A DNA stretch of 64,000 nt from Variovorax sp. HW608 (GTDB lineage Bacteria > Pseudomonadota > Gammaproteobacteria > Burkholderiales > Burkholderiaceae_C), in contig NZ_LT607803.1 in the NCBI RefSeq assembly GCF_900090195.1, positions 1,488,001-1,552,000 of the forward strand. The letters run 5' to 3'. The notes below the pieces were generated by a model. It saw only the letters and a list, made by a program, of their open reading frames with translations. It did no database searches and had not been told where the DNA came from. This document shows, one piece after another, positions 1 through 64,000 of the stretch; within the stretch, counting starts at the first letter, position 1; each line of letters starts with the position of its first letter. The position numbers and the translations under genes were made by a program.

Positions 1-2183
1 ATCTCGGCCTAGGCCGCCTGCGCGCACGTAATCATTTGTTGGAACTTGACTCCGAGCTCCTGCGCTTCACGGCGGAGGAAACAGCCGATTTCTTCAGGCT
101 TCGGGGCGCCGGGCTATTCCTTGAAGCCACGGATCGTGCTCACGAAAAGACGGAGGGCTGGGCCGCCGCACTCTGGCTACTGTCGATCGCGCTTCACCGA
201 AACAGCGCAACGGGCGATGTGCTCATGCGTCTCTCGGACTCGGACCGCGACGTCGCAGACTACCTCACGGAAGAGGTGATGTCCCGGCAAGCGCCAGTAG
301 TAAGGAACTTTCTTCTTCGCACAAGCGTACTTCGGCAGCTGAGCGTTCCCACCTGCCAAGCTCTGCTTCCCAATGTGGATTGCGCCGCGATGTTGTGCAG
401 ACTGGCGCACGACAACGCATTCTTGATTCCGATCGAAAGTGCGCCGCTTCAATTTCGGTATCACGCACTGTTTGCCGACTTCCTGCGCAAGCTGCTCGTC
501 AGGGAGCGGCCCGAGGAAGTTGCTCGGCTCAACCTCGCTGCATCCGGAGCGTACGAATCACAAGATCGACCGGTTCCGGCCATCGATCACGCCATCGAAG
601 GCGGCGATTTCCCGCACGCGCTCCATCTCTTGGAGAAAAACGCGCACATCCTTCTTGAGCAGGGCCGCATGCGACTGCTGGACCGGTGGTATTCGGCAAT
701 GCCGGCCGAGCTTCTTCGGCGAATGCCATTGATGCAAGTGATTGCTGTCTGGGCGCGTTGCTTCAGCCAGGGACCCTGGATTGCAATGGAGTGTCTTCAA
801 GCATCGAATTGCATGTCAAGCCGCGACGAGCAGGTCAGCGCGCACATTAGAGCGCTTCTTCCGGTTCTGCTCGCAATGATGGACCGCTACGAAGAGGCGC
901 ATGACGCGGGCCGAGCTGCCCTCGGGCACCCACCGTCTGGCAACTGCTTCATTGATAGCGTCCTTCCGAATGCAATGGCGCATATTGTCTCCGTCGCAGG
1001 AGACAGCAAGGAAGCACACCTCTTTCTGGAGGATGCGAGGCGCGCGCAGGGCCCCAGCGCATTCAATAGGATGTATACCGAGACGGTCGGAGGCATGCTC
1101 GATTTGCGCGAAGGTCGCCTGCGCCAAGCTACCGCCCGCTTCCGCCTGGCCATCACGTCCTCTTCGACGGCGGCGACATACAACTATGCGCACGGCAACG
1201 CTTGGGCCGGCGTCCCGTACGCAGCCGTCCTCTATGAGGCAAACGACCTGGTGGGCGCCGAACGCCTGTTGAACGTCTACTTGCCGCTGGCTCGCGATGT
1301 CGGTTTACCCGATCACATGATCACAAGCTATCGGTTGCGTGCTCGCATCTCATTTCACCACGGTGACGTAGACACTGCGCTTCAGACGATCACCGATCTG
1401 GAATATCTTGGTCATCGGCGCAAACTTCCCCGCGTAACTTCGAGTGCCAAGCTGGAGCGCTCCCGCATCCTGCTTCTGCAGGGGCATGCATCGGCAGCGC
1501 GCGAAGAACTCATGCGCGCAGACGATCGCACAGCTTGGACTACCAGCGCCGATCGTCAGGCAAGGCCCGCCCAGGAGGTGGACGACCTTCTGATCAGTCG
1601 AGTCCGAGTGGAGTTGTACCTCGGAAATGCGGCGTCGCAGGTGCCACGACTAGAAGCGGAGATGCGAAGCGCTTCGCTGCTGAAGCGGCATCAGCGCATT
1701 CTGAAGCTGCGGCTGCTCCTGGCTCTTTCGCTTCTGCGCGCAGGGGACGTAGAGCGAGCTGTTGAAGAAGCAATATCCGTCTTGCTCGACTCCAGCCGCG
1801 AGGGATTCTTCCGATTGATTCTCGATGAAGGACCACTGCTGGGTGCGCTCATTCGTCGGGTTCTGGAGTCATCATCCCAAGCAATACGGGACCCGATATT
1901 TCGAGAATACCTCGAGCGCCTCCTGGAGCATCTGGGTCTCACCCCCACAGAGGACGAACGCCCCCTCACGGATGGGAAGTTCGCAACAGAACACCTTTCG
2001 CGATCCGAAATACGTGTGCTTGAGCTTCTGGCCGAGGGCTACTCAAATACGGCAATGACCGAAATACTTCTCGTCTCGAACAGCACGGTCCGCACGCATC
2101 TGCGCAACATCTACACAAAGCTGGACTGCCACAACCGCATACAGGCAGTCGCAATTGGTCGCAGGAGCGGGCTGATCCGCTAG
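1..2183 (+). CDS. MalT/LAL-type LuxR transcriptional activator, 5' end outside window
   Basis: Large ATP-dependent LuxR-family (LAL) regulator, truncated by the window start. The reading frame is open from base 3 and the codons before the first possible start (TTG at 36) encode LGLGRLRARNHLLELD, which matches the paralogue at 21605 (LGLGRLRARGQLLELD). The gene therefore continues upstream, and the missing part would carry the Walker A and B motifs. Visible parts are the end of the NTPase domain, a long TPR-like helical sensor region, and a C-terminal LuxR HTH (LSRSEIRVLELLAEGYSN...STVRTHLRNIYTKL). Such proteins bind ATP and an inducer, oligomerise and activate transcription in the cytoplasm. 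It lies just upstream of an acyl-CoA ligase with an operator-like dyad between them. By eye it is closely related along its whole visible length to the second LAL protein. Confidence 0.9.
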   Translation, partial: LGLGRLRARNHLLELDSELLRFTAEETADFFRLRGAGLFLEATDRAHEKTEGWAAALWLLSIALHRNSATGDVLMRLSDSDRDVADYLTEEVMSRQAPVVRNFLLRTSVLRQLSVPTCQALLPNVDCAAMLCRLAHDNAFLIPIESAPLQFRYHALFADFLRKLLVRERPEEVARLNLAASGAYESQDRPVPAIDHAIEGGDFPHALHLLEKNAHILLEQGRMRLLDRWYSAMPAELLRRMPLMQVIAVWARCFSQGPWIAMECLQASNCMSSRDEQVSAHIRALLPVLLAMMDRYEEAHDAGRAALGHPPSGNCFIDSVLPNAMAHIVSVAGDSKEAHLFLEDARRAQGPSAFNRMYTETVGGMLDLREGRLRQATARFRLAITSSSTAATYNYAHGNAWAGVPYAAVLYEANDLVGAERLLNVYLPLARDVGLPDHMITSYRLRARISFHHGDVDTALQTITDLEYLGHRRKLPRVTSSAKLERSRILLLQGHASAAREELMRADDRTAWTTSADRQARPAQEVDDLLISRVRVELYLGNAASQVPRLEAEMRSASLLKRHQRILKLRLLLALSLLRAGDVERAVEEAISVLLDSSREGFFRLILDEGPLLGALIRRVLESSSQAIRDPIFREYLERLLEHLGLTPTEDERPLTDGKFATEHLSRSEIRVLELLAEGYSNTAMTEILLVSNSTVRTHLRNIYTKLDCHNRIQAVAIGRRSGLIR

Positions 2184-2216
2184 CGCCAGGTCGAACAGAC
2201 GACAAAGCACAGAAAA

Positions 2217-2232
2217 ACGTCGTTTATGACGA
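2217..2232 (+). promoter_or_regulatory. Operator-like dyad (site 1 of 6), upstream of acyl-CoA ligase
   Basis: ACGTCGTTTATGACGA, followed by TGGT. It matches the dyad TCGTC-N6-GACGA seen at five other promoters except for the first base, and ends 60 bp before the ligase start. A possible -10 hexamer AACAAT lies at 2255-2260. Regulatory function is inferred from recurrence. Confidence 0.55.
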
Positions 2233-2292
2233 TGGTCACGCGCTGCTGGCAGGGAACAATCGTAGCCTTTCACATCGTCTTCCAGCTTTGCC

Positions 2293-3828
2293 ATGTACCC
2301 AGGAAAGCACGCAGCCTCCACACCAGAAAAAGCAGCCATCGTCATGGCCGCGACCGGACAAGTCGTTACGTATGCCGAACTCGAAGAGCGTTCTTTGCGC
2401 ATTGCCAACTGGCTGCGCGGCGTGGGGTTTCAGCGGGGCGACACGGTGGCACTTCTCTCGGACAACGACCCTCGCATGTTCGACGTCTATTGGGCCGCCC
2501 AACGATCGGGGTTGTATCTCACCGCAATCAACTATCGGCTGAAGCCCGAAGAGGTCCAGTACATCCTGGAGAATTCCGAAGCCAAGGCGATTTTCGTCGG
2601 TGGCGCAGGCGCGAAGTCGGCCCGCCCCTGGACCGAAATTTCGACATTGCTGCACCGCATCACTTTCGATGACCGGCTTCCTGGCTACACGCCGCTTGCT
2701 GACATTCTTGCCTCCGCTTCGGCAAGCCGGCCGCCCCATGAACCGCGCGGCGGTGACATGCTGTACTCCTCCGGCACAACCGGGCGCCCCAAAGGTGTTC
2801 GCGCTCCCCTGCCCCGGCGTGAAGTCTCCGAACCCGGAGACGCAATGGTCGCGATGTTCGGCGGCAGCTTCGGATTCTCCTCGGAGACGGTCTACCTTTC
2901 GCCTGCCCCGCTCTACCATGCCGCGCCGCTTCGGACATGCGCCACGGTGCAGGCGCTCGGAGGCACGGCCGTCATCATGGACAAGTTCGACGCAGAGGGG
3001 GCGCTAGCCAACATCGAGAAGTACCAGATCACCGCGAGCCAATGGGTGCCGACCATGTTCGTGCGCATGCTCAAGCTCGATCCAGCGACACGTGCCCGAT
3101 ACAAGATCAGTTCGATGGAAGTCGCCATCCATTCGGCGGCCCCATGTCCTCCAGAGGTCAAGGAGCAAATGATCGCCTGGTGGGGACCCATCGTGTATGA
3201 GTACTACTCGAGCACCGAGGTCAACGGCATTACCGTGATAAGTCCACAAGAGTGGCCGCGCAAGCGCGGCTCGGTCGGACGTCCCATTCTCGGCAAGATC
3301 CACATCTGCGACGAACAGGGGGATGACCTGCCGGCGGGCCAGGATGGCCTTATCTACTTTGAGCGCGATGAGCAACCTTTCGAGTATCACCTGGATCCCG
3401 AAAAGACGCGTTCCACTATGCATCCGGAACATCCAACTTGGACAGCTGTGGGCGATATTGGTCACGTCGACCGGGATGGCTACCTGTTCCTCACTGATCG
3501 CAAGGCATTCATGATCATCTCGGGTGGCGTGAACATCTACCCCCAGGAAGTCGAGAACGTCCTCGCGCTTCATCCGGCGATATTCGATGTTGCCGTGATT
3601 GGCGTGCCGGATCCCGAGATGGGGGAACAGGTCAAGGCCGTGGTTGTGCCGTCGTCTGAAGCGAACCCTGGGCCAGAATTGGAACAGGAAATCATCGAAT
3701 TCCTGAAGAGCCGCATCGCATCGTTCAAGGCCCCACGCAGCGTTGACTTCGTAGACGCTCTACCGCGCACTGCCACAGGCAAGCTCGTGAAGGGTGACCT
3801 GCGCTCCCGCTATTGGCCCAAGAAGTAG
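2293..3828 (+). CDS. Acyl-CoA synthetase (AMP-forming, FadD-like)
   Basis: ANL-superfamily ligase that activates a carboxylic acid to its CoA thioester via an acyl-adenylate. At 511 aa it has the usual length. Seen: the P-loop YSSGTTGRPKGV (about residue 157), the adenylate-binding YEYYSSTE, the hinge region GDIGHVDRDGYLFLTDR and the C-terminal catalytic lysine in PRTATGKLVKGDLR. No clear Shine-Dalgarno precedes the ATG, but the N-terminus MYPGKHAASTPEKAA fits the family. It stands alone on the plus strand between the LAL gene and convergent beta-oxidation genes, with operator site 1 in front. Substrate cannot be read from sequence; medium- to long-chain or branched acids are plausible. Confidence 0.9.
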   Translation: MYPGKHAASTPEKAAIVMAATGQVVTYAELEERSLRIANWLRGVGFQRGDTVALLSDNDPRMFDVYWAAQRSGLYLTAINYRLKPEEVQYILENSEAKAIFVGGAGAKSARPWTEISTLLHRITFDDRLPGYTPLADILASASASRPPHEPRGGDMLYSSGTTGRPKGVRAPLPRREVSEPGDAMVAMFGGSFGFSSETVYLSPAPLYHAAPLRTCATVQALGGTAVIMDKFDAEGALANIEKYQITASQWVPTMFVRMLKLDPATRARYKISSMEVAIHSAAPCPPEVKEQMIAWWGPIVYEYYSSTEVNGITVISPQEWPRKRGSVGRPILGKIHICDEQGDDLPAGQDGLIYFERDEQPFEYHLDPEKTRSTMHPEHPTWTAVGDIGHVDRDGYLFLTDRKAFMIISGGVNIYPQEVENVLALHPAIFDVAVIGVPDPEMGEQVKAVVVPSSEANPGPELEQEIIEFLKSRIASFKAPRSVDFVDALPRTATGKLVKGDLRSRYWPKK

Positions 3829-4036
3829 CTCCGTTGCGCCCCGCTCCTGGCTACCTTGCTCCTGGCCAGGAGGCGATTGCTTGACATCGGCTCGAAACGC
3901 CGCATCGAAGCGATATATCAGGGCGCTGCCGAGTCCGGACCCGGTCTCAACGACAACAATCCCGTCGCGCTACCCTTGCAGCGCTCGACGACGCGCCGAC
4001 TTCTAGGTCCGACACGGTCGCCGAGCGTCGATTGAA
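3829..4036. other. Intergenic gap between convergent genes
   Basis: About 208 bp between the stop of the ligase (plus) and the stop of the acyl-CoA dehydrogenase (minus). Only short reading frames with no family resemblance are present. I see no convincing terminator hairpin with a T-run. Confidence 0.5.
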
Positions 4037-5167
4037 CTATGCAAGCGCCCGCTGGATCAGCAGCTTCTGGATGTCCGACGTGCCTTCGTAGATCTGGCAC
4101 ACGCGCACGTCGCGGTAGATGCGCTCCAGCGGGAAGTCGTTGACGTAGCCGTAGCCGCCCAGCGTCTGGATCGCGGCACTGCACACGCGCTCGGCCATCT
4201 CGCTCGCGAAGAGCTTGGCCATCGCCGCTTCCTTGAGGCAAGGCAGGCCCGCATCGCGCAGGCTCGCGGCATGCCAGATCAACTGGCGCGCCGCCTCGAT
4301 CTGCGTCGCGCATTCCGCGAGCCGGAAGCCCACCGCCTGCTGCTCGAAGATCGAACCGCCGAAGGCCTGGCGCTCCTTGGCGTAGTTGACCGCGAACTCG
4401 AAGGCGCTGCGCGCCATGCCCACGCTCTGCGCGGCAATGCCGATGCGCCCGCCCTCGAGTGCGCCGAGCGCGATCTTGTAGCCCTCGCCTTCCTGGCCGA
4501 TCAGGTTCTCGGCCGGGATGCGGCAGCCGTCGAAGTTGATCTGCGCGGTGTCGCTCGAATGCTGGCCCAGCTTGTCTTCGAGGCGCGCGACCTGGTAGCC
4601 GGGCGCATCGGTCGGCACGATGAAGGCGCTCATGCCGCGCTTGCCCGCACCCTTGTCGGTGACCGCGATCACGATCGCGACCTGCCCGTTCTTGCCGCTG
4701 GTGATGAACTGCTTCACGCCGTCGATCAAATAGCCGTCCCCGTCCTTGCGCGCGGTGGTGCGCAGCGACGAGGCATCGCTGCCCGCCTGCGGCTCGGTGA
4801 GGCAGAAGGCGCCCAGCATCTTTCCCTGCGCCAGCGGCTGCAGCCATTGCTTCTTCTGCGCCGCGTTGCCGTAGCGCATGAGGATCGCGTTGACCGGGCA
4901 GTTGGTCACGCTGATCGCGGTGCTGGTGCCGCCGTCGCCGGCGGCGATCTCCTCGAGCACCAGCGCGAGCGTCAGGTAGTCGAGCCCTGCGCCGCCGTCG
5001 TCCTCCGGCACGCAGATGCCGTAGGCGCCCAGCGCCGCCAGGCCCTCGTGGGCCGCCTTGGGAAAGCTGTGGTCGCGGTCCCATTGCGGCGCGTGGGGCC
5101 AGAGTTCGGCCTGCGCGAAGGCGCGCACGGCATCGCGGATCGCTTCCTGGTCTGAACTAAGCAGCAT
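4037..5167 (-). CDS. Acyl-CoA dehydrogenase (short/branched-chain type)
   Basis: FAD-dependent alpha,beta-dehydrogenation of acyl-CoA, first step of beta-oxidation, passing electrons to ETF. At 376 aa it is the family length. Seen: FAD/substrate motif FCLTEPQAGSDASSL, the flavin-binding QTLGGYGYVNDFPLERIYRD and the catalytic-base motif IYEGTSDIQ, so the Glu base is present. The start ATG has GAGGAGAACTG in front. It begins 9 bp after the thiolase stop and is the last gene of a minus-strand operon SDR-thiolase-dehydrogenase. The base in YEGTSD is as in short- and medium-chain or 2-methyl-branched acyl-CoA dehydrogenases. Confidence 0.93.
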   Translation of the reverse strand: MLLSSDQEAIRDAVRAFAQAELWPHAPQWDRDHSFPKAAHEGLAALGAYGICVPEDDGGAGLDYLTLALVLEEIAAGDGGTSTAISVTNCPVNAILMRYGNAAQKKQWLQPLAQGKMLGAFCLTEPQAGSDASSLRTTARKDGDGYLIDGVKQFITSGKNGQVAIVIAVTDKGAGKRGMSAFIVPTDAPGYQVARLEDKLGQHSSDTAQINFDGCRIPAENLIGQEGEGYKIALGALEGGRIGIAAQSVGMARSAFEFAVNYAKERQAFGGSIFEQQAVGFRLAECATQIEAARQLIWHAASLRDAGLPCLKEAAMAKLFASEMAERVCSAAIQTLGGYGYVNDFPLERIYRDVRVCQIYEGTSDIQKLLIQRALA

Positions 5168-5176
5168 CAGTTCTCC

Positions 5177-6361
5177 TCAGATCAGCTCAAGGGCGACCGC
5201 AGTGCCTTCGCCACCGCCGATGCACAGCGTCGCGACGCCGCGCTTCTTGCCGCGCTGCTGCAGCGCATGGATCAGCGTCACCATGATGCGCGCACCGCTG
5301 GCGCCGATCGGGTGGCCCAGCGCGCAGGCGCCGCCGTTCACGTTGACGATCTCGTGCGCAACCGAAAGCTCGTGCGCGAGCGCCATCGGCACCACCGCGA
5401 AGGCCTCGTTGACTTCCCACAGGTCGACGTCCTTCACGCCCCAGCCGGTCTTCTTGAACAGCTTGGCGACCGCGCCCACCGGCGCGGTGGAGAACCACTC
5501 GGGCTGCTGCGCGTGCGTGGCGTGGCCGACGAGGCGCGCGATCGGCTTGGCGCCGTACTTCTTCGCGGTGCTCTCGGTCATCATCACGAGCGCGGCGGCG
5601 CCGTCGTTGATCGACGAGCTCGATGCGGCGGTGATGGTGCCACCGTCCTTCTTGAACGCGGGCTTGAGCGTCGGGATCTTGTCGACCTTGACCTTGCCCG
5701 GGCCTTCGTCGATCTCGATCACCGTCTCGCCGCCGCGGCCCTTGACGGTCACCGCCGCGATCTCGGCCTTGAAGGCGCCCGAGGTGGTCGCGGCCTTGGC
5801 GCGCTCGACGCTGGCGATCGCGAACGCATCCTGCTGCTCGCGCGTGAACTTGTACTTGGCCGCGCAGTCCTCGCCGAAGGTGCCCATCGAGCGGCCCGGC
5901 TGGTAGGCGTCTTCCAGGCCGTCGAGCATCATGTGGTCGAAGATGCGGTCGTGGCCCATGCGGTAGCCGCCACGGCCCTTGAGCATGAGGTAGGGCGCAT
6001 TGGTCATGCTTTCCATGCCGCCGGCCACCATCACCTCGTGCGTGCCCGCGAGCAGCATGTCGTGCGCCATCATGGCCGCCTTCATCGCCGAGCCGCACAT
6101 CTTGCTGAGCGTGACCGCGCCGGCGCTGTCGGGCAGGCCGCCCTTGTAGGCCGCCTGCCGTGCCGGCGCCTGGCCCTGGCCGGCCATCAGGCAGTTGCCG
6201 AAGAGCACTTCGCCCACGCTGTCGCCGCTGATGCCGGCGCGCTCGATGGCGGCCTTGATCGCCACGCCGCCGAGGTCATGCGCCGCGAGGGAAGAAAAGT
6301 CGCCCTGGAAGCCGCCCATCGGGGTACGGGCGGCGCCGACGATCACAATTGATTCGTTCAT
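5177..6361 (-). CDS. Acetyl-CoA acyltransferase (thiolase)
   Basis: Thiolase, 394 aa from the ATG at 6361 (MNESIVIVGAARTP), which has AAGGA nine bases upstream; an in-frame extension to 6418 lacks family similarity. Nucleophile Cys89 is in LSKMCGSAMKAAM, the His in NGGACALGHPIGASG and the second Cys in TLCIGGGEGTA, so the active site is complete. It cleaves 3-ketoacyl-CoA with CoA or condenses acetyl-CoA. It lies between the HSD10-like SDR (25 bp upstream) and the acyl-CoA dehydrogenase, as expected for a small beta-oxidation operon. Confidence 0.94.
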   Translation of the reverse strand: MNESIVIVGAARTPMGGFQGDFSSLAAHDLGGVAIKAAIERAGISGDSVGEVLFGNCLMAGQGQAPARQAAYKGGLPDSAGAVTLSKMCGSAMKAAMMAHDMLLAGTHEVMVAGGMESMTNAPYLMLKGRGGYRMGHDRIFDHMMLDGLEDAYQPGRSMGTFGEDCAAKYKFTREQQDAFAIASVERAKAATTSGAFKAEIAAVTVKGRGGETVIEIDEGPGKVKVDKIPTLKPAFKKDGGTITAASSSSINDGAAALVMMTESTAKKYGAKPIARLVGHATHAQQPEWFSTAPVGAVAKLFKKTGWGVKDVDLWEVNEAFAVVPMALAHELSVAHEIVNVNGGACALGHPIGASGARIMVTLIHALQQRGKKRGVATLCIGGGEGTAVALELI

Positions 6362-6386
6362 GGAGGAATGTCCTTCGAGGGCTACA

Positions 6387-7142
6387 TCAACGCGGTGCGA
6401 GGCGGATTGCCCCGTCAAGGCGAATTACCTCGCCATTGAGCATGTCGTTCTCGATGATTTGCTTGGCCAGCTTGGCGTAATCTGCTGGCGTGCCAAGCCG
6501 TGAGGGGAACGGCACGCTGGCCGCCAATGCGTCCTGCACCTCCTGAGGCATCCCGAAAAGCATTGGCGTGCCAAAGATCCCCGGCGCGATCGTCATGTTG
6601 CGGATCCCAAGGCGCGCCAGATCGCGTGCAATGGGCAACGTCATCCCGACAACGCCACCTTTCGACGCGCTGTATGCGGCCTGCCCAATCTGGCCGTCGT
6701 AAGCCGCCACCGAAGCCGTGGAGATCAGCACACCCCGTTCCCCGGTTGGCTCGGGCACGTTCTTGGACATCGCATCTGCCGCTAGGCGGATCATGTTGAA
6801 CGTTCCGATCAAATTGACCATGAGGGTCTTGCTGAACACGTTCAAAGCGTGCGGCCCGCTCTTGCCCACCGTCTTCTCGGCCGGCGCGATGCCTGCGCAG
6901 TTGATCAGACCAACCAGCTTGCCCAACTTGAGTGCCGCAGCGACGGCAGCTTGCCCATCTTCTTCCTGGCTCACATCGCATCTCACGAACACACCGCCGA
7001 CTTCGCTCGCAACGGTCTCGCCCTTTTCTTGCAGGTCCGCGATGACGACCTTGGCGCCATTCGCGGCCAACATCCTTACCACGCCTTCACCGAGGCCAGA
7101 TGCCCCACCGGTGACCAGGAACACACGGTTCGCAATTTCCAT
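6387..7142 (-). CDS. SDR dehydrogenase, 3-hydroxyacyl-CoA dehydrogenase type 2 (HSD10)-like
   Basis: Short-chain dehydrogenase, 251 aa, NAD-binding motif [10 protein letters not shown] (residues 11-20), [10 protein letters not shown], and catalytic Ser and YSASK ([21 protein letters not shown]). The C-terminus [15 protein letters not shown] is characteristic of the HSD10 group, which oxidises 3-hydroxyacyl-CoA and 2-methyl-3-hydroxyacyl-CoA. SD AAGGA lies nine bases before the ATG. It is the first gene of the minus-strand operon with thiolase and acyl-CoA dehydrogenase, and is divergent from the FadB gene. A close paralogue starts at 21446. Confidence 0.9.
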
Positions 7143-7180
7143 TATTTGCCATCCTTCAATTTCAAAACGTTAGGAATGCT

Positions 7181-7207
7181 CGACCGACGGAAGCGTTGCA
7201 TCGGTCG
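7181..7207. promoter_or_regulatory. Inverted repeat upstream of the SDR-thiolase-ACAD operon
   Basis: CGACCGA (7181-7187) and TCGGTCG (7201-7207) form 7-bp arms with a 13-bp spacer, about 40 bp upstream of the SDR start on the minus strand. It may be an operator, different from the TCGTC-N6-GACGA dyad. Evidence is the repeat only. Confidence 0.25.
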
Positions 7208-7365
7208 GCATGCGACCCTGCACTACTTCCGGGACGGACGCAGGAGGGTCCAGCAATGCGCCTCGACGTTCGGCGCGCGGAGGGCACGCCGTCGACTTTG
7301 GGACCCGGGTCCCGGTGAGCCACGACCTCGGAACGAAGTGTCGTCTCAGGCTATGCGCTTGTCAT

Positions 7366-7381
7366 TCGTCATTTCCGACGA
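7366..7381 (+). promoter_or_regulatory. Operator-like dyad (site 2 of 6), fadB-like promoter
   Basis: TCGTCATTTCCGACGA with perfect 5-bp arms. The 20-mer TTCGTCATTTCCGACGATGG (7365-7384) occurs again, inverted, in the promoter region at 21.5 kb. A -10-like TAGACT (7405-7410) lies 24 bp beyond the dyad, the same distance and sequence as at site 3. The FadB start is 59 bp downstream. Confidence 0.65.
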
Positions 7382-7440
7382 TGGTCTAAGGGAGCGCTGA
7401 TTTCTAGACTTGGCCGGGTCGGATGTTCCCCGAAGGAAAT

Positions 7441-9591
7441 ATGGTGTTTCAAGGAAATTGCTTGCGCATGACGGCTTTGCCCGAAGACGGAATCTTCGAA
7501 GTCTGTTTCGATCGTCAAGGCCAACCCATCAACAAGTTCGATGACCGAACCGTGGAGGAACTCCGCCAGGTCACCGATCTGCTGCGCGCTACGCCAGGTC
7601 TTCGGGGCGTCCTCGCGACTAGCGCGAAGGAGGTCTTCATCGTCGGCGCAGACATCACCGAGTTCGGGGAAAAGTTCAAGAAAGCGGCCGCCGAGATCAC
7701 GCAGGACGTCCTCCGCAGCAACGAAGTGTTTATCGCATTCGAGGATCTCCCAGTGCCGACGGTGGTCGCCGTCAATGGCTACGCTCTCGGAGGCGGCCTG
7801 GAGTTTGTCCTCGCGAATTCCATCCGAGTGATGTCGGATGTCGCGCAAGTAGGTGTGCCAGAGGTGAAACTAGGCCTGTTCCCGGGCTTCGGTGGCACCG
7901 TTCGACTGGCACGCATTGCAGGTGCAGCGGTTGCCAGCGAGTGGGTCGCTGGAGGAAAGCCGTCCAAGGCGGACGCTGCCCTGAAGGCCGGCGTTGTCGA
8001 TGCGGTCGTGCCCGCGGCCGAGTTGCGTGAGCAGGCACTTGAATGGCTGAGGCGGGCGATCATCGGTGAAGTCAATTGGCGCGATCGTCAAGAACGCAAG
8101 CGCCTCCCCGTGGCTGCATCGGCGGACGAGGTGCGCGCCGCATTCGAGACCGCACGCGCCGGCGCAGCCAAAGTTGCACCAACCCATCAACCCGCAGCCT
8201 TGGCCGCGATTGACATGATGCACAAGGGCGCGAGCCTCGCTCGTGAAGACGCGATTCGTCTGGAAGCGACCATATTCGGCGAGATCGCGCGCACTCAAGC
8301 GGCACGCTCCATGGTGCAAACCTTTCTTAACGAACAAACCGTCAAGAAACTTGCCCGAAACGCTGGCAAAGGTGGCATGCCGATCAAGAAGGCAGCCGTT
8401 CTCGGCGCAGGCATCATGGGCGGAGGTATCGCATTTGCCAGTGCGCGCGCCGGTGTTCCCGTACGACTCAAGGACATCCAGCAGAACGCCCTCGACCAAG
8501 GCATCAACGAAGCCCTCAAGCAAACGGCTCGCCAGGTGAAAGCGGGCCGGCTCACCGAGACTCGCGGCCGCGAGTTGGTCGAATCGATCACTCCGCAACT
8601 CGATTCATCGGGCTTCGAGGAGGTCGATATGGTGGTCGAGGCGATCGTGGAGAATCTCGACGTCAAGCGGAAGGTGCTCTCGGAATTAGAGCCAGGCCTC
8701 GCTGCCTCAGCAATCATCGCGTCGAACACTTCGAGCCTGCGCATCGACGACATCGCCAGCTCGCTGCAGCACCCGGAACGACTCGTCGGGATGCACTTCT
8801 TCAATCCTGTTCCGGTGATGCCCCTGGTTGAAGTGGTTCGCGGTAGCAGGACCTCCGATTCCGCGGTGGCCTCCGCCGTGGCCTACGCTACAGCAATGGG
8901 CAAGACAGCCATCGTGGTGAAAGATTGCCCCGGCTTTTTGGTCAATCGCGTCCTCACCGCCTACATCAGAGCCTTTTTGCAGCTGATCGCAGATGGCGCC
9001 GACTTCGAAGCAGTCGATGAAGCCATGGAGGCGTTCGGTTGGCCCATGGGGCCGGCGTACCTGGAGGACGTCGTCGGAATGGATACCGGCAGCCATGTGA
9101 ACAACGTGATCTCCGCGGGATATCCTGAGCGCATGCCTGCTCTGGCCAACGACGCGCTTCGCATGATGGTCGAGTGGCGCCGCTACGGCCAGAAGAGCGG
9201 ATTTGGCTTCTATCGCTACGAGCCAAGCAGCACCGGCAAACCGGTGCGCGGCCCCGCCGGCGACACACGCGCCCTGCTGGCGAAGATTCAACCCAACGGG
9301 CAGTGCGCGTTCGGCGCCGCGGAAATCGTGGATCGAATGATGCTTCCCATGGTCCTGGAAGCAGCCAAGGCCTTGCACGAAGGCGTCGTCGGAAGCGCTG
9401 CGGAAGTCGATCTGGCCATGCAGCTTGGGCTTGGATTCCCCACCTACGCGGGCGGCCCACTGAAGTACGCGGATTGGCTCGGTCCCTCCGAGGTTATCGC
9501 CCGATGCGAACGGCTGGCACGACTCGGACCCGCCTATGTGCCCCACGACCGTTTGCGTGAAATGGCCTCCGCAGGCCAACGCTTCTACTGA
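7441..9591 (+). CDS. fadB: FadB-type enoyl-CoA hydratase / 3-hydroxyacyl-CoA dehydrogenase
   Basis: Fused multifunctional beta-oxidation protein. The ATG at 7441 (MVFQGNCLRM) aligns with E. coli FadB MLYKGDTLYL; an ATG at 7423 adds six residues and is less likely. 716 aa, family length. The N-terminal crotonase part has oxyanion sequences and Glu121 (YALGGGLEF) and Glu141 (GVPEVKLGLFPGFGG), matching FadB Glu119/Glu139. The NAD-binding part has GAGIMGGGIA, and the dehydrogenase His is in MHFFNPVPVMPLVEV. It hydrates enoyl-CoA and oxidises the 3-hydroxyacyl-CoA. The next gene, an ACAD11-like dehydrogenase, starts 20 bp later. Operator site 2 precedes it. Confidence 0.94.
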   Translation: MVFQGNCLRMTALPEDGIFEVCFDRQGQPINKFDDRTVEELRQVTDLLRATPGLRGVLATSAKEVFIVGADITEFGEKFKKAAAEITQDVLRSNEVFIAFEDLPVPTVVAVNGYALGGGLEFVLANSIRVMSDVAQVGVPEVKLGLFPGFGGTVRLARIAGAAVASEWVAGGKPSKADAALKAGVVDAVVPAAELREQALEWLRRAIIGEVNWRDRQERKRLPVAASADEVRAAFETARAGAAKVAPTHQPAALAAIDMMHKGASLAREDAIRLEATIFGEIARTQAARSMVQTFLNEQTVKKLARNAGKGGMPIKKAAVLGAGIMGGGIAFASARAGVPVRLKDIQQNALDQGINEALKQTARQVKAGRLTETRGRELVESITPQLDSSGFEEVDMVVEAIVENLDVKRKVLSELEPGLAASAIIASNTSSLRIDDIASSLQHPERLVGMHFFNPVPVMPLVEVVRGSRTSDSAVASAVAYATAMGKTAIVVKDCPGFLVNRVLTAYIRAFLQLIADGADFEAVDEAMEAFGWPMGPAYLEDVVGMDTGSHVNNVISAGYPERMPALANDALRMMVEWRRYGQKSGFGFYRYEPSSTGKPVRGPAGDTRALLAKIQPNGQCAFGAAEIVDRMMLPMVLEAAKALHEGVVGSAAEVDLAMQLGLGFPTYAGGPLKYADWLGPSEVIARCERLARLGPAYVPHDRLREMASAGQRFY

Positions 9592-9611
9592 CCACGAGAC
9601 AAGAGGACATC

Positions 9612-10871
9612 ATGAACTTCCAACTGCCACAAGACGTACAGCAAATGCAGCGGACGCTGCGTCGCTTCATGGACGACGAGGTCCTGCCTCAGAACGAGGA
9701 GTTCGAGCGGATTGCGGAATCTGGGCGATTCCCGACGGAGGTGGTTGAACCACTGAAGAAGAAAGCCCGCGAAGCGGGCTTGTGGAACCTCTTCCTGCCC
9801 GGTTTGCGCGAAGACGAGCCCGGGACCAGACTGACGAACATGCAGTACGCACCTCTTGCAGAGATCATGGGTCGCATTCCTTGGTCGGCGGAAGTGTTCA
9901 ACTGCAACGCACCAGACACGGGGAACATGGAACTGCTCCACCTGTTTGCCACTCCCGAGCAGCGCGAGCGTTGGCTGGCCCCCCTGATGGACGGCCGCAT
10001 TCGATCCTGCTTCGCAATGACCGAACCGGATGTCGCGTCATCGGACGCGACGAACATTGCGACAAGCATCCAGCGAGACGGCGACGAGTACGTCATCAAC
10101 GGGCGCAAGTGGTTCACCACTGGCGCCATGCACCCCAACTGCAAGCTTTTGATCGTGATGGGGGTAACCAACGCGGCCGCCGACGCACCCAAGCACGCGC
10201 GTCACTCGATGGTGCTGGTGCCGATGGACACCCCGGGACTGCGGATCATCCGCAACGTGCCGATCATGCACCACCATGCCCCAGAGGGTCATTGCGAGAT
10301 CGTCTTCAAAAACGTACGCGTTCCTGTGTCCAATTTGCTCGGTGAGGAGAACGCCGGCTTCGCCCTGGCGCAGGCGCGCCTTGGCCCCGGACGCGTACAC
10401 CACTGCATGCGCACGATCGGTCAATGCGAATTGGCACTGGAGTTGATGTGCGACCGAGCGCTCGCCAGACGAGCTTTTGGCAAGAACATTGCCGATTTCG
10501 CCAACGTGCAAGACTGGATTGCCCAGTCGCGCGTGGAGATCGATCAAGCTCGCCTGTATGTGCTGCAGGCCGCTTGGAAGATGGACACCTACGGAAATAA
10601 ATCTGCGCACCTGGACGTCTCCGCCATCAAGCTAGTTGCGGCACAACTGCAGACTCGTGTCGCCGATCGCGCCATCCAGGTTTTCGGCGCGATGGGTCTT
10701 ACACCCGACACCCCGCTGTCTTGGATCTGGTCATGGGGCCGCGCCATGCGTTTCTTCGACGGGCCTGACGAGGTGCACCTGCGCACGATCGCACGAGCCG
10801 AACTTGCACGAGCGAAGGAACACGTCGGTGCGCTGGCCCCGTACTATCGGGTCCCAAGAAACGATGAGTAG
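9612..10871 (+). CDS. Acyl-CoA dehydrogenase, ACAD11-like
   Basis: 419-aa flavoprotein with SD AAGAGGACATC before the ATG. The segment FAMTEPDVASSDATNI and the C-terminal FFDGPDEVHLRTIARAEL are hallmarks of the ACAD10/ACAD11 dehydrogenase domain, with Asp in DGPDEVH replacing the usual Glu-Gly-Thr. In animals this domain is fused to an APH-type kinase and acts on 4-hydroxyacyl-CoAs through a phosphorylated intermediate; in Pseudomonas levulinate catabolism separate LvaA kinase and LvaC dehydrogenase are reported to do the analogous job. Here an APH-type kinase is encoded at 14987-16009 in the same regulon, so the same split arrangement is inferred. Otherwise it is an ordinary long-chain acyl-CoA dehydrogenase. 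Confidence 0.88.
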   Translation: MNFQLPQDVQQMQRTLRRFMDDEVLPQNEEFERIAESGRFPTEVVEPLKKKAREAGLWNLFLPGLREDEPGTRLTNMQYAPLAEIMGRIPWSAEVFNCNAPDTGNMELLHLFATPEQRERWLAPLMDGRIRSCFAMTEPDVASSDATNIATSIQRDGDEYVINGRKWFTTGAMHPNCKLLIVMGVTNAAADAPKHARHSMVLVPMDTPGLRIIRNVPIMHHHAPEGHCEIVFKNVRVPVSNLLGEENAGFALAQARLGPGRVHHCMRTIGQCELALELMCDRALARRAFGKNIADFANVQDWIAQSRVEIDQARLYVLQAAWKMDTYGNKSAHLDVSAIKLVAAQLQTRVADRAIQVFGAMGLTPDTPLSWIWSWGRAMRFFDGPDEVHLRTIARAELARAKEHVGALAPYYRVPRNDE

Positions 10872-11379
10872 CCAATCGTTCATGCGCTAGCGTAGCGTGC
10901 CCCTCTGTTCTGGACTTATCGAGGCGTCGCTGTGGCTTTGCGTCCGGCGCAAGGCTCGGGATGAGCGTCGTGGTCGGCATCTCCTACGAGGTTGGGATAT
11001 GTCCGTGTATACAGGCTCACTGACTTCGAGCGCGTCGCACTGCTCCCGCCGTGTCACAACGCCAGCTATGGAATGGTCATGTTGATAACCCTGCGAAGCG
11101 TGCCCTTGGCACAGGACTCTCGGATTGTCGTTGCGTGCATTCGTGCATGCATCTGGGCAAGTCTCGAAGACCGGCCGTTCTGTGTCCTCCCCAATGGAGC
11201 GCGCGATTCCACGCATCGCGGTCCGGACGAACGGAATGGTCGGCGATTCCTGAATGGAGGAAACATGCCTAGCTACGCAAGTGCAATGATTTCGAGCGCA
11301 CCACACTAGCGCCTCCGCCTGCAGCGGCCCCTCCCCTTGCTCCTGCGGCCAAGCTCCACAAGAAACATTCGGAGACACC
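10872..11379. other. 508-bp non-coding gap upstream of second ligase
   Basis: No gene-sized reading frame with family resemblance. Two stretches (around 11020-11050 and 11280-11315) resemble each other loosely (ttcgagcgcrycrcact), which suggests a decayed repeat. A short ORF with a strong ribosome site is at 11265. No copy of the TCGTC-N6-GACGA dyad was found; a shortened look-alike at 11215-11232 was judged too weak. Confidence 0.5.
11265..11309 (+). CDS. Possible 14-residue leader peptide
   Basis: ATG with a near-perfect ribosome site (TGGAGGAAAC) encodes MPSYASAMISSAPH and stops, 70 bp before the acyl-CoA ligase gene. It could be a translated leader, or the 5' end of a gene whose rest was lost. 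No family is recognised and there is no conservation evidence. Confidence 0.25.
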   Translation: MPSYASAMISSAPH

Positions 11380-12936
11380 ATGACCCAACCTTCCGTCCAT
11401 GAAGGTCCCACCGCTTCGTCGCTTTTGCTGCGTTCGCTGCGCCGGTACCCTGACCGCATCGCGTTCGCTTGGAAAGACGGACAGCTCACCTATGCGGGCG
11501 TGCTCGATCTGATCGGGAGGATGCAATCGGTCGTGTCCGAAGGAAGGCCAGGGCGCTTGCGTGTTGCGTTCTTGAGTGGCAATCGCGCAGATGCCTGGTG
11601 CGCCGAGGCTGCAGTGCAAGCCCTTGGGGGCTCTGCCACCTGGTTGCACCCGCTCGCCGCCCTGGACGACCATTTGGCGCAGCTAGCTGATGCCCGACCG
11701 GATCTGCTGATTGTCGATGCGAGCACGTTCGCGGAGCGCGGCAGAAATCTGGCGGGCCGGCTGGATTCGGTGCGGATCTTGACCCTTGGTCCATCGGACT
11801 TCGGACAGGACCTGATCGTGGCGAGCCGGAAGGTTGGCGCCGCTTCCGTCCAAGACCTCGCGCTTTCGGACGATATCGCGACCTTCAACTACACCGGCGG
11901 CACGACTGGCAAGTCCAAGGCCGCGGTTCGCCGGCAGAGAGCGCACGCTGCGATGTGGCGCGCGATCCTGACGGATTTCGAGTTGCCAACAACGCCGCGT
12001 TACTTGGCCGCGGCGCCAATCAGCCACGTTGCCGGCACGAAGATTGCCCCCGTGCTCCACCGTGGCGGAACGGTGCATCTGATGCAGCGCTTCGATCCCG
12101 CAGAATTCATGGCCACGGTTGAACGCGACAGGATCAACATGACGTTGTTGGTTCCCACAATGGTCTACACCTTGCTGGATCATCCCGCGCTTTCGCAGTC
12201 GGACCTGCGCTCTCTCGAACTGGTCCTCTACGCTTCGCCTATGTCGCCGACTCGGCTGACCGAGGCCATCGAACGGATCGGACCCGTCTTCTCGCAACTG
12301 TATGGCCAAACCGAGTGCTATCCCATCAGTCTCCTCAGGAAGTCTGATCATGATCCACGAAGAGCCGAGATTTTCGCCTCGTGCGGTATTCCAGTAGCCT
12401 CCGCCGAGGTGGCTCTGCTCGACATGGAGGGTCTTCAGGTTCCCGCCGGTGAAGCGGGCGAAATCTGCGTGCGAGCCCCCCACGTCATGGACGAGTACTG
12501 GCAGTGCGAAGACCTTACCAGAGAGACCATCCTCGACGGCTGGTTGCATACGGGCGACATCGCTCGCCTTGATGACAAGGGTCATCTCTTCATCGTCGAC
12601 AGGAAGAAGGACATGATCGTGAGTGGCGGGTTTAACGTGTACCCGCGGGAGATTGAGGACGTGCTCACGATGGATCCGGCTGTCGCCGCCGCCGCGGTCA
12701 TCGGTGTACCCGACGCCAAATGGGGCGAGGCCGTTTTGGCCGTTGTCGTCCCCCGCGGCGGAATGCAAATCGACGCCGAGCGCTTGATTCGGATGGTGAA
12801 GGAGCGCAAAGGCGCACAGCACGCGCCAAAGCAGGTTCAGACGGTTGAATCGCTGCCATTGACGGCCCTTGGAAAAGTCGACAAGAAGGCGCTGCGTGCT
12901 CCGCATTGGTCTGAGTCCGGAAGACAGGTCGCTTGA
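11380..12936 (+). CDS. Acyl-CoA synthetase (AMP-forming) 2
   Basis: 518-aa ANL-superfamily ligase with SD GGAGACACC before the ATG. P-loop FNYTGGTTGKSKAAV (about 165-179), SQLYGQTE, GWLHTGDIARLDDKGHLFIVDRKKDMIVSGGFNVYPREIE and the C-terminal catalytic lysine in LTALGKVDKKALR are intact. It makes an acyl-CoA from a free acid, ATP and CoA. Only one base separates its stop from the start of the flavoprotein gene that follows, so the two are translated together. It differs from the ligase at 2293 in its substrate-pocket region, so it probably handles another intermediate of the pathway, for example a side-chain acid. Confidence 0.9.
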   Translation: MTQPSVHEGPTASSLLLRSLRRYPDRIAFAWKDGQLTYAGVLDLIGRMQSVVSEGRPGRLRVAFLSGNRADAWCAEAAVQALGGSATWLHPLAALDDHLAQLADARPDLLIVDASTFAERGRNLAGRLDSVRILTLGPSDFGQDLIVASRKVGAASVQDLALSDDIATFNYTGGTTGKSKAAVRRQRAHAAMWRAILTDFELPTTPRYLAAAPISHVAGTKIAPVLHRGGTVHLMQRFDPAEFMATVERDRINMTLLVPTMVYTLLDHPALSQSDLRSLELVLYASPMSPTRLTEAIERIGPVFSQLYGQTECYPISLLRKSDHDPRRAEIFASCGIPVASAEVALLDMEGLQVPAGEAGEICVRAPHVMDEYWQCEDLTRETILDGWLHTGDIARLDDKGHLFIVDRKKDMIVSGGFNVYPREIEDVLTMDPAVAAAAVIGVPDAKWGEAVLAVVVPRGGMQIDAERLIRMVKERKGAQHAPKQVQTVESLPLTALGKVDKKALRAPHWSESGRQVA

Positions 12937-12937
12937 G

Positions 12938-13876
12938 ATGGCGCTGCCGGAAAGCTTTGCTGCTCGCTTGCGTTTGCCGCTTATCGCCGCGCCCATGTTC
13001 CGCGTTTCAGGGCCGGAGCTCGTCATCGCAGCCTGTCGAGCCGGCGTTGTCGGGGCCTTCCCCGCAGCGAATTGCCGCGACCTCGAGGAACTCGATGAAT
13101 GGCTCGGCACCATCGGAGCTGCTCTGCATGATTCGGACGCGCCGTTCTGCCCGAATCTCATCATCAAGCACGAGCATCTGAGCAGGCAGTTGGACCTGCT
13201 CATCAAGCATCGGGTTGAACTTGTCATCACGAGCGTCGGTTCACCAAGCGCAGTGGTAGCTCCTTTGCACGCGGTTGGATGCAAGGTTTTCGCGGACGTG
13301 GCTTCGCTTCGGCACGCTCAGAAAGCCATCGACGCGGGTGTGGACGGCCTGGTGCTTCTTAGCGCCGGGGCGGGCGGCCAAACCGGTTGGGCCAACGGAT
13401 TTTCCTTTGCGCGCGCGATGCGGCGTTTCTACTCCGGACCGATTGTTCTCGCAGGCGGAATGTCTGACGGGTATGCGCTGTGGGCGGCGCGAGCCCTTGG
13501 ATGCGATCTCGCCTACATGGGCACGCGTTTCATCGCCACGCGGGAAAGCCGAGCTCCATCGGAATACAAGCAGATGCTTGTTGACAGCGAATTCGATGAC
13601 GTGCTTCTCAGCGATGCCTTCACCGGACTTCCAGCCAACATGCTTCGCCCCTCTGTCGTTGCTGCAGGCCTCGATCCCCTCGCCTTACCCGCTGGATTGA
13701 GCGAGGAAGGGGCGTCTCGGCTTTTTGGCGCCGGAGGCACCGAACCCCGTCGCTGGAAAGACATCTGGAGTGCAGGACACTCAGTTTCTGGCGTCCAAAC
13801 GGTTGAGGGTGTCGCCGAAACCGTGCTCCGCCTGGAGCGTGAGTACCTGAAGGCGCGGCAGGAAACCTGCCGCTGA
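12938..13876 (+). CDS. NPD / nitronate monooxygenase-family flavoprotein
   Basis: 312 aa from the ATG at 12938 (MALPESFAARLRLPLIAAPMFRVSG), one base after the ligase stop. FMN-binding TIM barrel of the 2-nitropropane dioxygenase-like family. Seen: LIAAPM at the N-terminus, LLSAGAGGQTGW, PIVLAGGMSDG and LGCDLAYMGTRFIATRES. The catalytic His of true nitronate monooxygenases lies in a GGHxG motif; here it is GGQTG, a variant common in members encoded with acyl-CoA genes. A reductase or isomerase on an enoyl-CoA is as likely as nitronate oxidation. The function is not known. Confidence 0.82.
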   Translation: MALPESFAARLRLPLIAAPMFRVSGPELVIAACRAGVVGAFPAANCRDLEELDEWLGTIGAALHDSDAPFCPNLIIKHEHLSRQLDLLIKHRVELVITSVGSPSAVVAPLHAVGCKVFADVASLRHAQKAIDAGVDGLVLLSAGAGGQTGWANGFSFARAMRRFYSGPIVLAGGMSDGYALWAARALGCDLAYMGTRFIATRESRAPSEYKQMLVDSEFDDVLLSDAFTGLPANMLRPSVVAAGLDPLALPAGLSEEGASRLFGAGGTEPRRWKDIWSAGHSVSGVQTVEGVAETVLRLEREYLKARQETCR

Positions 13877-13881
13877 ACTTT

Positions 13882-14976
13882 TCAAGGGCCAGCGGCGACG
13901 GGCGCACGCCAAGCGTGCAATGCGTCGTCCATCGAGGTTGCAGCGGCAGCATGGGGCGTCGAATTGCTGGTTCGAGAAAATCGGGGCGCCGGCGCCGGTT
14001 GCAGCACCCCGTCAAGGGTGACGTAGGTCCCCCGCGCAGCATTGTGCGGGTGCTTGGGTGCCTCATCCCAATCGAGGACCGGCGCAAAGCAGGCGTCGGT
14101 TCCCTCCAGGACCTCGCACCATTCATCCCTGGTACGCGTCCGGAACACGTCAGCCAGCCGAATCTTCAGGAGCGGCCATCGAGAAGCATCCATCTGTCCC
14201 TTGAACAAGGGATCATCTATGCCGCAGCGCTGACAGAACTCCGCATAGAACTGAGGCTCGATTGCACCAATCGCGACGAATTTGCCATCCGCGCAGGCGT
14301 AGGTATCGTAGAAGTGCGCTCCCCCATCAAGGAGATTCTCCCCTCGCTGGTTGCTCCATTGTCCCATCGCCTTCATGCCATACATGAAGGCAGAGAGAAG
14401 TGCGGTGCCATCCGTCATGGCCGCATCCACGACCTGCCCGCGACCCGAGCGCGCGGCTTCGTTCAAGGCTGCGAGCAGTCCCACCGCGAGCAACATGCCC
14501 CCGCCACCGAAATCCCCGACATAGTTGAGCGGCGGCGGCGGCGTATCGTCGGCACGCCCGATGGCATGCAGGGCACCGGTGATGGCGATGTAGTTGATAT
14601 CGTGGCCGGCAGCGTGTGAAAGCGGACCGTGTTGCCCCCACCCGGTCATCCGACCGTAGATCAGCCTTGGATTGGCAGCCAAGCACTCCTTGGGCCCCAG
14701 GCCAAGTTTCTCCATCACGCCTGGCCGAAATCCCTCGATCAGGCAGTCTGCCGCGGCGACAAGCTCGAGTGCCTGCTCAACAGCGCCTTCCGATCGCAAA
14801 TCCAGGGTCACAGTTCGTCGGTTTCTCGTCGTGACGTCGCGAGCGTCGGTGCTCGTCCCGGGACGAGCGAGCCGGATCACATCGGCCCCAAGGTCGCCGA
14901 GCACCATCGCGCAGAACGGCGCTGGGCCGATGCCTGCGAACTCCAATACCTTCAGTCCAGCAAGTGGTCCGGCCAT
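13882..14976 (-). CDS. Alpha-methylacyl-CoA racemase-like (family III CoA-transferase fold)
   Basis: 364 aa, CaiB/BaiF fold. It has the racemase signature GHDINY (His125) and VGDFGGGGM (Asp155), the two acid/base residues of AMACR and mycobacterial MCR, so it should interconvert (R)- and (S)-2-methylacyl-CoA rather than transfer CoA. SD AGAGGA precedes the ATG. It is the last gene of the long minus-strand operon starting at 21446, 10 bp after the kinase gene. Its presence implies a methyl-branched substrate, since only the S epimer is accepted by acyl-CoA dehydrogenases. It converges with the NPD gene, with only 5 bp between the stops. Confidence 0.88.
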
Positions 14977-14986
14977 GTATTCCTCT

Positions 14987-16009
14987 CTATCCTTCTCTGA
15001 CGATCAGCTCCGCGCCGTAGCGTGCGAAGCGCGACGAAAGCCTGCCAACGGAGACGGCGTCCTGGCCAGCGGCATTGCCGGCCTTCGCCCGGGCCGTGAT
15101 GCCTTCCAGGATCACAGCGAAGCGGAACAATGAAAAAGCGTGATGGAACGGATGCACGACCTGGTTGCGACCACTGGCATCCCGGTAGGCAGCGAGGTAC
15201 TCGGCCTGAGAAGGCAGCTGCTCTGCGCGCAGGTCCAGCCCTCGCAATCCTTCGAATACGTCGGGCTCCGTCAGCCAGGGAAGGCTGCTGTAGGCCGCAT
15301 CGGCCAACGGATGTCCCAATGTGGACAATTCCCAGTCAAGCACAGCGATGATGCGAGGCTCGCTCGGATGGAACATGACGTTTCCGAGCCGATAGTCACC
15401 GTGGGCAATCGTCGTTTCGTCTCCTGCCGGGATATTCTTCGGCAGCCACGCGATCAGTCTTTCGACGTCCTCGTTCTCGGCGGTCTTCGATGCCTCCCAC
15501 TGGCGAGTCCAACGCGCAATTTGACGCTCGAAGAAGTTGCCAGGCTTGCCAAAATCGTCCAAGCCAACGGCGGACCAATTTACAGCATGCAGCCGGGCAA
15601 GGGTTTGAGCCAGCTCGAAGAGGTAGCCTCTTCTCTCCCGTGGTGCGAGCTCCGGCAACGCGTAGTTGCTCATCACCCTGCCATGCAACCTCTCCATCAC
15701 ATAGAAGGGCGTGCCAATCACTTCACGGTCATCGCAAAAGAACAGCGCCGGCGGGACGGGGACATCGGTGTCCTTCAGCGCCCGCAGAATGCGGTACTCG
15801 CGATCCACGGCATGGGCGGATTTGAGCAGTTCACCGGGCGGCTGCTTGCGCAACACCAACTGAGGTCCCTGGGCAAAGGTGACGAAAAAGGTCGGATTCG
15901 ACTGTCCGCCACCGATGCGTTCAAGGCGCATCTCCCCTTTCAACTCAGGCAGTCGCTCCCGCAGCCATGCCCCCAAGACCTGGGGTTCAAAACCATAGTC
16001 CGACATCAT
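14987..16009 (-). CDS. APH-type phosphotransferase (ACAD10/11 kinase-domain-like)
   Basis: 340-aa kinase of the aminoglycoside/choline phosphotransferase fold. Seen: the nucleotide loop [19 protein letters not shown] with the ATP-binding Lys, the catalytic loop [13 protein letters not shown] (Asp and Asn) and the metal-binding [18 protein letters not shown]. This fits the subgroup fused to acyl-CoA dehydrogenase in ACAD10/11 and the free-standing LvaA kinase. Those enzymes phosphorylate 4-hydroxyacyl-CoA. The ATG at 16009 overlaps the LivM stop (ATGA), so translation is coupled; longer frames upstream lie inside LivM. It is encoded between the Liv importer and the AMACR-like racemase, which argues for a catabolic role rather than antibiotic resistance. 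Confidence 0.88.
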
Positions 16010-17022
16010 GCCGCCCCGCCGTTCGCCGACGCGCGTCGCTGGCGCAGGCGATTGATCAGGCCCATGACGCCACCGGGCAGAACGAATACGAAGAGAATCA
16101 ATACAACGCCATAGACTCCCCAAGCGGCGTCCTTGGAAACCTTCTCGGCCAGAGCGGGCACGAACATGATGAACGCAGCGCCGAAGAGGCCCCCCCAGAG
16201 CGTGCCCACCCCGCCGACCACTACCCCAACCAAAAGAGTGATCGACAGGAACATCGTGAACGAGTCCGGCGAAACGAACTGGACCGCGAGGGCCGACAGG
16301 CCGCCTCCCACCCCCGTGAACGCTGCTGAAACGCCAAACGTCATGGACTTGTAGTGGCTGTTGTCGACGCCCATGGATTCCGCAGCCAGGGCATGGTCAC
16401 GAATTGCGCGGATGGCGCGCCCGGTTCCACTGTCAATCAGATTGCGAGCCAGCAGGAACATCACGGTCGTGACGGCCAGGGAAAACAGGTAGAGCCACTG
16501 GTCAGCACTGATCGGTAGCCCGAAGGGTGCCTCCGGCTTGGTCAGTACGATGCCGCCCACGCCCCCGGTCCAATGCTCAAGATGCTTGTACTTGAGGAGT
16601 TGAGGCGTCACCACCCCCAGCGTGAATGTCGCAAGAGCCAGGTACAGGCCTTGCAGCTTGAGGGCGGGACGTCCGAAGGCGTAGCCCGCCCCGAGGCAGA
16701 CTACTCCGGCTGCCGGAACGCAGATCCAGTATGGGACATTCCCCTTGTCCATCAGGATGCCCACGGTGTACGCGCCGATCGCGTAGAAGGCACCGTGCCC
16801 CAAAGAGATCTGGCCGTTGTAGCCGGTAAGGAGGTTCAAGCCGACCAGCGCGATTGCGTAGGAAAGCACCATCGTGGCTTGAAAAAGGACATACCCCTTG
16901 GCCAGAAACGCAAGAGACGCGGCCGCTACAAGCAACGCAAGGACCCAGGGCGTACTGCTTCGACCTCCCGTTGAAGAACTCACGCGCAGGCCAGACGAAG
17001 CGGTGGAAGTCATGGATAGCAT
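16006..17022 (-). CDS. livM: Branched-chain amino acid-type ABC transporter permease LivM
   Basis: 338 aa, about nine to ten hydrophobic membrane segments. It shows the LivM motif LLTGYNGQISLGHGAFYAIGAYT and the ATPase-contact region GTGRAIRAIRDHALAAESMGVD. It forms the inner-membrane channel with LivH. Livs of this type also import aromatic, dicarboxylic and other acids in Burkholderiales, and here the context of acyl-CoA genes argues for a carboxylate substrate. It ends with a stop overlapping the kinase start. Confidence 0.92.
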   Translation of the reverse strand: MLSMTSTASSGLRVSSSTGGRSSTPWVLALLVAAASLAFLAKGYVLFQATMVLSYAIALVGLNLLTGYNGQISLGHGAFYAIGAYTVGILMDKGNVPYWICVPAAGVVCLGAGYAFGRPALKLQGLYLALATFTLGVVTPQLLKYKHLEHWTGGVGGIVLTKPEAPFGLPISADQWLYLFSLAVTTVMFLLARNLIDSGTGRAIRAIRDHALAAESMGVDNSHYKSMTFGVSAAFTGVGGGLSALAVQFVSPDSFTMFLSITLLVGVVVGGVGTLWGGLFGAAFIMFVPALAEKVSKDAAWGVYGVVLILFVFVLPGGVMGLINRLRQRRASANGGAA

Positions 17023-17031
17023 CCGTCAACC

Positions 17032-17904
17032 TCAGACACGTTGGACAATCCGCCGGCCAAGCAGGCCCGCGGGACGGACAATGAGAACGCCCACGATCAA
17101 GACGAGCGCGACGGAAAGCTTCAGTTCCGTACCCACGATGTAGGTGCCGATCAGGTTTTCGAGAACGCCGACCAGAAAGCCGCCCACGATCGCCCCGAGC
17201 GGGTTGTCGATGCCCCCGATGAGGGCACCCGCGAAGGCATAGATCAGTACCCCGATCATCATGCTTGGGTCAAGGAAGACGACGGGTGCAACCATCATCC
17301 CGGCGACTGCTCCAATGGCGGCCGCGAGACCCCAACCGAGCATCAGCATGCGCCCGACATGTACCCCGAGGAGCCGTGATGAACCGGGGTTCTGGGCAGC
17401 CGCTCTCATCCTCAAACCCAGCGTCGTGAATCGAAAGAAGGTAAAGACCGCCGCGACAAGGCACAGCGCCACGAATATCGTTCCCACCTGGTGCGGCGAC
17501 ATCAGCGAACTGCCGTACCAGGCATCCTTCGCGAAGGGAGTCGGAAACTCCTTGATCTGCGTGCCAAAGAGCCAACCTGACGCACTATGGAAGATGATCA
17601 GAAGGGCGATGAACACCACAACCACGCTGAGTTCAGGTGCCTTGTGCAACGGCCGAATGATCGCGAACTCCACAGCTGCACCCAGTGCGAAGGAAAGAAC
17701 GACAGTGCCGAAGAATGCAATCCAGTACGGGACGCCGGCTTGGATCATGGTCCACGCCAGAAAGGTCGAGAACACGGCCATTTCACCCTGGGCAAAGTTC
17801 ACCTGGTGCGTGGCCTGATAGATCATGACGAGGGCCAGGGCGACACACGCATAGATGCCACCGGTAGAGAGGCCCGCTACGAGTTGCTGGATGAAAATTT
17901 CCAC
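17032..17904 (-). CDS. livH: Branched-chain amino acid-type ABC transporter permease LivH
   Basis: 290 aa from GTG at 17904 (V-E-I-F-I-Q-Q-L), preceded by GGGAG at a good distance; an ATG at 17925 lies inside the end of LivF and is less likely. Eight or so membrane segments, with LivH signatures QLVAGLSTGGIYACVALALVMIY (start), NFAQGEMAVFSTF and the conserved GALIGGIDNPLGAIVGG near the C-terminus. Partner of LivM in the membrane. It follows LivF with almost no gap. Confidence 0.92.
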   Translation of the reverse strand: MEIFIQQLVAGLSTGGIYACVALALVMIYQATHQVNFAQGEMAVFSTFLAWTMIQAGVPYWIAFFGTVVLSFALGAAVEFAIIRPLHKAPELSVVVVFIALLIIFHSASGWLFGTQIKEFPTPFAKDAWYGSSLMSPHQVGTIFVALCLVAAVFTFFRFTTLGLRMRAAAQNPGSSRLLGVHVGRMLMLGWGLAAAIGAVAGMMVAPVVFLDPSMMIGVLIYAFAGALIGGIDNPLGAIVGGFLVGVLENLIGTYIVGTELKLSVALVLIVGVLIVRPAGLLGRRIVQRV

Positions 17905-17905
17905 A

Positions 17906-18622
17906 TCAGTCTCCCAGGTACGCACGCCGGATGGCGTCGTCGTTGCGCAGCTCTTGGCTGGTTCCGCTCTTCACCACTCGGCCCGTCTCCAGCAAATAGG
18001 CGTTGTCTGCCAACTCGAGGGCGATACGCGCGTTCTGCTCCACCAGCAGAATGGCCACCTTCTCCTCGACTCGGATGCGCCGCATGATCTCGAAGATGTC
18101 CTTCACAATCAAAGGGGCCAAGCCGAAGGAAGGTTCGTCAAGCAGTAGCAAGGCCGGGCGACCCATGAGTGCCCTGGCGATTGCAAGCATCTGCTGCTCG
18201 CCCCCCGAAAGCGTGCCCGCCTGCTGCCGGCGGCGCTCCTTGAGCCGAGGAAAGTAGCTGAACATTCGCTCGAGGTCGTCTGCCACCGCCCGACGATCCC
18301 GCCGCGCATGACCGCCCAACAAGAGGTTCTCCTCTGCACTCAGGGCAAGGAAGGTGCCCCGACCGTCTGGAACATGTCCCACGCCTAGAGCTGCGATCTG
18401 TTCGGTGGAGCGCGCGTCGATGCGGTGACCACGGAACAGGATTCGGCCGCTTGTTCGAACCTGGTAGTGGCAAATTGCGCGAAGCGTCGTGGTCTTCCCT
18501 GCGCCATTTGCTCCGAGCAGCGCCGTGACTTGGCCCTCCTCGACGTCGAGATCGATTCCATGCAGAACTTCGGTGACGCCGTAGGCGGCATGAAGGCTGC
18601 GCACTTCGAGAAGCCGGCTCAT
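17906..18622 (-). CDS. livF: ABC transporter ATPase LivF
   Basis: 238 aa. Walker A GANGAGKTT, signature LSGGEQQMLAIARAL, Walker B LLLLDEPSFGL and the switch His in ILLVEQNA as Gln, as usual in LivF. It powers the LivHM importer from the cytoplasmic face. The start overlaps the LivG stop by four bases. Confidence 0.94.
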   Translation of the reverse strand: MSRLLEVRSLHAAYGVTEVLHGIDLDVEEGQVTALLGANGAGKTTTLRAICHYQVRTSGRILFRGHRIDARSTEQIAALGVGHVPDGRGTFLALSAEENLLLGGHARRDRRAVADDLERMFSYFPRLKERRRQQAGTLSGGEQQMLAIARALMGRPALLLLDEPSFGLAPLIVKDIFEIMRRIRVEEKVAILLVEQNARIALELADNAYLLETGRVVKSGTSQELRNDDAIRRAYLGD

Positions 18623-19416
18623 GCAGTCGCTCCTTGCTCGTCGCCGAGATACGCTCGGATCACTTCCGGGTCGCTGCGAACCGATGCGGGACTTCCGTCC
18701 GCAATCTTGCGGCCGAAATTCAGCGCCACGATTCGATCGCAGACGCTCATGACCAATCCCATGTGGTGTTCGACCAACAGGATCGTCAGGTTCAGGCTGC
18801 GGCGAATCTCGAGGATCAATTCACCGAGGCCACCCAGTTCTTCGTGGTTGAGTCCGCAGGCAGGCTCATCCAGCAACAGCAGAGAGGGCTCGCATGCGAG
18901 GGCGCGAGCCAGCTCTACTCGCTTCTGCGTACCGAATGGAAGATCGGCCACAACCCGCTCCGAAAAAGGCTGAAGCCGCAGCAGTTCTATCGCGCGATCG
19001 GCGCGTTCACGGGCTGCGCGCTCGGCGCGCGCAGCCCCTGGCAAACGCAATGCGTCGCGCCAGAATCCAGCGTGGTGGTGCGCGTGCGTTCCGATCAACA
19101 CGTTTTCACGCACCGTCATCGAGCTGAACAGCGCGACGTTCTGAAACGTGCGACCGACGCCCAGCGCTGCGATCCGATGCCGCGGCTGCTCGGACAGAAC
19201 TCGGCCATCGAAGTGGATCGTGCCAGTGTCGCAGCGATAGAGTCGCGAGAGGCAGTTGAACAGCGAACTCTTGCCCGCTCCATTCGGACCGATCAAGCCT
19301 CGCACTTCGCCGCGCAGCACATCAAAGCTAACCCCGTCCAGGGCAACGATGCCACCGAAGCGCACCGATACGTTGTTGACCGACAGCAGCGGCTCGTCTC
19401 CATTTTCTTTACTCAT
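18619..19416 (-). CDS. livG: ABC transporter ATPase LivG
   Basis: 265 aa. Walker A GPNGAGKSS, the LivG-type Q-loop VGRTFQNVALF, Walker B LLLLDEPACGL and H-switch LVEHHMGLVMSVCDRI. The ABC signature is degenerate (LPFGTQKRVELARAL, where LSYGxQR is usual). SD GGGAGACGC precedes the ATG. It pairs with LivF. It follows the thiolase gene by 36 bp in the same operon. Confidence 0.93.
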   Translation of the reverse strand: MSKENGDEPLLSVNNVSVRFGGIVALDGVSFDVLRGEVRGLIGPNGAGKSSLFNCLSRLYRCDTGTIHFDGRVLSEQPRHRIAALGVGRTFQNVALFSSMTVRENVLIGTHAHHHAGFWRDALRLPGAARAERAARERADRAIELLRLQPFSERVVADLPFGTQKRVELARALACEPSLLLLDEPACGLNHEELGGLGELILEIRRSLNLTILLVEHHMGLVMSVCDRIVALNFGRKIADGSPASVRSDPEVIRAYLGDEQGATA

Positions 19417-19452
19417 TGCGTCTCCCGGCGTCTCAGCCGCGGCCTCCGTGTA

Positions 19453-20631
19453 TCAGAGGCGCTCGATGATCGTGACGTTGGCCATTCCACCGCCCTCGCA
19501 CATCGTCTGCAGGCCGTACCGACCGCCTCGTTGACGAAGGACATTGATCAAAGTCGTCATCAGCTTGGTGCCCGAGGCGCCCAGCGGGTGCCCCAGCGCA
19601 ATGGCGCCACCGTGGACATTCAACCGTGCCGAGTCGGCGCCAATCGCCTTCAGCCAGGCAAGCGGTACTGGGGCAAACGCTTCGTTCACCTCGTAGGCGT
19701 CGATGTCATTGATGCTCAAGCCGGCTTTGCGCAGCGCGGCTTCCGTGGCGGGGATGGGTGCCTCGAGCATGATCACAGGGTCGTGTCCTAGTACGGACAT
19801 GTGGTGAATACGCGCCAGAGGCTTGAGACCAAAATCCTTCAACGCACGCTCACTGACCACCATCACGCCCGTTGCGCCATCACAGATCTGGCTGGCATTG
19901 GCCGCGGAGATGACGCCGCCCTCTTGAAGCAGCTTGACGCCGGCGATTGCGTCCAGGGTCGCGTCAAAGCGGATGCCCTCGTCCACCGTGTGCAGCTCCT
20001 CGCCGCCGCTTCCGTCGGCGCGGCGAACTTCCACGGGAAGGATCTCCTGTGCGAAGAGCCCCTCCTTGGTCGCCACCATCGCGCGGCGATGGCTCTCCAG
20101 CGCGTACTCGTCCAACTGCAGCTTCGAGAGGCCATACTTGCGGGCGATCATCTCGGCGCCCGAGAACTGGCTGAACTGCACGTCGGGATAGCGCGCCCGC
20201 ATCTGGGCGCCGAGGTACTCACCGAGACCGGCCTTGCGGGGCAGGTCGCTCGCCGTGAACATAGGCACACGGGTCATGCTTTCCACGCCGGCGGCGATGA
20301 CGCAGTCCATCGTGCCCGACATCACTGCCTGCGCAGCGAAATGCAGTGCCTGCTGCGAAGACCCGCACTGACGGTCGATGGATGTGGCGGGAACCGACTC
20401 AGGAAGTTTGGATGACAACACCGCATTTCTCGCGACGTTCATCGATTGCTCGCCAACCTGGCCAACGCAGCCCATGATCACATCTTCGATCGCCGACGGA
20501 TCGATCTTCGTGTCCTCGACCAGAGAGTCCAAAACGCGCCCGGCAAGATCAGCGGGGTGCCAGCCAGCGAGGCGTCCGTTGCGGCGGCCTCCGGCAGTGC
20601 GGCGGGCGGCGACGATGAAGGCTTCAGCCAT
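19453..20631 (-). CDS. Acetyl-CoA acyltransferase (thiolase) 2
   Basis: 392 aa, FadA/steroid-type thiolase. Nucleophile Cys89 in DRQCGSSQQAL, His in NVHGGAIALGHPLGASG, second Cys in TMCEGGGMANVTI. SD AAGGAAAATTC precedes the ATG. It follows the HSD10-like SDR by 32 bp and leads into the Liv genes. It is not closely similar to the thiolase at 5177 (which has KMCGSAMK), so the two probably cleave 3-ketoacyl-CoAs of different length or branching. Confidence 0.93.
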   Translation of the reverse strand: MAEAFIVAARRTAGGRRNGRLAGWHPADLAGRVLDSLVEDTKIDPSAIEDVIMGCVGQVGEQSMNVARNAVLSSKLPESVPATSIDRQCGSSQQALHFAAQAVMSGTMDCVIAAGVESMTRVPMFTASDLPRKAGLGEYLGAQMRARYPDVQFSQFSGAEMIARKYGLSKLQLDEYALESHRRAMVATKEGLFAQEILPVEVRRADGSGGEELHTVDEGIRFDATLDAIAGVKLLQEGGVISAANASQICDGATGVMVVSERALKDFGLKPLARIHHMSVLGHDPVIMLEAPIPATEAALRKAGLSINDIDAYEVNEAFAPVPLAWLKAIGADSARLNVHGGAIALGHPLGASGTKLMTTLINVLRQRGGRYGLQTMCEGGGMANVTIIERL

Positions 20632-20663
20632 GAATTTTCCTTGGAAAGTTGCTATTCAGGCGC

Positions 20664-21446
20664 TCAACGCGGCGCCATCCGGATTGCGCCATCCAGGCGA
20701 ACGCTCTCGCCGTTCAGATAACCGCAGGTGACCATGAACTCGGCGAGCTCTCCGAACTCTTCCGGTTCGCCAAAGCGCTTGGGGAACGGCACCGAAGCTG
20801 CGAGCGAAGTCTTCACCTTGTCCGGCGCGCCTTGCATCAAGGGGGTGTTGAAGATTCCTGGCAAGATCGTGTTCACGCGAATCCCCTCGTCCATGAGGTC
20901 CCGCGCAATCGGCAACGTCATGCCAACAATCCCCGCCTTCGAAGCGGTGTATGCAGCCTGCCCAGCTTGACCATCTTGCGCGGCGACCGAAGCCGTATTC
21001 ACGATGACGCCACGCTCGCCGTTTGCCGTGGGATCCAAGGCCAGCATGCCGGCAGCTGATTTTGCAATGCAGCGGAAAGTGCCGATCAGATTGATCTGGA
21101 TGGTTTTCTCGAAGTTGGCGAGTGGGAAGTGGCGAATCTCGCCCGTATTCTTGTCACGGCTGGCCGTCTTGACCGCATTGCCAGTGCCTGCGCAGTTGAT
21201 CAGGATTCGCTCCTGGCCGTGAGCCGCGCGTGCCTTCGCGAAGGCCTTTTCCACCTGCTCCTCAGAGGTGACGTCGACCTGGCAGAAAACGCCACCGAGG
21301 TCCCGCGCCAGGGCTTCGCCCGCCTCGGAATTCAGGTCAAAAAGGGCGACCTTGACACCGCGTGCGGCAAGCCGGCGCGCGGTCGCCGCGCCCAGGCCTG
21401 AGGCACCGCCAGTGACGACAGCGGCAATGGATGAATCGAGTTGCAT
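20664..21446 (-). CDS. SDR dehydrogenase, HSD10-like, 2
   Basis: 260 aa from the ATG at 21446 ([19 protein letters not shown]), chosen by comparison with the paralogue at 6387; an ATG at 21476 would add ten residues. Cofactor motif [17 protein letters not shown], catalytic NTASVAAQDGQAGQAAYTASKAG, C-terminal GESVRLDGAIRMAPR. Predicted NAD-dependent 3-hydroxyacyl-CoA or 2-methyl-3-hydroxyacyl-CoA dehydrogenase. It is the first gene of the minus-strand operon SDR-thiolase-livGFHM-kinase-racemase and diverges from the LAL gene, with operator site 3 in between. Confidence 0.9.
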   Translation of the reverse strand: MQLDSSIAAVVTGGASGLGAATARRLAARGVKVALFDLNSEAGEALARDLGGVFCQVDVTSEEQVEKAFAKARAAHGQERILINCAGTGNAVKTASRDKNTGEIRHFPLANFEKTIQINLIGTFRCIAKSAAGMLALDPTANGERGVIVNTASVAAQDGQAGQAAYTASKAGIVGMTLPIARDLMDEGIRVNTILPGIFNTPLMQGAPDKVKTSLAASVPFPKRFGEPEEFGELAEFMVTCGYLNGESVRLDGAIRMAPR

Positions 21447-21520
21447 AGTGACGGTCTTGTTCGGGGAAGGCGACATGCCTCCGGTAGGACGAGTCTAAGA
21501 AGGAGGTCCTTGCGGAACCA

Positions 21521-21536
21521 TCGTCGGAAATGACGA
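21521..21536 (-). promoter_or_regulatory. Operator-like dyad (site 3 of 6), divergent SDR operon / LAL gene
   Basis: On the minus strand this is TCGTCATTTCCGACGA followed by TGGT, identical to site 2 over at least 20 bp. On the same strand TAGACT (21492-21497) lies 24 bp beyond the dyad, exactly as at the fadB promoter. The SDR start is 74 bp away. It could also act on the LAL gene, which starts 68 bp to the right. Confidence 0.65.
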
Positions 21537-21604
21537 AATCCCCGCGGGCCTTGCTGTGAGATCATTCCGCCAGCTACGTCGCCCCCTGCTCCCCTGGTGA
21601 TGCC

Positions 21605-24253
21605 ATGAAACCCGCCCCCTCCCCCCCCATCTCCTCCGCGAAACTGGCGCCGCTTGTGCAGCGCTCGGCAGAAGTCCGGCGAGACCGCCTTGCTGATCGG
21701 CTCGCGCGTGCTGGCGCAGTCAAACTCGTCCTGGTGCGGGCGCCCGCCGGCTTTGGCAAGACCACTGCCATGGTTCAGTTGCGCGAGGCCTTGCAGGCCC
21801 ATGGCGTGGCCACCGCGTGGCTCACCCTCGACAACGCAGACAACGACGTGCCGCGCTTCCTGGCTGGGGTCTCTGAGGCGATAAAGCAGTTGGGCCACGA
21901 GCATGATCAGGATCGGGACGTTCTCGCCCAGTTGGCATTGGATCAGCCACCCTTTGCCCTGTTCCTTGACGATTTCGAGATCATTCGCGAGGGCGGGGTC
22001 ATGGGCATGGTTCGCGAACTGCTCGAGCACCTACCGCGCAACGGGCAGATCATCATCGGCTCGCGCACGCTGCCAGATCTTGGCTTGGGACGCTTGCGGG
22101 CTCGTGGCCAATTGCTCGAACTCGACACGGAACTGCTGAGATTCACGCCTGAAGAGACGGCAGAATTCTTCAAGCTGCGGGGGACGGAACTTTCGCTGCT
22201 GACCGTGGACAAGGCGCACGAGAAGACGGAGGGATGGGGCGCGGCCCTTTGGCTTCTGTCTCTGGCCTTTCAGCGCCATGGGACGCCCAGTGACTTGATG
22301 GCGAGACTGCCATCATCAGAGCGCGAGGTCGCAGACTACCTTACTGAAGAAGTCCTCGCCCAACAGGATCCACCGGTGCGCGATTTCCTCTTGCGAACCA
22401 GCATTCTGCGGCACCTCAGCGCCCCTGTCTGCCAGGCATTGCTTCCACAGGTCGATTGCGCGTCCATCCTGCGGAAGCTCGAAAGGGACAACGTCTTCCT
22501 GGTACAGGTCGAAGGCGAGCCGGACCTCTACCGGTATCACAGCCTGTTCGCCGACTTTCTGCGCAAGCTGCTTGAGCGAGAGCGCCCGGACGAACTTGCA
22601 CGATTGCACCTCGCCGCGTCTGGCTGGTACGAATCACAGAGTCGACCCGTTCCCGCCATCGACCACGCGATCGAAGGCGGCGACCACCCGCACGCGTTGC
22701 TGTTGCTGGAAGAATGCGCACACGCGTTGCTCGAGCAAGGGCGGATGCGGCTTCTGGACAGGTGGTTCTCAGCGATCCCGTCTACCTTGCTGCGAGAACG
22801 ACCATTGATGCAGGTCATCGCGGTCTGGGCGCGTACCTTCAGTCAGGGACCGTGGACCGCCATGGCGTGGCTGGAAGCGTCCGGTTGTCGGCAGAGCCCG
22901 GACCCACAGGTGCAGGCCCATGTGCGTGTTCTGCTGCCCGTTCTGTTGGCCATGATGGACCGCTACGATGAGGCGCACGCGGCAGGACGTTTCGGAGTTC
23001 AGCATCTGAACTCTGGAAACGCATTCGTGGACACCGTCCTGCTCAATGCCATGGCCCATATCGTCTCCGTCGCCGGCGAGCGCCAGGAAGCGCAGCATTT
23101 CCTTGAAGAGGCGCGGCGCACTCAAGGCAGCAGCGCCTTCAACCGCATGTACACGGAAACCGTACAAGGCTTCCTCGATCTGCGCGAGGGACGGCTGCGT
23201 CAGGCGACGGCACGTTTTCGCATGGCGATCACATCCTCTTCGGGAGCGGCGACCTACAACTATACGCATGGCAACGCGTGGGCCGGCGTCCCTTATGCGG
23301 GTGTCGTGTACGAGGCGAACGACATGCCTGCGGCAGAGCGTCTGCTCAACGTCTACCTCCCGCTCGCCCGGGATGTCGGTCTCCCCGACCACATGATTTC
23401 GAGTTATCGCATGCGATCACGCATTGCGTTCCAGCGCGGTGATGTGGATGCCGCACTGCAAGCACTCACCGAACTGGAATACCTCGGTCATGAGCGCCAC
23501 CTTCCCCGCGTCACGGCAAGCGCGAAGCTGGAGCGCTCGCGCCTGCTGGTGCTGCAGGGGCACGCCTCTGCAGCGCGTGAAGAGTTGGCTCGCGGTGCCG
23601 ACCCTCAGGTCTGGGCAGCGGCGCAGGACCAATATCGACCCGCCCAGGACGTTGATGATGTGCTTGTGGGACAGGTGCGCGTCGGGTTGTATTTTGGCGA
23701 ACCTGCGCAACACATCGCCGAACTCGAGGCGGCCATCCATCACGCGCGAACGGCACAGCGGAACCATCGGGCGCTCAAACTTCGCCTGCTGCTTTCTCTC
23801 GCCTTCTTGCGCTCGGGCGACGTTGGCCGCGCGACCCAGGAGGGCATACTGGTTCTTCAGGACGCCAATCGCGAGGGATTTGTGCGCCTGTTGCTGGACG
23901 AAGGACCGGCGTTGGGCTCGTTGCTACGTCGGGTCCACACATCCGCACCAGAACTCGGTCAGGATCCGATCTTGCGAGAGTACGTAGAACGACTTCTTGA
24001 GTTGGTTGGACCGGCCGGCGCAGACGAAGAAAGCGTCGAGGGCGGCGGAGGTGAGGTGGAGTTGCTCACCCGAAAGGAGATCCGCATCCTGCAGTTGCTC
24101 GCCGAGGGCTATTCAAATACTGCGATGGCAGAGAAGCTCTTTGTCTCCGATAGCACAGTGCGCACGCATTTGAGGAACATCAACACCAAGTTGCAATGCC
24201 ATAGCCGAACCCAAGCTGTGGCGATCGCGCGCCGGCGCGGCCTGATCCGCTAA
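21605..24253 (+). CDS. MalT/LAL-type LuxR transcriptional activator, full length
   Basis: 882 aa. Walker A APAGFGKTT (46-54), Walker B FALFLDDFE (117-124), a long TPR-like helical sensor (about 330-780) and a C-terminal LuxR HTH (LTRKEIRILQLLAEGYSN...STVRTHLRNINTKLQCH). STAND-class ATPase that, when ATP and an inducer bind, activates promoters. It diverges from the SDR-thiolase-Liv operon and lies between that operon and the LivK gene, making it the likely regulator of both. The HTH recognition segment is nearly identical to that of the paralogue at the left end, so both may bind the same sites. The inducer may be an acyl-CoA or a free acid; unknown. Confidence 0.93.
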   Translation: MKPAPSPPISSAKLAPLVQRSAEVRRDRLADRLARAGAVKLVLVRAPAGFGKTTAMVQLREALQAHGVATAWLTLDNADNDVPRFLAGVSEAIKQLGHEHDQDRDVLAQLALDQPPFALFLDDFEIIREGGVMGMVRELLEHLPRNGQIIIGSRTLPDLGLGRLRARGQLLELDTELLRFTPEETAEFFKLRGTELSLLTVDKAHEKTEGWGAALWLLSLAFQRHGTPSDLMARLPSSEREVADYLTEEVLAQQDPPVRDFLLRTSILRHLSAPVCQALLPQVDCASILRKLERDNVFLVQVEGEPDLYRYHSLFADFLRKLLERERPDELARLHLAASGWYESQSRPVPAIDHAIEGGDHPHALLLLEECAHALLEQGRMRLLDRWFSAIPSTLLRERPLMQVIAVWARTFSQGPWTAMAWLEASGCRQSPDPQVQAHVRVLLPVLLAMMDRYDEAHAAGRFGVQHLNSGNAFVDTVLLNAMAHIVSVAGERQEAQHFLEEARRTQGSSAFNRMYTETVQGFLDLREGRLRQATARFRMAITSSSGAATYNYTHGNAWAGVPYAGVVYEANDMPAAERLLNVYLPLARDVGLPDHMISSYRMRSRIAFQRGDVDAALQALTELEYLGHERHLPRVTASAKLERSRLLVLQGHASAAREELARGADPQVWAAAQDQYRPAQDVDDVLVGQVRVGLYFGEPAQHIAELEAAIHHARTAQRNHRALKLRLLLSLAFLRSGDVGRATQEGILVLQDANREGFVRLLLDEGPALGSLLRRVHTSAPELGQDPILREYVERLLELVGPAGADEESVEGGGGEVELLTRKEIRILQLLAEGYSNTAMAEKLFVSDSTVRTHLRNINTKLQCHSRTQAVAIARRRGLIR

Positions 24254-24258
24254 GCGAT

Positions 24259-24285
24259 CAGCAGGATCATGACAAGGTCCTGCTG
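24259..24285. terminator. Hairpin between convergent LAL gene and livK
   Basis: CAGCAGGA (24259-24266) pairs with TCCTGCTG (24278-24285) around an 11-base loop, just after the LAL stop. There is no T-run, so a factor-independent terminator is not certain. Confidence 0.3.
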
Positions 24286-24435
24286 GCGATCGATCGGCCG
24301 AGCCTGTTCTGGACGTCCGCTCCGGTCGCCGCCATATAGGATCGCGCGACGTCGCCGCTGACATGCCAGCACTCGGGGTATGGAGCCATGGCGGTGCGAT
24401 GCTTCCAGCGCACCAGCAGCGGTCGCTACATCGCC

Positions 24436-25653
24436 TCAACGACCTGCGGCAATCAATGAGCCAAACGGCTCGTAGCGAGATCCGTTGAACTGAATCAGTT
24501 GCAGCTTGTCGATGGGGTAGCTGTCAGTTGCCGAGGTCTGAACGTCGATGCCAGGGTACAGCATCGGCAGGGTCATGTTCAGATTGAGCGCCTGTTTCAT
24601 CAGATTCTCGCGACTGAGGTTGTCGCCCGCCTGCTTGAGCGTCTGCACCAAGGTCTGCGCGGCGCTGTATCCAATGATGTTCAGCGAATCCGTCGGATCT
24701 GCTGCGGGTACATATTGCTTGAGCACCGCCGCGTAGTCTTGGTACTCCTTGGTTGCCTGGGTCGCGGGGTCGGTGGGGTCGCGCATATAGGTTGCGCTGA
24801 TGATCCCCTTCGACGCGTCCAGACCTGCAGGCTTCAAGACCGAACCGAGGGACTGTGAAGTGCTCGAGAGGTACCGAGTCGGCGTCCACCCAATTTCAGC
24901 TGCCTTCTTGATCGCCATGGCGCCAAAACGCGGCGTGGTCACCAAGATCAGCACCTCGGCGCCCGTGCCCTTGAGCGAAACGATCTGACTGTCGATGGTC
25001 GGATCGGTCGTCTCGTAGGTTTGGAAGATGACGTTCTTCGCCATATCGCCAAGGCCGTCCAGAATCCCCTTCTGAAATTCCTTGCCGTAGTCGTCGTTCT
25101 GCATCAGCACAGCGACCTTCGCCTTGGGCTTTGTCTGCGCGATATGTTGACCGTATGCCTTCGCTTCGGCGTAGTAGGTTGGCTGCCAGCCAATGGTCCA
25201 CGGATTCTTCTCGATCTCACCGAAGCGGACGCCGCCGGCTCCCACGAAGAGCTGGGGAACCTTTTTCACGTTCAAGTATTTCTGAATGGCGATATTCGAG
25301 GCGGTTCCTACGGGCAGGAAGATGGCCAGGACTTCGTCCTGTTCGACCAGCTTTCGCGCCTGCTCCACCGATTTCGCTGGCGTGTAGGCATCGTCAAGCG
25401 AGATGAAGTTGATCTTGCGACCATTTACACCCCCCTCCGCGTTCACCTTTGCGAGGTAGGCGCCTGCAGCCTTTCCGATGGTGCCATACGAAGACACCGG
25501 GCCGGAGTAGGGAACCATATTGCCGATCTTGATCTCGGCGTCGGATGCCCCCGGGTCATAGCGCTTTTGTGCTGCGGCAGACAGGGAAACTGCGGCCATG
25601 GCGGCTGCGGATAGCACCAATGAAAAGGTGCGGCGATTCAGGATGGCGCTCAT
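24436..25653 (-). CDS. ABC transporter substrate-binding protein (LivK-type)
   Basis: 405 aa periplasmic receptor with a signal peptide (hydrophobic LVLSAAAMAAVSLSAAAQ), then type I periplasmic fold: IKIGNMVPYSGPVSSYGTIGKAAGAY, GRKINFISLDDAYTPAKSVEQARKLVE, and IFLPVGTASN. Strong SD AAGGAGG. It should deliver the substrate to LivHMGF encoded at 16006-19416. It sits downstream of the first tannase-family gene (130-bp gap, same strand), which suggests co-expression of esterase and receptor for its product. Confidence 0.92.
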   Translation of the reverse strand: MSAILNRRTFSLVLSAAAMAAVSLSAAAQKRYDPGASDAEIKIGNMVPYSGPVSSYGTIGKAAGAYLAKVNAEGGVNGRKINFISLDDAYTPAKSVEQARKLVEQDEVLAIFLPVGTASNIAIQKYLNVKKVPQLFVGAGGVRFGEIEKNPWTIGWQPTYYAEAKAYGQHIAQTKPKAKVAVLMQNDDYGKEFQKGILDGLGDMAKNVIFQTYETTDPTIDSQIVSLKGTGAEVLILVTTPRFGAMAIKKAAEIGWTPTRYLSSTSQSLGSVLKPAGLDASKGIISATYMRDPTDPATQATKEYQDYAAVLKQYVPAADPTDSLNIIGYSAAQTLVQTLKQAGDNLSRENLMKQALNLNMTLPMLYPGIDVQTSATDSYPIDKLQLIQFNGSRYEPFGSLIAAGR

Positions 25654-25783
25654 TCACGAGCCTCCTTGGTAAATTGATGAAATCGGTTGAAGTGAAGGAG
25701 GAGCGCTCGGGACGGCGGCGACGCGCGCGGCAGAAGCCCATCCGAACAGGTCGCCGCGACACGCTGAGGCACCTCGCCGACGC

Positions 25784-27520
25784 TCAGCTCGCCGCGCAGG
25801 CGAAGTTGGCCGCACTGTTGACGTCTCCAGATCCCTTGTACTTGGGGAACAACGGGTACTCGCACATCGGACGGGTTCGGCCAGCAGTGGCAGGATTTCC
25901 ATCCTTGACGACGGGATCAACCGGAGCCTGGCCAGACTCTACCCAGGTGTCGATGGCCGAGAGCGAATCCCACTGCAGAGCGAAGGTGCCGCCAGCATGC
26001 CCGAAGCCTGGCTGAACGTAGTAGCGCAGGAAGCTCTTGAGCGAATCACCGTATCGGGCGGCCACGCGGTTGTAGTACGCCGTCGTCATGTAGGGCGAGA
26101 CCAGCATGTCGGTCGTACCCTGGATCAGCAGAAGCTTTCCGCCACGCGCCTTGTACGTGTCCAAGTTTGGGTTGGTCGCATCGAGGAGATTGGAGAGCTG
26201 TTGAACCCGGCTCTGCCAGTTTCGGTAGTCGAAGCCCGTGGTGACACTGTTCGGATCTTGCTGGATGAAGTACTTGATGACTGGTTCATCGAAGCCGTAG
26301 TAGATGGCCTTCGTTCCATCCGTCCCCATGGGGTCGAACAGGATGCCTGTCATATCACCACCATCGAACACAGGATAGGGGCCGATGCTGGTGACGCCAT
26401 TCGACAATGGGAACGTGAACTCAAGCGGCGTGGCCCCGGTCATCAGGGTGTTGATCTGCACATCGGACAGACAGGTGTCACCGGTATCCGCTCCCCCCGG
26501 GCAGCGCAGGTTGTTCACGGCAAAGGTCGCGTGGCATGCCTCCGTATTGCCAATGATCCCGTCGACGACCCCATCCAAGGCGTCGCACGCCTCCATCACC
26601 TTCGCTTTCACCAACGCTTGCTTGGCGGGGTTGAGGGCCCCTCCAGGTGTCGAATACGCCGCGCTCCACATGCGGAACCAAGACAACACCATTGCCTGGT
26701 TCTGGTTTGCGGGGTAGTAGGCCACGATACCGTCGTAGTCCGCCCCGTACTTCTGGGCTGCCTGAAGGCTTTCGTGCCCCCCTTTGGAGTGCCCAATGTG
26801 GTACATGCGCCGGGGCGCGGTGCCATAGTAGGACGAGATGAGGTACGTTGCCGCGTCGTGCGTGCGCTTGATACTCTCCCCTGAATAGTTCGCCATCGCT
26901 TGCGCGTTCAACCCGAACGTGCCGTCAAAGGTGGTGCCACCGTCACTGCCGAACGTCACATAGTTCTGTGCCAATGGAAGTTGGGCATCACTGGGCGCGT
27001 TTGGAACGCCGCCGAGCGGACCGCTTATCCCGGTGATCAGCAGCCCGTTAAAACCTCCGCCGCCTATCTGGAGCGCCTTGAAGTTCCACGTCGTCGGAAG
27101 ATTGACCTCGAAGTTGATCTTCGGGTCTGCCGTGTTCGTCGCGATGACGCTACCGAGCACCTTGCAGAACTCGGGCAATCCAGCGCTCGTGTCGGCTGCA
27201 GTCAGCTGCGCCGAGGTGATGGTTGCTCCCTGGCTGGGAAGCGCAAGGGCGCTGGCCGGAATGCTCGTTCCTGAAATGGCCGAGCATTTCGCTGCAGCTC
27301 CCTGCACCTGCATGGAGGTCGGCGCGGGGGCAGGTGCGGGAGCGGGTGATGGTGCCGGAGCGGGTGCTGGTGCTGGTGCTGGTGCAGCAGTTGGTATCAC
27401 GACGCCTCCGTTGCTGCCGCCACCGCACGCAGCGAGCGTCAGCGTCGCCAAGCCGGCGAGAACGGAACGCATGGCAGCATTCTTGCGGGACGACGTGCTT
27501 ATTGAATCGAGGACTTCCAT
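25784..27520 (-). CDS. Tannase/feruloyl-esterase-family lipoprotein 1
   Basis: 578 aa from the ATG at 27520 (SD AGGAGACAAG). Lipoprotein signal with lipobox LAAC (Cys32), then a Pro-Ala linker (about 42-68) that would hold the enzyme off the membrane. The tannase-fold alpha/beta-hydrolase follows: nucleophile Ser245 in YHIGHSKGGHES, Asp in IQGTTDMLVSP, His in PGFGHAGG. The family normally has Cys next to the Ser and to the His (CS and HC), joined by a disulfide; here both are replaced (HS and HA). It hydrolyses an ester outside the inner membrane; the substrate is unknown. Operator site 4 and a promoter shared with the paralogue at 31529 lie upstream. Confidence 0.88.
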   Translation of the reverse strand: MEVLDSISTSSRKNAAMRSVLAGLATLTLAACGGGSNGGVVIPTAAPAPAPAPAPAPSPAPAPAPAPTSMQVQGAAAKCSAISGTSIPASALALPSQGATITSAQLTAADTSAGLPEFCKVLGSVIATNTADPKINFEVNLPTTWNFKALQIGGGGFNGLLITGISGPLGGVPNAPSDAQLPLAQNYVTFGSDGGTTFDGTFGLNAQAMANYSGESIKRTHDAATYLISSYYGTAPRRMYHIGHSKGGHESLQAAQKYGADYDGIVAYYPANQNQAMVLSWFRMWSAAYSTPGGALNPAKQALVKAKVMEACDALDGVVDGIIGNTEACHATFAVNNLRCPGGADTGDTCLSDVQINTLMTGATPLEFTFPLSNGVTSIGPYPVFDGGDMTGILFDPMGTDGTKAIYYGFDEPVIKYFIQQDPNSVTTGFDYRNWQSRVQQLSNLLDATNPNLDTYKARGGKLLLIQGTTDMLVSPYMTTAYYNRVAARYGDSLKSFLRYYVQPGFGHAGGTFALQWDSLSAIDTWVESGQAPVDPVVKDGNPATAGRTRPMCEYPLFPKYKGSGDVNSAANFACAAS

Positions 27521-27603
27521 CTTGTCTCCTGGTTGATTGCATTCGGCTCGCGGCCGGCCTGTATGGAAGTCGGATGCTAGATTTGGCTTATTCAGGCCCA
27601 ACA

Positions 27604-27619
27604 TCGTCCTAACCGACGA
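27604..27619 (-). promoter_or_regulatory. Operator-like dyad (site 4 of 6), tannase-family gene 1 promoter
   Basis: On the minus strand TCGTCGGTTAGGACGA, followed after two bases by a -35-like TTGGGC and, 16 bp on, TAGCAT (27574-27579) as -10. The gene starts 83 bp downstream. Dyad, -35 and -10 are conserved at the paralogous gene (site 6), placing the dyad next to the -35 box as expected for an activator. Confidence 0.65.
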
Positions 27620-27713
27620 ATTTGCATTTCATGGCTGTCTAGGGGTTGGTCAGTCGCCGGCGGCGGCATCGTTGACCGCTTGGGCAAACCTTCCGGTCTG
27701 AGGTTGCAGCGGT

Positions 27714-28085
27714 GATGCCGACCAAGCCAATCAAATTCACGGGCTGCTGGGCGAGTTTGGACAAATCGTGCCCCAGGGAATCCGCAATATCTATGCGGGA
27801 GCCCGAGGTGTTCGAAGACGCCAGCAACGAACTACCGGCTCGGGTTGGGCTCCTGATTGACCGGCTACTGCAGCGCCTCGAGGCGCTGGACCAGCAAGTC
27901 CAAGAGCTGGAGAAGGAGATCCAACTGTGGTATCACGGCAGCGAAGTCAGCCGACGAGACCATCCCCGGCATTGGCTCCATCACGGCCAGCTCCGACGAT
28001 CCAAGCAATTTCAAGAACGCGCGCCAGTTCGCGGCTTGGATCGGATTGGTCCCGCACGCCTTGCCTGCGGACATGTCATCAGCGG
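27714..28085 (+). pseudogene. IS110-family transposase remnant, multiply frameshifted
   Basis: Three frames together give pieces of an IS110/IS1111-type transposase: DADQANQIHGLLGEFGQIVPQG (from about 27714), then FEDASNELPARVGLLIDRLLQRLEAL, then ETIPGIGSITAS...NFKNARQFAAWIGLVP. Only about a third of a normal 340-aa protein remains, with at least two frame changes, so it is inactive. It begins where homology between the upstream regions of the two tannase genes ends. Confidence 0.75.
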
Positions 28086-28170
28086 AACTCGTACAGCCGC
28101 GGCACTTCAATGTCGCCACGGCCGCAGCCGAGTTTCCAGAGGATGGTGTCCGTGTACTCGCCCAGTAGTG
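28079..28170 (-). pseudogene. C-terminal fragment of a CaiB/BaiF CoA-transferase
   Basis: The minus-strand frame ends PPPLLGEYTDTILWKLGCG...LYEFR-stop, which resembles the C-terminus of family III CoA-transferases (LGEHTDxILxELGY). Nothing upstream in that frame continues the family. It is wedged between the IS110 remnant and the DUF6351-like gene. Confidence 0.45.
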
Positions 28171-28265
28171 GCGGAGGAGAGGCGACGGAACTACGAGGAG
28201 CTGGTCGGCGAATCCGCCGAGTCGGTGCGAGCGTGGCCAGCGGCCCGGTCGGCCCGCTGGCCGGT

Positions 28266-30695
28266 CTAGTCCCGCCCGTACTCCAGCGCCTCGGATGTGG
28301 GTGGGCGCGGGAGCCGCACGCCTCCTGGCCCCGCTTCAAAGGTGGTCCACGGATTGACGGGCTGTTGCTCCACACCAGGCTTGGTCCAATCGCATACGCC
28401 TTCAGAGAACACGGCATTTAGTCTGGCGATCTGAGCAGCACCGAAAATCACCCCGTTGTAATCCGCGCTGCTCGGGTTGAACGGTTTCAATTGACATTTG
28501 AAGACGTTCTCCGCGATCGGGCCGCCGGCTGCCATGCGCGGTGATTTGTAGAACTTCACCGGGCAATTCGCATCGAAGATGCCCACACGTGTTCCACTAT
28601 CAAGCTTACAGAAGTCGCCGTCCGGGGACCCAGCGACGACGGGCTTATGAGCGACGACTTTTGCTTCGATCGGAGAAACGCTGTCGTCGAGCTCGATCGC
28701 GTGCAGCCATGCGTCGAGGGTGTTGAAGCTTTCGAGCACGGTGTCGCTGACGTCGTTCTCGAGCCAAAGCATGTGGTTCGCGTGACTGCCATGATCCCGA
28801 TCAAGTCGGTCACGGATTCCAAGCGAGCCATGATTCATGTGATTGTCGCCATCGGGGTTGTTGTTCACGCGCCGCTCGACGATCGCCACCTTGGCGAGTT
28901 GCCTGCCGTCGCTGACGAGTCCACCGGTGTAGTAGGTCTTCAAGGTCGAGGAATCCGACTTCATGCGGGTCGGGTGCCAGACCAGATCGAGGTCAAATCC
29001 ACCAATGCCTTCGTTGAGGCTCACGAAATCCTCCGCGGTGATCACGCCGGCTGTCAGCGCCTTGAGCCCGTACTGCACGCCGACGTTGTCATATGGTGCT
29101 CTGGTCTTGAGGACGCCGTCCGAATCAACGAATCTCCCGACCTGCGATTGGACGTGCTCGACGTCGTCACAACGAAGGCCGTTCTTGTTCGTGGTTGGGT
29201 TGTACGTCAGCGCAGTCGGAAACTGCCCCACGGGGAAAGCATTCCCGCAATTGTTGACCCTCGGATTGTCGAAGTTTCCGAACGAGCCTATCCACGAATT
29301 GCAGAACTTGGTGTTCATGTGCCCATTGATCGCAGACTTCTGGTCCTCAGTCAGCGACGCGCCGGGGCCCGGCCTGCTGTAGTACCCAGGGCTTCCAGGG
29401 AACTGCGCTGACGTAGCTTGCAGCAGGCCGCAGTCGGTGATCTCGATATGAACGGACTTCTCGTCGGGAAAGGCGAGCGTTGGTTGAACGCCTTGTAGCA
29501 ATCCAGGGTATGCCGAGGCAATGGAATGCTGCATCACAGACCCGCCCGAGCCCCCGTCGCTCATGGTGTAACGGATTTCGCCATATTGCTCAACGATCCG
29601 TTCTTTGACCATCATGATGGTCTCTGCCGAAACAGTGGCGTTGGTCGTTGTCAGGCCGTCGGTCTGCGGGGAGATGGCGATCATGAAGCCGCGCTCGAGC
29701 GCAGTCCGGAAGATGTTGGCGTTTGGATCGATGCCAATCGGGGGGGTGAAAACGTTCAGGAAATCGGAAGGAGCCGACTCGAATCGTGACGCTCCGCCGC
29801 CACCGCCGAATCGCCAATAGAGCTTCTGGTTCCAACCCTTGGGCGGCAACCACGCGACATTGGCGTCGCGCGGGTCGTACAGTGTGACCAGCTCATAGAT
29901 GCCGCGATTGATGGAACCGCGTTCCACGCGGATCAGGTACTTGACGGTGTCGCCGCGGTCGTTTGTTATGTTGGCGGCGTCCGCTGGCACCGTGGCAGGG
30001 CTGCCCGGCGTATATGCCGTGAAGCACGCATTGGCTCCGGTCACTGCGAAGTTGCAGTTCGCTGGCGCGGTTGTCCTCTTGTAGTAGTACGTGTATGTGG
30101 GCGGCGTCTCGCATTTCGATGCTCCTGGCGGATCGTTCGTAGCTGGACTCGTATTCAATCCGCTTGCGATTGTGTTCGCGGTGCCCTGCTGGCCGGCGTT
30201 CCCAGTCACATTGACCGTCATGGAGGCCTGGGTCGCGCAAATCCACGGCTGCAGCTGAGCACCGGAGAACACGGGCCCACCACTCGGATGGTTGGTAATC
30301 GTGATCTGAGCGGCCCGGCCCGGCACCTGTGCGGTCAAGATGTTGGGGCCTTCCCTCAGGCCACTGATCAAGCCCATGTATCTGCCATTGGGCCGTACAG
30401 CGAACGAGTCGGTCAGCGATCGACCATTGAGTGAAACTTTGGCATTTTTGAGGTTGCTTCCATTCGGCCACTTGATCTCAACCAGAGCGTCGCCTCCGGA
30501 GACCAAGTCTGCACGGTTTGAAAGAACGAGGATTTTCGGCACAGCAGGCCCCCCCAGCCTATCGTCATTGCGCCCATGTCGCCAAAAGCCGTCATCGTTC
30601 CAGCCGTCCGAGTCGTGCGCCGATGCCGTGATGGCACCCGCTCCTGTCAAAAGGCCGAACACGATCGCGCATGAGAAAGGGACTCTGAGTTGCAT
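28266..30695 (-). CDS. DUF6351-like exported protein, probable alpha/beta-hydrolase
   Basis: 809 aa from the ATG at 30695 (GGAG six bases upstream; the ATG at 30701 abuts the SD). Signal peptide ending ITASAHD. An N-terminal Ig-like/beta region (about 50-130) is followed by a large domain with the possible nucleophile elbow MSDGGSGGSVMQ (about residue 400), VWHPTRMKSD, and a His-rich stretch NHMNHGSLGIRDRLDRDHGS. From memory this resembles DUF6351 proteins; no enzymatic activity is established to my knowledge. Its position between two tannase-family esterase genes, with the same operator dyad, suggests a third secreted or periplasmic esterase acting on the same material. Confidence 0.75.
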   Translation of the reverse strand: MQLRVPFSCAIVFGLLTGAGAITASAHDSDGWNDDGFWRHGRNDDRLGGPAVPKILVLSNRADLVSGGDALVEIKWPNGSNLKNAKVSLNGRSLTDSFAVRPNGRYMGLISGLREGPNILTAQVPGRAAQITITNHPSGGPVFSGAQLQPWICATQASMTVNVTGNAGQQGTANTIASGLNTSPATNDPPGASKCETPPTYTYYYKRTTAPANCNFAVTGANACFTAYTPGSPATVPADAANITNDRGDTVKYLIRVERGSINRGIYELVTLYDPRDANVAWLPPKGWNQKLYWRFGGGGGASRFESAPSDFLNVFTPPIGIDPNANIFRTALERGFMIAISPQTDGLTTTNATVSAETIMMVKERIVEQYGEIRYTMSDGGSGGSVMQHSIASAYPGLLQGVQPTLAFPDEKSVHIEITDCGLLQATSAQFPGSPGYYSRPGPGASLTEDQKSAINGHMNTKFCNSWIGSFGNFDNPRVNNCGNAFPVGQFPTALTYNPTTNKNGLRCDDVEHVQSQVGRFVDSDGVLKTRAPYDNVGVQYGLKALTAGVITAEDFVSLNEGIGGFDLDLVWHPTRMKSDSSTLKTYYTGGLVSDGRQLAKVAIVERRVNNNPDGDNHMNHGSLGIRDRLDRDHGSHANHMLWLENDVSDTVLESFNTLDAWLHAIELDDSVSPIEAKVVAHKPVVAGSPDGDFCKLDSGTRVGIFDANCPVKFYKSPRMAAGGPIAENVFKCQLKPFNPSSADYNGVIFGAAQIARLNAVFSEGVCDWTKPGVEQQPVNPWTTFEAGPGGVRLPRPPTSEALEYGRD

Positions 30696-30854
30696 AGTCA
30701 TCTCCGCTACTTGGTGGTACTAGGGTCCGGCACCTCGGGCGGCACTTGTCGTGGAGAGACTTCGTGCTCGCACTGGCGCCCGTCTCGCAAGGCAGCCCGG
30801 CACTGGGCTTCCGAGCTATCGGCGCATATTCCAGACGTGCCTGCCGCACGTCTA

Positions 30855-30870
30855 TCGTCAGAACCGACGA
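30855..30870 (-). promoter_or_regulatory. Operator-like dyad (site 5 of 6), DUF6351-like gene promoter
   Basis: On the minus strand TCGTCGGTTCTGACGA. A weak -10 candidate TGGAAT (30828-30833) lies 22 bp beyond. The start codon is 159 bp downstream, farther than at the other five sites, so there may be a longer leader. Confidence 0.55.
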
Positions 30871-30976
30871 TTACGGCAAAGCGTGGCGCCAGACGAGGCG
30901 ACGCTAAGGCACTCGTGGCATTGCGGCACCGCGGCAAACCACCTACTGACGACTCTGCGGTGCCAGACCGGTCGTC

Positions 30977-31389
30977 TCAGCCAATGGCGTGACTGTCCGA
31001 GTACCTGAATCCGTGACCCGCGAATGGCGATCCGGTCCAGATGCCATGCCCATTCGCCCGCAGTAAGCCCGTAGTAAGTTCGCACTGGGATGGCCAGTGA
31101 CTGCATTGCTCAACTGCAGCCGGTTCGTCCCGCGCTGGACACCGAGAGACGCTCTGCAACGGTGCGCGCACGAGCGATTTCTGTGCGATCGGTGCAGGCT
31201 TGTGCGCGCTGCGCGACAAGGGGCCGCCAGCGAGGTACCGCGGTCGAATATCGGCCCAGCCACTTGCGGGCGGTGACAGCGCTGACGCCATGCGAAGCGG
31301 CTGCCTCTGATGCACTGGCACCGCGTTCCGTGATGAACCATCTCCAGGCGGCGCAGGTAGGTCAATCGGGCATTCTTATGGGTGTTCAT
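30977..31389 (-). pseudogene. IS481-family transposase remnant
   Basis: The frame from 31389 begins MNTHKNARLTYLRRLEMV, the typical start of IS481-family transposases. After a frame change, SEAAASHGVSAVTARKWLGRY (the HTH region) can be read, and then another change gives YLAGGPLSRSAHKPAPIAQKS. Only the DNA-binding N-terminal part remains and it is out of frame. No intact inverted repeats were located. Confidence 0.7.
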
Positions 31390-31528
31390 CCGGACTTGGT
31401 TGGTGAGTTGACTGGGGGTTTGGCGATTTCCAGTCTCTCAAAACTTCTCCGGCTCAACACCTGCAACGACCTATTGAACCTTCAAATCTGGGCCACGCCC
31501 ACGCGTGGCAGGCGTCTACCGAGTTCGG

Positions 31529-33259
31529 CTAGGCAGATGCGCAGGTGAAGCTGGAAGCACTGTTCACGTCACCGCTTCCTTTGTACTTCGGGAACAACGG
31601 GTATTCGCACAGCGGACGAGTACGCCCGCCATTCGCAGCATTTCCATCTTTGACAACCGGATCGACCGGAGCTTGGCCCGACTCCACCCAACTGTCGATC
31701 GCTGCAAGTGAGTCCCACTTCAGCGCGAAAGCGCCGCTACCGTGTCCAAAACCTGGCTGAACGTAGTAACGCAGGAAGGTCCCAGTGGAGTCGCCATACC
31801 GAGAGACCACGCGGTTGTAGTAGGCCGTCGTCATATAGGGCGAGACCAGCATGTCGGTTGTACCCTGGATAAGCAAGAATTTTCCGCCTCGGTCCTTGAA
31901 TGCATCCAAGTTGGGGTTGGTCGCATCGAGAAGAGCAGAGAGTTGTTGGACTCGGCTCTGCCAGTTTCGGTAGTCGAAGCCCAACGTCACGCTGTTGGGA
32001 TCTTGCTGAATGAAGGTCCTGATGACCGGGTCGGCAGAAAGGTAGTAGAGGGAGTACTGTCCGGTAGTCGTATAGGGATCGAACAGAATGCCCATCATAT
32101 CCCCCGCCTCAAGTACTGGGTACGGCCCGATACTGGTAACGCCATTCGACAATGGGAACGCGAACTCCAGCGGCGTTGCGCCAGTCATCAGGGTGTTGAT
32201 TTGCGCGTCGGATAGGCAAGTGTCGCCGGTATCCGCGCCGGCGGGGCACCGTAGGCTATTCACGGCGAACGTAGCACGGCATGCCTCCGTATTGCCGATG
32301 ATCCCGTCGACGACCCCATCCAAAGCGTCGCACGCCTCCAAGACCTTGCTTTTCACCAGATCTTGTTTGGCCGCGTTGAGGGCACCTCCGGGCACCGAAT
32401 ACGCTGCGTTCCACATCCGGAACCAGGACAACACCATGGCTTGATTCTGGTTTGCGGGGTAGTAGCCAACGATACCGTCATAGTCGGCCCCGTACTTTTG
32501 TGCTGCCTGAAGACTCTCGTGACCTCCTTTGGAGCCTCCAATGTGATACATCCTGCGTGGCGCCGTGCCATAGTAGGCCGAGATGAGGTAGTTGGCGGCA
32601 TCGTGAGTGCGCTTGACACTTTCCCCTGAGTAGTTGGCCATCGCTTGGGCATTCGTCCCGAACAGGCCGTCAGGGGTGGTGCCACCGTCACTGCCAAACG
32701 TCACATAGCTCTGCGCCAACGGCAGCTTTGCGTCGCTAGGGGCGTTTTGAACGCCGCCATACGGACCGCTGATCCCGGTGATGAGTACCCCGTTGAAGCC
32801 TGCGCCGCCCAATTGGAGCGCCTTGAAGTTCCAAGTCGTCGGAAGATTGACCTCGAAATTGATCTTCGGGTCCGCCGCATCGGTCGCAATCACACTACCC
32901 AGCACCTTGCAAAATTCGGGCAATCCAGCGCTCGCATCTGCCGGCGATAGCTGCGCTGACGTGACCGTTGCTCCTTGACTAGGAAGCGCCAGCGCGCTCG
33001 CCGGAATGCTCGATCCAGAAAGCGCCGAACACTTAGCGGCGGCGCCCTCCACCTGCATCGAAGTTGGCGTGGGAGGGGGAGCAGGCGCAGATGTTGGCGC
33101 GGGAGCGGGTGCTGGCGCCGAACTGGGTATCACAGCACCGCCGCCGCTGCTGCCGCCGCCACCACATGCAGCGAGCGTCAGCATTGCCACGCCCGCGAGG
33201 GCTGAAAGCATGGTGGTGTTCATCCGGGGCAAGTTGCCCGTTGAATCGAGGACTTTCAT
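31529..33259 (-). CDS. Tannase/feruloyl-esterase-family lipoprotein 2
   Basis: 576 aa from the ATG at 33259 (SD AGGAGACAAG). Close paralogue of the protein at 25784. Lipobox LAAC (Cys32), a Pro-Ala-rich linker, nucleophile Ser in YHIGGSKGGHES, Asp in IQGTTDMLVSP, His in PGFGHGSG. As in the paralogue the CS and HC cysteines are missing (GS and HG). By eye identity is high across the catalytic domain; differences cluster in the linker and in the segment after YPV (GDMMGILFDPYTTTGQYS against GDMTGILFDPMGTDGTKA). Likely a surface- or periplasm-anchored esterase with slightly different specificity. Confidence 0.88.
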   Translation of the reverse strand: MKVLDSTGNLPRMNTTMLSALAGVAMLTLAACGGGGSSGGGAVIPSSAPAPAPAPTSAPAPPPTPTSMQVEGAAAKCSALSGSSIPASALALPSQGATVTSAQLSPADASAGLPEFCKVLGSVIATDAADPKINFEVNLPTTWNFKALQLGGAGFNGVLITGISGPYGGVQNAPSDAKLPLAQSYVTFGSDGGTTPDGLFGTNAQAMANYSGESVKRTHDAANYLISAYYGTAPRRMYHIGGSKGGHESLQAAQKYGADYDGIVGYYPANQNQAMVLSWFRMWNAAYSVPGGALNAAKQDLVKSKVLEACDALDGVVDGIIGNTEACRATFAVNSLRCPAGADTGDTCLSDAQINTLMTGATPLEFAFPLSNGVTSIGPYPVLEAGDMMGILFDPYTTTGQYSLYYLSADPVIRTFIQQDPNSVTLGFDYRNWQSRVQQLSALLDATNPNLDAFKDRGGKFLLIQGTTDMLVSPYMTTAYYNRVVSRYGDSTGTFLRYYVQPGFGHGSGAFALKWDSLAAIDSWVESGQAPVDPVVKDGNAANGGRTRPLCEYPLFPKYKGSGDVNSASSFTCASA

Positions 33260-33341
33260 CTTGTCTCCTGATTGATTGCATCGGCTCTTGGCCGGGCCGT
33301 ATGGGAGACGGATGCTAGGTTTGGCTCGATCAGGCGCAACA

Positions 33342-33357
33342 TCGTCATAACCGACGA
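33342..33357 (-). promoter_or_regulatory. Operator-like dyad (site 6 of 6), tannase-family gene 2 promoter
   Basis: On the minus strand TCGTCGGTTATGACGA, then TTGCGC two bases on, a 16-bp spacer and TAGCAT (33312-33317). The start codon is 82 bp downstream. The layout is the same as at site 4. Confidence 0.65.
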
Positions 33358-33477
33358 ATTTGCATTTCAGGGCCATCTGAGAGGTTGGTCAGGCGGCGTC
33401 GACCGCTTGTGCAGCTACGGTCTGAGTTGCAGCGGTGATGCCGCGGCCTGGGCAGGCAATCGAGATCGTGGAGTCGC

Positions 33478-34428
33478 TCAGACCTTTCTTTGGTCAGGCG
33501 TACCCCCAAGCCGGGGATGGCTTAGACGCAACGCATCCAAGAACGTCGTCGTGAGCCTCGCAGGACGTGGCGTCCGACGCGAGATCGCGACAAACTGAAC
33601 CTCGTACATGCACTGCGGATGAGCGACCTCCTGGATCAACCCGCTTTCGACAAAGGTTGCCGCGTAGTGGTCCGGCAGAAAGCCGATGTAGCACCCAGAC
33701 AGCACCAGTGAGGCAATGGCTTCCTGGTCGCTCACAGTCGCGGTTCGGCGCAGACGAAAGCGATGCGTGGCCTCCATATTCGGCGAGTGGAATGCGAGAC
33801 CAGCGTAGTCGTAGTCTTCGAGTTCGCTCCAGGAAAGTTCCTGGTGACTGGTTCCAAACAGTGGATGTTGCCGGCCACAATAGAGGTGCATCGTCTCGCC
33901 GAAGAGCTCTTCGTAGTCGAGGCTCTCCGAACGTCGATGATCTGGAATGACCCCCACATGGAGTCGCCCATCGATGACGCGCGATTCAATGTCGTTGAGC
34001 GTGCCGACCGCGACATCAATCATTACCTCGGGAGCGATGCGACGAAAGCGTCGAACAGCTTCCCCGATGTGCGCCTTTGGGTTCGTGACCGTCTTGTCAA
34101 AAAGACCGATGGAAAGCGTGCCAACGAGCTCAGCGTGCATATCGCGGACGCCCGAGCGAAACGCCTCCATCGCCCCCAGCAGGTGCACGGTCCCTTCGTA
34201 GACACGCTGTCCATCCGGCGTGAGCGCAAATCCTGCACGACCGCGGCGACATAGCACGAGGTCCAGCCGCTCTTCGAGATCCTTGACGTGACGGCTCACA
34301 GTCGAGCGCCCGATGTTCAACTCGAGTTCGGCGGCGGCCAGTCCACCGCATTCCACGACGGCCTTGAAGATCCTCAACAGGCGAATCTCAGTGTCGCTGA
34401 CCTGGCCAAGTAGCGCCTTCTTGACCAT
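33478..34428 (-). CDS. LysR-family transcriptional regulator
   Basis: 316 aa from the ATG at 34428 (AGGA nine bases upstream; a TTG at 34437 would add three residues). N-terminal winged HTH (SDTEIRLLRIFKAVVECGGLAAAELELNIGRSTVSRHVKDLEERL) and a periplasmic-binding-like effector domain (LVGTLSIGLFDKT...VIDGRLHVGVIPDH). It diverges from the transaminase-mmsA operon and is the likely activator of beta-alanine/omega-amino acid catabolism, with a 103-bp shared promoter region. Confidence 0.9.
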   Translation of the reverse strand: MVKKALLGQVSDTEIRLLRIFKAVVECGGLAAAELELNIGRSTVSRHVKDLEERLDLVLCRRGRAGFALTPDGQRVYEGTVHLLGAMEAFRSGVRDMHAELVGTLSIGLFDKTVTNPKAHIGEAVRRFRRIAPEVMIDVAVGTLNDIESRVIDGRLHVGVIPDHRRSESLDYEELFGETMHLYCGRQHPLFGTSHQELSWSELEDYDYAGLAFHSPNMEATHRFRLRRTATVSDQEAIASLVLSGCYIGFLPDHYAATFVESGLIQEVAHPQCMYEVQFVAISRRTPRPARLTTTFLDALRLSHPRLGGTPDQRKV

Positions 34429-34465
34429 AAGTTTCAATCCTATGAAGGTGAACTGGCAAAGAAGT

Positions 34466-34475
34466 CAGTTTACTG
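34466..34475. promoter_or_regulatory. Possible LysR-binding dyad
   Basis: CAGTTTACTG has 4-bp inverted arms, lying in the 103-bp region between the divergent LysR and transaminase genes. Function is inferred only from position. Confidence 0.25.
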
Positions 34476-34531
34476 GAACTTTCCCCGTCTCCAGAATCCG
34501 TCTCATCCCAACCAGCCGTCACATCTGCGCC

Positions 34532-35878
34532 ATGGACCTCAGCGACATCTCCCGTTCGTCACCGCTTCCCACCGAAGCCCAACTCAAGGCGCACTGGATG
34601 CCCTTCACGAGCAACCGTCAGTTCAAAAAGGATCCTCGCATTTTGGTGAGTGCAGACGCGTGCTACTACCGCGATTCGCGGGGACGCCAGATCTTCGACG
34701 GCTTGTCGGGCCTCTGGACTTGCGGACTGGGTCACGCACGCCCCGAGATCGTCCGCGCCGTTAGCGAGCAGGTTGCGAAGCTCGACTACGCCCCTCCGTT
34801 CCAGTTCGGTCAGCCGCTGGCGTTTCAACTCGCAGAACGCATTGCCTCGAAGATGCCCGAAGGTTTGGACCATGTGTTCTTCGTCGGCTCCGGCTCGGAG
34901 GCCGCCGACACTTCTTTGAAGATGGCCCGCGCCTACTGGCGCCTCAAAGGCCAGTCGTCGAAGACGCGGCTCATCGGCCGCGCGAAGGGCTACCACGGCG
35001 TGAATTACGGTGGCATCAGCGTTGGCGGTATCGGGGGCAATCGGAAGCTCTTCGGAGAGGGCCTGAGTGCAGATCACCTGCCCCACACCTTGCTCGCCAG
35101 CAACGCCTTCAGCCGCGGGATGCCGCAAAACGGGCGTGAGCTTGCCGACGAACTACTTGAACTCATCGCGCTGCATGACGCTTCCAATATCGCAGCCGTC
35201 ATCGTCGAGCCGTTCTCTGGCTCCGCAGGCGTCGTCGTGCCGCCGGTGGGCTACCTGCAGCGGCTGCGGGAGATCTGCACTCAGAACAACATCCTGCTGA
35301 TCTTCGACGAAGTGATCACGGGTTTCGGGCGCGCTGGCGCATGGACCGGCTCGGACGCATTCGGCGTCACTCCGGACATCATCAACTTCGCCAAGCAGGT
35401 CACGAACGGCGTGATCCCGATGGGCGGTGTCGTAGCGAAGGCAGAGATCTACCAAGCCTTCATGGATGCTGGTGGTGCGGAATACAACATCGAATTTCCG
35501 CACGGCTACACGTACTCTGCACATCCGGTCGCGTGCGCTGCAGCGCTGGCGACCCTGGATGTCCTTGAGAAGGAAGATGCTCCGGCCCGTGTTCGGGAGC
35601 TCGCGCCAAAGTTTGAGGACGCAGTGCATAGCCTGAAGGGCTCGAAGCACGTCCTGGACATCCGGAACTTCGGTCTCGCAGCCGGCCTGACGATCGAAGC
35701 CCTGCCGGGCGAGCCCGCACGTCGTCCGTTCGAGATCGCGATGCGGTGCTGGGAAAAGGGCTTCTACGTTCGCTTTGGCGGCGACACGATTCAGCTCGCA
35801 CCCCCGTTCCTCTCCGAGCCCAAGCAAGTCACCGCACTCATCGACGCGTTGTCCGAAGCGCTCAACGCGCAGCCCTGA
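34532..35878 (+). CDS. Omega-amino acid (beta-alanine):pyruvate transaminase
   Basis: 448-aa class III PLP aminotransferase. The start ATG at 34532 (MDLSDISRSSPLPTEAQLKAHWMPF) was chosen because residues encoded upstream overlap the LysR gene and have no family similarity. Seen: PFTSNRQFKKDPRIL, VFFVGSGSEAADTSLKMARAYW, AKGYHGVNYGG, the PLP aspartate in LLIFDEVITGFGR and PLP-lysine in NFAKQVTNGVIPMGGV. The KQVTNG sequence is typical of beta-alanine:pyruvate transaminases. It converts beta-alanine and pyruvate to malonate semialdehyde and alanine, feeding MmsA encoded 42 bp downstream. Confidence 0.92.
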   Translation: MDLSDISRSSPLPTEAQLKAHWMPFTSNRQFKKDPRILVSADACYYRDSRGRQIFDGLSGLWTCGLGHARPEIVRAVSEQVAKLDYAPPFQFGQPLAFQLAERIASKMPEGLDHVFFVGSGSEAADTSLKMARAYWRLKGQSSKTRLIGRAKGYHGVNYGGISVGGIGGNRKLFGEGLSADHLPHTLLASNAFSRGMPQNGRELADELLELIALHDASNIAAVIVEPFSGSAGVVVPPVGYLQRLREICTQNNILLIFDEVITGFGRAGAWTGSDAFGVTPDIINFAKQVTNGVIPMGGVVAKAEIYQAFMDAGGAEYNIEFPHGYTYSAHPVACAAALATLDVLEKEDAPARVRELAPKFEDAVHSLKGSKHVLDIRNFGLAAGLTIEALPGEPARRPFEIAMRCWEKGFYVRFGGDTIQLAPPFLSEPKQVTALIDALSEALNAQP

Positions 35879-35920
35879 CCCTCCCTATTTCTCCCACTCA
35901 CTTCAACCGAGACACTCCCA

Positions 35921-37438
35921 ATGAAAAGCAGCATCGCCGCAATCGACCACTTCATCGACGGCAAGGTCGTCGCCAACACCTCGGGTCGAACCCAGGTCGT
36001 CTTCAACCCCGCCACCGGCTCGGTCACGGGCCGTGCGGGTCTGGCTGCTGTGGACCAGGTCAATGACGCAGTCGCTTCAGCGAAAGCCGCATTTCCTGCC
36101 TGGTCCAACACACCGCCGATCCGCCGCGCGCGCGTGATGTTCAAGTTCCTCGAGCTGCTCAACAAGCACCGCGATGAGCTCGCGCACCTGATCACCGCCG
36201 AACACGGCAAGGTCTTCACGGACGCGCAAGGCGAGGTTTCGCGCGGCATCGACATCGTGGAGTTCGCCTGCGGCATTCCCCAGCTCCTGAAAGGCGACTA
36301 CACCGAGCAGGTCTCCACCGGCATCGACAACTGGACGCTGCGTCAACCGCTGGGCGTGGTCGCGGGCATCACGCCGTTCAACTTCCCGGTCATGGTGCCG
36401 ATGTGGATGTTCCCGGTGGCGATCGCCGCGGGCAACACATTCATTCTCAAACCCAGCCCGACCGACCCGAGCCCTTCGCTGCGCATCGCCGAGCTGCTCA
36501 AGCAGGCCGGCCTGCCCGACGGTGTCTTCAACGTTGTTCAAGGCGACAAGGTCGCAGTTGACGCTCTGCTGGACCATCCGGATATCCAGGCGATCAGCTT
36601 CGTCGGCTCTACCCCCATCGCCAACTACATCTACGAGACCGGGGCGCGCCACGGCAAGCGCGTGCAGGCACTCGGCGGGGCCAAGAACCACATGGTGGTG
36701 ATGCCCGATGCGGACATCGACCAGGCGGTGGACGCGCTCATCGGCGCGGGCTTCGGCTCGGCCGGCGAACGCTGCATGGCGATCAGCGTCGCAGTGCTGG
36801 TGGGCGACGTAGCGGACAGGTTGTTGCCCAAGCTCATCGAGCGCACCAAGTCGCTGAAGGTGCTGGATGGCGAGAACCTGGCAGCCGAGATGGGCCCTAT
36901 CGTCACGGGTGCCGCGCATCAGCGCATCAGCGGCTACATCGAGTTGGGCGAGCAAGAAGGCGCAAAGCTCTTGGTGGACGGCCGCGGCTTCAAGTGCACC
37001 CAGGCCGGCGAAGGTTGCGATGGCGGCTTCTGGCTGGGTGGCACGCTGTTCGACCACGTCACGCCCGACATGCGCATCTACAAGGAAGAGATCTTCGGCC
37101 CGGTGCTCGGCTGTGTGCGCGTGAATGATCTGAAGGAGGCAGTCGACCTCATCAACGCTCACGAGTTCGGCAACGGGGTGGCCTGTTTCACCCGCGACGG
37201 CAACGTGGCGCGCGAATTCAGTCGCCACATTCAGGTCGGCATGGTGGGCATCAATGTCCCGATCCCGGTGCCGATGGCATGGCATGGCTTCGGCGGCTGG
37301 AAGAAGTCGCTCTTCGGCGACATGCACGCCTACGGCGAGGAAGGCGTGCGCTTCTACACCAAGCAGAAGTCGATCATGCAGCGTTGGCCCGAGAGCATCA
37401 GCAAGGGCGCTGAGTTTGTGATGCCCACGGCCAAGTAG
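35921..37438 (+). CDS. mmsA: Methylmalonate/malonate-semialdehyde dehydrogenase (CoA-acylating)
   Basis: 505 aa. N-terminal [27 protein letters not shown], cofactor region [38 protein letters not shown] and nucleophile Cys in [14 protein letters not shown]. MmsA oxidises malonate semialdehyde to acetyl-CoA and CO2 with NAD and CoA. Together with the preceding transaminase it completes beta-alanine breakdown. A strong GC hairpin follows the stop. Confidence 0.94.
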
Positions 37439-37461
37439 TCCGCACCGCAAAGCAATGCTCG

Positions 37462-37500
37462 CGGCGCGCCGGCTCAGAGCAGCCGGCGCGCCGTCTTTCC
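37462..37500. terminator. Strong hairpin terminator between mmsA and alr
   Basis: A perfect 13-bp stem (CGGCGCGCCGGCT pairing with AGCCGGCGCGCCG, 37462-37474 and 37481-37493) with a 6-base loop is followed by TCTTTCC. It separates the convergent mmsA and alr genes and may serve both strands. Confidence 0.75.
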
Positions 37501-37555
37501 ATTCGTGCACGTCGATTCAACGCCGGCGAGAGGACAGGCCTTTCGGCCCAATCCG

Positions 37556-38638
37556 TCACGCCGCCGCGATCGCGTCCTCGTAGATGCGAGGCACCCGCTG
37601 AACGTGGCACAGCAGTTCATACCCGATCGTCCCGACCGCCGATGCCACGTCATTGACCGGAATGTTCTTTCCCCAGAGCTCGACCTTGCTTCCCACCCCC
37701 TCGCTCGGAACATCCGTCAGGTCAATGGTCAACATATCCATCGAGACCCGGCCGATGATCTGAGTCCGGTGTGCCCCGACCATCACCGGTGTTCCCTGAG
37801 GCACCGTTCGTGGGTAACCGTCAGCGTAGCCAATCGCCACCAGGCCAACTCTCCGCGGCACCGCGGCAACGTAGTGAGCGCCATAGCCGAGTGCGTCACC
37901 GGCTTGCAGTTCGCGCACGGCGAAGACCTCGCTCTCCAACGTCATGACCGGCGAGAGTGCGCTCGGGCTTCCCGGAAGCGGATCGGCGCCATAGAGCAGG
38001 ATTCCAGGACGAGCCCAGTCACGACGGGCGGCGGGCCACGCGAGAAGTCCGGCTGAATTTGCAAGACTTCGTTCGGCGGAGATTCCGGCGGTTGCGGTAT
38101 CGAACGCTGCAATTTGCCTTGCGGTGGCTTGCGAATCACGTTCGTCCGCCCTGGCGAAATGAGTCATGAGCGTCATGCGCGACACGGCCTCGCAGCTTTG
38201 GAGGCGCTGGGCGGCTGTATTGGCTAGAGCGAGTGGGAATCCTGCCCGACGCATGCCGCTGTCGAATTTGAGCCATGCATGAATGCCGCGGATCTGCGAA
38301 GGCGCCTGTTCCAAGGCTCTCAGTTGCTCTTCTTGGTGAACAGCAACCCAGCAGTTGTTTGCATGCGCTTCGACAAGCTCCGCCTGCGTGAAGCATCCTT
38401 CGAGGACGAGGATAGGGCCCTCGATTCCGGCCTGGCGCAGTTGGATCGCTTCGTCCAGAAATGCGACTGCGAACCCATCCGCTGCCGACCCCAGCGCTCG
38501 CGCGCACGCGACGGCACCGTGCCCATAGGCGTTCGCCTTGAGGACCGCGAGGGCCCGGCCACCATGAAGCTCTCGAGCCAGGCGGTAGTTTCTCCGAAGG
38601 GCTTGAATGTCGATCAGCGCCCGGCTGGGGCGGGTCAT
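37556..38638 (-). CDS. alr: Alanine racemase
   Basis: 360 aa from the ATG at 38638, which overlaps the stop of the dadA-like gene (ATGA). PLP-Lys in [12 protein letters not shown], the catalytic Tyr in [10 protein letters not shown] and the cofactor-binding YADGYPR. The conserved [15 protein letters not shown] and [13 protein letters not shown] are present. It racemises L- and D-alanine. Being translationally coupled to a D-amino-acid dehydrogenase it is likely the catabolic (DadX-type) enzyme: alanine released by the transaminase or taken up is converted to the D form and oxidised. Confidence 0.93.
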
Positions 38639-39933
38639 GCCGGGAGACCGCCGGGTTGCCGCGCGGCCAGGCGCACGGCGCTGGAGTAGCGATCCATCGC
38701 CAGCCCGTCGGTGCTGATCTCGGGCCGACGGCCCATGACCAGGTCCGATACCAGCTTGCCGCTGCCGCAGGCCATGGTCCAACCCAGCGTGCCGTGTCCG
38801 GTATTGAGGAAAAGGTTCGCCAGCGGTGTGGCGCCGAGGATCGGCGTGCTATCCGGCGTCATCGGGCGCAGGCCGGTCCAGAAGCTGGCTGCAAGGATGT
38901 CACCACCCGGAAAAAGCTCACCAACCACCTTTTCGAGCGTCGCACGGCGGCGCGGGTTGAGTCGCAGATCAAAGCCACCCAGCTCGGCCATGCCGCCAAC
39001 GCGAATGCGGTTGTCGAAGCGCGTGACCGCAATCTTGTAGGTTTCGTCGAGCACGGTCGACTGCGGTGCCAGGCCGGGGTCGACCAATGGCACGGTGAGC
39101 GAGTAGCCCTTGACCGGATAAACCGGAATGTCCAGGTCCAGCTGCGCCAACGCGGACCGCGAGTAGCTTCCAAACGCGAGCACGTAGCGGTCCGCGGTCA
39201 TCACCTTGCCGTCCACACGGACACCAACGATGCGGCCGCCCTCCTTCAACAACCGCTCCACTTTCACGCCGAAACGGAAGTCGACGCCCATGCCGCGGGC
39301 AAGGTCCCCCAACTGGTTGGTGAACAAGTGGCAATCGCCCGTTTCGTCGTTCGGCAACCGCAGGCCACCAACCATTCCTTTTCCGGTCTTCGCGAGGGCA
39401 GGCTCGACGCGAGCGAGGCCATCGCGATCCAGCAACTCGTAAGGAACGCCGCATTCCTGCAGAACCGCGATGTCGCGTTCGACGGCGTCGAGTTGCTGCT
39501 GCTTGCGAAACAGTTGCAGCGTGCCGCCGGTTCGCTGCTCGTACTGGATGCCCGTCTCGGCCCGCAGCGCGCGCAGGCAATCGCGGCTGTACTCGGCAAC
39601 CCGCATCATCCGTTCCTTGTTCACGGCATAGCGATCGGGCGAGCAGTTGCGCAGCATCTGCGCCATCCAGCGCAGTTGAAAGAGTGTGCCGTCGGGGCGG
39701 ATGGCCAGTGGCGCGTGCTCGGGCTGTAGCATCCATTTCAGCGCCTTCAGCGGGATACCAGGCGCGGCCCAAGGCGTCGAATAGCCCGGCGAGACCTGGC
39801 CAGCGTTGCCGAAGCTGGTCTCCTGCCCCAAGCCTTCTTGGCGGTCGAGCACCGTAACCTCGGCTCCTGCGCGGGCGAGGTAGTAGGCCGTGGTGATGCC
39901 GATGACGCCGCCGCCGAGAACAAGTACTCTCAT
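38635..39933 (-). CDS. dadA: D-amino-acid dehydrogenase small subunit (DadA-like)
   Basis: 432 aa from the ATG at 39933 ([23 protein letters not shown]), equal to the usual DadA start. FAD dinucleotide motif GGGVIG, then [36 protein letters not shown], a DadA signature, and the C-terminal [22 protein letters not shown]. It oxidises D-amino acids to 2-oxo acids at the membrane, passing electrons to the quinone pool. Its upstream region is cut off from the hydroxyproline-type genes by the IS630 element, which ends about 140 bp upstream. Confidence 0.92.
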
Positions 39934-40131
39934 AGTCAAACCTGCTGGAAGATGTTGGTTTGGAAGGACGATTCACGGACTCTATGGGCATCGGACCCGA
40001 AACTTCCACGGTTCTTTGATCGGAATGCAGCAAACTTGACTGTCTGCTCCGACCAACCGCCCTCCTCTCATACCAATTTGCGTTCAATAGATTAGATATC
40101 ATGTCTGTCCACGTACTTCAAGGAGTCGTGG

Positions 40132-40656
40132 ATGAAGAGTCTGATCGTTGGGGATAAGGCGACCGTGATGCGCTTGGCAGAACGGCTCAAGCAAGCCGAC
40201 AGCCATGCGCAGTACCAGCGCATCCAGTGCGTGCTGATCAGGGCCACGCTGGGCAGCTCGGCCGCGCAGATTGCACAGTTGCTGGGTTGGTCAACCACCA
40301 CCGTGCATGTGATGCACTCTCGATGGGCCAAGGAAGGTGATGCCATCTTCGATCTTCGAGGCCGCGGTGGCAGACACCACCAGCATTTGAGCGCCGAACA
40401 GGAGCAGGAGTTGCTGGCACCCTTCGTCGAACGCGCACAGGCAGGCGGGATGTTGACGGTAGCTGAGATCCAGCAGGCCTACCAGAAGCAACTCGGCAAG
40501 GCGGTGGCGCCCTCGACGATCTATCGGCTGCTCGACCGTCACGGCTGGCGCAAGGTCGTGCCCCGGCCCCGGCATCCCAAGGCGGACGTCGCGGCACAGG
40601 CCGCCTTTAAAAAAACTCCGCCGCCAGGTACGCCAAGAGGTCGTGCGCCAGGCTGA
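40132..40656 (+). CDS. IS630 transposase, N-terminal part (frame A)
   Basis: 174 aa. HTH domains (SADQAQYQRIQ region through SSAAQIAQLLGWSTTTVHVMHSRWAKEG and a second GMLTVAEIQQAYQKQLGKAVAPSTIYRLLDRHGWRK). It ends 40 bp after a run of seven A (TTTAAAAAAAC at 40606-40616). The frame continues correctly into the catalytic part if one base is lost in this run, giving FKKLRRQVRQ. This can be a disabling mutation or a slippage site. Confidence 0.85.
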   Translation: MKSLIVGDKATVMRLAERLKQADSHAQYQRIQCVLIRATLGSSAAQIAQLLGWSTTTVHVMHSRWAKEGDAIFDLRGRGGRHHQHLSAEQEQELLAPFVERAQAGGMLTVAEIQQAYQKQLGKAVAPSTIYRLLDRHGWRKVVPRPRHPKADVAAQAAFKKTPPPGTPRGRAPG

Positions 40657-41197
40657 ACAAGGTCGCGCGGTGCGGCTGATGTTCCAGGACGAGGGGCGAT
40701 TCGGATTGCTGGGCACGCCGCGTCGCTGCTGGGCGCCACACCGCATTCGACCTGTCGTCGGCGCTCGCCTGGAGCGCAAGTACATCTATGCCTTCAGTGC
40801 CGTCAGCCCACACGACGGCGTGATGGACAGCCTCGTGCTGCCCTGGGTGAACGCCGAGACCATGTCGCTATTCCTGGCCGAGGTCGCCCAGCGCCATGTC
40901 GAGGAATTCATCGTGATGGTCATGGACCAGGCGGGCTGGCATCTGGCAGGTCAACTCGCGGTCCCGGATCACATGCGACTGATCTACCTGCCTCCGTACA
41001 GCCCCGAACTCAACCCGGCCGAGCATCTGTGGGAGGCGATTCGCGAGGACTGCTTTGCCAACCATGTCTTCGCCAACCTCGACGCCGTCGAACGCGCCCT
41101 CACGACAGGGCTGGTGGCGCTCGAATCAGATCACGAGAGAACCCGATCGATGACCGGTTTCGATTGGATAACTTCTATATCTTTGAACGCAACTTAG
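40643..41197 (+). CDS. IS630 transposase, DDE catalytic part (frame B)
   Basis: 184 aa as written; in frame the coding sequence extends back to the A7 run. DDE residues are visible: Asp in LMFQDEGRFGLL, Asp in VMVMDQAGWHLA and Glu in YSPELNPAEHLWE. The stop codon lies within the right inverted repeat. Without slippage at the A7 run no full-length transposase is made. Confidence 0.85.
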   Translation: MRQAEQGRAVRLMFQDEGRFGLLGTPRRCWAPHRIRPVVGARLERKYIYAFSAVSPHDGVMDSLVLPWVNAETMSLFLAEVAQRHVEEFIVMVMDQAGWHLAGQLAVPDHMRLIYLPPYSPELNPAEHLWEAIREDCFANHVFANLDAVERALTTGLVALESDHERTRSMTGFDWITSISLNAT

Positions 41198-41228
41198 TAT
41201 CAGCTGAAGCGCCCGCGACAGCTTCTGA

Positions 41229-42272
41229 TCAGAGCGCGTTGACGTACGGACCCCATGAATCCGAAAGCACAAAGCCTTTCGCCATCGGGTCCAACGCGTC
41301 CATCCGGAGACGCTCGACGCCATAGATCCATGCCTGGCCCGTGATCCGGGGATAGATGGCGGGGCGCCCTGCGACTTTGGTTTCGCCAACCACGGTGGCC
41401 ACGAATTCGCCGCCAATGATGGAACGCGAGCGCCGGCTATCGCCGGGCTTGACGAGCCCTCTGGCGTGAAGCACTGCGAGGTTCGCCGAACTTCCCGTGC
41501 CACACGGCGAGCGGTCTACGCGTCCGGGAAGCAGGGTTGTACAGGTACGCACGCTGCCGTCGTCATCCTGATCGCGGAACATCACGTAGGCGATCCGATT
41601 CACGCTTGGGAGTTCGGGGTGACTGACTCGAACCTGGTCGGCGACCAACTGCTTGATTTCGATGCCTGCTTCGGCAAGCGCTCTCGCATTTTCCGGAGCG
41701 ATCGACAGACCGAGTTGCTTCACGTCCACGATGGCGTAGTAGACCCCTCCGAACGCGACGTCGATGCTAATGTCGCCCCACTTCGGCGTGCTGATGGCCT
41801 TGTCCAGCGCTTCCACGAAGGCCGGCACGTTGTCCAAGCTGACCGACTCACAACGACCGTTCTCACAACGAGCCTTCACCGTAATGAGGCCAGCAGGGGT
41901 ATCGAGTCGAACCGTCGTTTCCGGCTCCGTCATCTTCACACGCCCCGATTCGAGCAGCGCCGTCACCACACAGATGCAGTTGCTCCCGGACATGGGATGA
42001 GCCCGGTCGGACTGCAGAACGATGAAGCCGGCATCAGCGTCGTCGCGCGTCGAAGGCAGCAGCAAGTTGACCGACATGTTCACGCTTGCACGAGGCTCCA
42101 ACGTGACGAATCGTCGCAAGCTGTCGTCGCGCTCGTTGATGTAGTTCATCTTCTCGAGCATGGTGGCCCCGGGAATCTCCGGCGCGCCATTGACGATCAC
42201 TTTGCCGATCTCGCCCTGGCAGTGGACCAGCAAGAGCTCGAGCGAATGGGTCCAGCGAAGGGGTTCCATCAT
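41229..42272 (-). CDS. Proline racemase-superfamily protein (hydroxyproline epimerase or dehydratase)
   Basis: 347 aa. The second active-site Cys is present in DRSPCGTGSS, while the first position is Ser in HPMSGSNCICVV where racemases and 4-hydroxyproline 2-epimerases have Cys (MCGHG). Ser/Cys members have been linked to trans-3-hydroxyproline dehydration and/or 4-hydroxyproline epimerisation; which one applies here is open. Neighbours (FAD D-amino-acid dehydrogenase, DHDPS-family deaminase, aldehyde dehydrogenase) match the trans-4-hydroxyproline route, so an epimerase making cis-4-hydroxy-D-proline fits best. It starts with tandem ATGs 6 bp after the aldehyde dehydrogenase stop. Confidence 0.85.
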   Translation of the reverse strand: MMEPLRWTHSLELLLVHCQGEIGKVIVNGAPEIPGATMLEKMNYINERDDSLRRFVTLEPRASVNMSVNLLLPSTRDDADAGFIVLQSDRAHPMSGSNCICVVTALLESGRVKMTEPETTVRLDTPAGLITVKARCENGRCESVSLDNVPAFVEALDKAISTPKWGDISIDVAFGGVYYAIVDVKQLGLSIAPENARALAEAGIEIKQLVADQVRVSHPELPSVNRIAYVMFRDQDDDGSVRTCTTLLPGRVDRSPCGTGSSANLAVLHARGLVKPGDSRRSRSIIGGEFVATVVGETKVAGRPAIYPRITGQAWIYGVERLRMDALDPMAKGFVLSDSWGPYVNAL

Positions 42273-42278
42273 GAGCTC

Positions 42279-43754
42279 CTACTTGATGTACCAAGCCCAC
42301 GGCTTGTCGGTGACGTAGCGGGTGATCTGCTTCGTTTCCAGGTAGTTGTCCAGACCCCAGCGGCCCAGTTCACGCCCGATCCCGGAATGCTTGTAGCCGC
42401 CCCAGGGTGCCTCCGTGAAAGTGGGCTGGGAGCAGTTGATCCATACGATCCCGGCACGCAGCGCCGCCGCGACTCTTTCGGCGCGGCGTTCGTCCTTGGA
42501 CATCACTGCACCCGCCAGCCCGAATGGACTGTCATTGGCCAGTTGAACGGCCTCGCTTTCCGATGTGAAAGCGCGAACGCACACCACGGGTCCGAAGATC
42601 TCCTCTTTCCAGGCGGAGCTTTCGAGTGGCACATCGACCAGAATGGTTGGCTCCACGAAGTAGCCGGATTCCATGTCTTGCGCGCGGGCGCCACCGGATG
42701 CGATCCTTGCGCCTTCGCGCTCCGCCTGCGCGATCGCAGCGAGCACCTTCTCGTACTGACCCTTCGAGACCAAAGGCCCAAGGAGCGTGCCCTCCTTCAT
42801 GCCGTCACCGATTCGGATCTTGCGCGCTTCTTCGACCAATCGGTCCAGAAGCCGCGGGTAAATTGACCGCGCGACGAGCACGCGGGACGTCGCCGAGCAG
42901 ACCTGCCCCTGGTTCCAGAATATCCCGAAGAGGATCCATTCGACGGCCTGCTCAATGTCGGAGTCTTCGAAAACGATGAAGGGAGACTTGCCGCCAAGTT
43001 CGAGGCTCACGTTCTTGATGTCGCGCGCCGCGGCAGCCATGATCTTTGCGCCCGTGGGCACGGAGCCAGTGAACGCCAGCTTGTCCACACCAGGGTGGTC
43101 GCACAAGGGTTGCCCAGCCTGCGGCCCGAGTCCCGTGACAATATTGAGCACCCCCGGAGGCAGGCCGATCTCCTGGGCGATCGCACCCAGCTCGAGAGCG
43201 GTGAGCGGCGTCAGCTCCGATGGCTTCAAGACCATGGTGCATCCGGCAGCCAGTGCGGGCGCAACCTTCCAGGCAGCCATCAGCAAGGGGTAGTTCCAAG
43301 GGATGATGGCGCCCGCCACCCCTGTGGGCTCGCGCACAACCTTCGACGTGAATCGGTCATCGCTCAGGGTGACAGGCTCGCTCGGCTGTGTGTCCAGTTC
43401 CTCGGCCAGTCCCGCGTAGTACTCGAAACAGCCAGCCGCGTCCCCGATGTCCCACTTTGCTTCAGGCAGAGGCTTGCCGTTGTCCAGTACTTCCATCTCG
43501 GACAGCTCATCGAGTCGCTCGCGGATGATCCGCGCAAAGCTCCTGAGAAAGACCGCGCGGTCCCTGCCGGTCGTCCGTCGCCACGGGCCATGGTCGAATG
43601 CAGCGCGCGCGGCCCGTACTGCTGCATCGACATCCTCGGCGGTGCCTGCCGGGGCATGGTGAATCACCTCCTCGGTCGCGGGATTGATAACGTCGAAGGT
43701 GCCGCGCTTGGCAGGCAGGGTCCATTCACCATTGATGAAGAGTTCGTTTCTCAT
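42279..43754 (-). CDS. Aldehyde dehydrogenase (candidate 2,5-dioxovalerate dehydrogenase)
   Basis: 491 aa, NAD(P)-dependent. Seen: GAIIPWNYPLLMAAWKVAPALAAG, the Glu in LELGGKSPF, the nucleophile Cys in NQGQVCSATSRVLV and the C-terminal EAPWGGYKHSGIGRELG. The sequence class alone would suggest a betaine-aldehyde-like enzyme; its operon, with the DHDPS-family deaminase, suggests oxidation of alpha-ketoglutarate semialdehyde to 2-oxoglutarate as last step of hydroxyproline breakdown. It follows the SDR gene by 12 bp. Confidence 0.88.
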   Translation of the reverse strand: MRNELFINGEWTLPAKRGTFDVINPATEEVIHHAPAGTAEDVDAAVRAARAAFDHGPWRRTTGRDRAVFLRSFARIIRERLDELSEMEVLDNGKPLPEAKWDIGDAAGCFEYYAGLAEELDTQPSEPVTLSDDRFTSKVVREPTGVAGAIIPWNYPLLMAAWKVAPALAAGCTMVLKPSELTPLTALELGAIAQEIGLPPGVLNIVTGLGPQAGQPLCDHPGVDKLAFTGSVPTGAKIMAAAARDIKNVSLELGGKSPFIVFEDSDIEQAVEWILFGIFWNQGQVCSATSRVLVARSIYPRLLDRLVEEARKIRIGDGMKEGTLLGPLVSKGQYEKVLAAIAQAEREGARIASGGARAQDMESGYFVEPTILVDVPLESSAWKEEIFGPVVCVRAFTSESEAVQLANDSPFGLAGAVMSKDERRAERVAAALRAGIVWINCSQPTFTEAPWGGYKHSGIGRELGRWGLDNYLETKQITRYVTDKPWAWYIK

Positions 43755-43766
43755 GATGTTTGAAGG

Positions 43767-44498
43767 CTAGAGATGTCGAGTGATTCCGCCGTCGACGCGG
43801 ATGTTCTGTCCAGTGATGTAGGCCGCGTCATCCGAAAGGAGGAAGGCTGCGGTCTTGGCGACTTCAACCACGGACCCGATTCGCTTCATCGGAATCGAAT
43901 CAGCAGTCTCGGCAGCGTGGTTGAGACTGTCCGTGTATCCGGGCAGCAGCGCATTCATCCGGATGTTCTCGGGCGCATAGCGATCAGCGTAGAGCTTCGT
44001 GAAGCTCGCCACAGCGGCTCGGTATGCACATGAGACCGGGAACTTGAGCGAAGGCTCCAAGGCGGCGAACGTGGTGATATTGAGGAATGCGCCCTTGCGC
44101 TGACTCAGCATGCAAGGCGTGACGAGCCGGGCCATGCGGATCACCGGAAGGAACACCAGATCGTTGCCGACCTGCCAGTCCTCGTCCGCAATCTCGAGCA
44201 GGTCACCCTTGGGCGGATGGCCCGTGTGGTTGACCACCGCATCGATGCGGCCGTAGGCGTCCAATGTCATCGCGACGAGTTGTGCCAGGTGACTTTTGTC
44301 CTCTACGCTGCCGGTCAAGCCGATCGCACCCAGCTCCGTGGCGAGGCGCTCGGCATTGCCGGATGGAGACATGAGAGCGAGACGATAGCCGCGCCCATGA
44401 AGCTCGTGAGCAATCGCCGCGCCGATCCCCCGGCCGGCCGCGGTGATGATGGCCACGGGCTGATCGGACGTCGCAACAGGACCTGATGCATCAGACAT
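43767..44498 (-). CDS. SDR-family protein lacking the catalytic lysine
   Basis: 243 aa from the ATG at 44498 (SD AGGAGCAAACC). Nucleotide motif TAAGRGIGAA and C-terminal GQNIRVDGGITRHL are normal. The active site is not: the usual Y-x-x-x-K reads YRAAV (SCAYRAAVASFTK) and the region that normally carries Ser reads NITTFAALEPS. The protein may still bind NAD(P) but standard chemistry is doubtful. It overlaps no neighbour by frame sharing and is in the hydroxyproline operon; role unknown. Confidence 0.82.
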   Translation of the reverse strand: MSDASGPVATSDQPVAIITAAGRGIGAAIAHELHGRGYRLALMSPSGNAERLATELGAIGLTGSVEDKSHLAQLVAMTLDAYGRIDAVVNHTGHPPKGDLLEIADEDWQVGNDLVFLPVIRMARLVTPCMLSQRKGAFLNITTFAALEPSLKFPVSCAYRAAVASFTKLYADRYAPENIRMNALLPGYTDSLNHAAETADSIPMKRIGSVVEVAKTAAFLLSDDAAYITGQNIRVDGGITRHL

Positions 44499-44508
44499 GG
44501 TTTGCTCC

Positions 44509-45771
44509 TCAGAAGCGATCGGCCCGGTAGGGCGACATGTCGATCGGTGGCGCAATCTTGTTGACCAGGTCGCCGATCAGCCGCGCGGTCGTCGCGGCAT
44601 AGGTCAGACCCAAGTGGCCATGACCTGCCGCGTAGAAGACGCCTGGCGTCGTTGCAGACGGTCCGATCACCGGCACGGTGTCCGGCAAGGCCGGGCGATG
44701 GCCCATCCATTCGGAATGCTGCTCGACTCGCAAGCCGGGCAACGCCTCTTGCGCCCGCTTGACCAGCACGCGCGCACGCCGGTAGTCGGGCGGCGCATCG
44801 AGTCCGGCCATCTCCACGGTGCCTCCGACGCGAATCCCGCCGGCGGTGGGTGTGACCATGAACGCTTTTGCAGGCCAGATGATCGAGTGCCGCATGCTGA
44901 CTCCGGAGGCCATGATCTGCGTGTGGTAGCCGCGCTCGGTTTCCATCGGGATCGATTCACCGAGCATCCTGGACAGCCTGCCGGTGTACGCGCCGGCACA
45001 GATGACCGCCGAGCGTGCCTCGAGGCGACGGCCATCCTTGAGCCTGATCGCGGCAAGCGAGGAGCTGGCGCGTTCGAACCCGCCGACATCTCCTTGCTCG
45101 ACCTTCCCGCCAAGTTCCTTGAACCGGCGAAGCAGCGCGCAGACGAGGTCATAGGGGCTGCTGATGGACCGGTTCTGCGGAAACAGAACGGCCCGGCGAA
45201 TCTGGCGACTGATCGCCGGCTCCAGACCCTGGATTGCCTCGCCTTCGAGGATGCGTGTCTCGAAGCCGAAGCGCTCGATGACCTCCAGATGTTCGCGGTC
45301 GGCCCTGAATTCCGCGTCGTCAGCGTAGAGGCTGAGACAGCCTTCCTCGCTGAGCATTTCAGTAACTCCTGCCTCCTGCAACATTGGCAGCAGGTCTTCG
45401 TAGACGCGCTTGCACAGAACAGCGCCTGCGGCCTCCAGTTCCTTCACACGCCGTGGTGTACTCGCAGCAATGAAACGCAGGAACCAAGGCGTTAGCTGCG
45501 GCAAGTAGGACGGCTTGAGCCGGACCGGTCCTTCGGCGTCAAGGATCCAGCCCGGCAGGCGCGACCACATCGAAGGCCGCGACGAAGGCATGAATTCGGT
45601 CACCGCGATACTCGCCATGTTGCCGAATGACGCGCCCCTGCCAGGCTCGTCCCGATCAACGAGCGTCACCCGGCCTCCGCGGCGCTGGAGTTCAAGTGCT
45701 ACCGCCGTGCCGACAATCCCCGCGCCGACAACGGTGACCGAATTGAGTCCGCTGGAGGCCACGGCAATCAA
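44509..45771 (-). CDS. FAD-dependent D-amino-acid (D-hydroxyproline) dehydrogenase
   Basis: 420 aa if the TTG at 45771 (overlapping the preceding TGA) is used, 417 aa from the GTG at 45762. DAO/DadA family: GAGIVGTAVALELQRRGGRVTLVDRDEPG, GASFGNMASIA, and the C-terminal AAGHGHLGLTYAATTARLIGDLV. Distinct from the dadA-like protein at 38635. In a gene set with a proline-racemase-like enzyme and a DHDPS-family deaminase it is expected to oxidise cis-4-hydroxy-D-proline to pyrroline-4-hydroxy-2-carboxylate. Confidence 0.87.
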   Translation of the reverse strand: MIAVASSGLNSVTVVGAGIVGTAVALELQRRGGRVTLVDRDEPGRGASFGNMASIAVTEFMPSSRPSMWSRLPGWILDAEGPVRLKPSYLPQLTPWFLRFIAASTPRRVKELEAAGAVLCKRVYEDLLPMLQEAGVTEMLSEEGCLSLYADDAEFRADREHLEVIERFGFETRILEGEAIQGLEPAISRQIRRAVLFPQNRSISSPYDLVCALLRRFKELGGKVEQGDVGGFERASSSLAAIRLKDGRRLEARSAVICAGAYTGRLSRMLGESIPMETERGYHTQIMASGVSMRHSIIWPAKAFMVTPTAGGIRVGGTVEMAGLDAPPDYRRARVLVKRAQEALPGLRVEQHSEWMGHRPALPDTVPVIGPSATTPGVFYAAGHGHLGLTYAATTARLIGDLVNKIAPPIDMSPYRADRF

Positions 45772-46643
45772 CCGATCACGGGTTCCATGGCTTTACGGAA
45801 GGCCGCCTTCTCCTCGGCCGTGAGCTCGAGCAAGGGCTGACGAGCGAGACCCACGGGCGTGCCAGCGAGTTCGCAGCCGTACTTCACCTTCTGGACGAAC
45901 TTTCCGCTTTCCAAGCTCGACATGGCCCCGTAGATGACCTGCATCTTGTCGCGCGCGGCAAGCCAGTCGCCGGATTCGATCGTGTTCACCAGGTCCACGC
46001 ATGCCTTGGCCATGCAGTTGGCCGGACCGCAGATCCAGGAGGTGGCGCCCCACAGGAAGAAGTCCAACGTCTGGTCATCGGATCCGTTCGTGACCTGGTA
46101 GCGATCGCCGAAGCGTGCGCGGATGTCGATCGCGCGCAGGAGGTTGCCGCTGGATTCCTTGATGCCGATGACCCGGGGGTTGTCCTTGAACGCTTCCAGC
46201 ACCGGCAGGCCAACCTCGACCCCGACCTTGGGCGGATAGTTGTAGAGAACGATCTCGACATCCACAGCATCGAGCACCGACTGATAGTGTCGAATGAGCT
46301 CATCGACAGCCGGGGTCGCGTAGAAGGGAGCGGACAGGAGGACGGTCTTGTAGCCGAGTTCGCGGGCACACCGGGTGTGTTCGATGACTTCCCAGGTGGA
46401 GCCGGCGTTAGTGCCGGCAATCAGCAGCTCGTCCTTGTTGGCGAACTCGGCGACGAACTTAAGGACCGAGGCGCGCTCGTCCGCGGTCAGCGCGTTGTAT
46501 TCGCCGGTGGAGCCGCATGGCACCCAGCCTTTCACGCCATCGGCGCGCAGCTTGTTCAGCAGCTTCTCGAAGCTCTTGAAGTCGATCTTTCCGTTCGCGT
46601 CGAACGGGGTGACGAGGGCAGGCATGACGCCGGTCATTTTCAT
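45768..46643 (-). CDS. DHDPS-family lyase/deaminase (pyrroline-4-hydroxy-2-carboxylate deaminase candidate)
   Basis: 291 aa. TIM-barrel class I aldolase fold: PALVTPFDANGKID, GSTGEYNALT, the Tyr in VLYNYPPKVG and Schiff-base Lys in VIGIKESSGN. The housekeeping DapA motif GTTGE is GSTGE here. In the hydroxyproline pathway this family opens the pyrroline ring to alpha-ketoglutarate semialdehyde and ammonia; context supports that. SD AGGAG precedes the ATG. The ABC permease genes lie directly upstream. Confidence 0.88.
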   Translation of the reverse strand: MKMTGVMPALVTPFDANGKIDFKSFEKLLNKLRADGVKGWVPCGSTGEYNALTADERASVLKFVAEFANKDELLIAGTNAGSTWEVIEHTRCARELGYKTVLLSAPFYATPAVDELIRHYQSVLDAVDVEIVLYNYPPKVGVEVGLPVLEAFKDNPRVIGIKESSGNLLRAIDIRARFGDRYQVTNGSDDQTLDFFLWGATSWICGPANCMAKACVDLVNTIESGDWLAARDKMQVIYGAMSSLESGKFVQKVKYGCELAGTPVGLARQPLLELTAEEKAAFRKAMEPVIG

Positions 46644-46685
46644 GATGATGATCTCCTAGACGAAATGGTTGAAAGTTGGAGCAGG

Positions 46686-47351
46686 TCAGGCAGCGAGCTT
46701 CGAAAGCAGCCGCCTTTCCACGCCCGTCACAGCGCGAGTGAGAGGGAACGCGATAGCAAAATAGATCAGCGCAACAGCCGTCAGAACCTCGATCGGGCGG
46801 GCTGTGTTGTTGGAAATGTTCTGGCCGACGAACATCAGGTCGGCCATTCCGACTGCGGAGACGAGCGCGCTCTCCTTGAAGAGGCTGACGCAATTCGAAA
46901 GCAGCGTCGGAATGGATCTCAGTAGTGCTTGGGGCAAGATGACATTGGCAACCTGAATCCGCTTCGGAAGGCCCAGGGCTACGCACGCATCGAGCTGCTC
47001 TCGCCCCACGCTCCTGAGGGACGCGCGAAACGTCTCGCTTGTAATGGCGCCCATGTACAAGGTAAGGGCGATCACGGCAGAAGTGAGGTTCGACAGCTCT
47101 ACGCCGAGCACAAGGGGGAGGCAGAAGAAGATCCAGAACAGCTGCACGATGACCGGGGTGCCGCGGAAGAACTCGACATAGAGTCGGGTGGTACCGCGCA
47201 GCCAGCGGCTGCCTGAGCCCCGCGCCAACCCGACGAAGAAACCAAGTACGCAACCCAGGACAATGCAGATCAGCGTCAGCTTCAGCGTTGTCAGCAAGCC
47301 CTGGAACAGGGCCGCCTTGAATCCCAGCAGCATGGTGAAATCGGTTTTCAT
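46686..47351 (-). CDS. Polar amino-acid ABC transporter permease 1
   Basis: 221 aa, HisM/GlnP type. Five or so membrane segments (start FKAALFQGLLTTLKLTLICIVLG) and the EAA loop ALGLPKRIQVANVILPQAL. One half of the inner-membrane channel together with the next permease upstream. SD GGAGTCTCGCC. Confidence 0.92.
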   Translation of the reverse strand: MKTDFTMLLGFKAALFQGLLTTLKLTLICIVLGCVLGFFVGLARGSGSRWLRGTTRLYVEFFRGTPVIVQLFWIFFCLPLVLGVELSNLTSAVIALTLYMGAITSETFRASLRSVGREQLDACVALGLPKRIQVANVILPQALLRSIPTLLSNCVSLFKESALVSAVGMADLMFVGQNISNNTARPIEVLTAVALIYFAIAFPLTRAVTGVERRLLSKLAA

Positions 47352-47363
47352 GGCGAGACTCCT

Positions 47364-48032
47364 TCAAATTCCAGCCGCACCGCGACGCCGCTCGAAGTAC
47401 TCGACGAGCTGCGACACCGGAAAGGAGACCGCGAAATAGACCAGCGCCACGACGGTGAAGGTCTCGATCGGTCGGTACGACTCAGTCGCCAGGGACTTGC
47501 CGACGTACATCAGTTCCTGAACAGCGACGAGTGCAACCAATGCGCTTTGCTGGAAGGTACCGATGCCGTTTGTGATGAGCACTGGCACCGAAGTGCGCAC
47601 GGCGCTGGGAAGCACGATGTACAAGACGCGCTGCAGCGGATTGAGCCCAAGGGCAACGCCCGCATCCAGTTGCTCACGCGGAACGGCTTGGATTGCAGCG
47701 CGATAGGCCTCCGCGTTGAAAGCGGCGAGGTTCAGGCCCAGCGCGAGTATGCCCATCGCGACCGCGTCGAAGTACACGTCAAACAGGATCGGCACGCAAT
47801 AGAAGATCCAGATCACCTGAACGATTGCCGGCGTGCACCGAAAGAATTCGACGAACAAGGTGGCCGGCAAACGAAGCGCCTTCCAGCGGCTGAGCGTGAG
47901 CATCGCGATCAAGAACCCCAACGTGAGACCCACCACGTTGGCGGCGAGCGTCAGTTCAATGGTCGTGACGAGTCCTTCGAGCAGCGGCCCGAGGTTTTGC
48001 GTGATCGAGTGGAAGTCGAATGCGTATGACAT
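47364..48032 (-). CDS. Polar amino-acid ABC transporter permease 2
   Basis: 222 aa from the ATG at 48032 (MSYAFDFHS); residues in the longer frame upstream lie within the ATPase gene in another frame. Membrane segments and EAA loop ALGLNPLQRVLYIVLPSAV. Forms a heterodimeric channel with permease 1. It lies 7 bp after the ATPase stop. Confidence 0.92.
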   Translation of the reverse strand: MSYAFDFHSITQNLGPLLEGLVTTIELTLAANVVGLTLGFLIAMLTLSRWKALRLPATLFVEFFRCTPAIVQVIWIFYCVPILFDVYFDAVAMGILALGLNLAAFNAEAYRAAIQAVPREQLDAGVALGLNPLQRVLYIVLPSAVRTSVPVLITNGIGTFQQSALVALVAVQELMYVGKSLATESYRPIETFTVVALVYFAVSFPVSQLVEYFERRRGAAGI

Positions 48033-48039
48033 GCGCGCC

Positions 48040-48915
48040 TCACTGACGGATGTGAAAAACCCGGTCGATGAACTCCTTCGTCCGCGCGCACAGCGGCGAT
48101 CCCAGGACTTGTTCGGGAGGGCCATCCTCCACGACCACCCCGCCGGCGCAGAACACGACTCGAGAGGCAATGTGCTTCGCGAACCACATGTCGTGGGTCA
48201 CGATCATCATCGGCATGTTTTGGCCGGCAAGCTGCATGATCACCTGCTCCACTTCGGCCACCAGCTCCGGGTCAAGGGCGGAAGTGACCTCGTCGAAAAG
48301 CATCAGCTTCGGCTCAAGCATGAGCGCACGAGCGATTGCCACGCGCTGCTTTTGCCCACCGGACAGTTGGCTCGGGTAGACGCGCGTTTTGGCGCTCAGC
48401 CCAAAGCGCGCGAGCAGGCCTTCAGCACGTTCAGTGGCCTGCCGCTTGCCCTCGCCGCGCACCTTGCAGGGCGCGAGGATCAAGTTCTCCACAACATTCA
48501 GGTGCGGAAACAAGGTGTAGTGTTGGAACACCATGCCAATCTCTCGGCGCACCGCGGTGTCGATCAGGGTCTTGTGCTGGCCCTCTTTGACGCTGATGTA
48601 GGGCTTGCCGTCGAACATGACGCAACCCTTGTCGATCTGTTCGAGGCCCATCATGACGCGAAGCAGGGTGCTCTTGCCACCTCCGCTCGGGCCGATCACC
48701 ACCAGGCGCTCGCCGGGTTTCATTTCGATGTCCAGGCCCTTGAGCACCTGGATCTGCGGCCCGTAGCTCTTGTGCAGGCCGGCCACCTTCACGAGCGGCT
48801 GAGTCGCGCTGGGCACCATGGTCGAGTCCCCGTGCTGGCGAGCGGGAGTTCCGGAGGTCTGACTTTGCAGGGCTGAACGCCGATTGACGCTCGTGTCGGG
48901 CGCTATTGCTTGCAT
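48040..48915 (-). CDS. Polar amino-acid ABC transporter ATPase
   Basis: 291 aa from the ATG at 48915, or 259 aa from the ATG at 48819; both have GGGGA upstream. Walker A GPSGGGKST, signature [15 protein letters not shown], Walker B LMLFDEVTSALD, switch His in VTHDMWFAK. Walker B has DEVTS instead of DEPTS, as is usual in some members. Energises uptake, presumably of hydroxyproline. Confidence 0.92.
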   Translation of the reverse strand: MQAIAPDTSVNRRSALQSQTSGTPARQHGDSTMVPSATQPLVKVAGLHKSYGPQIQVLKGLDIEMKPGERLVVIGPSGGGKSTLLRVMMGLEQIDKGCVMFDGKPYISVKEGQHKTLIDTAVRREIGMVFQHYTLFPHLNVVENLILAPCKVRGEGKRQATERAEGLLARFGLSAKTRVYPSQLSGGQKQRVAIARALMLEPKLMLFDEVTSALDPELVAEVEQVIMQLAGQNMPMMIVTHDMWFAKHIASRVVFCAGGVVVEDGPPEQVLGSPLCARTKEFIDRVFHIRQ

Positions 48916-48924
48916 GGCAGTCCC

Positions 48925-49761
48925 CTACTTCTTTGCAACGCTCTTGAGCACTTGATCGACCGACTTGTGGATCAACGCATCGACCTCTCCCGTGGCGACC
49001 TTTTCCTCCAGGAAGATGTTCACGACCGCGACGTCGGAGGCGGCCATTTGCAACGGCAAGCCGAACGCGACCCCTTGGGAAGCCAGCGCCGGCGACGGGT
49101 TGTACGCCACCGCCCAATCGGGGTTGGACTGGACGAAGAGAAGGTTGGTGTCGGCGGCGTCGACGACCAGGTCCGCGCGCTTGGAGATCACGGCCAGGCG
49201 CGTCTCGTCGGCGCTGGGCAGGCGCAGCAACTTGGCCTTCTTGATTGCTGCCGAAATAGCCTTGTCCGCTGCCGTTCCGGACATGACGGCCAGCGTGATC
49301 TCGGGCTTGTCGATGTCAGCCACGCTCCGCGGATTGGCCTGGACCTTGGGGTTGGTCTTGTTGTATGCCAGCGAGATCGAGTACTGCATGGCCGGGATCG
49401 AGAAATTCACGGCCATCGCACGCGCCGGCGTACGGTTCAACGCGAGCGACATGTCCCACTTTCCCGACTGCAGGCCGGCAACGATGTTGTCCCAGTTCGT
49501 ATCCACGAACTGCGGCTTGACCTTGAGGGTGTCCGCGAACTGCCGGCAAAGGTCCGCGAAGAATCCCGAGTACTCACCTGTTGCGGGGTCCCGCATGACG
49601 TACGGCGGCGCGACAGCGGCACCGCAGCGCAGCACGCCGGCCTTCTGAACCCCTTGCCAATAGCCCTGGGCAGGGGTCTGGGCCGTGGCGGCCACGGCGG
49701 CGGCGCCAATGGCGACGACTGCGAACAGCCGTGCTGCGAGGTTCGTTAGCTTCAATGACAT
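48925..49761 (-). CDS. Amino-acid ABC transporter substrate-binding protein
   Basis: 278 aa with signal peptide (LAARLFAVVAIGAAAVAATAQ) and type II periplasmic fold: LRCGAAVAPPYVMRDPATGEYSGF, DLCRQFAD, WDNIVAGLQSGKWDMSLALNRTPARA. The cognate receptor of the following permease/ATPase genes; first gene of the long minus-strand operon. SD AAGGAGATAGAG. It diverges from the GntR gene. Confidence 0.92.
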   Translation of the reverse strand: MSLKLTNLAARLFAVVAIGAAAVAATAQTPAQGYWQGVQKAGVLRCGAAVAPPYVMRDPATGEYSGFFADLCRQFADTLKVKPQFVDTNWDNIVAGLQSGKWDMSLALNRTPARAMAVNFSIPAMQYSISLAYNKTNPKVQANPRSVADIDKPEITLAVMSGTAADKAISAAIKKAKLLRLPSADETRLAVISKRADLVVDAADTNLLFVQSNPDWAVAYNPSPALASQGVAFGLPLQMAASDVAVVNIFLEEKVATGEVDALIHKSVDQVLKSVAKK

Positions 49762-49810
49762 CTCTATCTCCTTTAACGAATTTGCTTGCGCCGGCTGGCG
49801 CCCCGAGCTT

Positions 49811-49886
49811 GTGTCGGCACGCTGCCGACACGAAAGTATGTCGGCACAATGTCGGCAAGATGCATAGGGAATACACTATGTCGACA
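49811..49886. promoter_or_regulatory. GntR operator array in divergent promoter
   Basis: An inverted repeat GTGTCGGCA-CGC-TGCCGACAC (49811-49831) is followed by two direct TGTCGGCA copies (49839, 49850; 11 bp apart, one helical turn) and the palindrome TGTCGACA (49879-49886). Placed between the divergent ABC-receptor and GntR genes it is the likely binding region of that regulator. Confidence 0.65.
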
Positions 49887-49933
49887 CACTGCCCGCACGG
49901 GTATGTTTGATTCGGAACCCGAAGAGGCAAGAA

Positions 49934-50734
49934 ATGGAACTGGAAGAAGAGGTCAAGCGTGCCAAGGGCACGGGCTGGAAGAGCGTCTACGACGCGCTGA
50001 GGACGGAAATCCTGTCCCTCGAGCAGCCGCCCGGTCAGCTGCTCGATGAAACGACCTTGGCGGAGCGCTTCGAGATGTCACGCTCGCCCGTGCGCGAGGC
50101 CCTCATCCGCTTGGCCGGCGAGGACTTGGTCGTGACCCTGCCCAATCGCAGCACGATCGTTGCTCCGCTGGAGCTTTCGGCGTTTCCGAAATACGTTGAC
50201 GCACTGGACATCGCTCAGCGCATGAATACGCGCTTGGCTGCCGAATGTCGGACCGAAGAGGACCTGAAGATCATTGCGCGCCAGCAGCGGCGATTCGAGA
50301 CAGCCGTCAAGACGGGCAATCACTTGGCCATGTCGGCTGCCAACAAGGACTTCCACATGGCCATTGCGCATGCGGGGCAAAACCCATATCTCGCGGGGTT
50401 CTACGAGCGCCTGCTCGACCAGGGACGGCGCATGATGCACATGCACTTCAATTTCCTCGAACGGACCAGCGAGGGCTACCTGTTGACGGACGAGCACGAC
50501 GAGATGCTCGAGGCGATCCGAGCGCGGGACGTCGCCAAGGCCGACGAACTGGCGCATGCGCACACGCGCCAGTTCCGTGACAACTTCATCGACTTCATGA
50601 GCAAGACCTACACCAAGGGCGTGTCGCTCGGGCAGTCCACTGTGCTGGGACACGTAACGCGGCGTCGAGATGTAACAGCCGAACCGAAAGGGACGGGAGA
50701 TGTGAAGACGCCGTTGAGGTCGGCCGCGTCCTAG
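49934..50734 (+). CDS. GntR-family (FCD) transcriptional regulator
   Basis: 266 aa from the ATG at 49934 (AGAGGCAAGAA upstream); a TTG at 49907 is possible. N-terminal winged HTH (SVYDALRTEILSLEQPPGQLLDETTLAERFEMSRSPVREALIRL) and a C-terminal FCD helical ligand domain with metal/ligand residues (NKDFHMAIAHAGQN, DEHDEMLEAI, HAHTRQF). Typical repressor of amino-acid or sugar-acid catabolism; divergent from the hydroxyproline-type operon, which it probably controls through the TGTCGGCA repeats. Confidence 0.9.
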   Translation: MELEEEVKRAKGTGWKSVYDALRTEILSLEQPPGQLLDETTLAERFEMSRSPVREALIRLAGEDLVVTLPNRSTIVAPLELSAFPKYVDALDIAQRMNTRLAAECRTEEDLKIIARQQRRFETAVKTGNHLAMSAANKDFHMAIAHAGQNPYLAGFYERLLDQGRRMMHMHFNFLERTSEGYLLTDEHDEMLEAIRARDVAKADELAHAHTRQFRDNFIDFMSKTYTKGVSLGQSTVLGHVTRRRDVTAEPKGTGDVKTPLRSAAS

Positions 50735-50827
50735 CGCGGAGGCGCCGCCAAGCCGACGCTCCCCCAATCCGAGCAGCCCGAAGGCAGCCGGGCTGGCGCA
50801 GGATCTTGCAGGACGCCGCAAATCCGC

Positions 50828-53158
50828 TCAATCCTCGACGGGTGGATCGTATGCACGGATCGGAGGAAGCTGGCCGACAAACCGCTCGACATTGACCGCG
50901 CAGAGTTGCCCGCTGCACCCCTGCGCCAGTCGCGAAGTGCCTTCGTCAAACGTCAGAATGTTCGGATTGCCATGCGCGCACATCGGGTGACCATCGGGGC
51001 CCGTATGCAGATCCAGCCAAGCACCGGTAGCGACCTGAACCACGGCCTCGTGCATCTCCGCGCAGAGTCGCGCAACAGCAAGGAAGGACCCGCGTCCATT
51101 GAAGACCCGAACGAAGCTGCCCTCACCGATACCGCGCGACGCCGCTGCAGCTGGATGCATCGTGCAGACCTCTCGGCCTTGTCGTTTGGTACTCTGGCTG
51201 TGCATCCCAAAGTCGAGTTGACTGTGCAGCCGGGCCGCGGGTTGGTTCGAGATGAGCCATAGAGGATGCTGCGCCGCAGGGCCATGTTTCGGCGGAATCC
51301 AGGCAGGATGCGCAGGACAGTCCTCGTAGCCGAAGGCTCCAATGACCGTGCTGCTGAGCTGAATGCGACCGCTGGGCGTTGGGAGTGCAGATGCGTCTGG
51401 ATCTTCACGAAAAGCCCGCAGCATTCCCCCATCGTCGGGCAGCTGAGGAAGCTTCAGTTCCCCTGCTGCCCAGAACTCTTCAAATGACGGCGCGTGCAAT
51501 CCGTGCTCGAGCAGAGCCGCACGTGTGGGTTCATACAGATAACGCAGCCATCCGATCGTATCTCGCCCTTCGCTGAAGAGGTCGAGCGCTCCGAGCCGTC
51601 TTGATAGGTCGCAGAAGATGTCGTAGTCATCACGTGCCATCCCATGAGGCGGACAGACTCGGCGCATCGCCACCATGAGCGGATCGGTCTGGCCTGCGCC
51701 TATGTCATCGCGTTCCAGCGTCATGGTGCAAGGAAGAACCATGTCCGCATGACGCGCGGTCGCGGTCCAGACGACTTCGTGAACGACGAAGGTTTCCAGC
51801 CTGCGCAGCGCCTGCGTCAGGCGCTCCAGATCCTGATGGTGGTGGAACGGGTTGCCGCCGGCCCAGTAGGCCAGGCGAATGTTCGGATAGGTAAGCCGTC
51901 GGCCGTTGTAGTCGAACGGTTCCCCGGGGTGCAGCAGCATGTCGGACACGCGGGCAACCGGGATGAATTCGCTCACACCATTGCGTCCCTGGGGAAGCGA
52001 CCCGACGGGAACGGCGTTGTTGCGTCGACCGTAGTGCGCCAGCGTTCCCAGTGCATAGCCATAGCCTCCGCCGGGCAGGCCGATCTGCCCGAGGAGAGCT
52101 GCAAGCACCAGGCCCATCCATACCGGTTGCTCCCCATGCTCGGCGCGTTGCAGAGAATGGGAGACTGTGACAAGCACCCGTTTGCCAGGCAGGGAGCGAG
52201 CCAGTTCGAGGAGCGCGTTCTCTGAAATACCGCAGATGGGGGCAGCCCAAGCAGCCGACTTCGGAATGCCGTCGGTGCGGCCGAGCAGATAGTCTGAGAA
52301 CCTTTCCCAGCCGTCGCAATATCTTTCAACGAATGCGCGGTCATGTCGCCCCGTACTCACCAGCGTGTGCGCCAAGGCCAACATCAGCGCCGTATCGGTA
52401 CCCGGCGTAACGCAAAGCCATTCGCTGCGCGATTCCTCTGGCATGTCGCTTCGCTGAGGTGTGATGCCGACGAACCGGCAACCCCGTGTAGCGGCGATCG
52501 CGATGCATCCGCGCTCCACATGCTGGCTGACGCCGCCGGAAGCGACGCGCGAGTTCTTCAGCGCAAGGCCACCAAAGGCCAACACCACTTCTGTATGTTC
52601 GGCGATCTGGTCCCAGGAGACGCTCCGCCGGGCGATCTGCTCCATCTGTCCAACGACATGCGGCAGGATGACCATGGACGCGCCAGCACTGTAGTTGTTG
52701 ACCGAGCGTACATATCCGCCCAGGGCGATGTTCAGGAACCGATGAACTTGGCTCTGTGCATGATGAAATCGTCCGGCGCTGGACCAGCCATATGAGCCGC
52801 CAAAAACAGCGCCTGGCCCGAAAGCCTCTTTCACACGGCGCAGTTCGCCCGCCAGGAGATCCAGCACCTTCTCCCAACTCAGCGCCACGAATTCATCTCG
52901 GCCGCGGCGATCATCCGCGCCGGGCCCGTTCTCCAGCCATCCTTTGCGCACCATAGGTGTTGCGATGCGGGCGCGGTGCGACAAGGCGTTGCGGAAATTG
53001 TCGATCAGCGGGTTGGGGTCAGGGTCGGCCGGATGGGGTTGAACATGGAGGGCGCCACTGGGATCCGTCCCGACCTGAAAGACGCCCCAATGGGCACTGT
53101 GCGTCTGCATCGTCTTGTCGGTTGCATTCTTCATGGTTTGCGTCGCATGCTCTCTCAT
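50828..53158 (-). CDS. Molybdopterin oxidoreductase, BisC/TMAO-reductase-like
   Basis: 776 aa (ATG at 53158 with AAGGA; internal ATGs at 53134 and 53110 are alternatives). DMSO-reductase-family fold with bis-MGD: VFGGSYGWSSAGRFHHAQSQ (Ser ligand region), the WAGGNPFHHHQD cofactor motif and the C-terminal TMHPAAAASRGI / MCAHGNPNILT. There is no N-terminal Cys motif for an iron-sulfur cluster and no twin-arginine signal, so it is a cytoplasmic enzyme like biotin-sulfoxide reductase. Likely reduces an S- or N-oxide or oxidises a hydroxylated compound; it starts 24 bp after the D-2-hydroxyacid dehydrogenase gene. Confidence 0.87.
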   Translation of the reverse strand: MREHATQTMKNATDKTMQTHSAHWGVFQVGTDPSGALHVQPHPADPDPNPLIDNFRNALSHRARIATPMVRKGWLENGPGADDRRGRDEFVALSWEKVLDLLAGELRRVKEAFGPGAVFGGSYGWSSAGRFHHAQSQVHRFLNIALGGYVRSVNNYSAGASMVILPHVVGQMEQIARRSVSWDQIAEHTEVVLAFGGLALKNSRVASGGVSQHVERGCIAIAATRGCRFVGITPQRSDMPEESRSEWLCVTPGTDTALMLALAHTLVSTGRHDRAFVERYCDGWERFSDYLLGRTDGIPKSAAWAAPICGISENALLELARSLPGKRVLVTVSHSLQRAEHGEQPVWMGLVLAALLGQIGLPGGGYGYALGTLAHYGRRNNAVPVGSLPQGRNGVSEFIPVARVSDMLLHPGEPFDYNGRRLTYPNIRLAYWAGGNPFHHHQDLERLTQALRRLETFVVHEVVWTATARHADMVLPCTMTLERDDIGAGQTDPLMVAMRRVCPPHGMARDDYDIFCDLSRRLGALDLFSEGRDTIGWLRYLYEPTRAALLEHGLHAPSFEEFWAAGELKLPQLPDDGGMLRAFREDPDASALPTPSGRIQLSSTVIGAFGYEDCPAHPAWIPPKHGPAAQHPLWLISNQPAARLHSQLDFGMHSQSTKRQGREVCTMHPAAAASRGIGEGSFVRVFNGRGSFLAVARLCAEMHEAVVQVATGAWLDLHTGPDGHPMCAHGNPNILTFDEGTSRLAQGCSGQLCAVNVERFVGQLPPIRAYDPPVED

Positions 53159-53182
53159 GAGTCCTTCAATACTTGCAGCCAG

Positions 53183-54112
53183 TCAACCAGCCGTCTTCAG
53201 CAACGTGAGAATGCGTTCAGCGACCAGTTCGCCGACGCGCAGTTCCGAGTCGGCAGTGACGCCCGCCACATGCGGCGTCAGCAGCAAGTTGGGCACGCCT
53301 GCGAGTACCGAGCCGCTCGGCAACGGCTCGTCTTCGAACACGTCCAGGGCTGCTGCGCGAAGGCGCCCTTCCAATAGAGCATGCGCAAGCGCGGCCTCGT
53401 CCACGATGCCTCCGCGCGCGGCGTTGATCAGTACCGCGCCAGGCTGCATCAATGCGAGCCGCTCAGCGTTGATCAGCCCACGGGTCTCGGGCATCAGTGG
53501 GATGTGCAGACTTATCACATCGCTGGTGGCGAGCAACGTGTCCAGCGGCAGCATTTGGCACTCGAAGTCAATCGGGGCATCGGCCCGGAGCGAAGGGTCA
53601 TGGGCCACGACGCGCATATCGAGGCGGCTGGCCAGGCGCCCCGTCAGTTGCCCGATGGACCCGAAACCAATCAGGCCCAGCGTCCGTCCAGCGACTTCGT
53701 GCCCTTCGGGTCTCGCGGGGCGAACCCATCGTCCATCGGCGAGTGAGCTGCCCACGCTGTAGTGGGAGTAGCGCAGCAGCAGCATGGCGCATGTGACGAC
53801 GTACTCGGCGACCGACCGTGCGTTCGCGCCGACTGCCGGAACGATCTCAATGCCACGGGCCCGACAGCCCGGGACGTCGATATTGTCCAAGCCGACGCCG
53901 AGTCGCCCGACCGCACGACACTTGCTGAGGGCGTCAAGGAGGTCATCCCTCACCTGTGTGCGGTTGCGGACGATGAGAGCATGCGCATCCTGAGCCGCGG
54001 CCAGGAGCTCCGATTGCCGCGCGAACAACGTGGGGTCGAACACGACCTCATGTGCCGCGCGCAGTCGTTCCAGCGCCCGAGGGTGAATGAGTTCGGGGAT
54101 CAGGATCTTCAT
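53183..54112 (-). CDS. D-2-hydroxyacid dehydrogenase
   Basis: 309 aa from the ATG at 54112 (MKILIPELIHPRALERL). NAD-binding motif LGLIGFGSIGQ, catalytic Arg in INAARGGIVDE, Glu in DVFEDEPL and His in LTPHVAGVT. It reduces 2-oxo acids or oxidises D-2-hydroxy acids in the cytoplasm. Encoded with an enolase-superfamily dehydratase and Bug receptors, it likely handles a hydroxylated dicarboxylate or sugar acid. Confidence 0.9.
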   Translation of the reverse strand: MKILIPELIHPRALERLRAAHEVVFDPTLFARQSELLAAAQDAHALIVRNRTQVRDDLLDALSKCRAVGRLGVGLDNIDVPGCRARGIEIVPAVGANARSVAEYVVTCAMLLLRYSHYSVGSSLADGRWVRPARPEGHEVAGRTLGLIGFGSIGQLTGRLASRLDMRVVAHDPSLRADAPIDFECQMLPLDTLLATSDVISLHIPLMPETRGLINAERLALMQPGAVLINAARGGIVDEAALAHALLEGRLRAAALDVFEDEPLPSGSVLAGVPNLLLTPHVAGVTADSELRVGELVAERILTLLKTAG

Positions 54113-54214
54113 TTCTGCTCTGAGTGAATGGTGTTGGACGCGCGATCCGGATCTATCTGTCCAGATCGCCTCCATCGGAGAATCGCGTCCGGAGGGCACA
54201 CACGGAAGCCACGC

Positions 54215-55168
54215 CTACTTCAGCAGGCCATTCTGTTTGAGAACGGGTGTGTACTTGCGATAGTCGGCCCAGGCGGCCTCCTGTGCGGAATTTCCATCCT
54301 GGTAGGCAATGTCCAGAGCGTTGTCCGCGGCGAACTTCATGAATTCAGGGGTCTCCATCGCGGCCTTTGCTGCATCGTGGATGTACTTCACCACGCTTGC
54401 TGGCGTCCCCTTGGGCACGATAAGGAGATACCGCACCCCAAAATCCACCGGCTCGCCCTGCTCTTTCATCGTCGGCACATCTGGCAGCCCGGATTGACGG
54501 GTTTCGCTGAAGGAGCCAATGGCGCGCATCTTCCCAGCCTTCAGGTATGGCACGGCTTCGATAGGCTGCGCGATCGCTGCCGTGATATGGCCGCCGAGCA
54601 ACTGCGACCCTCCTTCACCCCACCCCTTCTGGGCCACGTTGATGAACTTGACGTCCGCCGCACGCTGCAGCTCCAACAGATTGAGGTGGCTCAGGGTGGT
54701 CACGCCCGGGAAACCAACGCTGAGGCTTTCCGGTGACTTTCGTGCAACCTGGATCAGATCCAGCAGCGTCTTGTAAGGCGAGTCGGTCGGCACCAGCATC
54801 ACCGGGGAGAAGCTGACGATGTTGATCACGGGAACGACATCGTCAGGCGACTTGTAGGACAGCTGGTTGACCTGAGGTGACAGCGCCAGATTGGAGTTCG
54901 GAACGAATGCAAACTGATAGCCGTCAGGCTTTGCCTTCGCGAGCGTTGAAACGGCCAGGCTCCCACCGACGCCTGGCTTGTTGTCGACGATCAGGCCGGC
55001 GGGAAACTTGGGCGTCATGATGGCGGCCAGCCTGCGCATGACGAGGTCGGCCGCACCCCCAGGCAAATAGCCCACTAATGCGGTGACTGGCCTGGTTGGA
55101 TAGGCGTCCTGCGCCAGGACAGCAGTTGCCGCACAGGCCGTCAGAATCGTAGCGAGCAGAGATTTCAT
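54215..55168 (-). CDS. Bug-family (tripartite tricarboxylate transporter) substrate-binding protein 1
   Basis: 317 aa with signal peptide (LLATILTACAATAVLAQD). Bug motifs: YPTRPVTALVGYLPGGAADLVMRRLA, VDNKPGVGGSLAVSTLAKAKPDGYQ, FPGVTTLSHLNLLELQRAADVKF. Binds a carboxylate in the periplasm. No TctA/TctB membrane genes are nearby. SD TAGGACATC. Confidence 0.9.
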   Translation of the reverse strand: MKSLLATILTACAATAVLAQDAYPTRPVTALVGYLPGGAADLVMRRLAAIMTPKFPAGLIVDNKPGVGGSLAVSTLAKAKPDGYQFAFVPNSNLALSPQVNQLSYKSPDDVVPVINIVSFSPVMLVPTDSPYKTLLDLIQVARKSPESLSVGFPGVTTLSHLNLLELQRAADVKFINVAQKGWGEGGSQLLGGHITAAIAQPIEAVPYLKAGKMRAIGSFSETRQSGLPDVPTMKEQGEPVDFGVRYLLIVPKGTPASVVKYIHDAAKAAMETPEFMKFAADNALDIAYQDGNSAQEAAWADYRKYTPVLKQNGLLK

Positions 55169-55216
55169 GATGTCCTAAGTTGTCGGAATGAGAACGGTGG
55201 GCGGGCGGGGAACCCG

Positions 55217-56410
55217 TCAACCGGCCAGTTCGACGTAGGTCTTGGTCATGCGCTTCTCCGCTTCGGGTGAGAACGTCATGCCCAGGCCCGGAGCTGTCGG
55301 AACATCGAAGCGCCCCCCATGCGGTTGAAGGTCCTCCACGAACAGATCACGATTGCAGGCCTTCAGCGCATAGGTGTGGTGCTCGTGAATCTCGAAGTTG
55401 GGGATCGCAGCTTCGAACTGCAGCGCGATTGCCGTGGCCAGCGGAGATCCGCACACGTGCGCCTGAACGCCCACATCGAAGGTGTGGGCCAGGTGCGCGA
55501 TCTTGCAGGCTTCGCTGATGCCGCCCACCAGACCGACGTCCGGCTGGATCATGTCCAACGACTCCGCTTCCAAGTAAGGCAGGAAGCCCCAGCGCGTGTA
55601 CATTCGCTCGCCGGCGGCGATGGGTACCGGCGACTTGCGAGCGACACGGTTGTGGGCGTGCGCGCCGTTGTAGTGGGTAGGCTCTTCCATGAAGAGAATC
55701 CCCAGGTCCTGCAGAACCTCGGCAGTCTGAAGCGCACCGGCGGAAGAGGTGAAGGAATGCAGCTCGAGGATGATGTCGGCGTCCGGCCCCAGGCCATCAC
55801 GGACGGCTTCCATTCGAGCTCGCACCTGGCGACGCTGTTCCGGCGTCAGGATGCCACGCAGTCTTGCTGCGCGGCTGCCGTCGTCGGCGACCATCAACGG
55901 ATCGACCTTGACGCAGTCGTAGCCCTCCTCTCGCGCCCGCACGGCAGCTTCGCGATACCGCGCTGGTTCGACGAGGTTCACCACTTCCTTGCCCCAATCG
56001 AACTGAAGTTGGCTCGCATAGCAGCGCAGCGGCTGCGGCGTGTCTGCACCAAGCAGCCGGTGCACCGGTTGACCCAGCGCTCTGCCCTTGATGTCCCAAA
56101 GCGCTGCGTCGATCGCGCTCATGGCTCCGAAAACGACAGGGCCCCCGCCTTCCGCCCAGAAGGACTTGCGCAACATGCGCTCCCAGATCGTCTCCGTGGA
56201 GAACGGATCGTGGCCCAGGACGAAGCGCTGGCCCAATGCCAGCACCATCGGCCCTGCGGCCTGGGCGCCGGTGCCATACGCCATCCCGACTTCACCTAGT
56301 CCGCTCACCCCTTCGTCGGTGTGAACCCTGGCGAATACATGGTACCAAGAGGCAATGCCGTTCTGACCAGAAAGCTCGGCTTCCAGTACTTCGATCTTCG
56401 TGACTTTCAT
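55217..56410 (-). CDS. Enolase-superfamily dehydratase/racemase (mandelate racemase group)
   Basis: 397 aa from the ATG at 56410 (MKVTKIEVLEAEL; SD GGAGACGCAAGA). Capping domain, then (beta/alpha) barrel with GYDCVKVDP, metal ligands in IILELHS, FMEEPTHY and AAGERMYTRWGFLPYL, and MIQPDVGLVGGISE. Similar to sugar-acid dehydratases (galactonate/mannonate type), which remove water from an aldonic acid. The exact substrate cannot be assigned. It sits between two Bug-receptor genes. Confidence 0.85.
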   Translation of the reverse strand: MKVTKIEVLEAELSGQNGIASWYHVFARVHTDEGVSGLGEVGMAYGTGAQAAGPMVLALGQRFVLGHDPFSTETIWERMLRKSFWAEGGGPVVFGAMSAIDAALWDIKGRALGQPVHRLLGADTPQPLRCYASQLQFDWGKEVVNLVEPARYREAAVRAREEGYDCVKVDPLMVADDGSRAARLRGILTPEQRRQVRARMEAVRDGLGPDADIILELHSFTSSAGALQTAEVLQDLGILFMEEPTHYNGAHAHNRVARKSPVPIAAGERMYTRWGFLPYLEAESLDMIQPDVGLVGGISEACKIAHLAHTFDVGVQAHVCGSPLATAIALQFEAAIPNFEIHEHHTYALKACNRDLFVEDLQPHGGRFDVPTAPGLGMTFSPEAEKRMTKTYVELAG

Positions 56411-56573
56411 TCTTGCGTCTCCAAGGTGTGTTTCAGAGCGAATGCAGGCACGCAACGCCGTGGCCAAACAGCGGATGGCATCAGGGTGAAGCGTGCGGAG
56501 AGATGTGGAGGAAGGCGCCGGCGCGCACAACACGGGGGGACTTCCGAGCACTCGACGTGCTGCCGCAGCGGCA

Positions 56574-57533
56574 CTACACCGCGATGTTTGCCTTCTTCGC
56601 CACGGCAGCCCAGCGGTCGACTTCGGAAGCAGTCAGCTTGGCCAGCTGCTCCGGCGCACCGCCGCCCGGATCGGCGCCCAAACCTATCCACTGCTCACGG
56701 AACTTCTTGTTCCCGAATGCAGCATTGATGGCTTGGTTCAAGCGGTCGACGACGGGCGCGGGCGTCCCGGCGGGTGCGAATAGACCGTACCAGCTGGTCG
56801 CGTCATAGTTGGGTGTACCGCTTTCCGCAATCGTCGGAACCGTTGGCAAGTAGCCTGCGCGTTGACTCCCGGTCACGGCAATTGCTCGCACGCTGCCCGC
56901 CCGTATGTGTTGCAGGGCGGAGGGCATGGTTTCGAACATGACCTGTGTGTTGCCTGCGATCAAGTCCACCATCGCGGGGCCAGAGCCCCGGTACGGGATA
57001 TGCGTCATGCTCGTGCCGGTGACGCTCTTGAAAAGCTCGGTCATGAGGTGCTGCATCGTGCCCGGACCAGGCGTGGCATAGCTGTACTTCTCGGGGGATG
57101 CCTTCAGAAGGTTCACCAGCTCCTGCACATTCTTTGCTGGCAGCGAGTTCGTGACGATGACGGCATGATTGACTCGTCCAAGCAAACCGATGGGAACCAT
57201 CTTGCGAATGTCATAGCCCAGCTTGGGGTAGACCGACTGGGCGATGGCGTGGTGGACGGCACCGAAGAGCACCGTGTAGCCATCTGGCGACGCCTTGGAG
57301 ACAAAGTCAGCGCCGATGGTGCCCCCTGCGCCTCCGCGGTTGTCCACGATCACAGCCTGCCCCAGCTCACGCCCGAGCGCGTCGGCCAACGCCCGGGACA
57401 AGATGTCGACCGTTCCTCCTGGGGGAAACGGGGCGACCAGCTTCACCAGCTGTGCTGGGTACTTTGCCTGGGCATGCGAAAACGGCGCTAGTGCGGTTGC
57501 CGCCAATGTGAGCACTGCATCCCTACGCTTCAT
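56574..57533 (-). CDS. Bug-family substrate-binding protein 2
   Basis: 319 aa, signal peptide ending PFSHAQA. Bug signatures YPAQLVKLVAPFPPGGTVDILSRALADALG, IVDNRGGAGGTIGADFVSKASPDGYTVLF, YRGSGPAMVDLIAGNTQVMFE. Periplasmic receptor for a carboxylate, first gene of the minus-strand unit. SD AAAGGAAAAAAACC. The 300-bp region upstream holds a TTCAAT-type inverted repeat. Confidence 0.9.
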   Translation of the reverse strand: MKRRDAVLTLAATALAPFSHAQAKYPAQLVKLVAPFPPGGTVDILSRALADALGRELGQAVIVDNRGGAGGTIGADFVSKASPDGYTVLFGAVHHAIAQSVYPKLGYDIRKMVPIGLLGRVNHAVIVTNSLPAKNVQELVNLLKASPEKYSYATPGPGTMQHLMTELFKSVTGTSMTHIPYRGSGPAMVDLIAGNTQVMFETMPSALQHIRAGSVRAIAVTGSQRAGYLPTVPTIAESGTPNYDATSWYGLFAPAGTPAPVVDRLNQAINAAFGNKKFREQWIGLGADPGGGAPEQLAKLTASEVDRWAAVAKKANIAV

Positions 57534-57572
57534 GGTTTTTTTCCTTTGTTTGTCGGTCTGCGCTCGGGGATC

Positions 57573-57648
57573 TGCTTCAGGCCAGGCTGCCCTGCGCAGC
57601 CTGAGATAGGCGTCGCGCGTCTAAGGCGGCTTCATCTCGAGCAGCTTG
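57573..57648 (-). pseudogene. Decayed copy of the 3' end of the acyl-CoA dehydrogenase at 62426
   Basis: 76 bases align with 62422-62498 at five differences including one lost base. The same strand as the intact gene. The deleted base and a changed stop region show that it is not coding. The two copies flank the AapJQMP and AhpD-like genes as direct repeats. Confidence 0.85.
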
Positions 57649-57661
57649 TCTCCGAACTAGA

Positions 57662-57684
57662 GGCGCTGCGCCTTGTGCAGCGCC
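57662..57684. terminator. Hairpin downstream of the aap-like operon
   Basis: GGCGCTGC (57662-57669) and GCAGCGCC (57677-57684) form a perfect 8-bp stem with a 7-base loop. No T-run follows on either strand, so the terminator call is weak. Confidence 0.35.
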
Positions 57685-57715
57685 CGAGTCGCCCAGCTTA
57701 GATTTCACCAGAATC

Positions 57716-57749
57716 ACGTTCAATTGAGTTTTTCTTCAATATTGAACGT
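57716..57749. promoter_or_regulatory. Inverted repeat ACGTTCAAT...ATTGAACGT
   Basis: 9-bp arms (57716-57724 and 57741-57749) with a 16-base spacer; the right part contains the perfect 12-bp palindrome TTCAATATTGAA. AT-rich against its surroundings, about 190 bp upstream of the Bug-receptor gene 2 start. A likely operator/promoter for the minus-strand Bug unit; the regulator is not in the window or is unidentified. Nothing else is seen in 57649-57833. Confidence 0.5.
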
Positions 57750-57833
57750 GGCCGCCGGCGGGTGCGCAAAACCGTCCAGGCCACGCAACCGAGTAGCCGG
57801 AAACGATCCCCGATGCCGCCGCCCTGCAGCGCC

Positions 57834-58577
57834 TCAGTGTCCGAGGATCTTCGACAGGAAGTCTCGACTGCGCTCGTTACGCGGATTGCCGAAGAACTCG
57901 TGCGGCGTGTTCTGCTCGACGATTTGGCCCTGGTCCATGAAGATCACACGGTCCGCCACGGCCTTGGCGAAACCCATCTCGTGCGTGACGCACAGCATCG
58001 TGATGCCCTGGCTGGCCAGTTCGGTCATCACGTCGAGCACTTCCTTGATCATCTCGGGGTCGAGCGCGGAGGTCGGTTCGTCGAACAGCAGGATCCTGGG
58101 CTTCAGGCACAGCGCGCGGGCGATCGCCACGCGCTGCTGCTGGCCTCCCGATAGCTGAAGCGGATACTTGTCGCACTGTTCGGCGATGCGCACGCGCTTG
58201 AGCTGCTGCATCGCGCGCTCCTCAGCCTCGGCCCTGGGCATCTTCATGACCCACATTGGCGACAGCGTGAGGTTTTCGAGCACGGTGAGGTGCGGGAACA
58301 GGTTGAACTGCTGGAACACCATGCCCACCTGCTTGCGCACCTTCTCGATAGCCTTGATATCGTCCGACAGCTCGAGACCATCGACGCGGATGGTGCCCTC
58401 CTGGTGCTCCTCGAGGCGGTTGATGCACCGGATCAGCGTGCTCTTGCCCGACCCCGACGGGCCGCATATGACGATGCGCTCACCGGTGCGCACCTGGAGG
58501 TCGATGTCGCGCAACACGTGGAAGCTGTTGCCGTACCACTTGTTGACCTTTTCGAAGCTGATGATCGATTCGTTCAT
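57834..58577 (-). CDS. aapP: General amino-acid ABC transporter ATPase (AapP-like)
   Basis: 247 aa. Walker [10 protein letters not shown], signature [15 protein letters not shown], Walker [13 protein letters not shown], switch [19 protein letters not shown]. It energises the AapQM channel. Starts 3 bp after the AapM stop without its own SD, consistent with coupling. Confidence 0.93.
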
Positions 58578-58580
58578 GGA

Positions 58581-59696
58581 TTAACGTACCTTGCTGCGGC
58601 CGACCTGCTTCTCGATCCACAGGCTGTATCGCGACATGGAGAAGCAGAAGATGAAATAGATGAGGACGATGAACAGGTAGGCCTCGATCTTGAAAGGCCG
58701 CCAGCTGGCGTCCGAGTTGAGTGCCAGGTTCATCGCGCCCGTCAACTCGTACAGCGACACGATGGTCACGAGTGACGTGTCCTTGAAGATCCCGATGAAG
58801 CTGTTCACGATGCCCGGCACCACGAGCGCCAGGGCCTGCGGCAGCACGATCTTGCGCTGCGTCTGCCAGTACGACAGGCCGAGCGTCTGCGCCGCCTCGA
58901 TCTGTCCTTTGGGCAGGGCCTGCAACCCGCCGCGCACCACCTCAGCCAGGTAGGCAGCCGAGAACAGCGTGATCCCCACAAGCACCCGGATCAGGACGTC
59001 GGGCGACTTGCCCGCCGGCATGAACAACGGGAACATGAACGATGCCATGAACAGCACCGAGATCAGGGGGACACCGCGCACCATCTCGACGTAGACGATG
59101 CACAGCGAACGGATCGCCGGCAGGTTGGAGCGCCGGCCGAGCGCCACCACGATGGCCAGCGGAAACGCGAGCACGATGCCGAAGGTGGCCAGCATGACGG
59201 TGAGCGGCAGACCGCCCCACAAGTCGGTGGGCACGTAGGCCAGAGCGAAGGCATCGCCGCGCATCAGCAGGAAGAACAATGGCACGACGACCACCCACAG
59301 CGCGGCGAGCCACGGCCTCCAGAACCAGCGGATGCAACTGGTCACCAGCAGCGCGATCAGCAGCACGGTGGCCAGCAGCGGCCGCCAATGCTCCTCATGG
59401 GGATAGCGGCCGAAGACGATGAAGCGGAATTTTTCGCTGACCACGCCCCAGCAGGCGCCTTGGCCGCGTGCGGCCTGGCAGAGCTCGGCATCGGGTGCGA
59501 AGACCGCGTTGACCAGGCCCCATCCGACCAATCGGGTGGCGGCGTAGCCGAGCAGCAGCAGCGCGGCCACCGTGGCGAGCGAGCTCCAGAGGTTGCCGAA
59601 CAGGTTGACGCGGATCCACGGCACCAGCCCCTCGGTCTTGACCGGCGCTTCCCGTGGCCCAATCGAATGAAAGGTGTCACTGACGATGGCAGCCAC
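58581..59696 (-). CDS. aapM: General amino-acid ABC transporter permease (AapM-like)
   Basis: 371 aa with a GTG start at 59696, one base after the AapQ stop. Long Aap-type permease with an extended N-terminal half including ACWGVVSEKFRFIVFGRYPHEEHWRP, then the EAA loop TLGLSYWQTQRKIVLPQAL. Forms the broad-specificity amino-acid channel with AapQ. Confidence 0.92.
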   Translation of the reverse strand: MAAIVSDTFHSIGPREAPVKTEGLVPWIRVNLFGNLWSSLATVAALLLLGYAATRLVGWGLVNAVFAPDAELCQAARGQGACWGVVSEKFRFIVFGRYPHEEHWRPLLATVLLIALLVTSCIRWFWRPWLAALWVVVVPLFFLLMRGDAFALAYVPTDLWGGLPLTVMLATFGIVLAFPLAIVVALGRRSNLPAIRSLCIVYVEMVRGVPLISVLFMASFMFPLFMPAGKSPDVLIRVLVGITLFSAAYLAEVVRGGLQALPKGQIEAAQTLGLSYWQTQRKIVLPQALALVVPGIVNSFIGIFKDTSLVTIVSLYELTGAMNLALNSDASWRPFKIEAYLFIVLIYFIFCFSMSRYSLWIEKQVGRSKVR

Positions 59697-59697
59697 G

Positions 59698-60873
59698 CTA
59701 GCGCTCCTTGACCGCCGCGCGGCGGTTGTACCAGTTCATGAAGCCCGACGTCGATAGCGACGTGCACAGGTACACCGCCATGACGATTGCGATGCACTCG
59801 ACGGCCCGGCCGGTCTGGTTGAGCGACGTGTTGGCGATGGACACCACGTCGGGGTAGCCGATCGCCACCGCGAGCGATGAGTTCTTGGTGAGGTTCAGGT
59901 ACTGGCTGGTGATCGGTGGAATGATCACGCGCAACGCCTGAGGCAGGATCACCAGCCGCATGGCCTGCCGCTTAGACAGCCCGAGGCAGCCGGCGGCCTC
60001 GATCTGCCCGTGCGAGACCGACGCGATGCCGGCGCGAACCACCTCCGCGATGAAGGCCGACGTGTAGAGCACCAGGCCAACCAGCAGCCCGAGGAACTCG
60101 GGCGTGGCCGACGCGCCGCCTTGCAGCTGGAAGCCGTCCAGCGCCGGAATGCTCCACCCGGTCGGCGCGCCGCCGGCGAGCCAGCCGAGCACAGTGGCGC
60201 CGATGACAATCGCGAGCGACATTGGAGCCGGGCGATGCGGGCGGCCGGTGGCATCGAAATCGCGGCGAGCCCACCGGCGATACAGCCAAGCCGCAAGAAG
60301 CCCCGCGACCGCCCCCGCGGCGGCGAAGGCGTGGCCGGCCTCCCACACGGGCACCGGGAACGACAGCCCCTCTTTGCTCAGTCGGAACGGACCGAGCCCG
60401 AGCGCCGCGTCGGGCGACGGCAGCCACTCGGTGACGAGCAAATACCACATGAGCAACTGCAGCAGCACCGGCACATTGCGAAAGAGCTCGACGTAGCCGT
60501 AGCAGAAGCCACGCACGATTGCGTTGTGCGAGAAACGGCCCACGCCGAGCAGCGTACCGAGCACCGTGGCGAGCACGATGCCGATCACAGCAACCCGCAG
60601 CGTATTGAGGATGCCGACGACGAACGCCTTCCAGTAGGGATCAAGCGAGTCATACGGCATCAGCGACTCGCCGATGTCGAAGCCGGCGACTTGCCGCAGA
60701 AAGTCGAATCCGCTCTGGATGCCGCGTGCGGCCATGTTGGCCAGCGTGTTGTGCGAGAGATACCAGACGCCGACGCCGAGCAGCGTCACGGTCAGGACCT
60801 GGTAGACCAGGCCGCGAAAGGCCTGGCTGCGCCACGACCAGTCGCGGCGTCTTGCTGGGGCTCGGCCGACCAT
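59698..60873 (-). CDS. aapQ: General amino-acid ABC transporter permease (AapQ-like)
   Basis: 391 aa with SD AAGGACGAAGCC. Seen: the N-terminal membrane segment VLTVTLLGVGVWYLSHNTLANM, periplasmic insert with GFDIGESLMPYDSLDPYW, EVVRAGIASVSHGQIEAAGCLGLSKRQAMRLVILPQAL (EAA loop). Partner of AapM. Confidence 0.92.
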   Translation of the reverse strand: MVGRAPARRRDWSWRSQAFRGLVYQVLTVTLLGVGVWYLSHNTLANMAARGIQSGFDFLRQVAGFDIGESLMPYDSLDPYWKAFVVGILNTLRVAVIGIVLATVLGTLLGVGRFSHNAIVRGFCYGYVELFRNVPVLLQLLMWYLLVTEWLPSPDAALGLGPFRLSKEGLSFPVPVWEAGHAFAAAGAVAGLLAAWLYRRWARRDFDATGRPHRPAPMSLAIVIGATVLGWLAGGAPTGWSIPALDGFQLQGGASATPEFLGLLVGLVLYTSAFIAEVVRAGIASVSHGQIEAAGCLGLSKRQAMRLVILPQALRVIIPPITSQYLNLTKNSSLAVAIGYPDVVSIANTSLNQTGRAVECIAIVMAVYLCTSLSTSGFMNWYNRRAAVKER

Positions 60874-60901
60874 GGCTTCGTCCTTCGTTGGGGTCGCCGG
60901 C

Positions 60902-61924
60902 TCAGCGGATCGGCGGGGCGTACAGGATGCCGCCGTTGCTCCACAGGTTGTTGAGCCCGCGCGACAGGTTCAGCGCCGTGCTCGGCCCGAGATTGCGCTC
61001 GAAGATCTCGCCGTAGTTGCCCACCGCCTTGATCGCCCTGAGCATCCAGTCCTTGTCGAGGCCGAGCAGCTTGCCGGTGTCCTCGGACTTGCCGAGGATG
61101 CGCATCACGGCAGGGTCGTTGCTCGTGGCAAGCATGCTGTCGACGTTCTTCTGCGTGATCCCGTACTCCTCCGCTTCGATCAGGCCGAACACGACCCATT
61201 TCGCAATCGCGAACCACTCGTCATCCCCGCGCCGCACCGCCGGGCTGAGCGGCTCCTTCGAGATCAGATCCGACAGAATCACGTGCTCCTTTGGATCCTT
61301 GGCTTCCTTCAGGCGGACGGAAGCGAGCACCGTGGCATCGCTGGTGTATGCGGTGCACCGTCCGGAGAAGTAGGCGGCGGTGGACGCGGACAGATCCTGG
61401 AACACGATCGGCTTGATGTTCAGGTTATGGGCGCGGGAGAAGTCGGTCAGGTTCTTCTCGCTGGTCGTGCCGGACTCGACGCACACCGTGGCGCCCTTGA
61501 GCTGCTTGGCGCTCTTGATATTCGCCTTCGCTGGCACCATGAAGCCCTGGCCGTCGTAGTAGGTCGCACCCGTGAACTGCAGGCCGAGCGACGCGTCGCG
61601 CGACAGCGTCCATGTGACGTTGCGCGTCAGGATGTCGACCTCGCCGGACTGCAGCGCGGTGAAGCGCTGCGGCGCGGTCAGCGGCACCCACTTCACCTTG
61701 TTCGGGTCATCCAGCACTGCAGCGGTGATGGCCCGACACACATCGACATCCAGCCCGCTCCAGCGGCCGTTGCTATCCGCCTGCGAGAGCCCCACCAGGC
61801 CGGTATTCACGCCGCAGACGACCTGGCCGCGCTGCTTGATCGTGTCCAGCGTCTTGCCGGCATGGGCCGGCAAGGCAACGAAAGCGGCTGCGGCGGCAGC
61901 GCACAACGCCAAGTTCTTGAACAT
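60902..61924 (-). CDS. aapJ: General amino-acid ABC transporter substrate-binding protein (AapJ-like)
   Basis: 340 aa from the ATG at 61924 (SD AGGAGACAAG); the longer frame is not coding. Signal peptide FKNLALCAAAAAAFVALPAHA. Aap/BztA signatures KTLDTIKQRGQVVCGVNTGLVGLSQADSNGRWSGLDVDVCRA, FTALQSGEVDILTRNVTWTLSRDASLG and C-terminal SRGLNNLWSNGGILYAPPIR. Periplasmic receptor of the system. First of four aap-type genes on the minus strand. Confidence 0.93.
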   Translation of the reverse strand: MFKNLALCAAAAAAFVALPAHAGKTLDTIKQRGQVVCGVNTGLVGLSQADSNGRWSGLDVDVCRAITAAVLDDPNKVKWVPLTAPQRFTALQSGEVDILTRNVTWTLSRDASLGLQFTGATYYDGQGFMVPAKANIKSAKQLKGATVCVESGTTSEKNLTDFSRAHNLNIKPIVFQDLSASTAAYFSGRCTAYTSDATVLASVRLKEAKDPKEHVILSDLISKEPLSPAVRRGDDEWFAIAKWVVFGLIEAEEYGITQKNVDSMLATSNDPAVMRILGKSEDTGKLLGLDKDWMLRAIKAVGNYGEIFERNLGPSTALNLSRGLNNLWSNGGILYAPPIR

Positions 61925-62038
61925 ATCTTGTCTCCTGGGAATAGTTGTGAAGAAATTTCTGGCGGACTCTGTCCGCAGGCAGCGGCGAGCTGAATCCGCA
62001 CTCTGGGAATGCATCGCTCGACCGGCACACACGTTCGG

Positions 62039-62383
62039 TCACTTGGCCTCGAACTGGCCGAATGCCTCCATCGCCCGCACCGAATAGACGTAGGCCGCCC
62101 CCGCATTCAGCGCGATCGCGGTGCCCAACGCGTCGCTAAGCTCCGCTTCGGTAGCGCCGGCGGTGCGTGCCGCGTTCGCGTGGGAAGCAATGCACCCGTC
62201 GCATCGGGTGGTGACCGCAACCGCAAGTGCGATCAGCTCCCGAGTTTTCGCATCGAGCGCGCCCGCGCCGTTCTGGGCAGCATTCAATCCCTGGAAGCCG
62301 GCAATCAGCTTGGGATTCGCTTTGGCCAGCGCACCGGCGGAGCCGCGAAGGTTCTTGAGTTGTTCGATCCAGTTGTTGAGCAT
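62039..62383 (-). CDS. AhpD-like / carboxymuconolactone decarboxylase-family protein
   Basis: 114 aa. All-helical CMD fold with redox motif CDGCIASHANAA (CxxC...H), as in AhpD-type peroxidase partners. SD AAGGAAAACTCC. It precedes aapJ by about 115 bp on the same strand and is 43 bp from the acyl-CoA dehydrogenase stop. Could reduce peroxides or serve as a general thiol oxidoreductase; the role is uncertain. Confidence 0.85.
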   Translation of the reverse strand: MLNNWIEQLKNLRGSAGALAKANPKLIAGFQGLNAAQNGAGALDAKTRELIALAVAVTTRCDGCIASHANAARTAGATEAELSDALGTAIALNAGAAYVYSVRAMEAFGQFEAK

Positions 62384-62425
62384 GGAGTTTTCCTTGAGTT
62401 GGTGGTGCGGGATGGGCGAAATGCT

Positions 62426-63631
62426 TCAGGCCGGGCTGCCCTGCGCAGCCTTGAGATAGCCGTCGCGCGTCTGAGGCAGCTTCATCTCGAGCAGCTTGGA
62501 AGCGACCTGCGTGCGAAGAATCTGCGCTGTGCCGCCAGCGATGGTGAACATCCGGGCATCACGCACATGGCGCTCCATCGGGTTGTGCCGCCCGTAGCCG
62601 GATGAGCCGTAGAACTGGAGTGCGTCGTTCGTGACCTTGTTGGCCGTTTCCGCCGCGAAAATCTTGGCCCGTGCAGCTTTGTCGATGTCCGGGAACTCCG
62701 CGCCGCTGGCGGCGGCAGAACGCAGCAACAGCCGCGCGGCCTCGAGTTGGGTGGACATGTCGGCCAGCATCCACTGCAGACCTTGGAATTCAGCGATGGG
62801 GCGGCCGAACTGGTGCCGGGACTTGAGGTAGGCCATGCCTTCCTCGAAAGCACCCTGTGCGATGCCCAGAGCCACGGTGCCTGCACCGACACGCTGCGCG
62901 TTGTAGGCGGTCATGAGTGCGGCGAAGCCGCGCTTCAGGCCCCCCGGCAGGCTGACCATCATCGATTTGTGGATCTTTAGGTCGCGAAACTCAATGTGAG
63001 TTTCCGGAATGCCGCGAACCCCCATGGCATACAAGCGCCGGCCCACAACGAGTTCTGCTGGTCCGTTGTCGTCCCGTACGCAGATGAAGGCGCCAATGCC
63101 TTGCTCAACGCCGTCCTCGAACACGCGAGCGAAGATCAGGTGCAGCTTCGAAACGCCGCCACCGGTGATCCAGTACTTCTCGCCGTTGAGGATGTAGTGG
63201 TCGCCTTTCCTGTCGGCACGTGTCGTCATCTCGCTGGCGGCGCTGCCGGCATTGGGCTCCGAGATACAGATCGCAGGCTTGTCGCCCGCAAGGACCAGGC
63301 TGGCCGCCAGCTTCAACTGTTCCTCCGAACCGTACTTCGCGATGGCGCCGATGGCACCCATGTTGGCTTCCACCGTGATACGCCCCATCGTGGCGCAGGC
63401 CTTGGCCATCTCCTCGATGACGATCACCGTGTCCAGATAGGACAGGCCGCGGCCGCCCAAGCGCTTGGGCAATGTCATGCCCATGAAGCCCGCATCGCGC
63501 AGCTGCGCTACGTTGTCCCAGGGGTACTGTTCGGTTTGATCCGTATTTGCAGCGGCGGGGGCAAATACAGTCTGCGCAAGCTCACGCGCTTGTGCTTGCA
63601 GCTTCAGTTGTTCAGGGGTGAGGTCGTACAT
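62426..63631 (-). CDS. Acyl-CoA dehydrogenase-family protein, candidate 3-sulfinopropanoyl-CoA desulfinase
   Basis: 401 aa, SD AGGAGAACTCA. ACAD fold with CISEPNAGSAASEMTT and FYGSSGYGRHNPMERHVRDARMF. The usual base region (Glu-Gly-Thr) reads TIAGGTAQILR, with Gly for Glu, so ordinary dehydrogenation from that position is not expected. Arg84 (ATMGRITVE) stands where, from memory, the desulfinase Acd of Advenella has a functionally important Arg. Acd genes are found beside family III CoA-transferase genes, as here. If so, it releases sulfite from 3-sulfinopropanoyl-CoA, giving propanoyl-CoA; the alternative is an ordinary acyl-CoA dehydrogenase with its base elsewhere. Confidence 0.75.
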   Translation of the reverse strand: MYDLTPEQLKLQAQARELAQTVFAPAAANTDQTEQYPWDNVAQLRDAGFMGMTLPKRLGGRGLSYLDTVIVIEEMAKACATMGRITVEANMGAIGAIAKYGSEEQLKLAASLVLAGDKPAICISEPNAGSAASEMTTRADRKGDHYILNGEKYWITGGGVSKLHLIFARVFEDGVEQGIGAFICVRDDNGPAELVVGRRLYAMGVRGIPETHIEFRDLKIHKSMMVSLPGGLKRGFAALMTAYNAQRVGAGTVALGIAQGAFEEGMAYLKSRHQFGRPIAEFQGLQWMLADMSTQLEAARLLLRSAAASGAEFPDIDKAARAKIFAAETANKVTNDALQFYGSSGYGRHNPMERHVRDARMFTIAGGTAQILRTQVASKLLEMKLPQTRDGYLKAAQGSPA

Positions 63632-63640
63632 TGAGTTCTC

Positions 63641-64000
63641 CTAGGTCGTTTCACGCTTTTCAAGCCAATCGGCCAGCACTTCGGCGGCATGCTCGTCAAG
63701 CCGGGGGGGTGGACGTCTGTAGCTCGGGGGCGTCGCGGACATCCGAAGAGGGTTCGCCAGAAGGCGGATCTCGCCGCCATCCGCCCACTCGCAGGGCATG
63801 CTCAACTCCGCTCCACGCGCTTTCACATGCGGGTCCGCGAACACTTCTTCCAAGTTGTTCACCGGTCCGCAGGGGACCCCGACGGCATCAAGCTCACGCA
63901 GCCATTCCGAGCGAACTCGCTTCTTGAGTGCTTCGTCGACCAGTTCACACAGCGCAACCCGGTTGCGGATTCGCATCGGATTGGTCGCATACCGCTCGTC
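63641..64000 (-). CDS. Family III CoA-transferase (CaiB/BaiF), 5' part outside window
   Basis: C-terminal 119 residues of a CoA-transferase. The frame is open to the window end (DERYATNPMRIRNR at the left), so the start lies beyond. LDAVGVPCGPVNNLEEVFADPHVKAR is typical of the family's C-terminal part. The acyl-CoA dehydrogenase-family gene starts 9 bp later, so the two are co-transcribed. In the 3-sulfinopropionate pathway the matching enzyme is the succinyl-CoA:3-sulfinopropionate CoA-transferase (Act); other acids are possible. Confidence 0.88.
   Translation of the reverse strand, partial: DERYATNPMRIRNRVALCELVDEALKKRVRSEWLRELDAVGVPCGPVNNLEEVFADPHVKARGAELSMPCEWADGGEIRLLANPLRMSATPPSYRRPPPRLDEHAAEVLADWLEKRETT

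Follow-up and report, generated by a model that had tools for sequence, protein, structure and literature searches.

A 16-bp inverted repeat in the genome of Variovorax sp. HW608 is in all likelihood the operator of two LAL activators (MalT-like LuxR regulators, here LAL1 and LAL2), from which genes for import, ester cleavage and beta-oxidation would be switched on. We consider the repeat to be very probably the docking site of these proteins because such sites tend to co-occur with LAL genes in related genomes and because their centres tend to vary with the DNA-reading helix of the regulator. The DNA analyzed here (the window) comprises 64,000 nt of contig NZ_LT607803.1 (GCF_900090195.1), positions 1,488,001-1,552,000.

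A Shared Element in a Catabolic Gene Cluster

The initial annotation had described a dyad in front of six units, in one orientation relative to the gene. All six copies were found, and in each the central TT is read on the coding strand of the gene that follows. When the pattern is written as TCGTC-NN-TT-NN-GACGA on the coding strand, five copies are exact (starting at 7366, 21521, 27604, 30855 and 33342) and the one at 2217 carries a single mismatch. The set proved to be larger than six, and its members are not all independent. Three further sites are found 5-9 kb before the window start, namely an exact one before a nitroreductase gene (contig 1,479,297) and two GCCGA variants arranged head to head between the genes for a Liv-binding protein and an acyl-CoA dehydrogenase (contig 1,483,205 and 1,483,242). 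The promoters at 27604 and 33342, on the other hand, align over ~200 bp of upstream sequence and precede esterases that are 81% identical, which indicates a single duplication; being copies, they count as one independent observation. Their dyads touch only the starts of over-long ORFs and lie 83 and 82 nt, respectively, in front of the likely starts at 27520 and 33259.

Whether the dyad is special genome-wide depends on its form. The bare TCGTC-N6-GACGA occurs at 87 places in the 7.73-Mb genome, against 55 for a reversed-pattern control, and is too common to serve as the motif. The TT-centered, oriented form is rare (8 exact copies), and 6/8 fall within 42 kb (contig 1,479,297-1,521,342), five of these six inside the window and one just upstream. 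Two other places were discarded as operators: an exact site at contig 4204728 is without a -10 box at the right distance and ~317 nt away from the nearest ORF start, and contig position 784823 falls within listed ORFs and also has no -10 box. That chance dyads of a GC-rich genome were simply picked out by a keen eye would agree with the counts for the bare form and with the shared origin of the two esterase promoters, but it is contradicted by the clustering of the TT-centered form, the association with LAL genes and the -10 spacing in relatives, and its probability is negligible. A DNA hairpin was also rejected as the functional form, since two of the dyads folded as single strands gave unexceptional z-scores (-0.97 and -1.36).

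The mismatched site is followed by a gene for an AMP-binding acyl-CoA ligase (2293..3828, + strand) and the site at 7366 by one for a FadB-like multifunctional beta-oxidation protein (7423..9591, +). The latter probably starts at 7441, because the profile match begins at residue 7, and it is probably co-transcribed with an acyl-CoA dehydrogenase gene (9612..10871, +), judging from the spacing. On the minus strand, the site at 21521 precedes an SDR gene (20664..21476; its start is possibly at 21446), which is the first of a run with a thiolase (19453..20631) and four genes for permeases and ATPases of a Liv-type importer (16006..19416); a family III CoA-transferase (13882..14976, -) is a possible end of this transcript. 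The remaining candidate targets on the minus strand are a tannase-family esterase (25784..27520), downstream of which a Liv-type substrate-binding protein is encoded (24436..25653), a DUF6351 tannase-like protein with a signal-peptide-like N-terminus (28266..30701) and the second esterase (31529..33259). Other regulators are encoded near the cluster, a LysR at 33478-34437 and an IclR upstream. The earlier proposal of one regulon joining exported esterases, an importer and beta-oxidation is backed by the comparison with relatives, except that "exported" has to be softened, as the tannase-like esterases are probably lipoproteins, on account of a lipobox-like LAAC near the N-terminus.

Predicted Promoter Geometry

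Hexamers resembling a -10 box were sought at offsets fixed at 22-24 nt past the dyad. TAGACT or TAGCAT follows at four sites, as initially reported, and begins after 23 or 24 intervening nt: TAGACT at 7405-7410 for the site at 7366..7381 (+) and at 21492-21497 for that at 21521..21536 (-, divergent from LAL2), TAGCAT at 27574-27579 for 27604..27619 (-) and at 33312-33317 for its copy at 33342..33357 (-). The mismatched site (ACGTC-GT-TT-AT-GACGA, 2217..2232, +) has AACAAT at 2255-2260 as its best hexamer at the tested offsets, and the site at 30855..30870 (-) is followed by the weak GAATAT at 30826-30831. Four of the six hexamers are thus clear, one is intermediate and one weak (30855).

In LuxR-type class II activation, the lux box is an inverted repeat near -42, just upstream of the -35 region. 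Our dyad has a similar size and occupies a similar place, although LuxR, a short protein that binds an autoinducer, is itself not an LAL. Among 111 deduplicated sites from relatives, the best TAGACT-like hexamer starts 22-24 nt past the dyad in 73 (60 offsets tried), and no column 18-34 nt past the dyad start exceeds 0.25 bit, i.e., a -35-like hexamer is not conserved. A conserved -10 spacing combined with an unconserved -35 region fits promoters that need an activator, and the operator lies, as in class II promoters, at a fixed short distance from the -10 box in place of the -35 box. These fixed-distance boxes in relatives favor the initial suggestion of LuxR-like activation from just upstream of -35. 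Alternatively, the LAL could repress from the dyad, or the dyad could be a dual-purpose operator, as it would adjoin the polymerase footprint; this is very improbable given that the -10 spacing is conserved without a conserved -35-like hexamer at the 111 sites, and LuxR-family regulators are generally activators according to one report (PMC6099782).

The Two LAL Regulators

LAL1 (36..2183, +, its match beginning upstream of the window at contig 1487541; recognition helix VSNSTVRTHLRNI) and LAL2 (21605..24253, +; helix VSDSTVRTHLRNI) both contain a MalT-like TPR region (PF17874) and a C-terminal GerE-type LuxR HTH (PF00196). Their assignment to the LAL regulators is further based on a length of 882 aa, near the ~900 residues of this class, a match to the MalT structure 8bob (E 1.4e-45 over residues 12-404) and the Walker A motif GFGKTT, present in LAL1. 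Among the best 120 of 1291 matches, close relatives are named from Variovorax, Aquabacterium, Burkholderia and others. The two proteins are 69% identical overall. The HTHs had been called nearly identical, which is true of the recognition helices but not of the last 68 residues, where 49/68 are identical. These 19 differences could mean that LAL2 alone uses the sites, with LAL1 either devoted to a different regulon or in decay as a copy. In contig 1474000-1489000 nothing besides the three sites named above scores >10.1, so that no site precedes the LAL1 start, which would fit the same idea. We nevertheless regard it as rather unlikely, since the helix of LAL1 is still of the S-type (SNSTVRTHLRNI) and the site at 2217 follows its gene directly.

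Co-occurrence of the Proposed Operator and Regulator in Relatives

The candidacy of the two LALs as regulators of the dyad, raised in the initial annotation, gains support from co-occurrence, -10 spacing, related targets and a helix-dependent centre shift in other genomes. Across 399 sampled genomes of the family, the 37 with such an LAL carry 4.2 sites per genome on average (4.1 without our own) and the 362 without it 0.60, while the reversed-pattern control gives 0.70 and 0.82, respectively. At least four sites are present in 22/37 LAL-positive vs. 2/362 LAL-negative genomes, and when the labels were shuffled inside the 14 mixed genera, with our own genome among those counted, 3 of 100,000 trials reached the observed sum. 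The pattern YCGTCNNTTNNGACGAT has 119 matches in the 37 LAL-positive genomes and its reversed control one. Sites scoring >=20 were found at 37/40 LAL loci and at 0/9 loci (159 kb) that encode an SDR of 66-74% identity but come from LAL-negative genomes, core scores that are partly circular because the matrix was gathered with the window-derived pattern and trained on the LAL loci it scored. In a de novo search of 30 S-type upstream regions, TCGTC-N6 was the top dyad (13/30, against a maximum of 5 in 50 mononucleotide shuffles); in seven A-type upstream regions no dyad with 5-base arms occurred in more than 2/7, the AT sites of those loci lying elsewhere.

The exact TT site is absent from four of the 37 LAL-positive genomes, three of which have A-type LALs and the fourth a 32%-identical LAL, and a single S-type locus of 36 has no scoring site. 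Outside the family, 5/7 LAL-positive and 100/351 LAL-negative genomes contain the pattern anywhere, it lies near the LAL in only 3/7 LAL-positive genomes, and one LAL-negative genome holds five copies. Named contigs of Massilia and Sapientia likewise have the dyad beside their LALs, and one scan of named genomes gave four loci.

In the comparison with orthologous loci proposed earlier, relatives' LivK, SDR and FadB genes are preceded by the dyad. When the longest ORF within ~450 or 300 nt is taken as the first gene, 118 sites (7 of them our own) lead to LivK (15), SDR (12), FadB (11), CoA-transferase (9) and thiolase (8), with 2/8 thiolases 73-75% identical to that of the window and the others ~36%. 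As 12 of 18 first genes given to Pfam (those of relatives and of one distant site in our own genome) had no match and some may be antisense, only clusters matching annotated proteins were used.

Dyad Centre and Recognition Helix

The central dinucleotide varies with the helix of the neighboring LAL. In 36 loci with an S-type helix (S-x-S-T), 76/97 dyads have a TT centre and 6/97 AT, compared to 2/21 TT and 14/21 AT in seven A-type loci (A-D/E-T-T); the Fisher value for TT vs. AT (p = 1.2e-10), like the one given below, is inflated by kinship, as related sites are not independent. A -10-like box (score >=4) follows 62/69 TT-strand sites in S-type loci and 11/14 AT sites in A-type loci. On a tree of 52 LAL proteins, well-supported branches require at least two changes of helix type, and a genome with both types mostly obeys the rule, with one AT exception. 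The presence of any scoring site differs less (35/36 S-type vs. 9/13 loci with other helices; Fisher p = 0.014, two loci without a readable helix excluded) and was too weak as proof until the centre was treated separately.

A strict TT/AT code is ruled out: each of the six AT sites in S-type loci, of which four represent a single orthologous site within one genus, is accompanied on one strand by a -10-like box, so the centre reflects a preference, and S-type LALs probably use AT centres too. In one genome, 13 kb separate an AT site from the S-type LAL, a genome with a SETT-type LAL combines three TT sites with one AT site, and a clade with VADTT helices also shows TC/GA centres (5/12). The dyad might instead be bound by a different regulator whose gene lies elsewhere and was merely inherited along with the LAL cluster; the LysR and IclR near our own cluster would be candidates. 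Among the 40 LAL loci, however, neither of them has a match that spans 60% of its length, and such a third party would leave unexplained why the centre shifts with the LAL helix, as it does in two distinct LAL clades and, for the most part, inside a single genome; we judge it improbable.

In the proposed direct operation by the LALs, the sites, their spacing, the LAL association and the centre shift are read from the sequence, and binding, activation, multimerisation, inducer and substrate are inferred. The N-terminal sensor/ATPase part would bind an inducer and ATP, upon which the LAL would multimerise. Two C-terminal HTH domains would then contact the TCGTC and GACGA arms, centered ~44 bp before the transcript start, and the bound protein would replace the -35 box and recruit sigma-70 polymerase to the TAGACT/TAGCAT-type -10 box. 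The genes switched on in this way would serve import through the Liv ABC system, the cleavage of esters by two probable lipoprotein esterases and DUF6351, and CoA activation with beta-oxidation (ligases, acyl-CoA dehydrogenases, FadB, thiolase, SDR and CoA-transferase). Which centre is preferred would shift with the way the recognition helix begins, a first turn S-x-S-T mostly favoring TT and a first turn A-x-T-T mostly AT. That LALs in this way recognize the centre of an operator whose arms stay fixed, Ser-type preferring TT and Ala-type AT, with low crosstalk and at least two joint switches, is as a joint claim given slightly better than even chances.

Comparison With Known Systems and Significance

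To our knowledge, operators are known for few LAL regulators. The type member, MalT of Escherichia coli, shares the MalT-type N-terminal part with TPR and the C-terminal GerE HTH. Its target genes differ from those found here. MalT binds decanucleotides in direct repeat (PMC6099782); what was found conserved in our set is one inverted repeat. According to the same source, TpdR of Rhodococcus jostii TMP1 is an LAL activator of a catabolic operon, as we propose here, but it is actinobacterial, controls pyrazine degradation and has a proposed 15-nt direct repeat (PMC6099782). Fatty-acid or branched-chain amino-acid catabolism in Proteobacteria is controlled by FadP, PsrA, FadR and LiuR, with FadP predicted for fatty-acid degradation in Comamonadaceae; these are TetR, GntR or MerR regulators, and the main text of the study has no occurrence of "LuxR" or "MalT" (PMC5343134). 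FadP regulons depend on a TetR-family regulator, whereas the regulator associated with our dyad is an LAL. A literature search whose coverage extended to few subscription journals found no description of an esterase/fatty-acid LAL regulon.

Genome sequences provide over 100 candidate operators here, together with the geometry of their promoters, the genes they target and a naturally occurring shift in specificity, which makes operator recognition by LALs directly testable. The finding also identifies what likely controls a module for acid and ester catabolism in the family and may offer paired activator-operator parts. If the preference for the centre is true, a single cell could harbor duplicated LAL regulons with little crosstalk between them, and helix and operator centre would have switched together at least twice.

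Sites and gene content of the region

The window spans bases 1,488,001-1,552,000 of a single 7,733,565-bp contig (GC 62%). It encodes the MalT-like LuxR regulator (LAL) LAL1, a ligase, FadB, an acyl-CoA dehydrogenase, another ligase, a CoA-transferase, Liv permeases and ATPases, a thiolase, an SDR, LAL2, a Liv-binding protein, two tannase-family esterases and DUF6351. Located 5' of the window are nitroreductase, glutathione-transferase-like and enoyl-CoA hydratase-like genes, a second Liv-binding protein and an acyl-CoA dehydrogenase. The six shared dyads (TCGTC-N6-GACGA) described in the initial annotation were confirmed, five exact (7366, 21521, 27604, 30855, 33342) and one with a mismatch (2217), and the set is enlarged by three sites upstream of the window, before the nitroreductase and the divergent Liv-binding-protein/acyl-CoA-dehydrogenase pair. 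Since the two esterase promoters are duplicates (proteins 81% identical, upstream DNA alignable over about 200 bp), the six sites represent at most five independent cases. Most of the 87 genome-wide copies of the bare dyad (control: 55) are background; the TT-centred exact pattern on the coding strand is clustered, with six of its eight occurrences inside 42 kb of this region. An exact TT-centred site remote from the cluster (contig 4204728-4204743; locus L251 5229-5244) has no -10 box at the usual distance, and an ORF with an AMP-binding domain begins about 317 nt downstream of it.

Two GCCGA-variant sites stand head to head within one divergent intergenic region (contig 1483205 and 1483242, locus L037), and sites of the relative G138 are likewise paired head to head (C174:14052 and 14089). 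For FadB, whose profile match begins at residue 7, 7441 is a more probable start than 7423 and would give a leader of normal length. In the esterase 1 gene, a tandem repeat of GCGGGTGCTGGT type (27320-27385) encodes an Ala-Pro linker that follows the lipobox-like cysteine.

Promoter geometry

When the window was scanned with a matrix of 111 sites from related genomes (none from the own genome) together with a -10 matrix at offsets 22-24, the six sites occupied ranks 1-6 (36.9, 36.9, 33.7, 32.4, 27.7, 20.8), followed by the reverse reading of 30855 (13.0) and then 10.5, against a maximum of 14.2 in the reversed-window control; since the matrix core was gathered with a window-derived pattern, there is some circularity in the core score. 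In a search that did not impose the -10 position, the best TAGACT-like hexamer lay 22-24 nt past the dyad in 73 of the 111 relative sites (60 offsets tried), and no conserved -35-like hexamer was found in these sites. With the -10 box placed at -12 to -7, the centre of the dyad would lie near -44.

Co-occurrence of sites and regulators

Among 399 family genomes sampled, 37 carry a LAL (match at E<=1e-100). These contain on average 4.2 exact sites, compared to 0.60 in the 362 LAL-negative genomes (Mann-Whitney p=7.6e-18), while the reversed-pattern control gave 0.70 and 0.82, respectively. Kinship does not explain this association, because the excess persists within the 14 genera that include both states (mean 3.1 sites in 21 LAL-positive vs. 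0.62 in 47 LAL-negative genomes); the observed site sum was reached in 3 of 100,000 within-genus label shuffles. Sites scoring at least 20 occur in 37 of 40 LAL loci (90 sites over 749 kb) and in none of nine loci (159 kb) that encode an SDR of 66-74% identity in LAL-negative genomes, a comparison in which the same LAL loci had supplied part of the matrix training set and the SDRs are possibly paralogues. Sites also adjoin LALs on contigs named Massilia and Sapientia and in a MAG labelled Sulfuricaulis. Among 369 genomes sampled across the order the association is weaker: outside the family, YCGTCNNTTNNGACGAT was found somewhere in five of seven LAL-positive genomes (near the LAL in three) and in 100 of 351 LAL-negative ones.

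Recognition helix and dyad centre

Apart from a few LALs with other helices, the recognition helix is either of S type (S-D/E/N-S-T-V/I-R-T-H-L-R) or of A type (A-D/E-T-T-V/I-R-T-H-L-R). Alignment with structurally solved LuxR-type domains puts its variable residues directly ahead of their conserved TVK/TVR, at the position where proteins of that family read DNA. Searching YCGTC-N6-GACGAY with the centre left free, we found 97 dyads in 36 S-type loci, including 76 with TT and 6 with AT, and 21 in seven A-type loci (14 AT, 5 TC/GA, 2 TT); the Fisher test of TT vs. AT by helix type gives p=1.2e-10, a value inflated by kinship. Both kinds of site look like promoters: a -10-like box lies downstream of 62 of the 69 TT-strand sites of S-type loci and of 11 of the 14 AT sites of A-type loci. 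In the window, both LALs have the S-type helix and the five exact dyads all carry TT.

In a tree of 52 LALs, helix type requires two changes, both forced by well-supported branches, although midpoint rooting means that the direction of one could be reversed. The LALs of G136, G018 and G300 are nested among S types, next to S-type G082, and those labelled G105, G122b, G301 and G196 stand apart. The relative G122 has both helix types: six of its TT sites lie on contig 16, home of the S-type LAL, and one on contig 13, while its A-type LAL, on contig 1, has three AT sites in a radius of about 10 kb; a fourth AT site is the exception, lying 13 kb away from the S-type LAL on contig 16.

AT is probably tolerated by S-type LALs too, since each of the six AT sites in their loci is accompanied on one strand by a -10-like box. 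Four of the six are one orthologous site, which has a good -10 box and lies near the S-type LAL in four genomes of one genus (L088 4757, L089 4847, L090 15330, L091 14889). Whole-genome AT matches number 2-5 in seven A-type and 0-3 in seven S-type genomes, with double counting of sites whose two strands both end in T. The three TT dyads vs. one AT dyad of G704, whose LAL is SETT-type, hint that the Ser/Ala position weighs more than Thr in the choice of centre. TC is a third centre class outside the helix-centre rule; a TC-centred dyad lies near an AT-centred one in each VADTT-type LAL locus (L217 5566, L218 5370, L219 5767).

Predicted target genes and proposed regulatory role

The first genes after 118 sites include those for Liv-binding protein (15, 46-78% identical to the own genome's two), SDR (12), FadB (11), CoA-transferase (9) and thiolase (8, two of them 73-75% identical to the window thiolase). 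Single sites in relatives precede an acyl-CoA thioesterase, an Oxidored_FMN and a DUF1329 gene. VAETT-type loci (L203-L207) form a second regulon, and in G122 an AMP-binding ligase (L205 5836-7392) is the first gene after one site of such a locus.

The interpretation of the initial annotation, a regulon with the LALs as candidate regulators, is supported by LAL/site co-occurrence, -10 spacing, target genes and the change of dyad centre with helix type. The Proteobacterial fatty-acid regulators treated in PMC5343134 belong to other protein families, and the LALs for which PMC6099782 describes operators bind direct repeats, whereas the operator predicted here is a dyad. The new part is the helix-linked shift of the predicted operator centre, which is a preference and no strict code. 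LAL1 (36-2183) and LAL2 (21605-24253) are sisters on the LAL tree (support 98/92; 69% identical). As this duplication left the helix type unchanged, they may share operators, and may respond to different inducers. In the proposed pathway, esters would be cut by the two probable lipoprotein esterases and DUF6351, and the products would enter via the Liv system, be activated by the ligases and undergo beta-oxidation.
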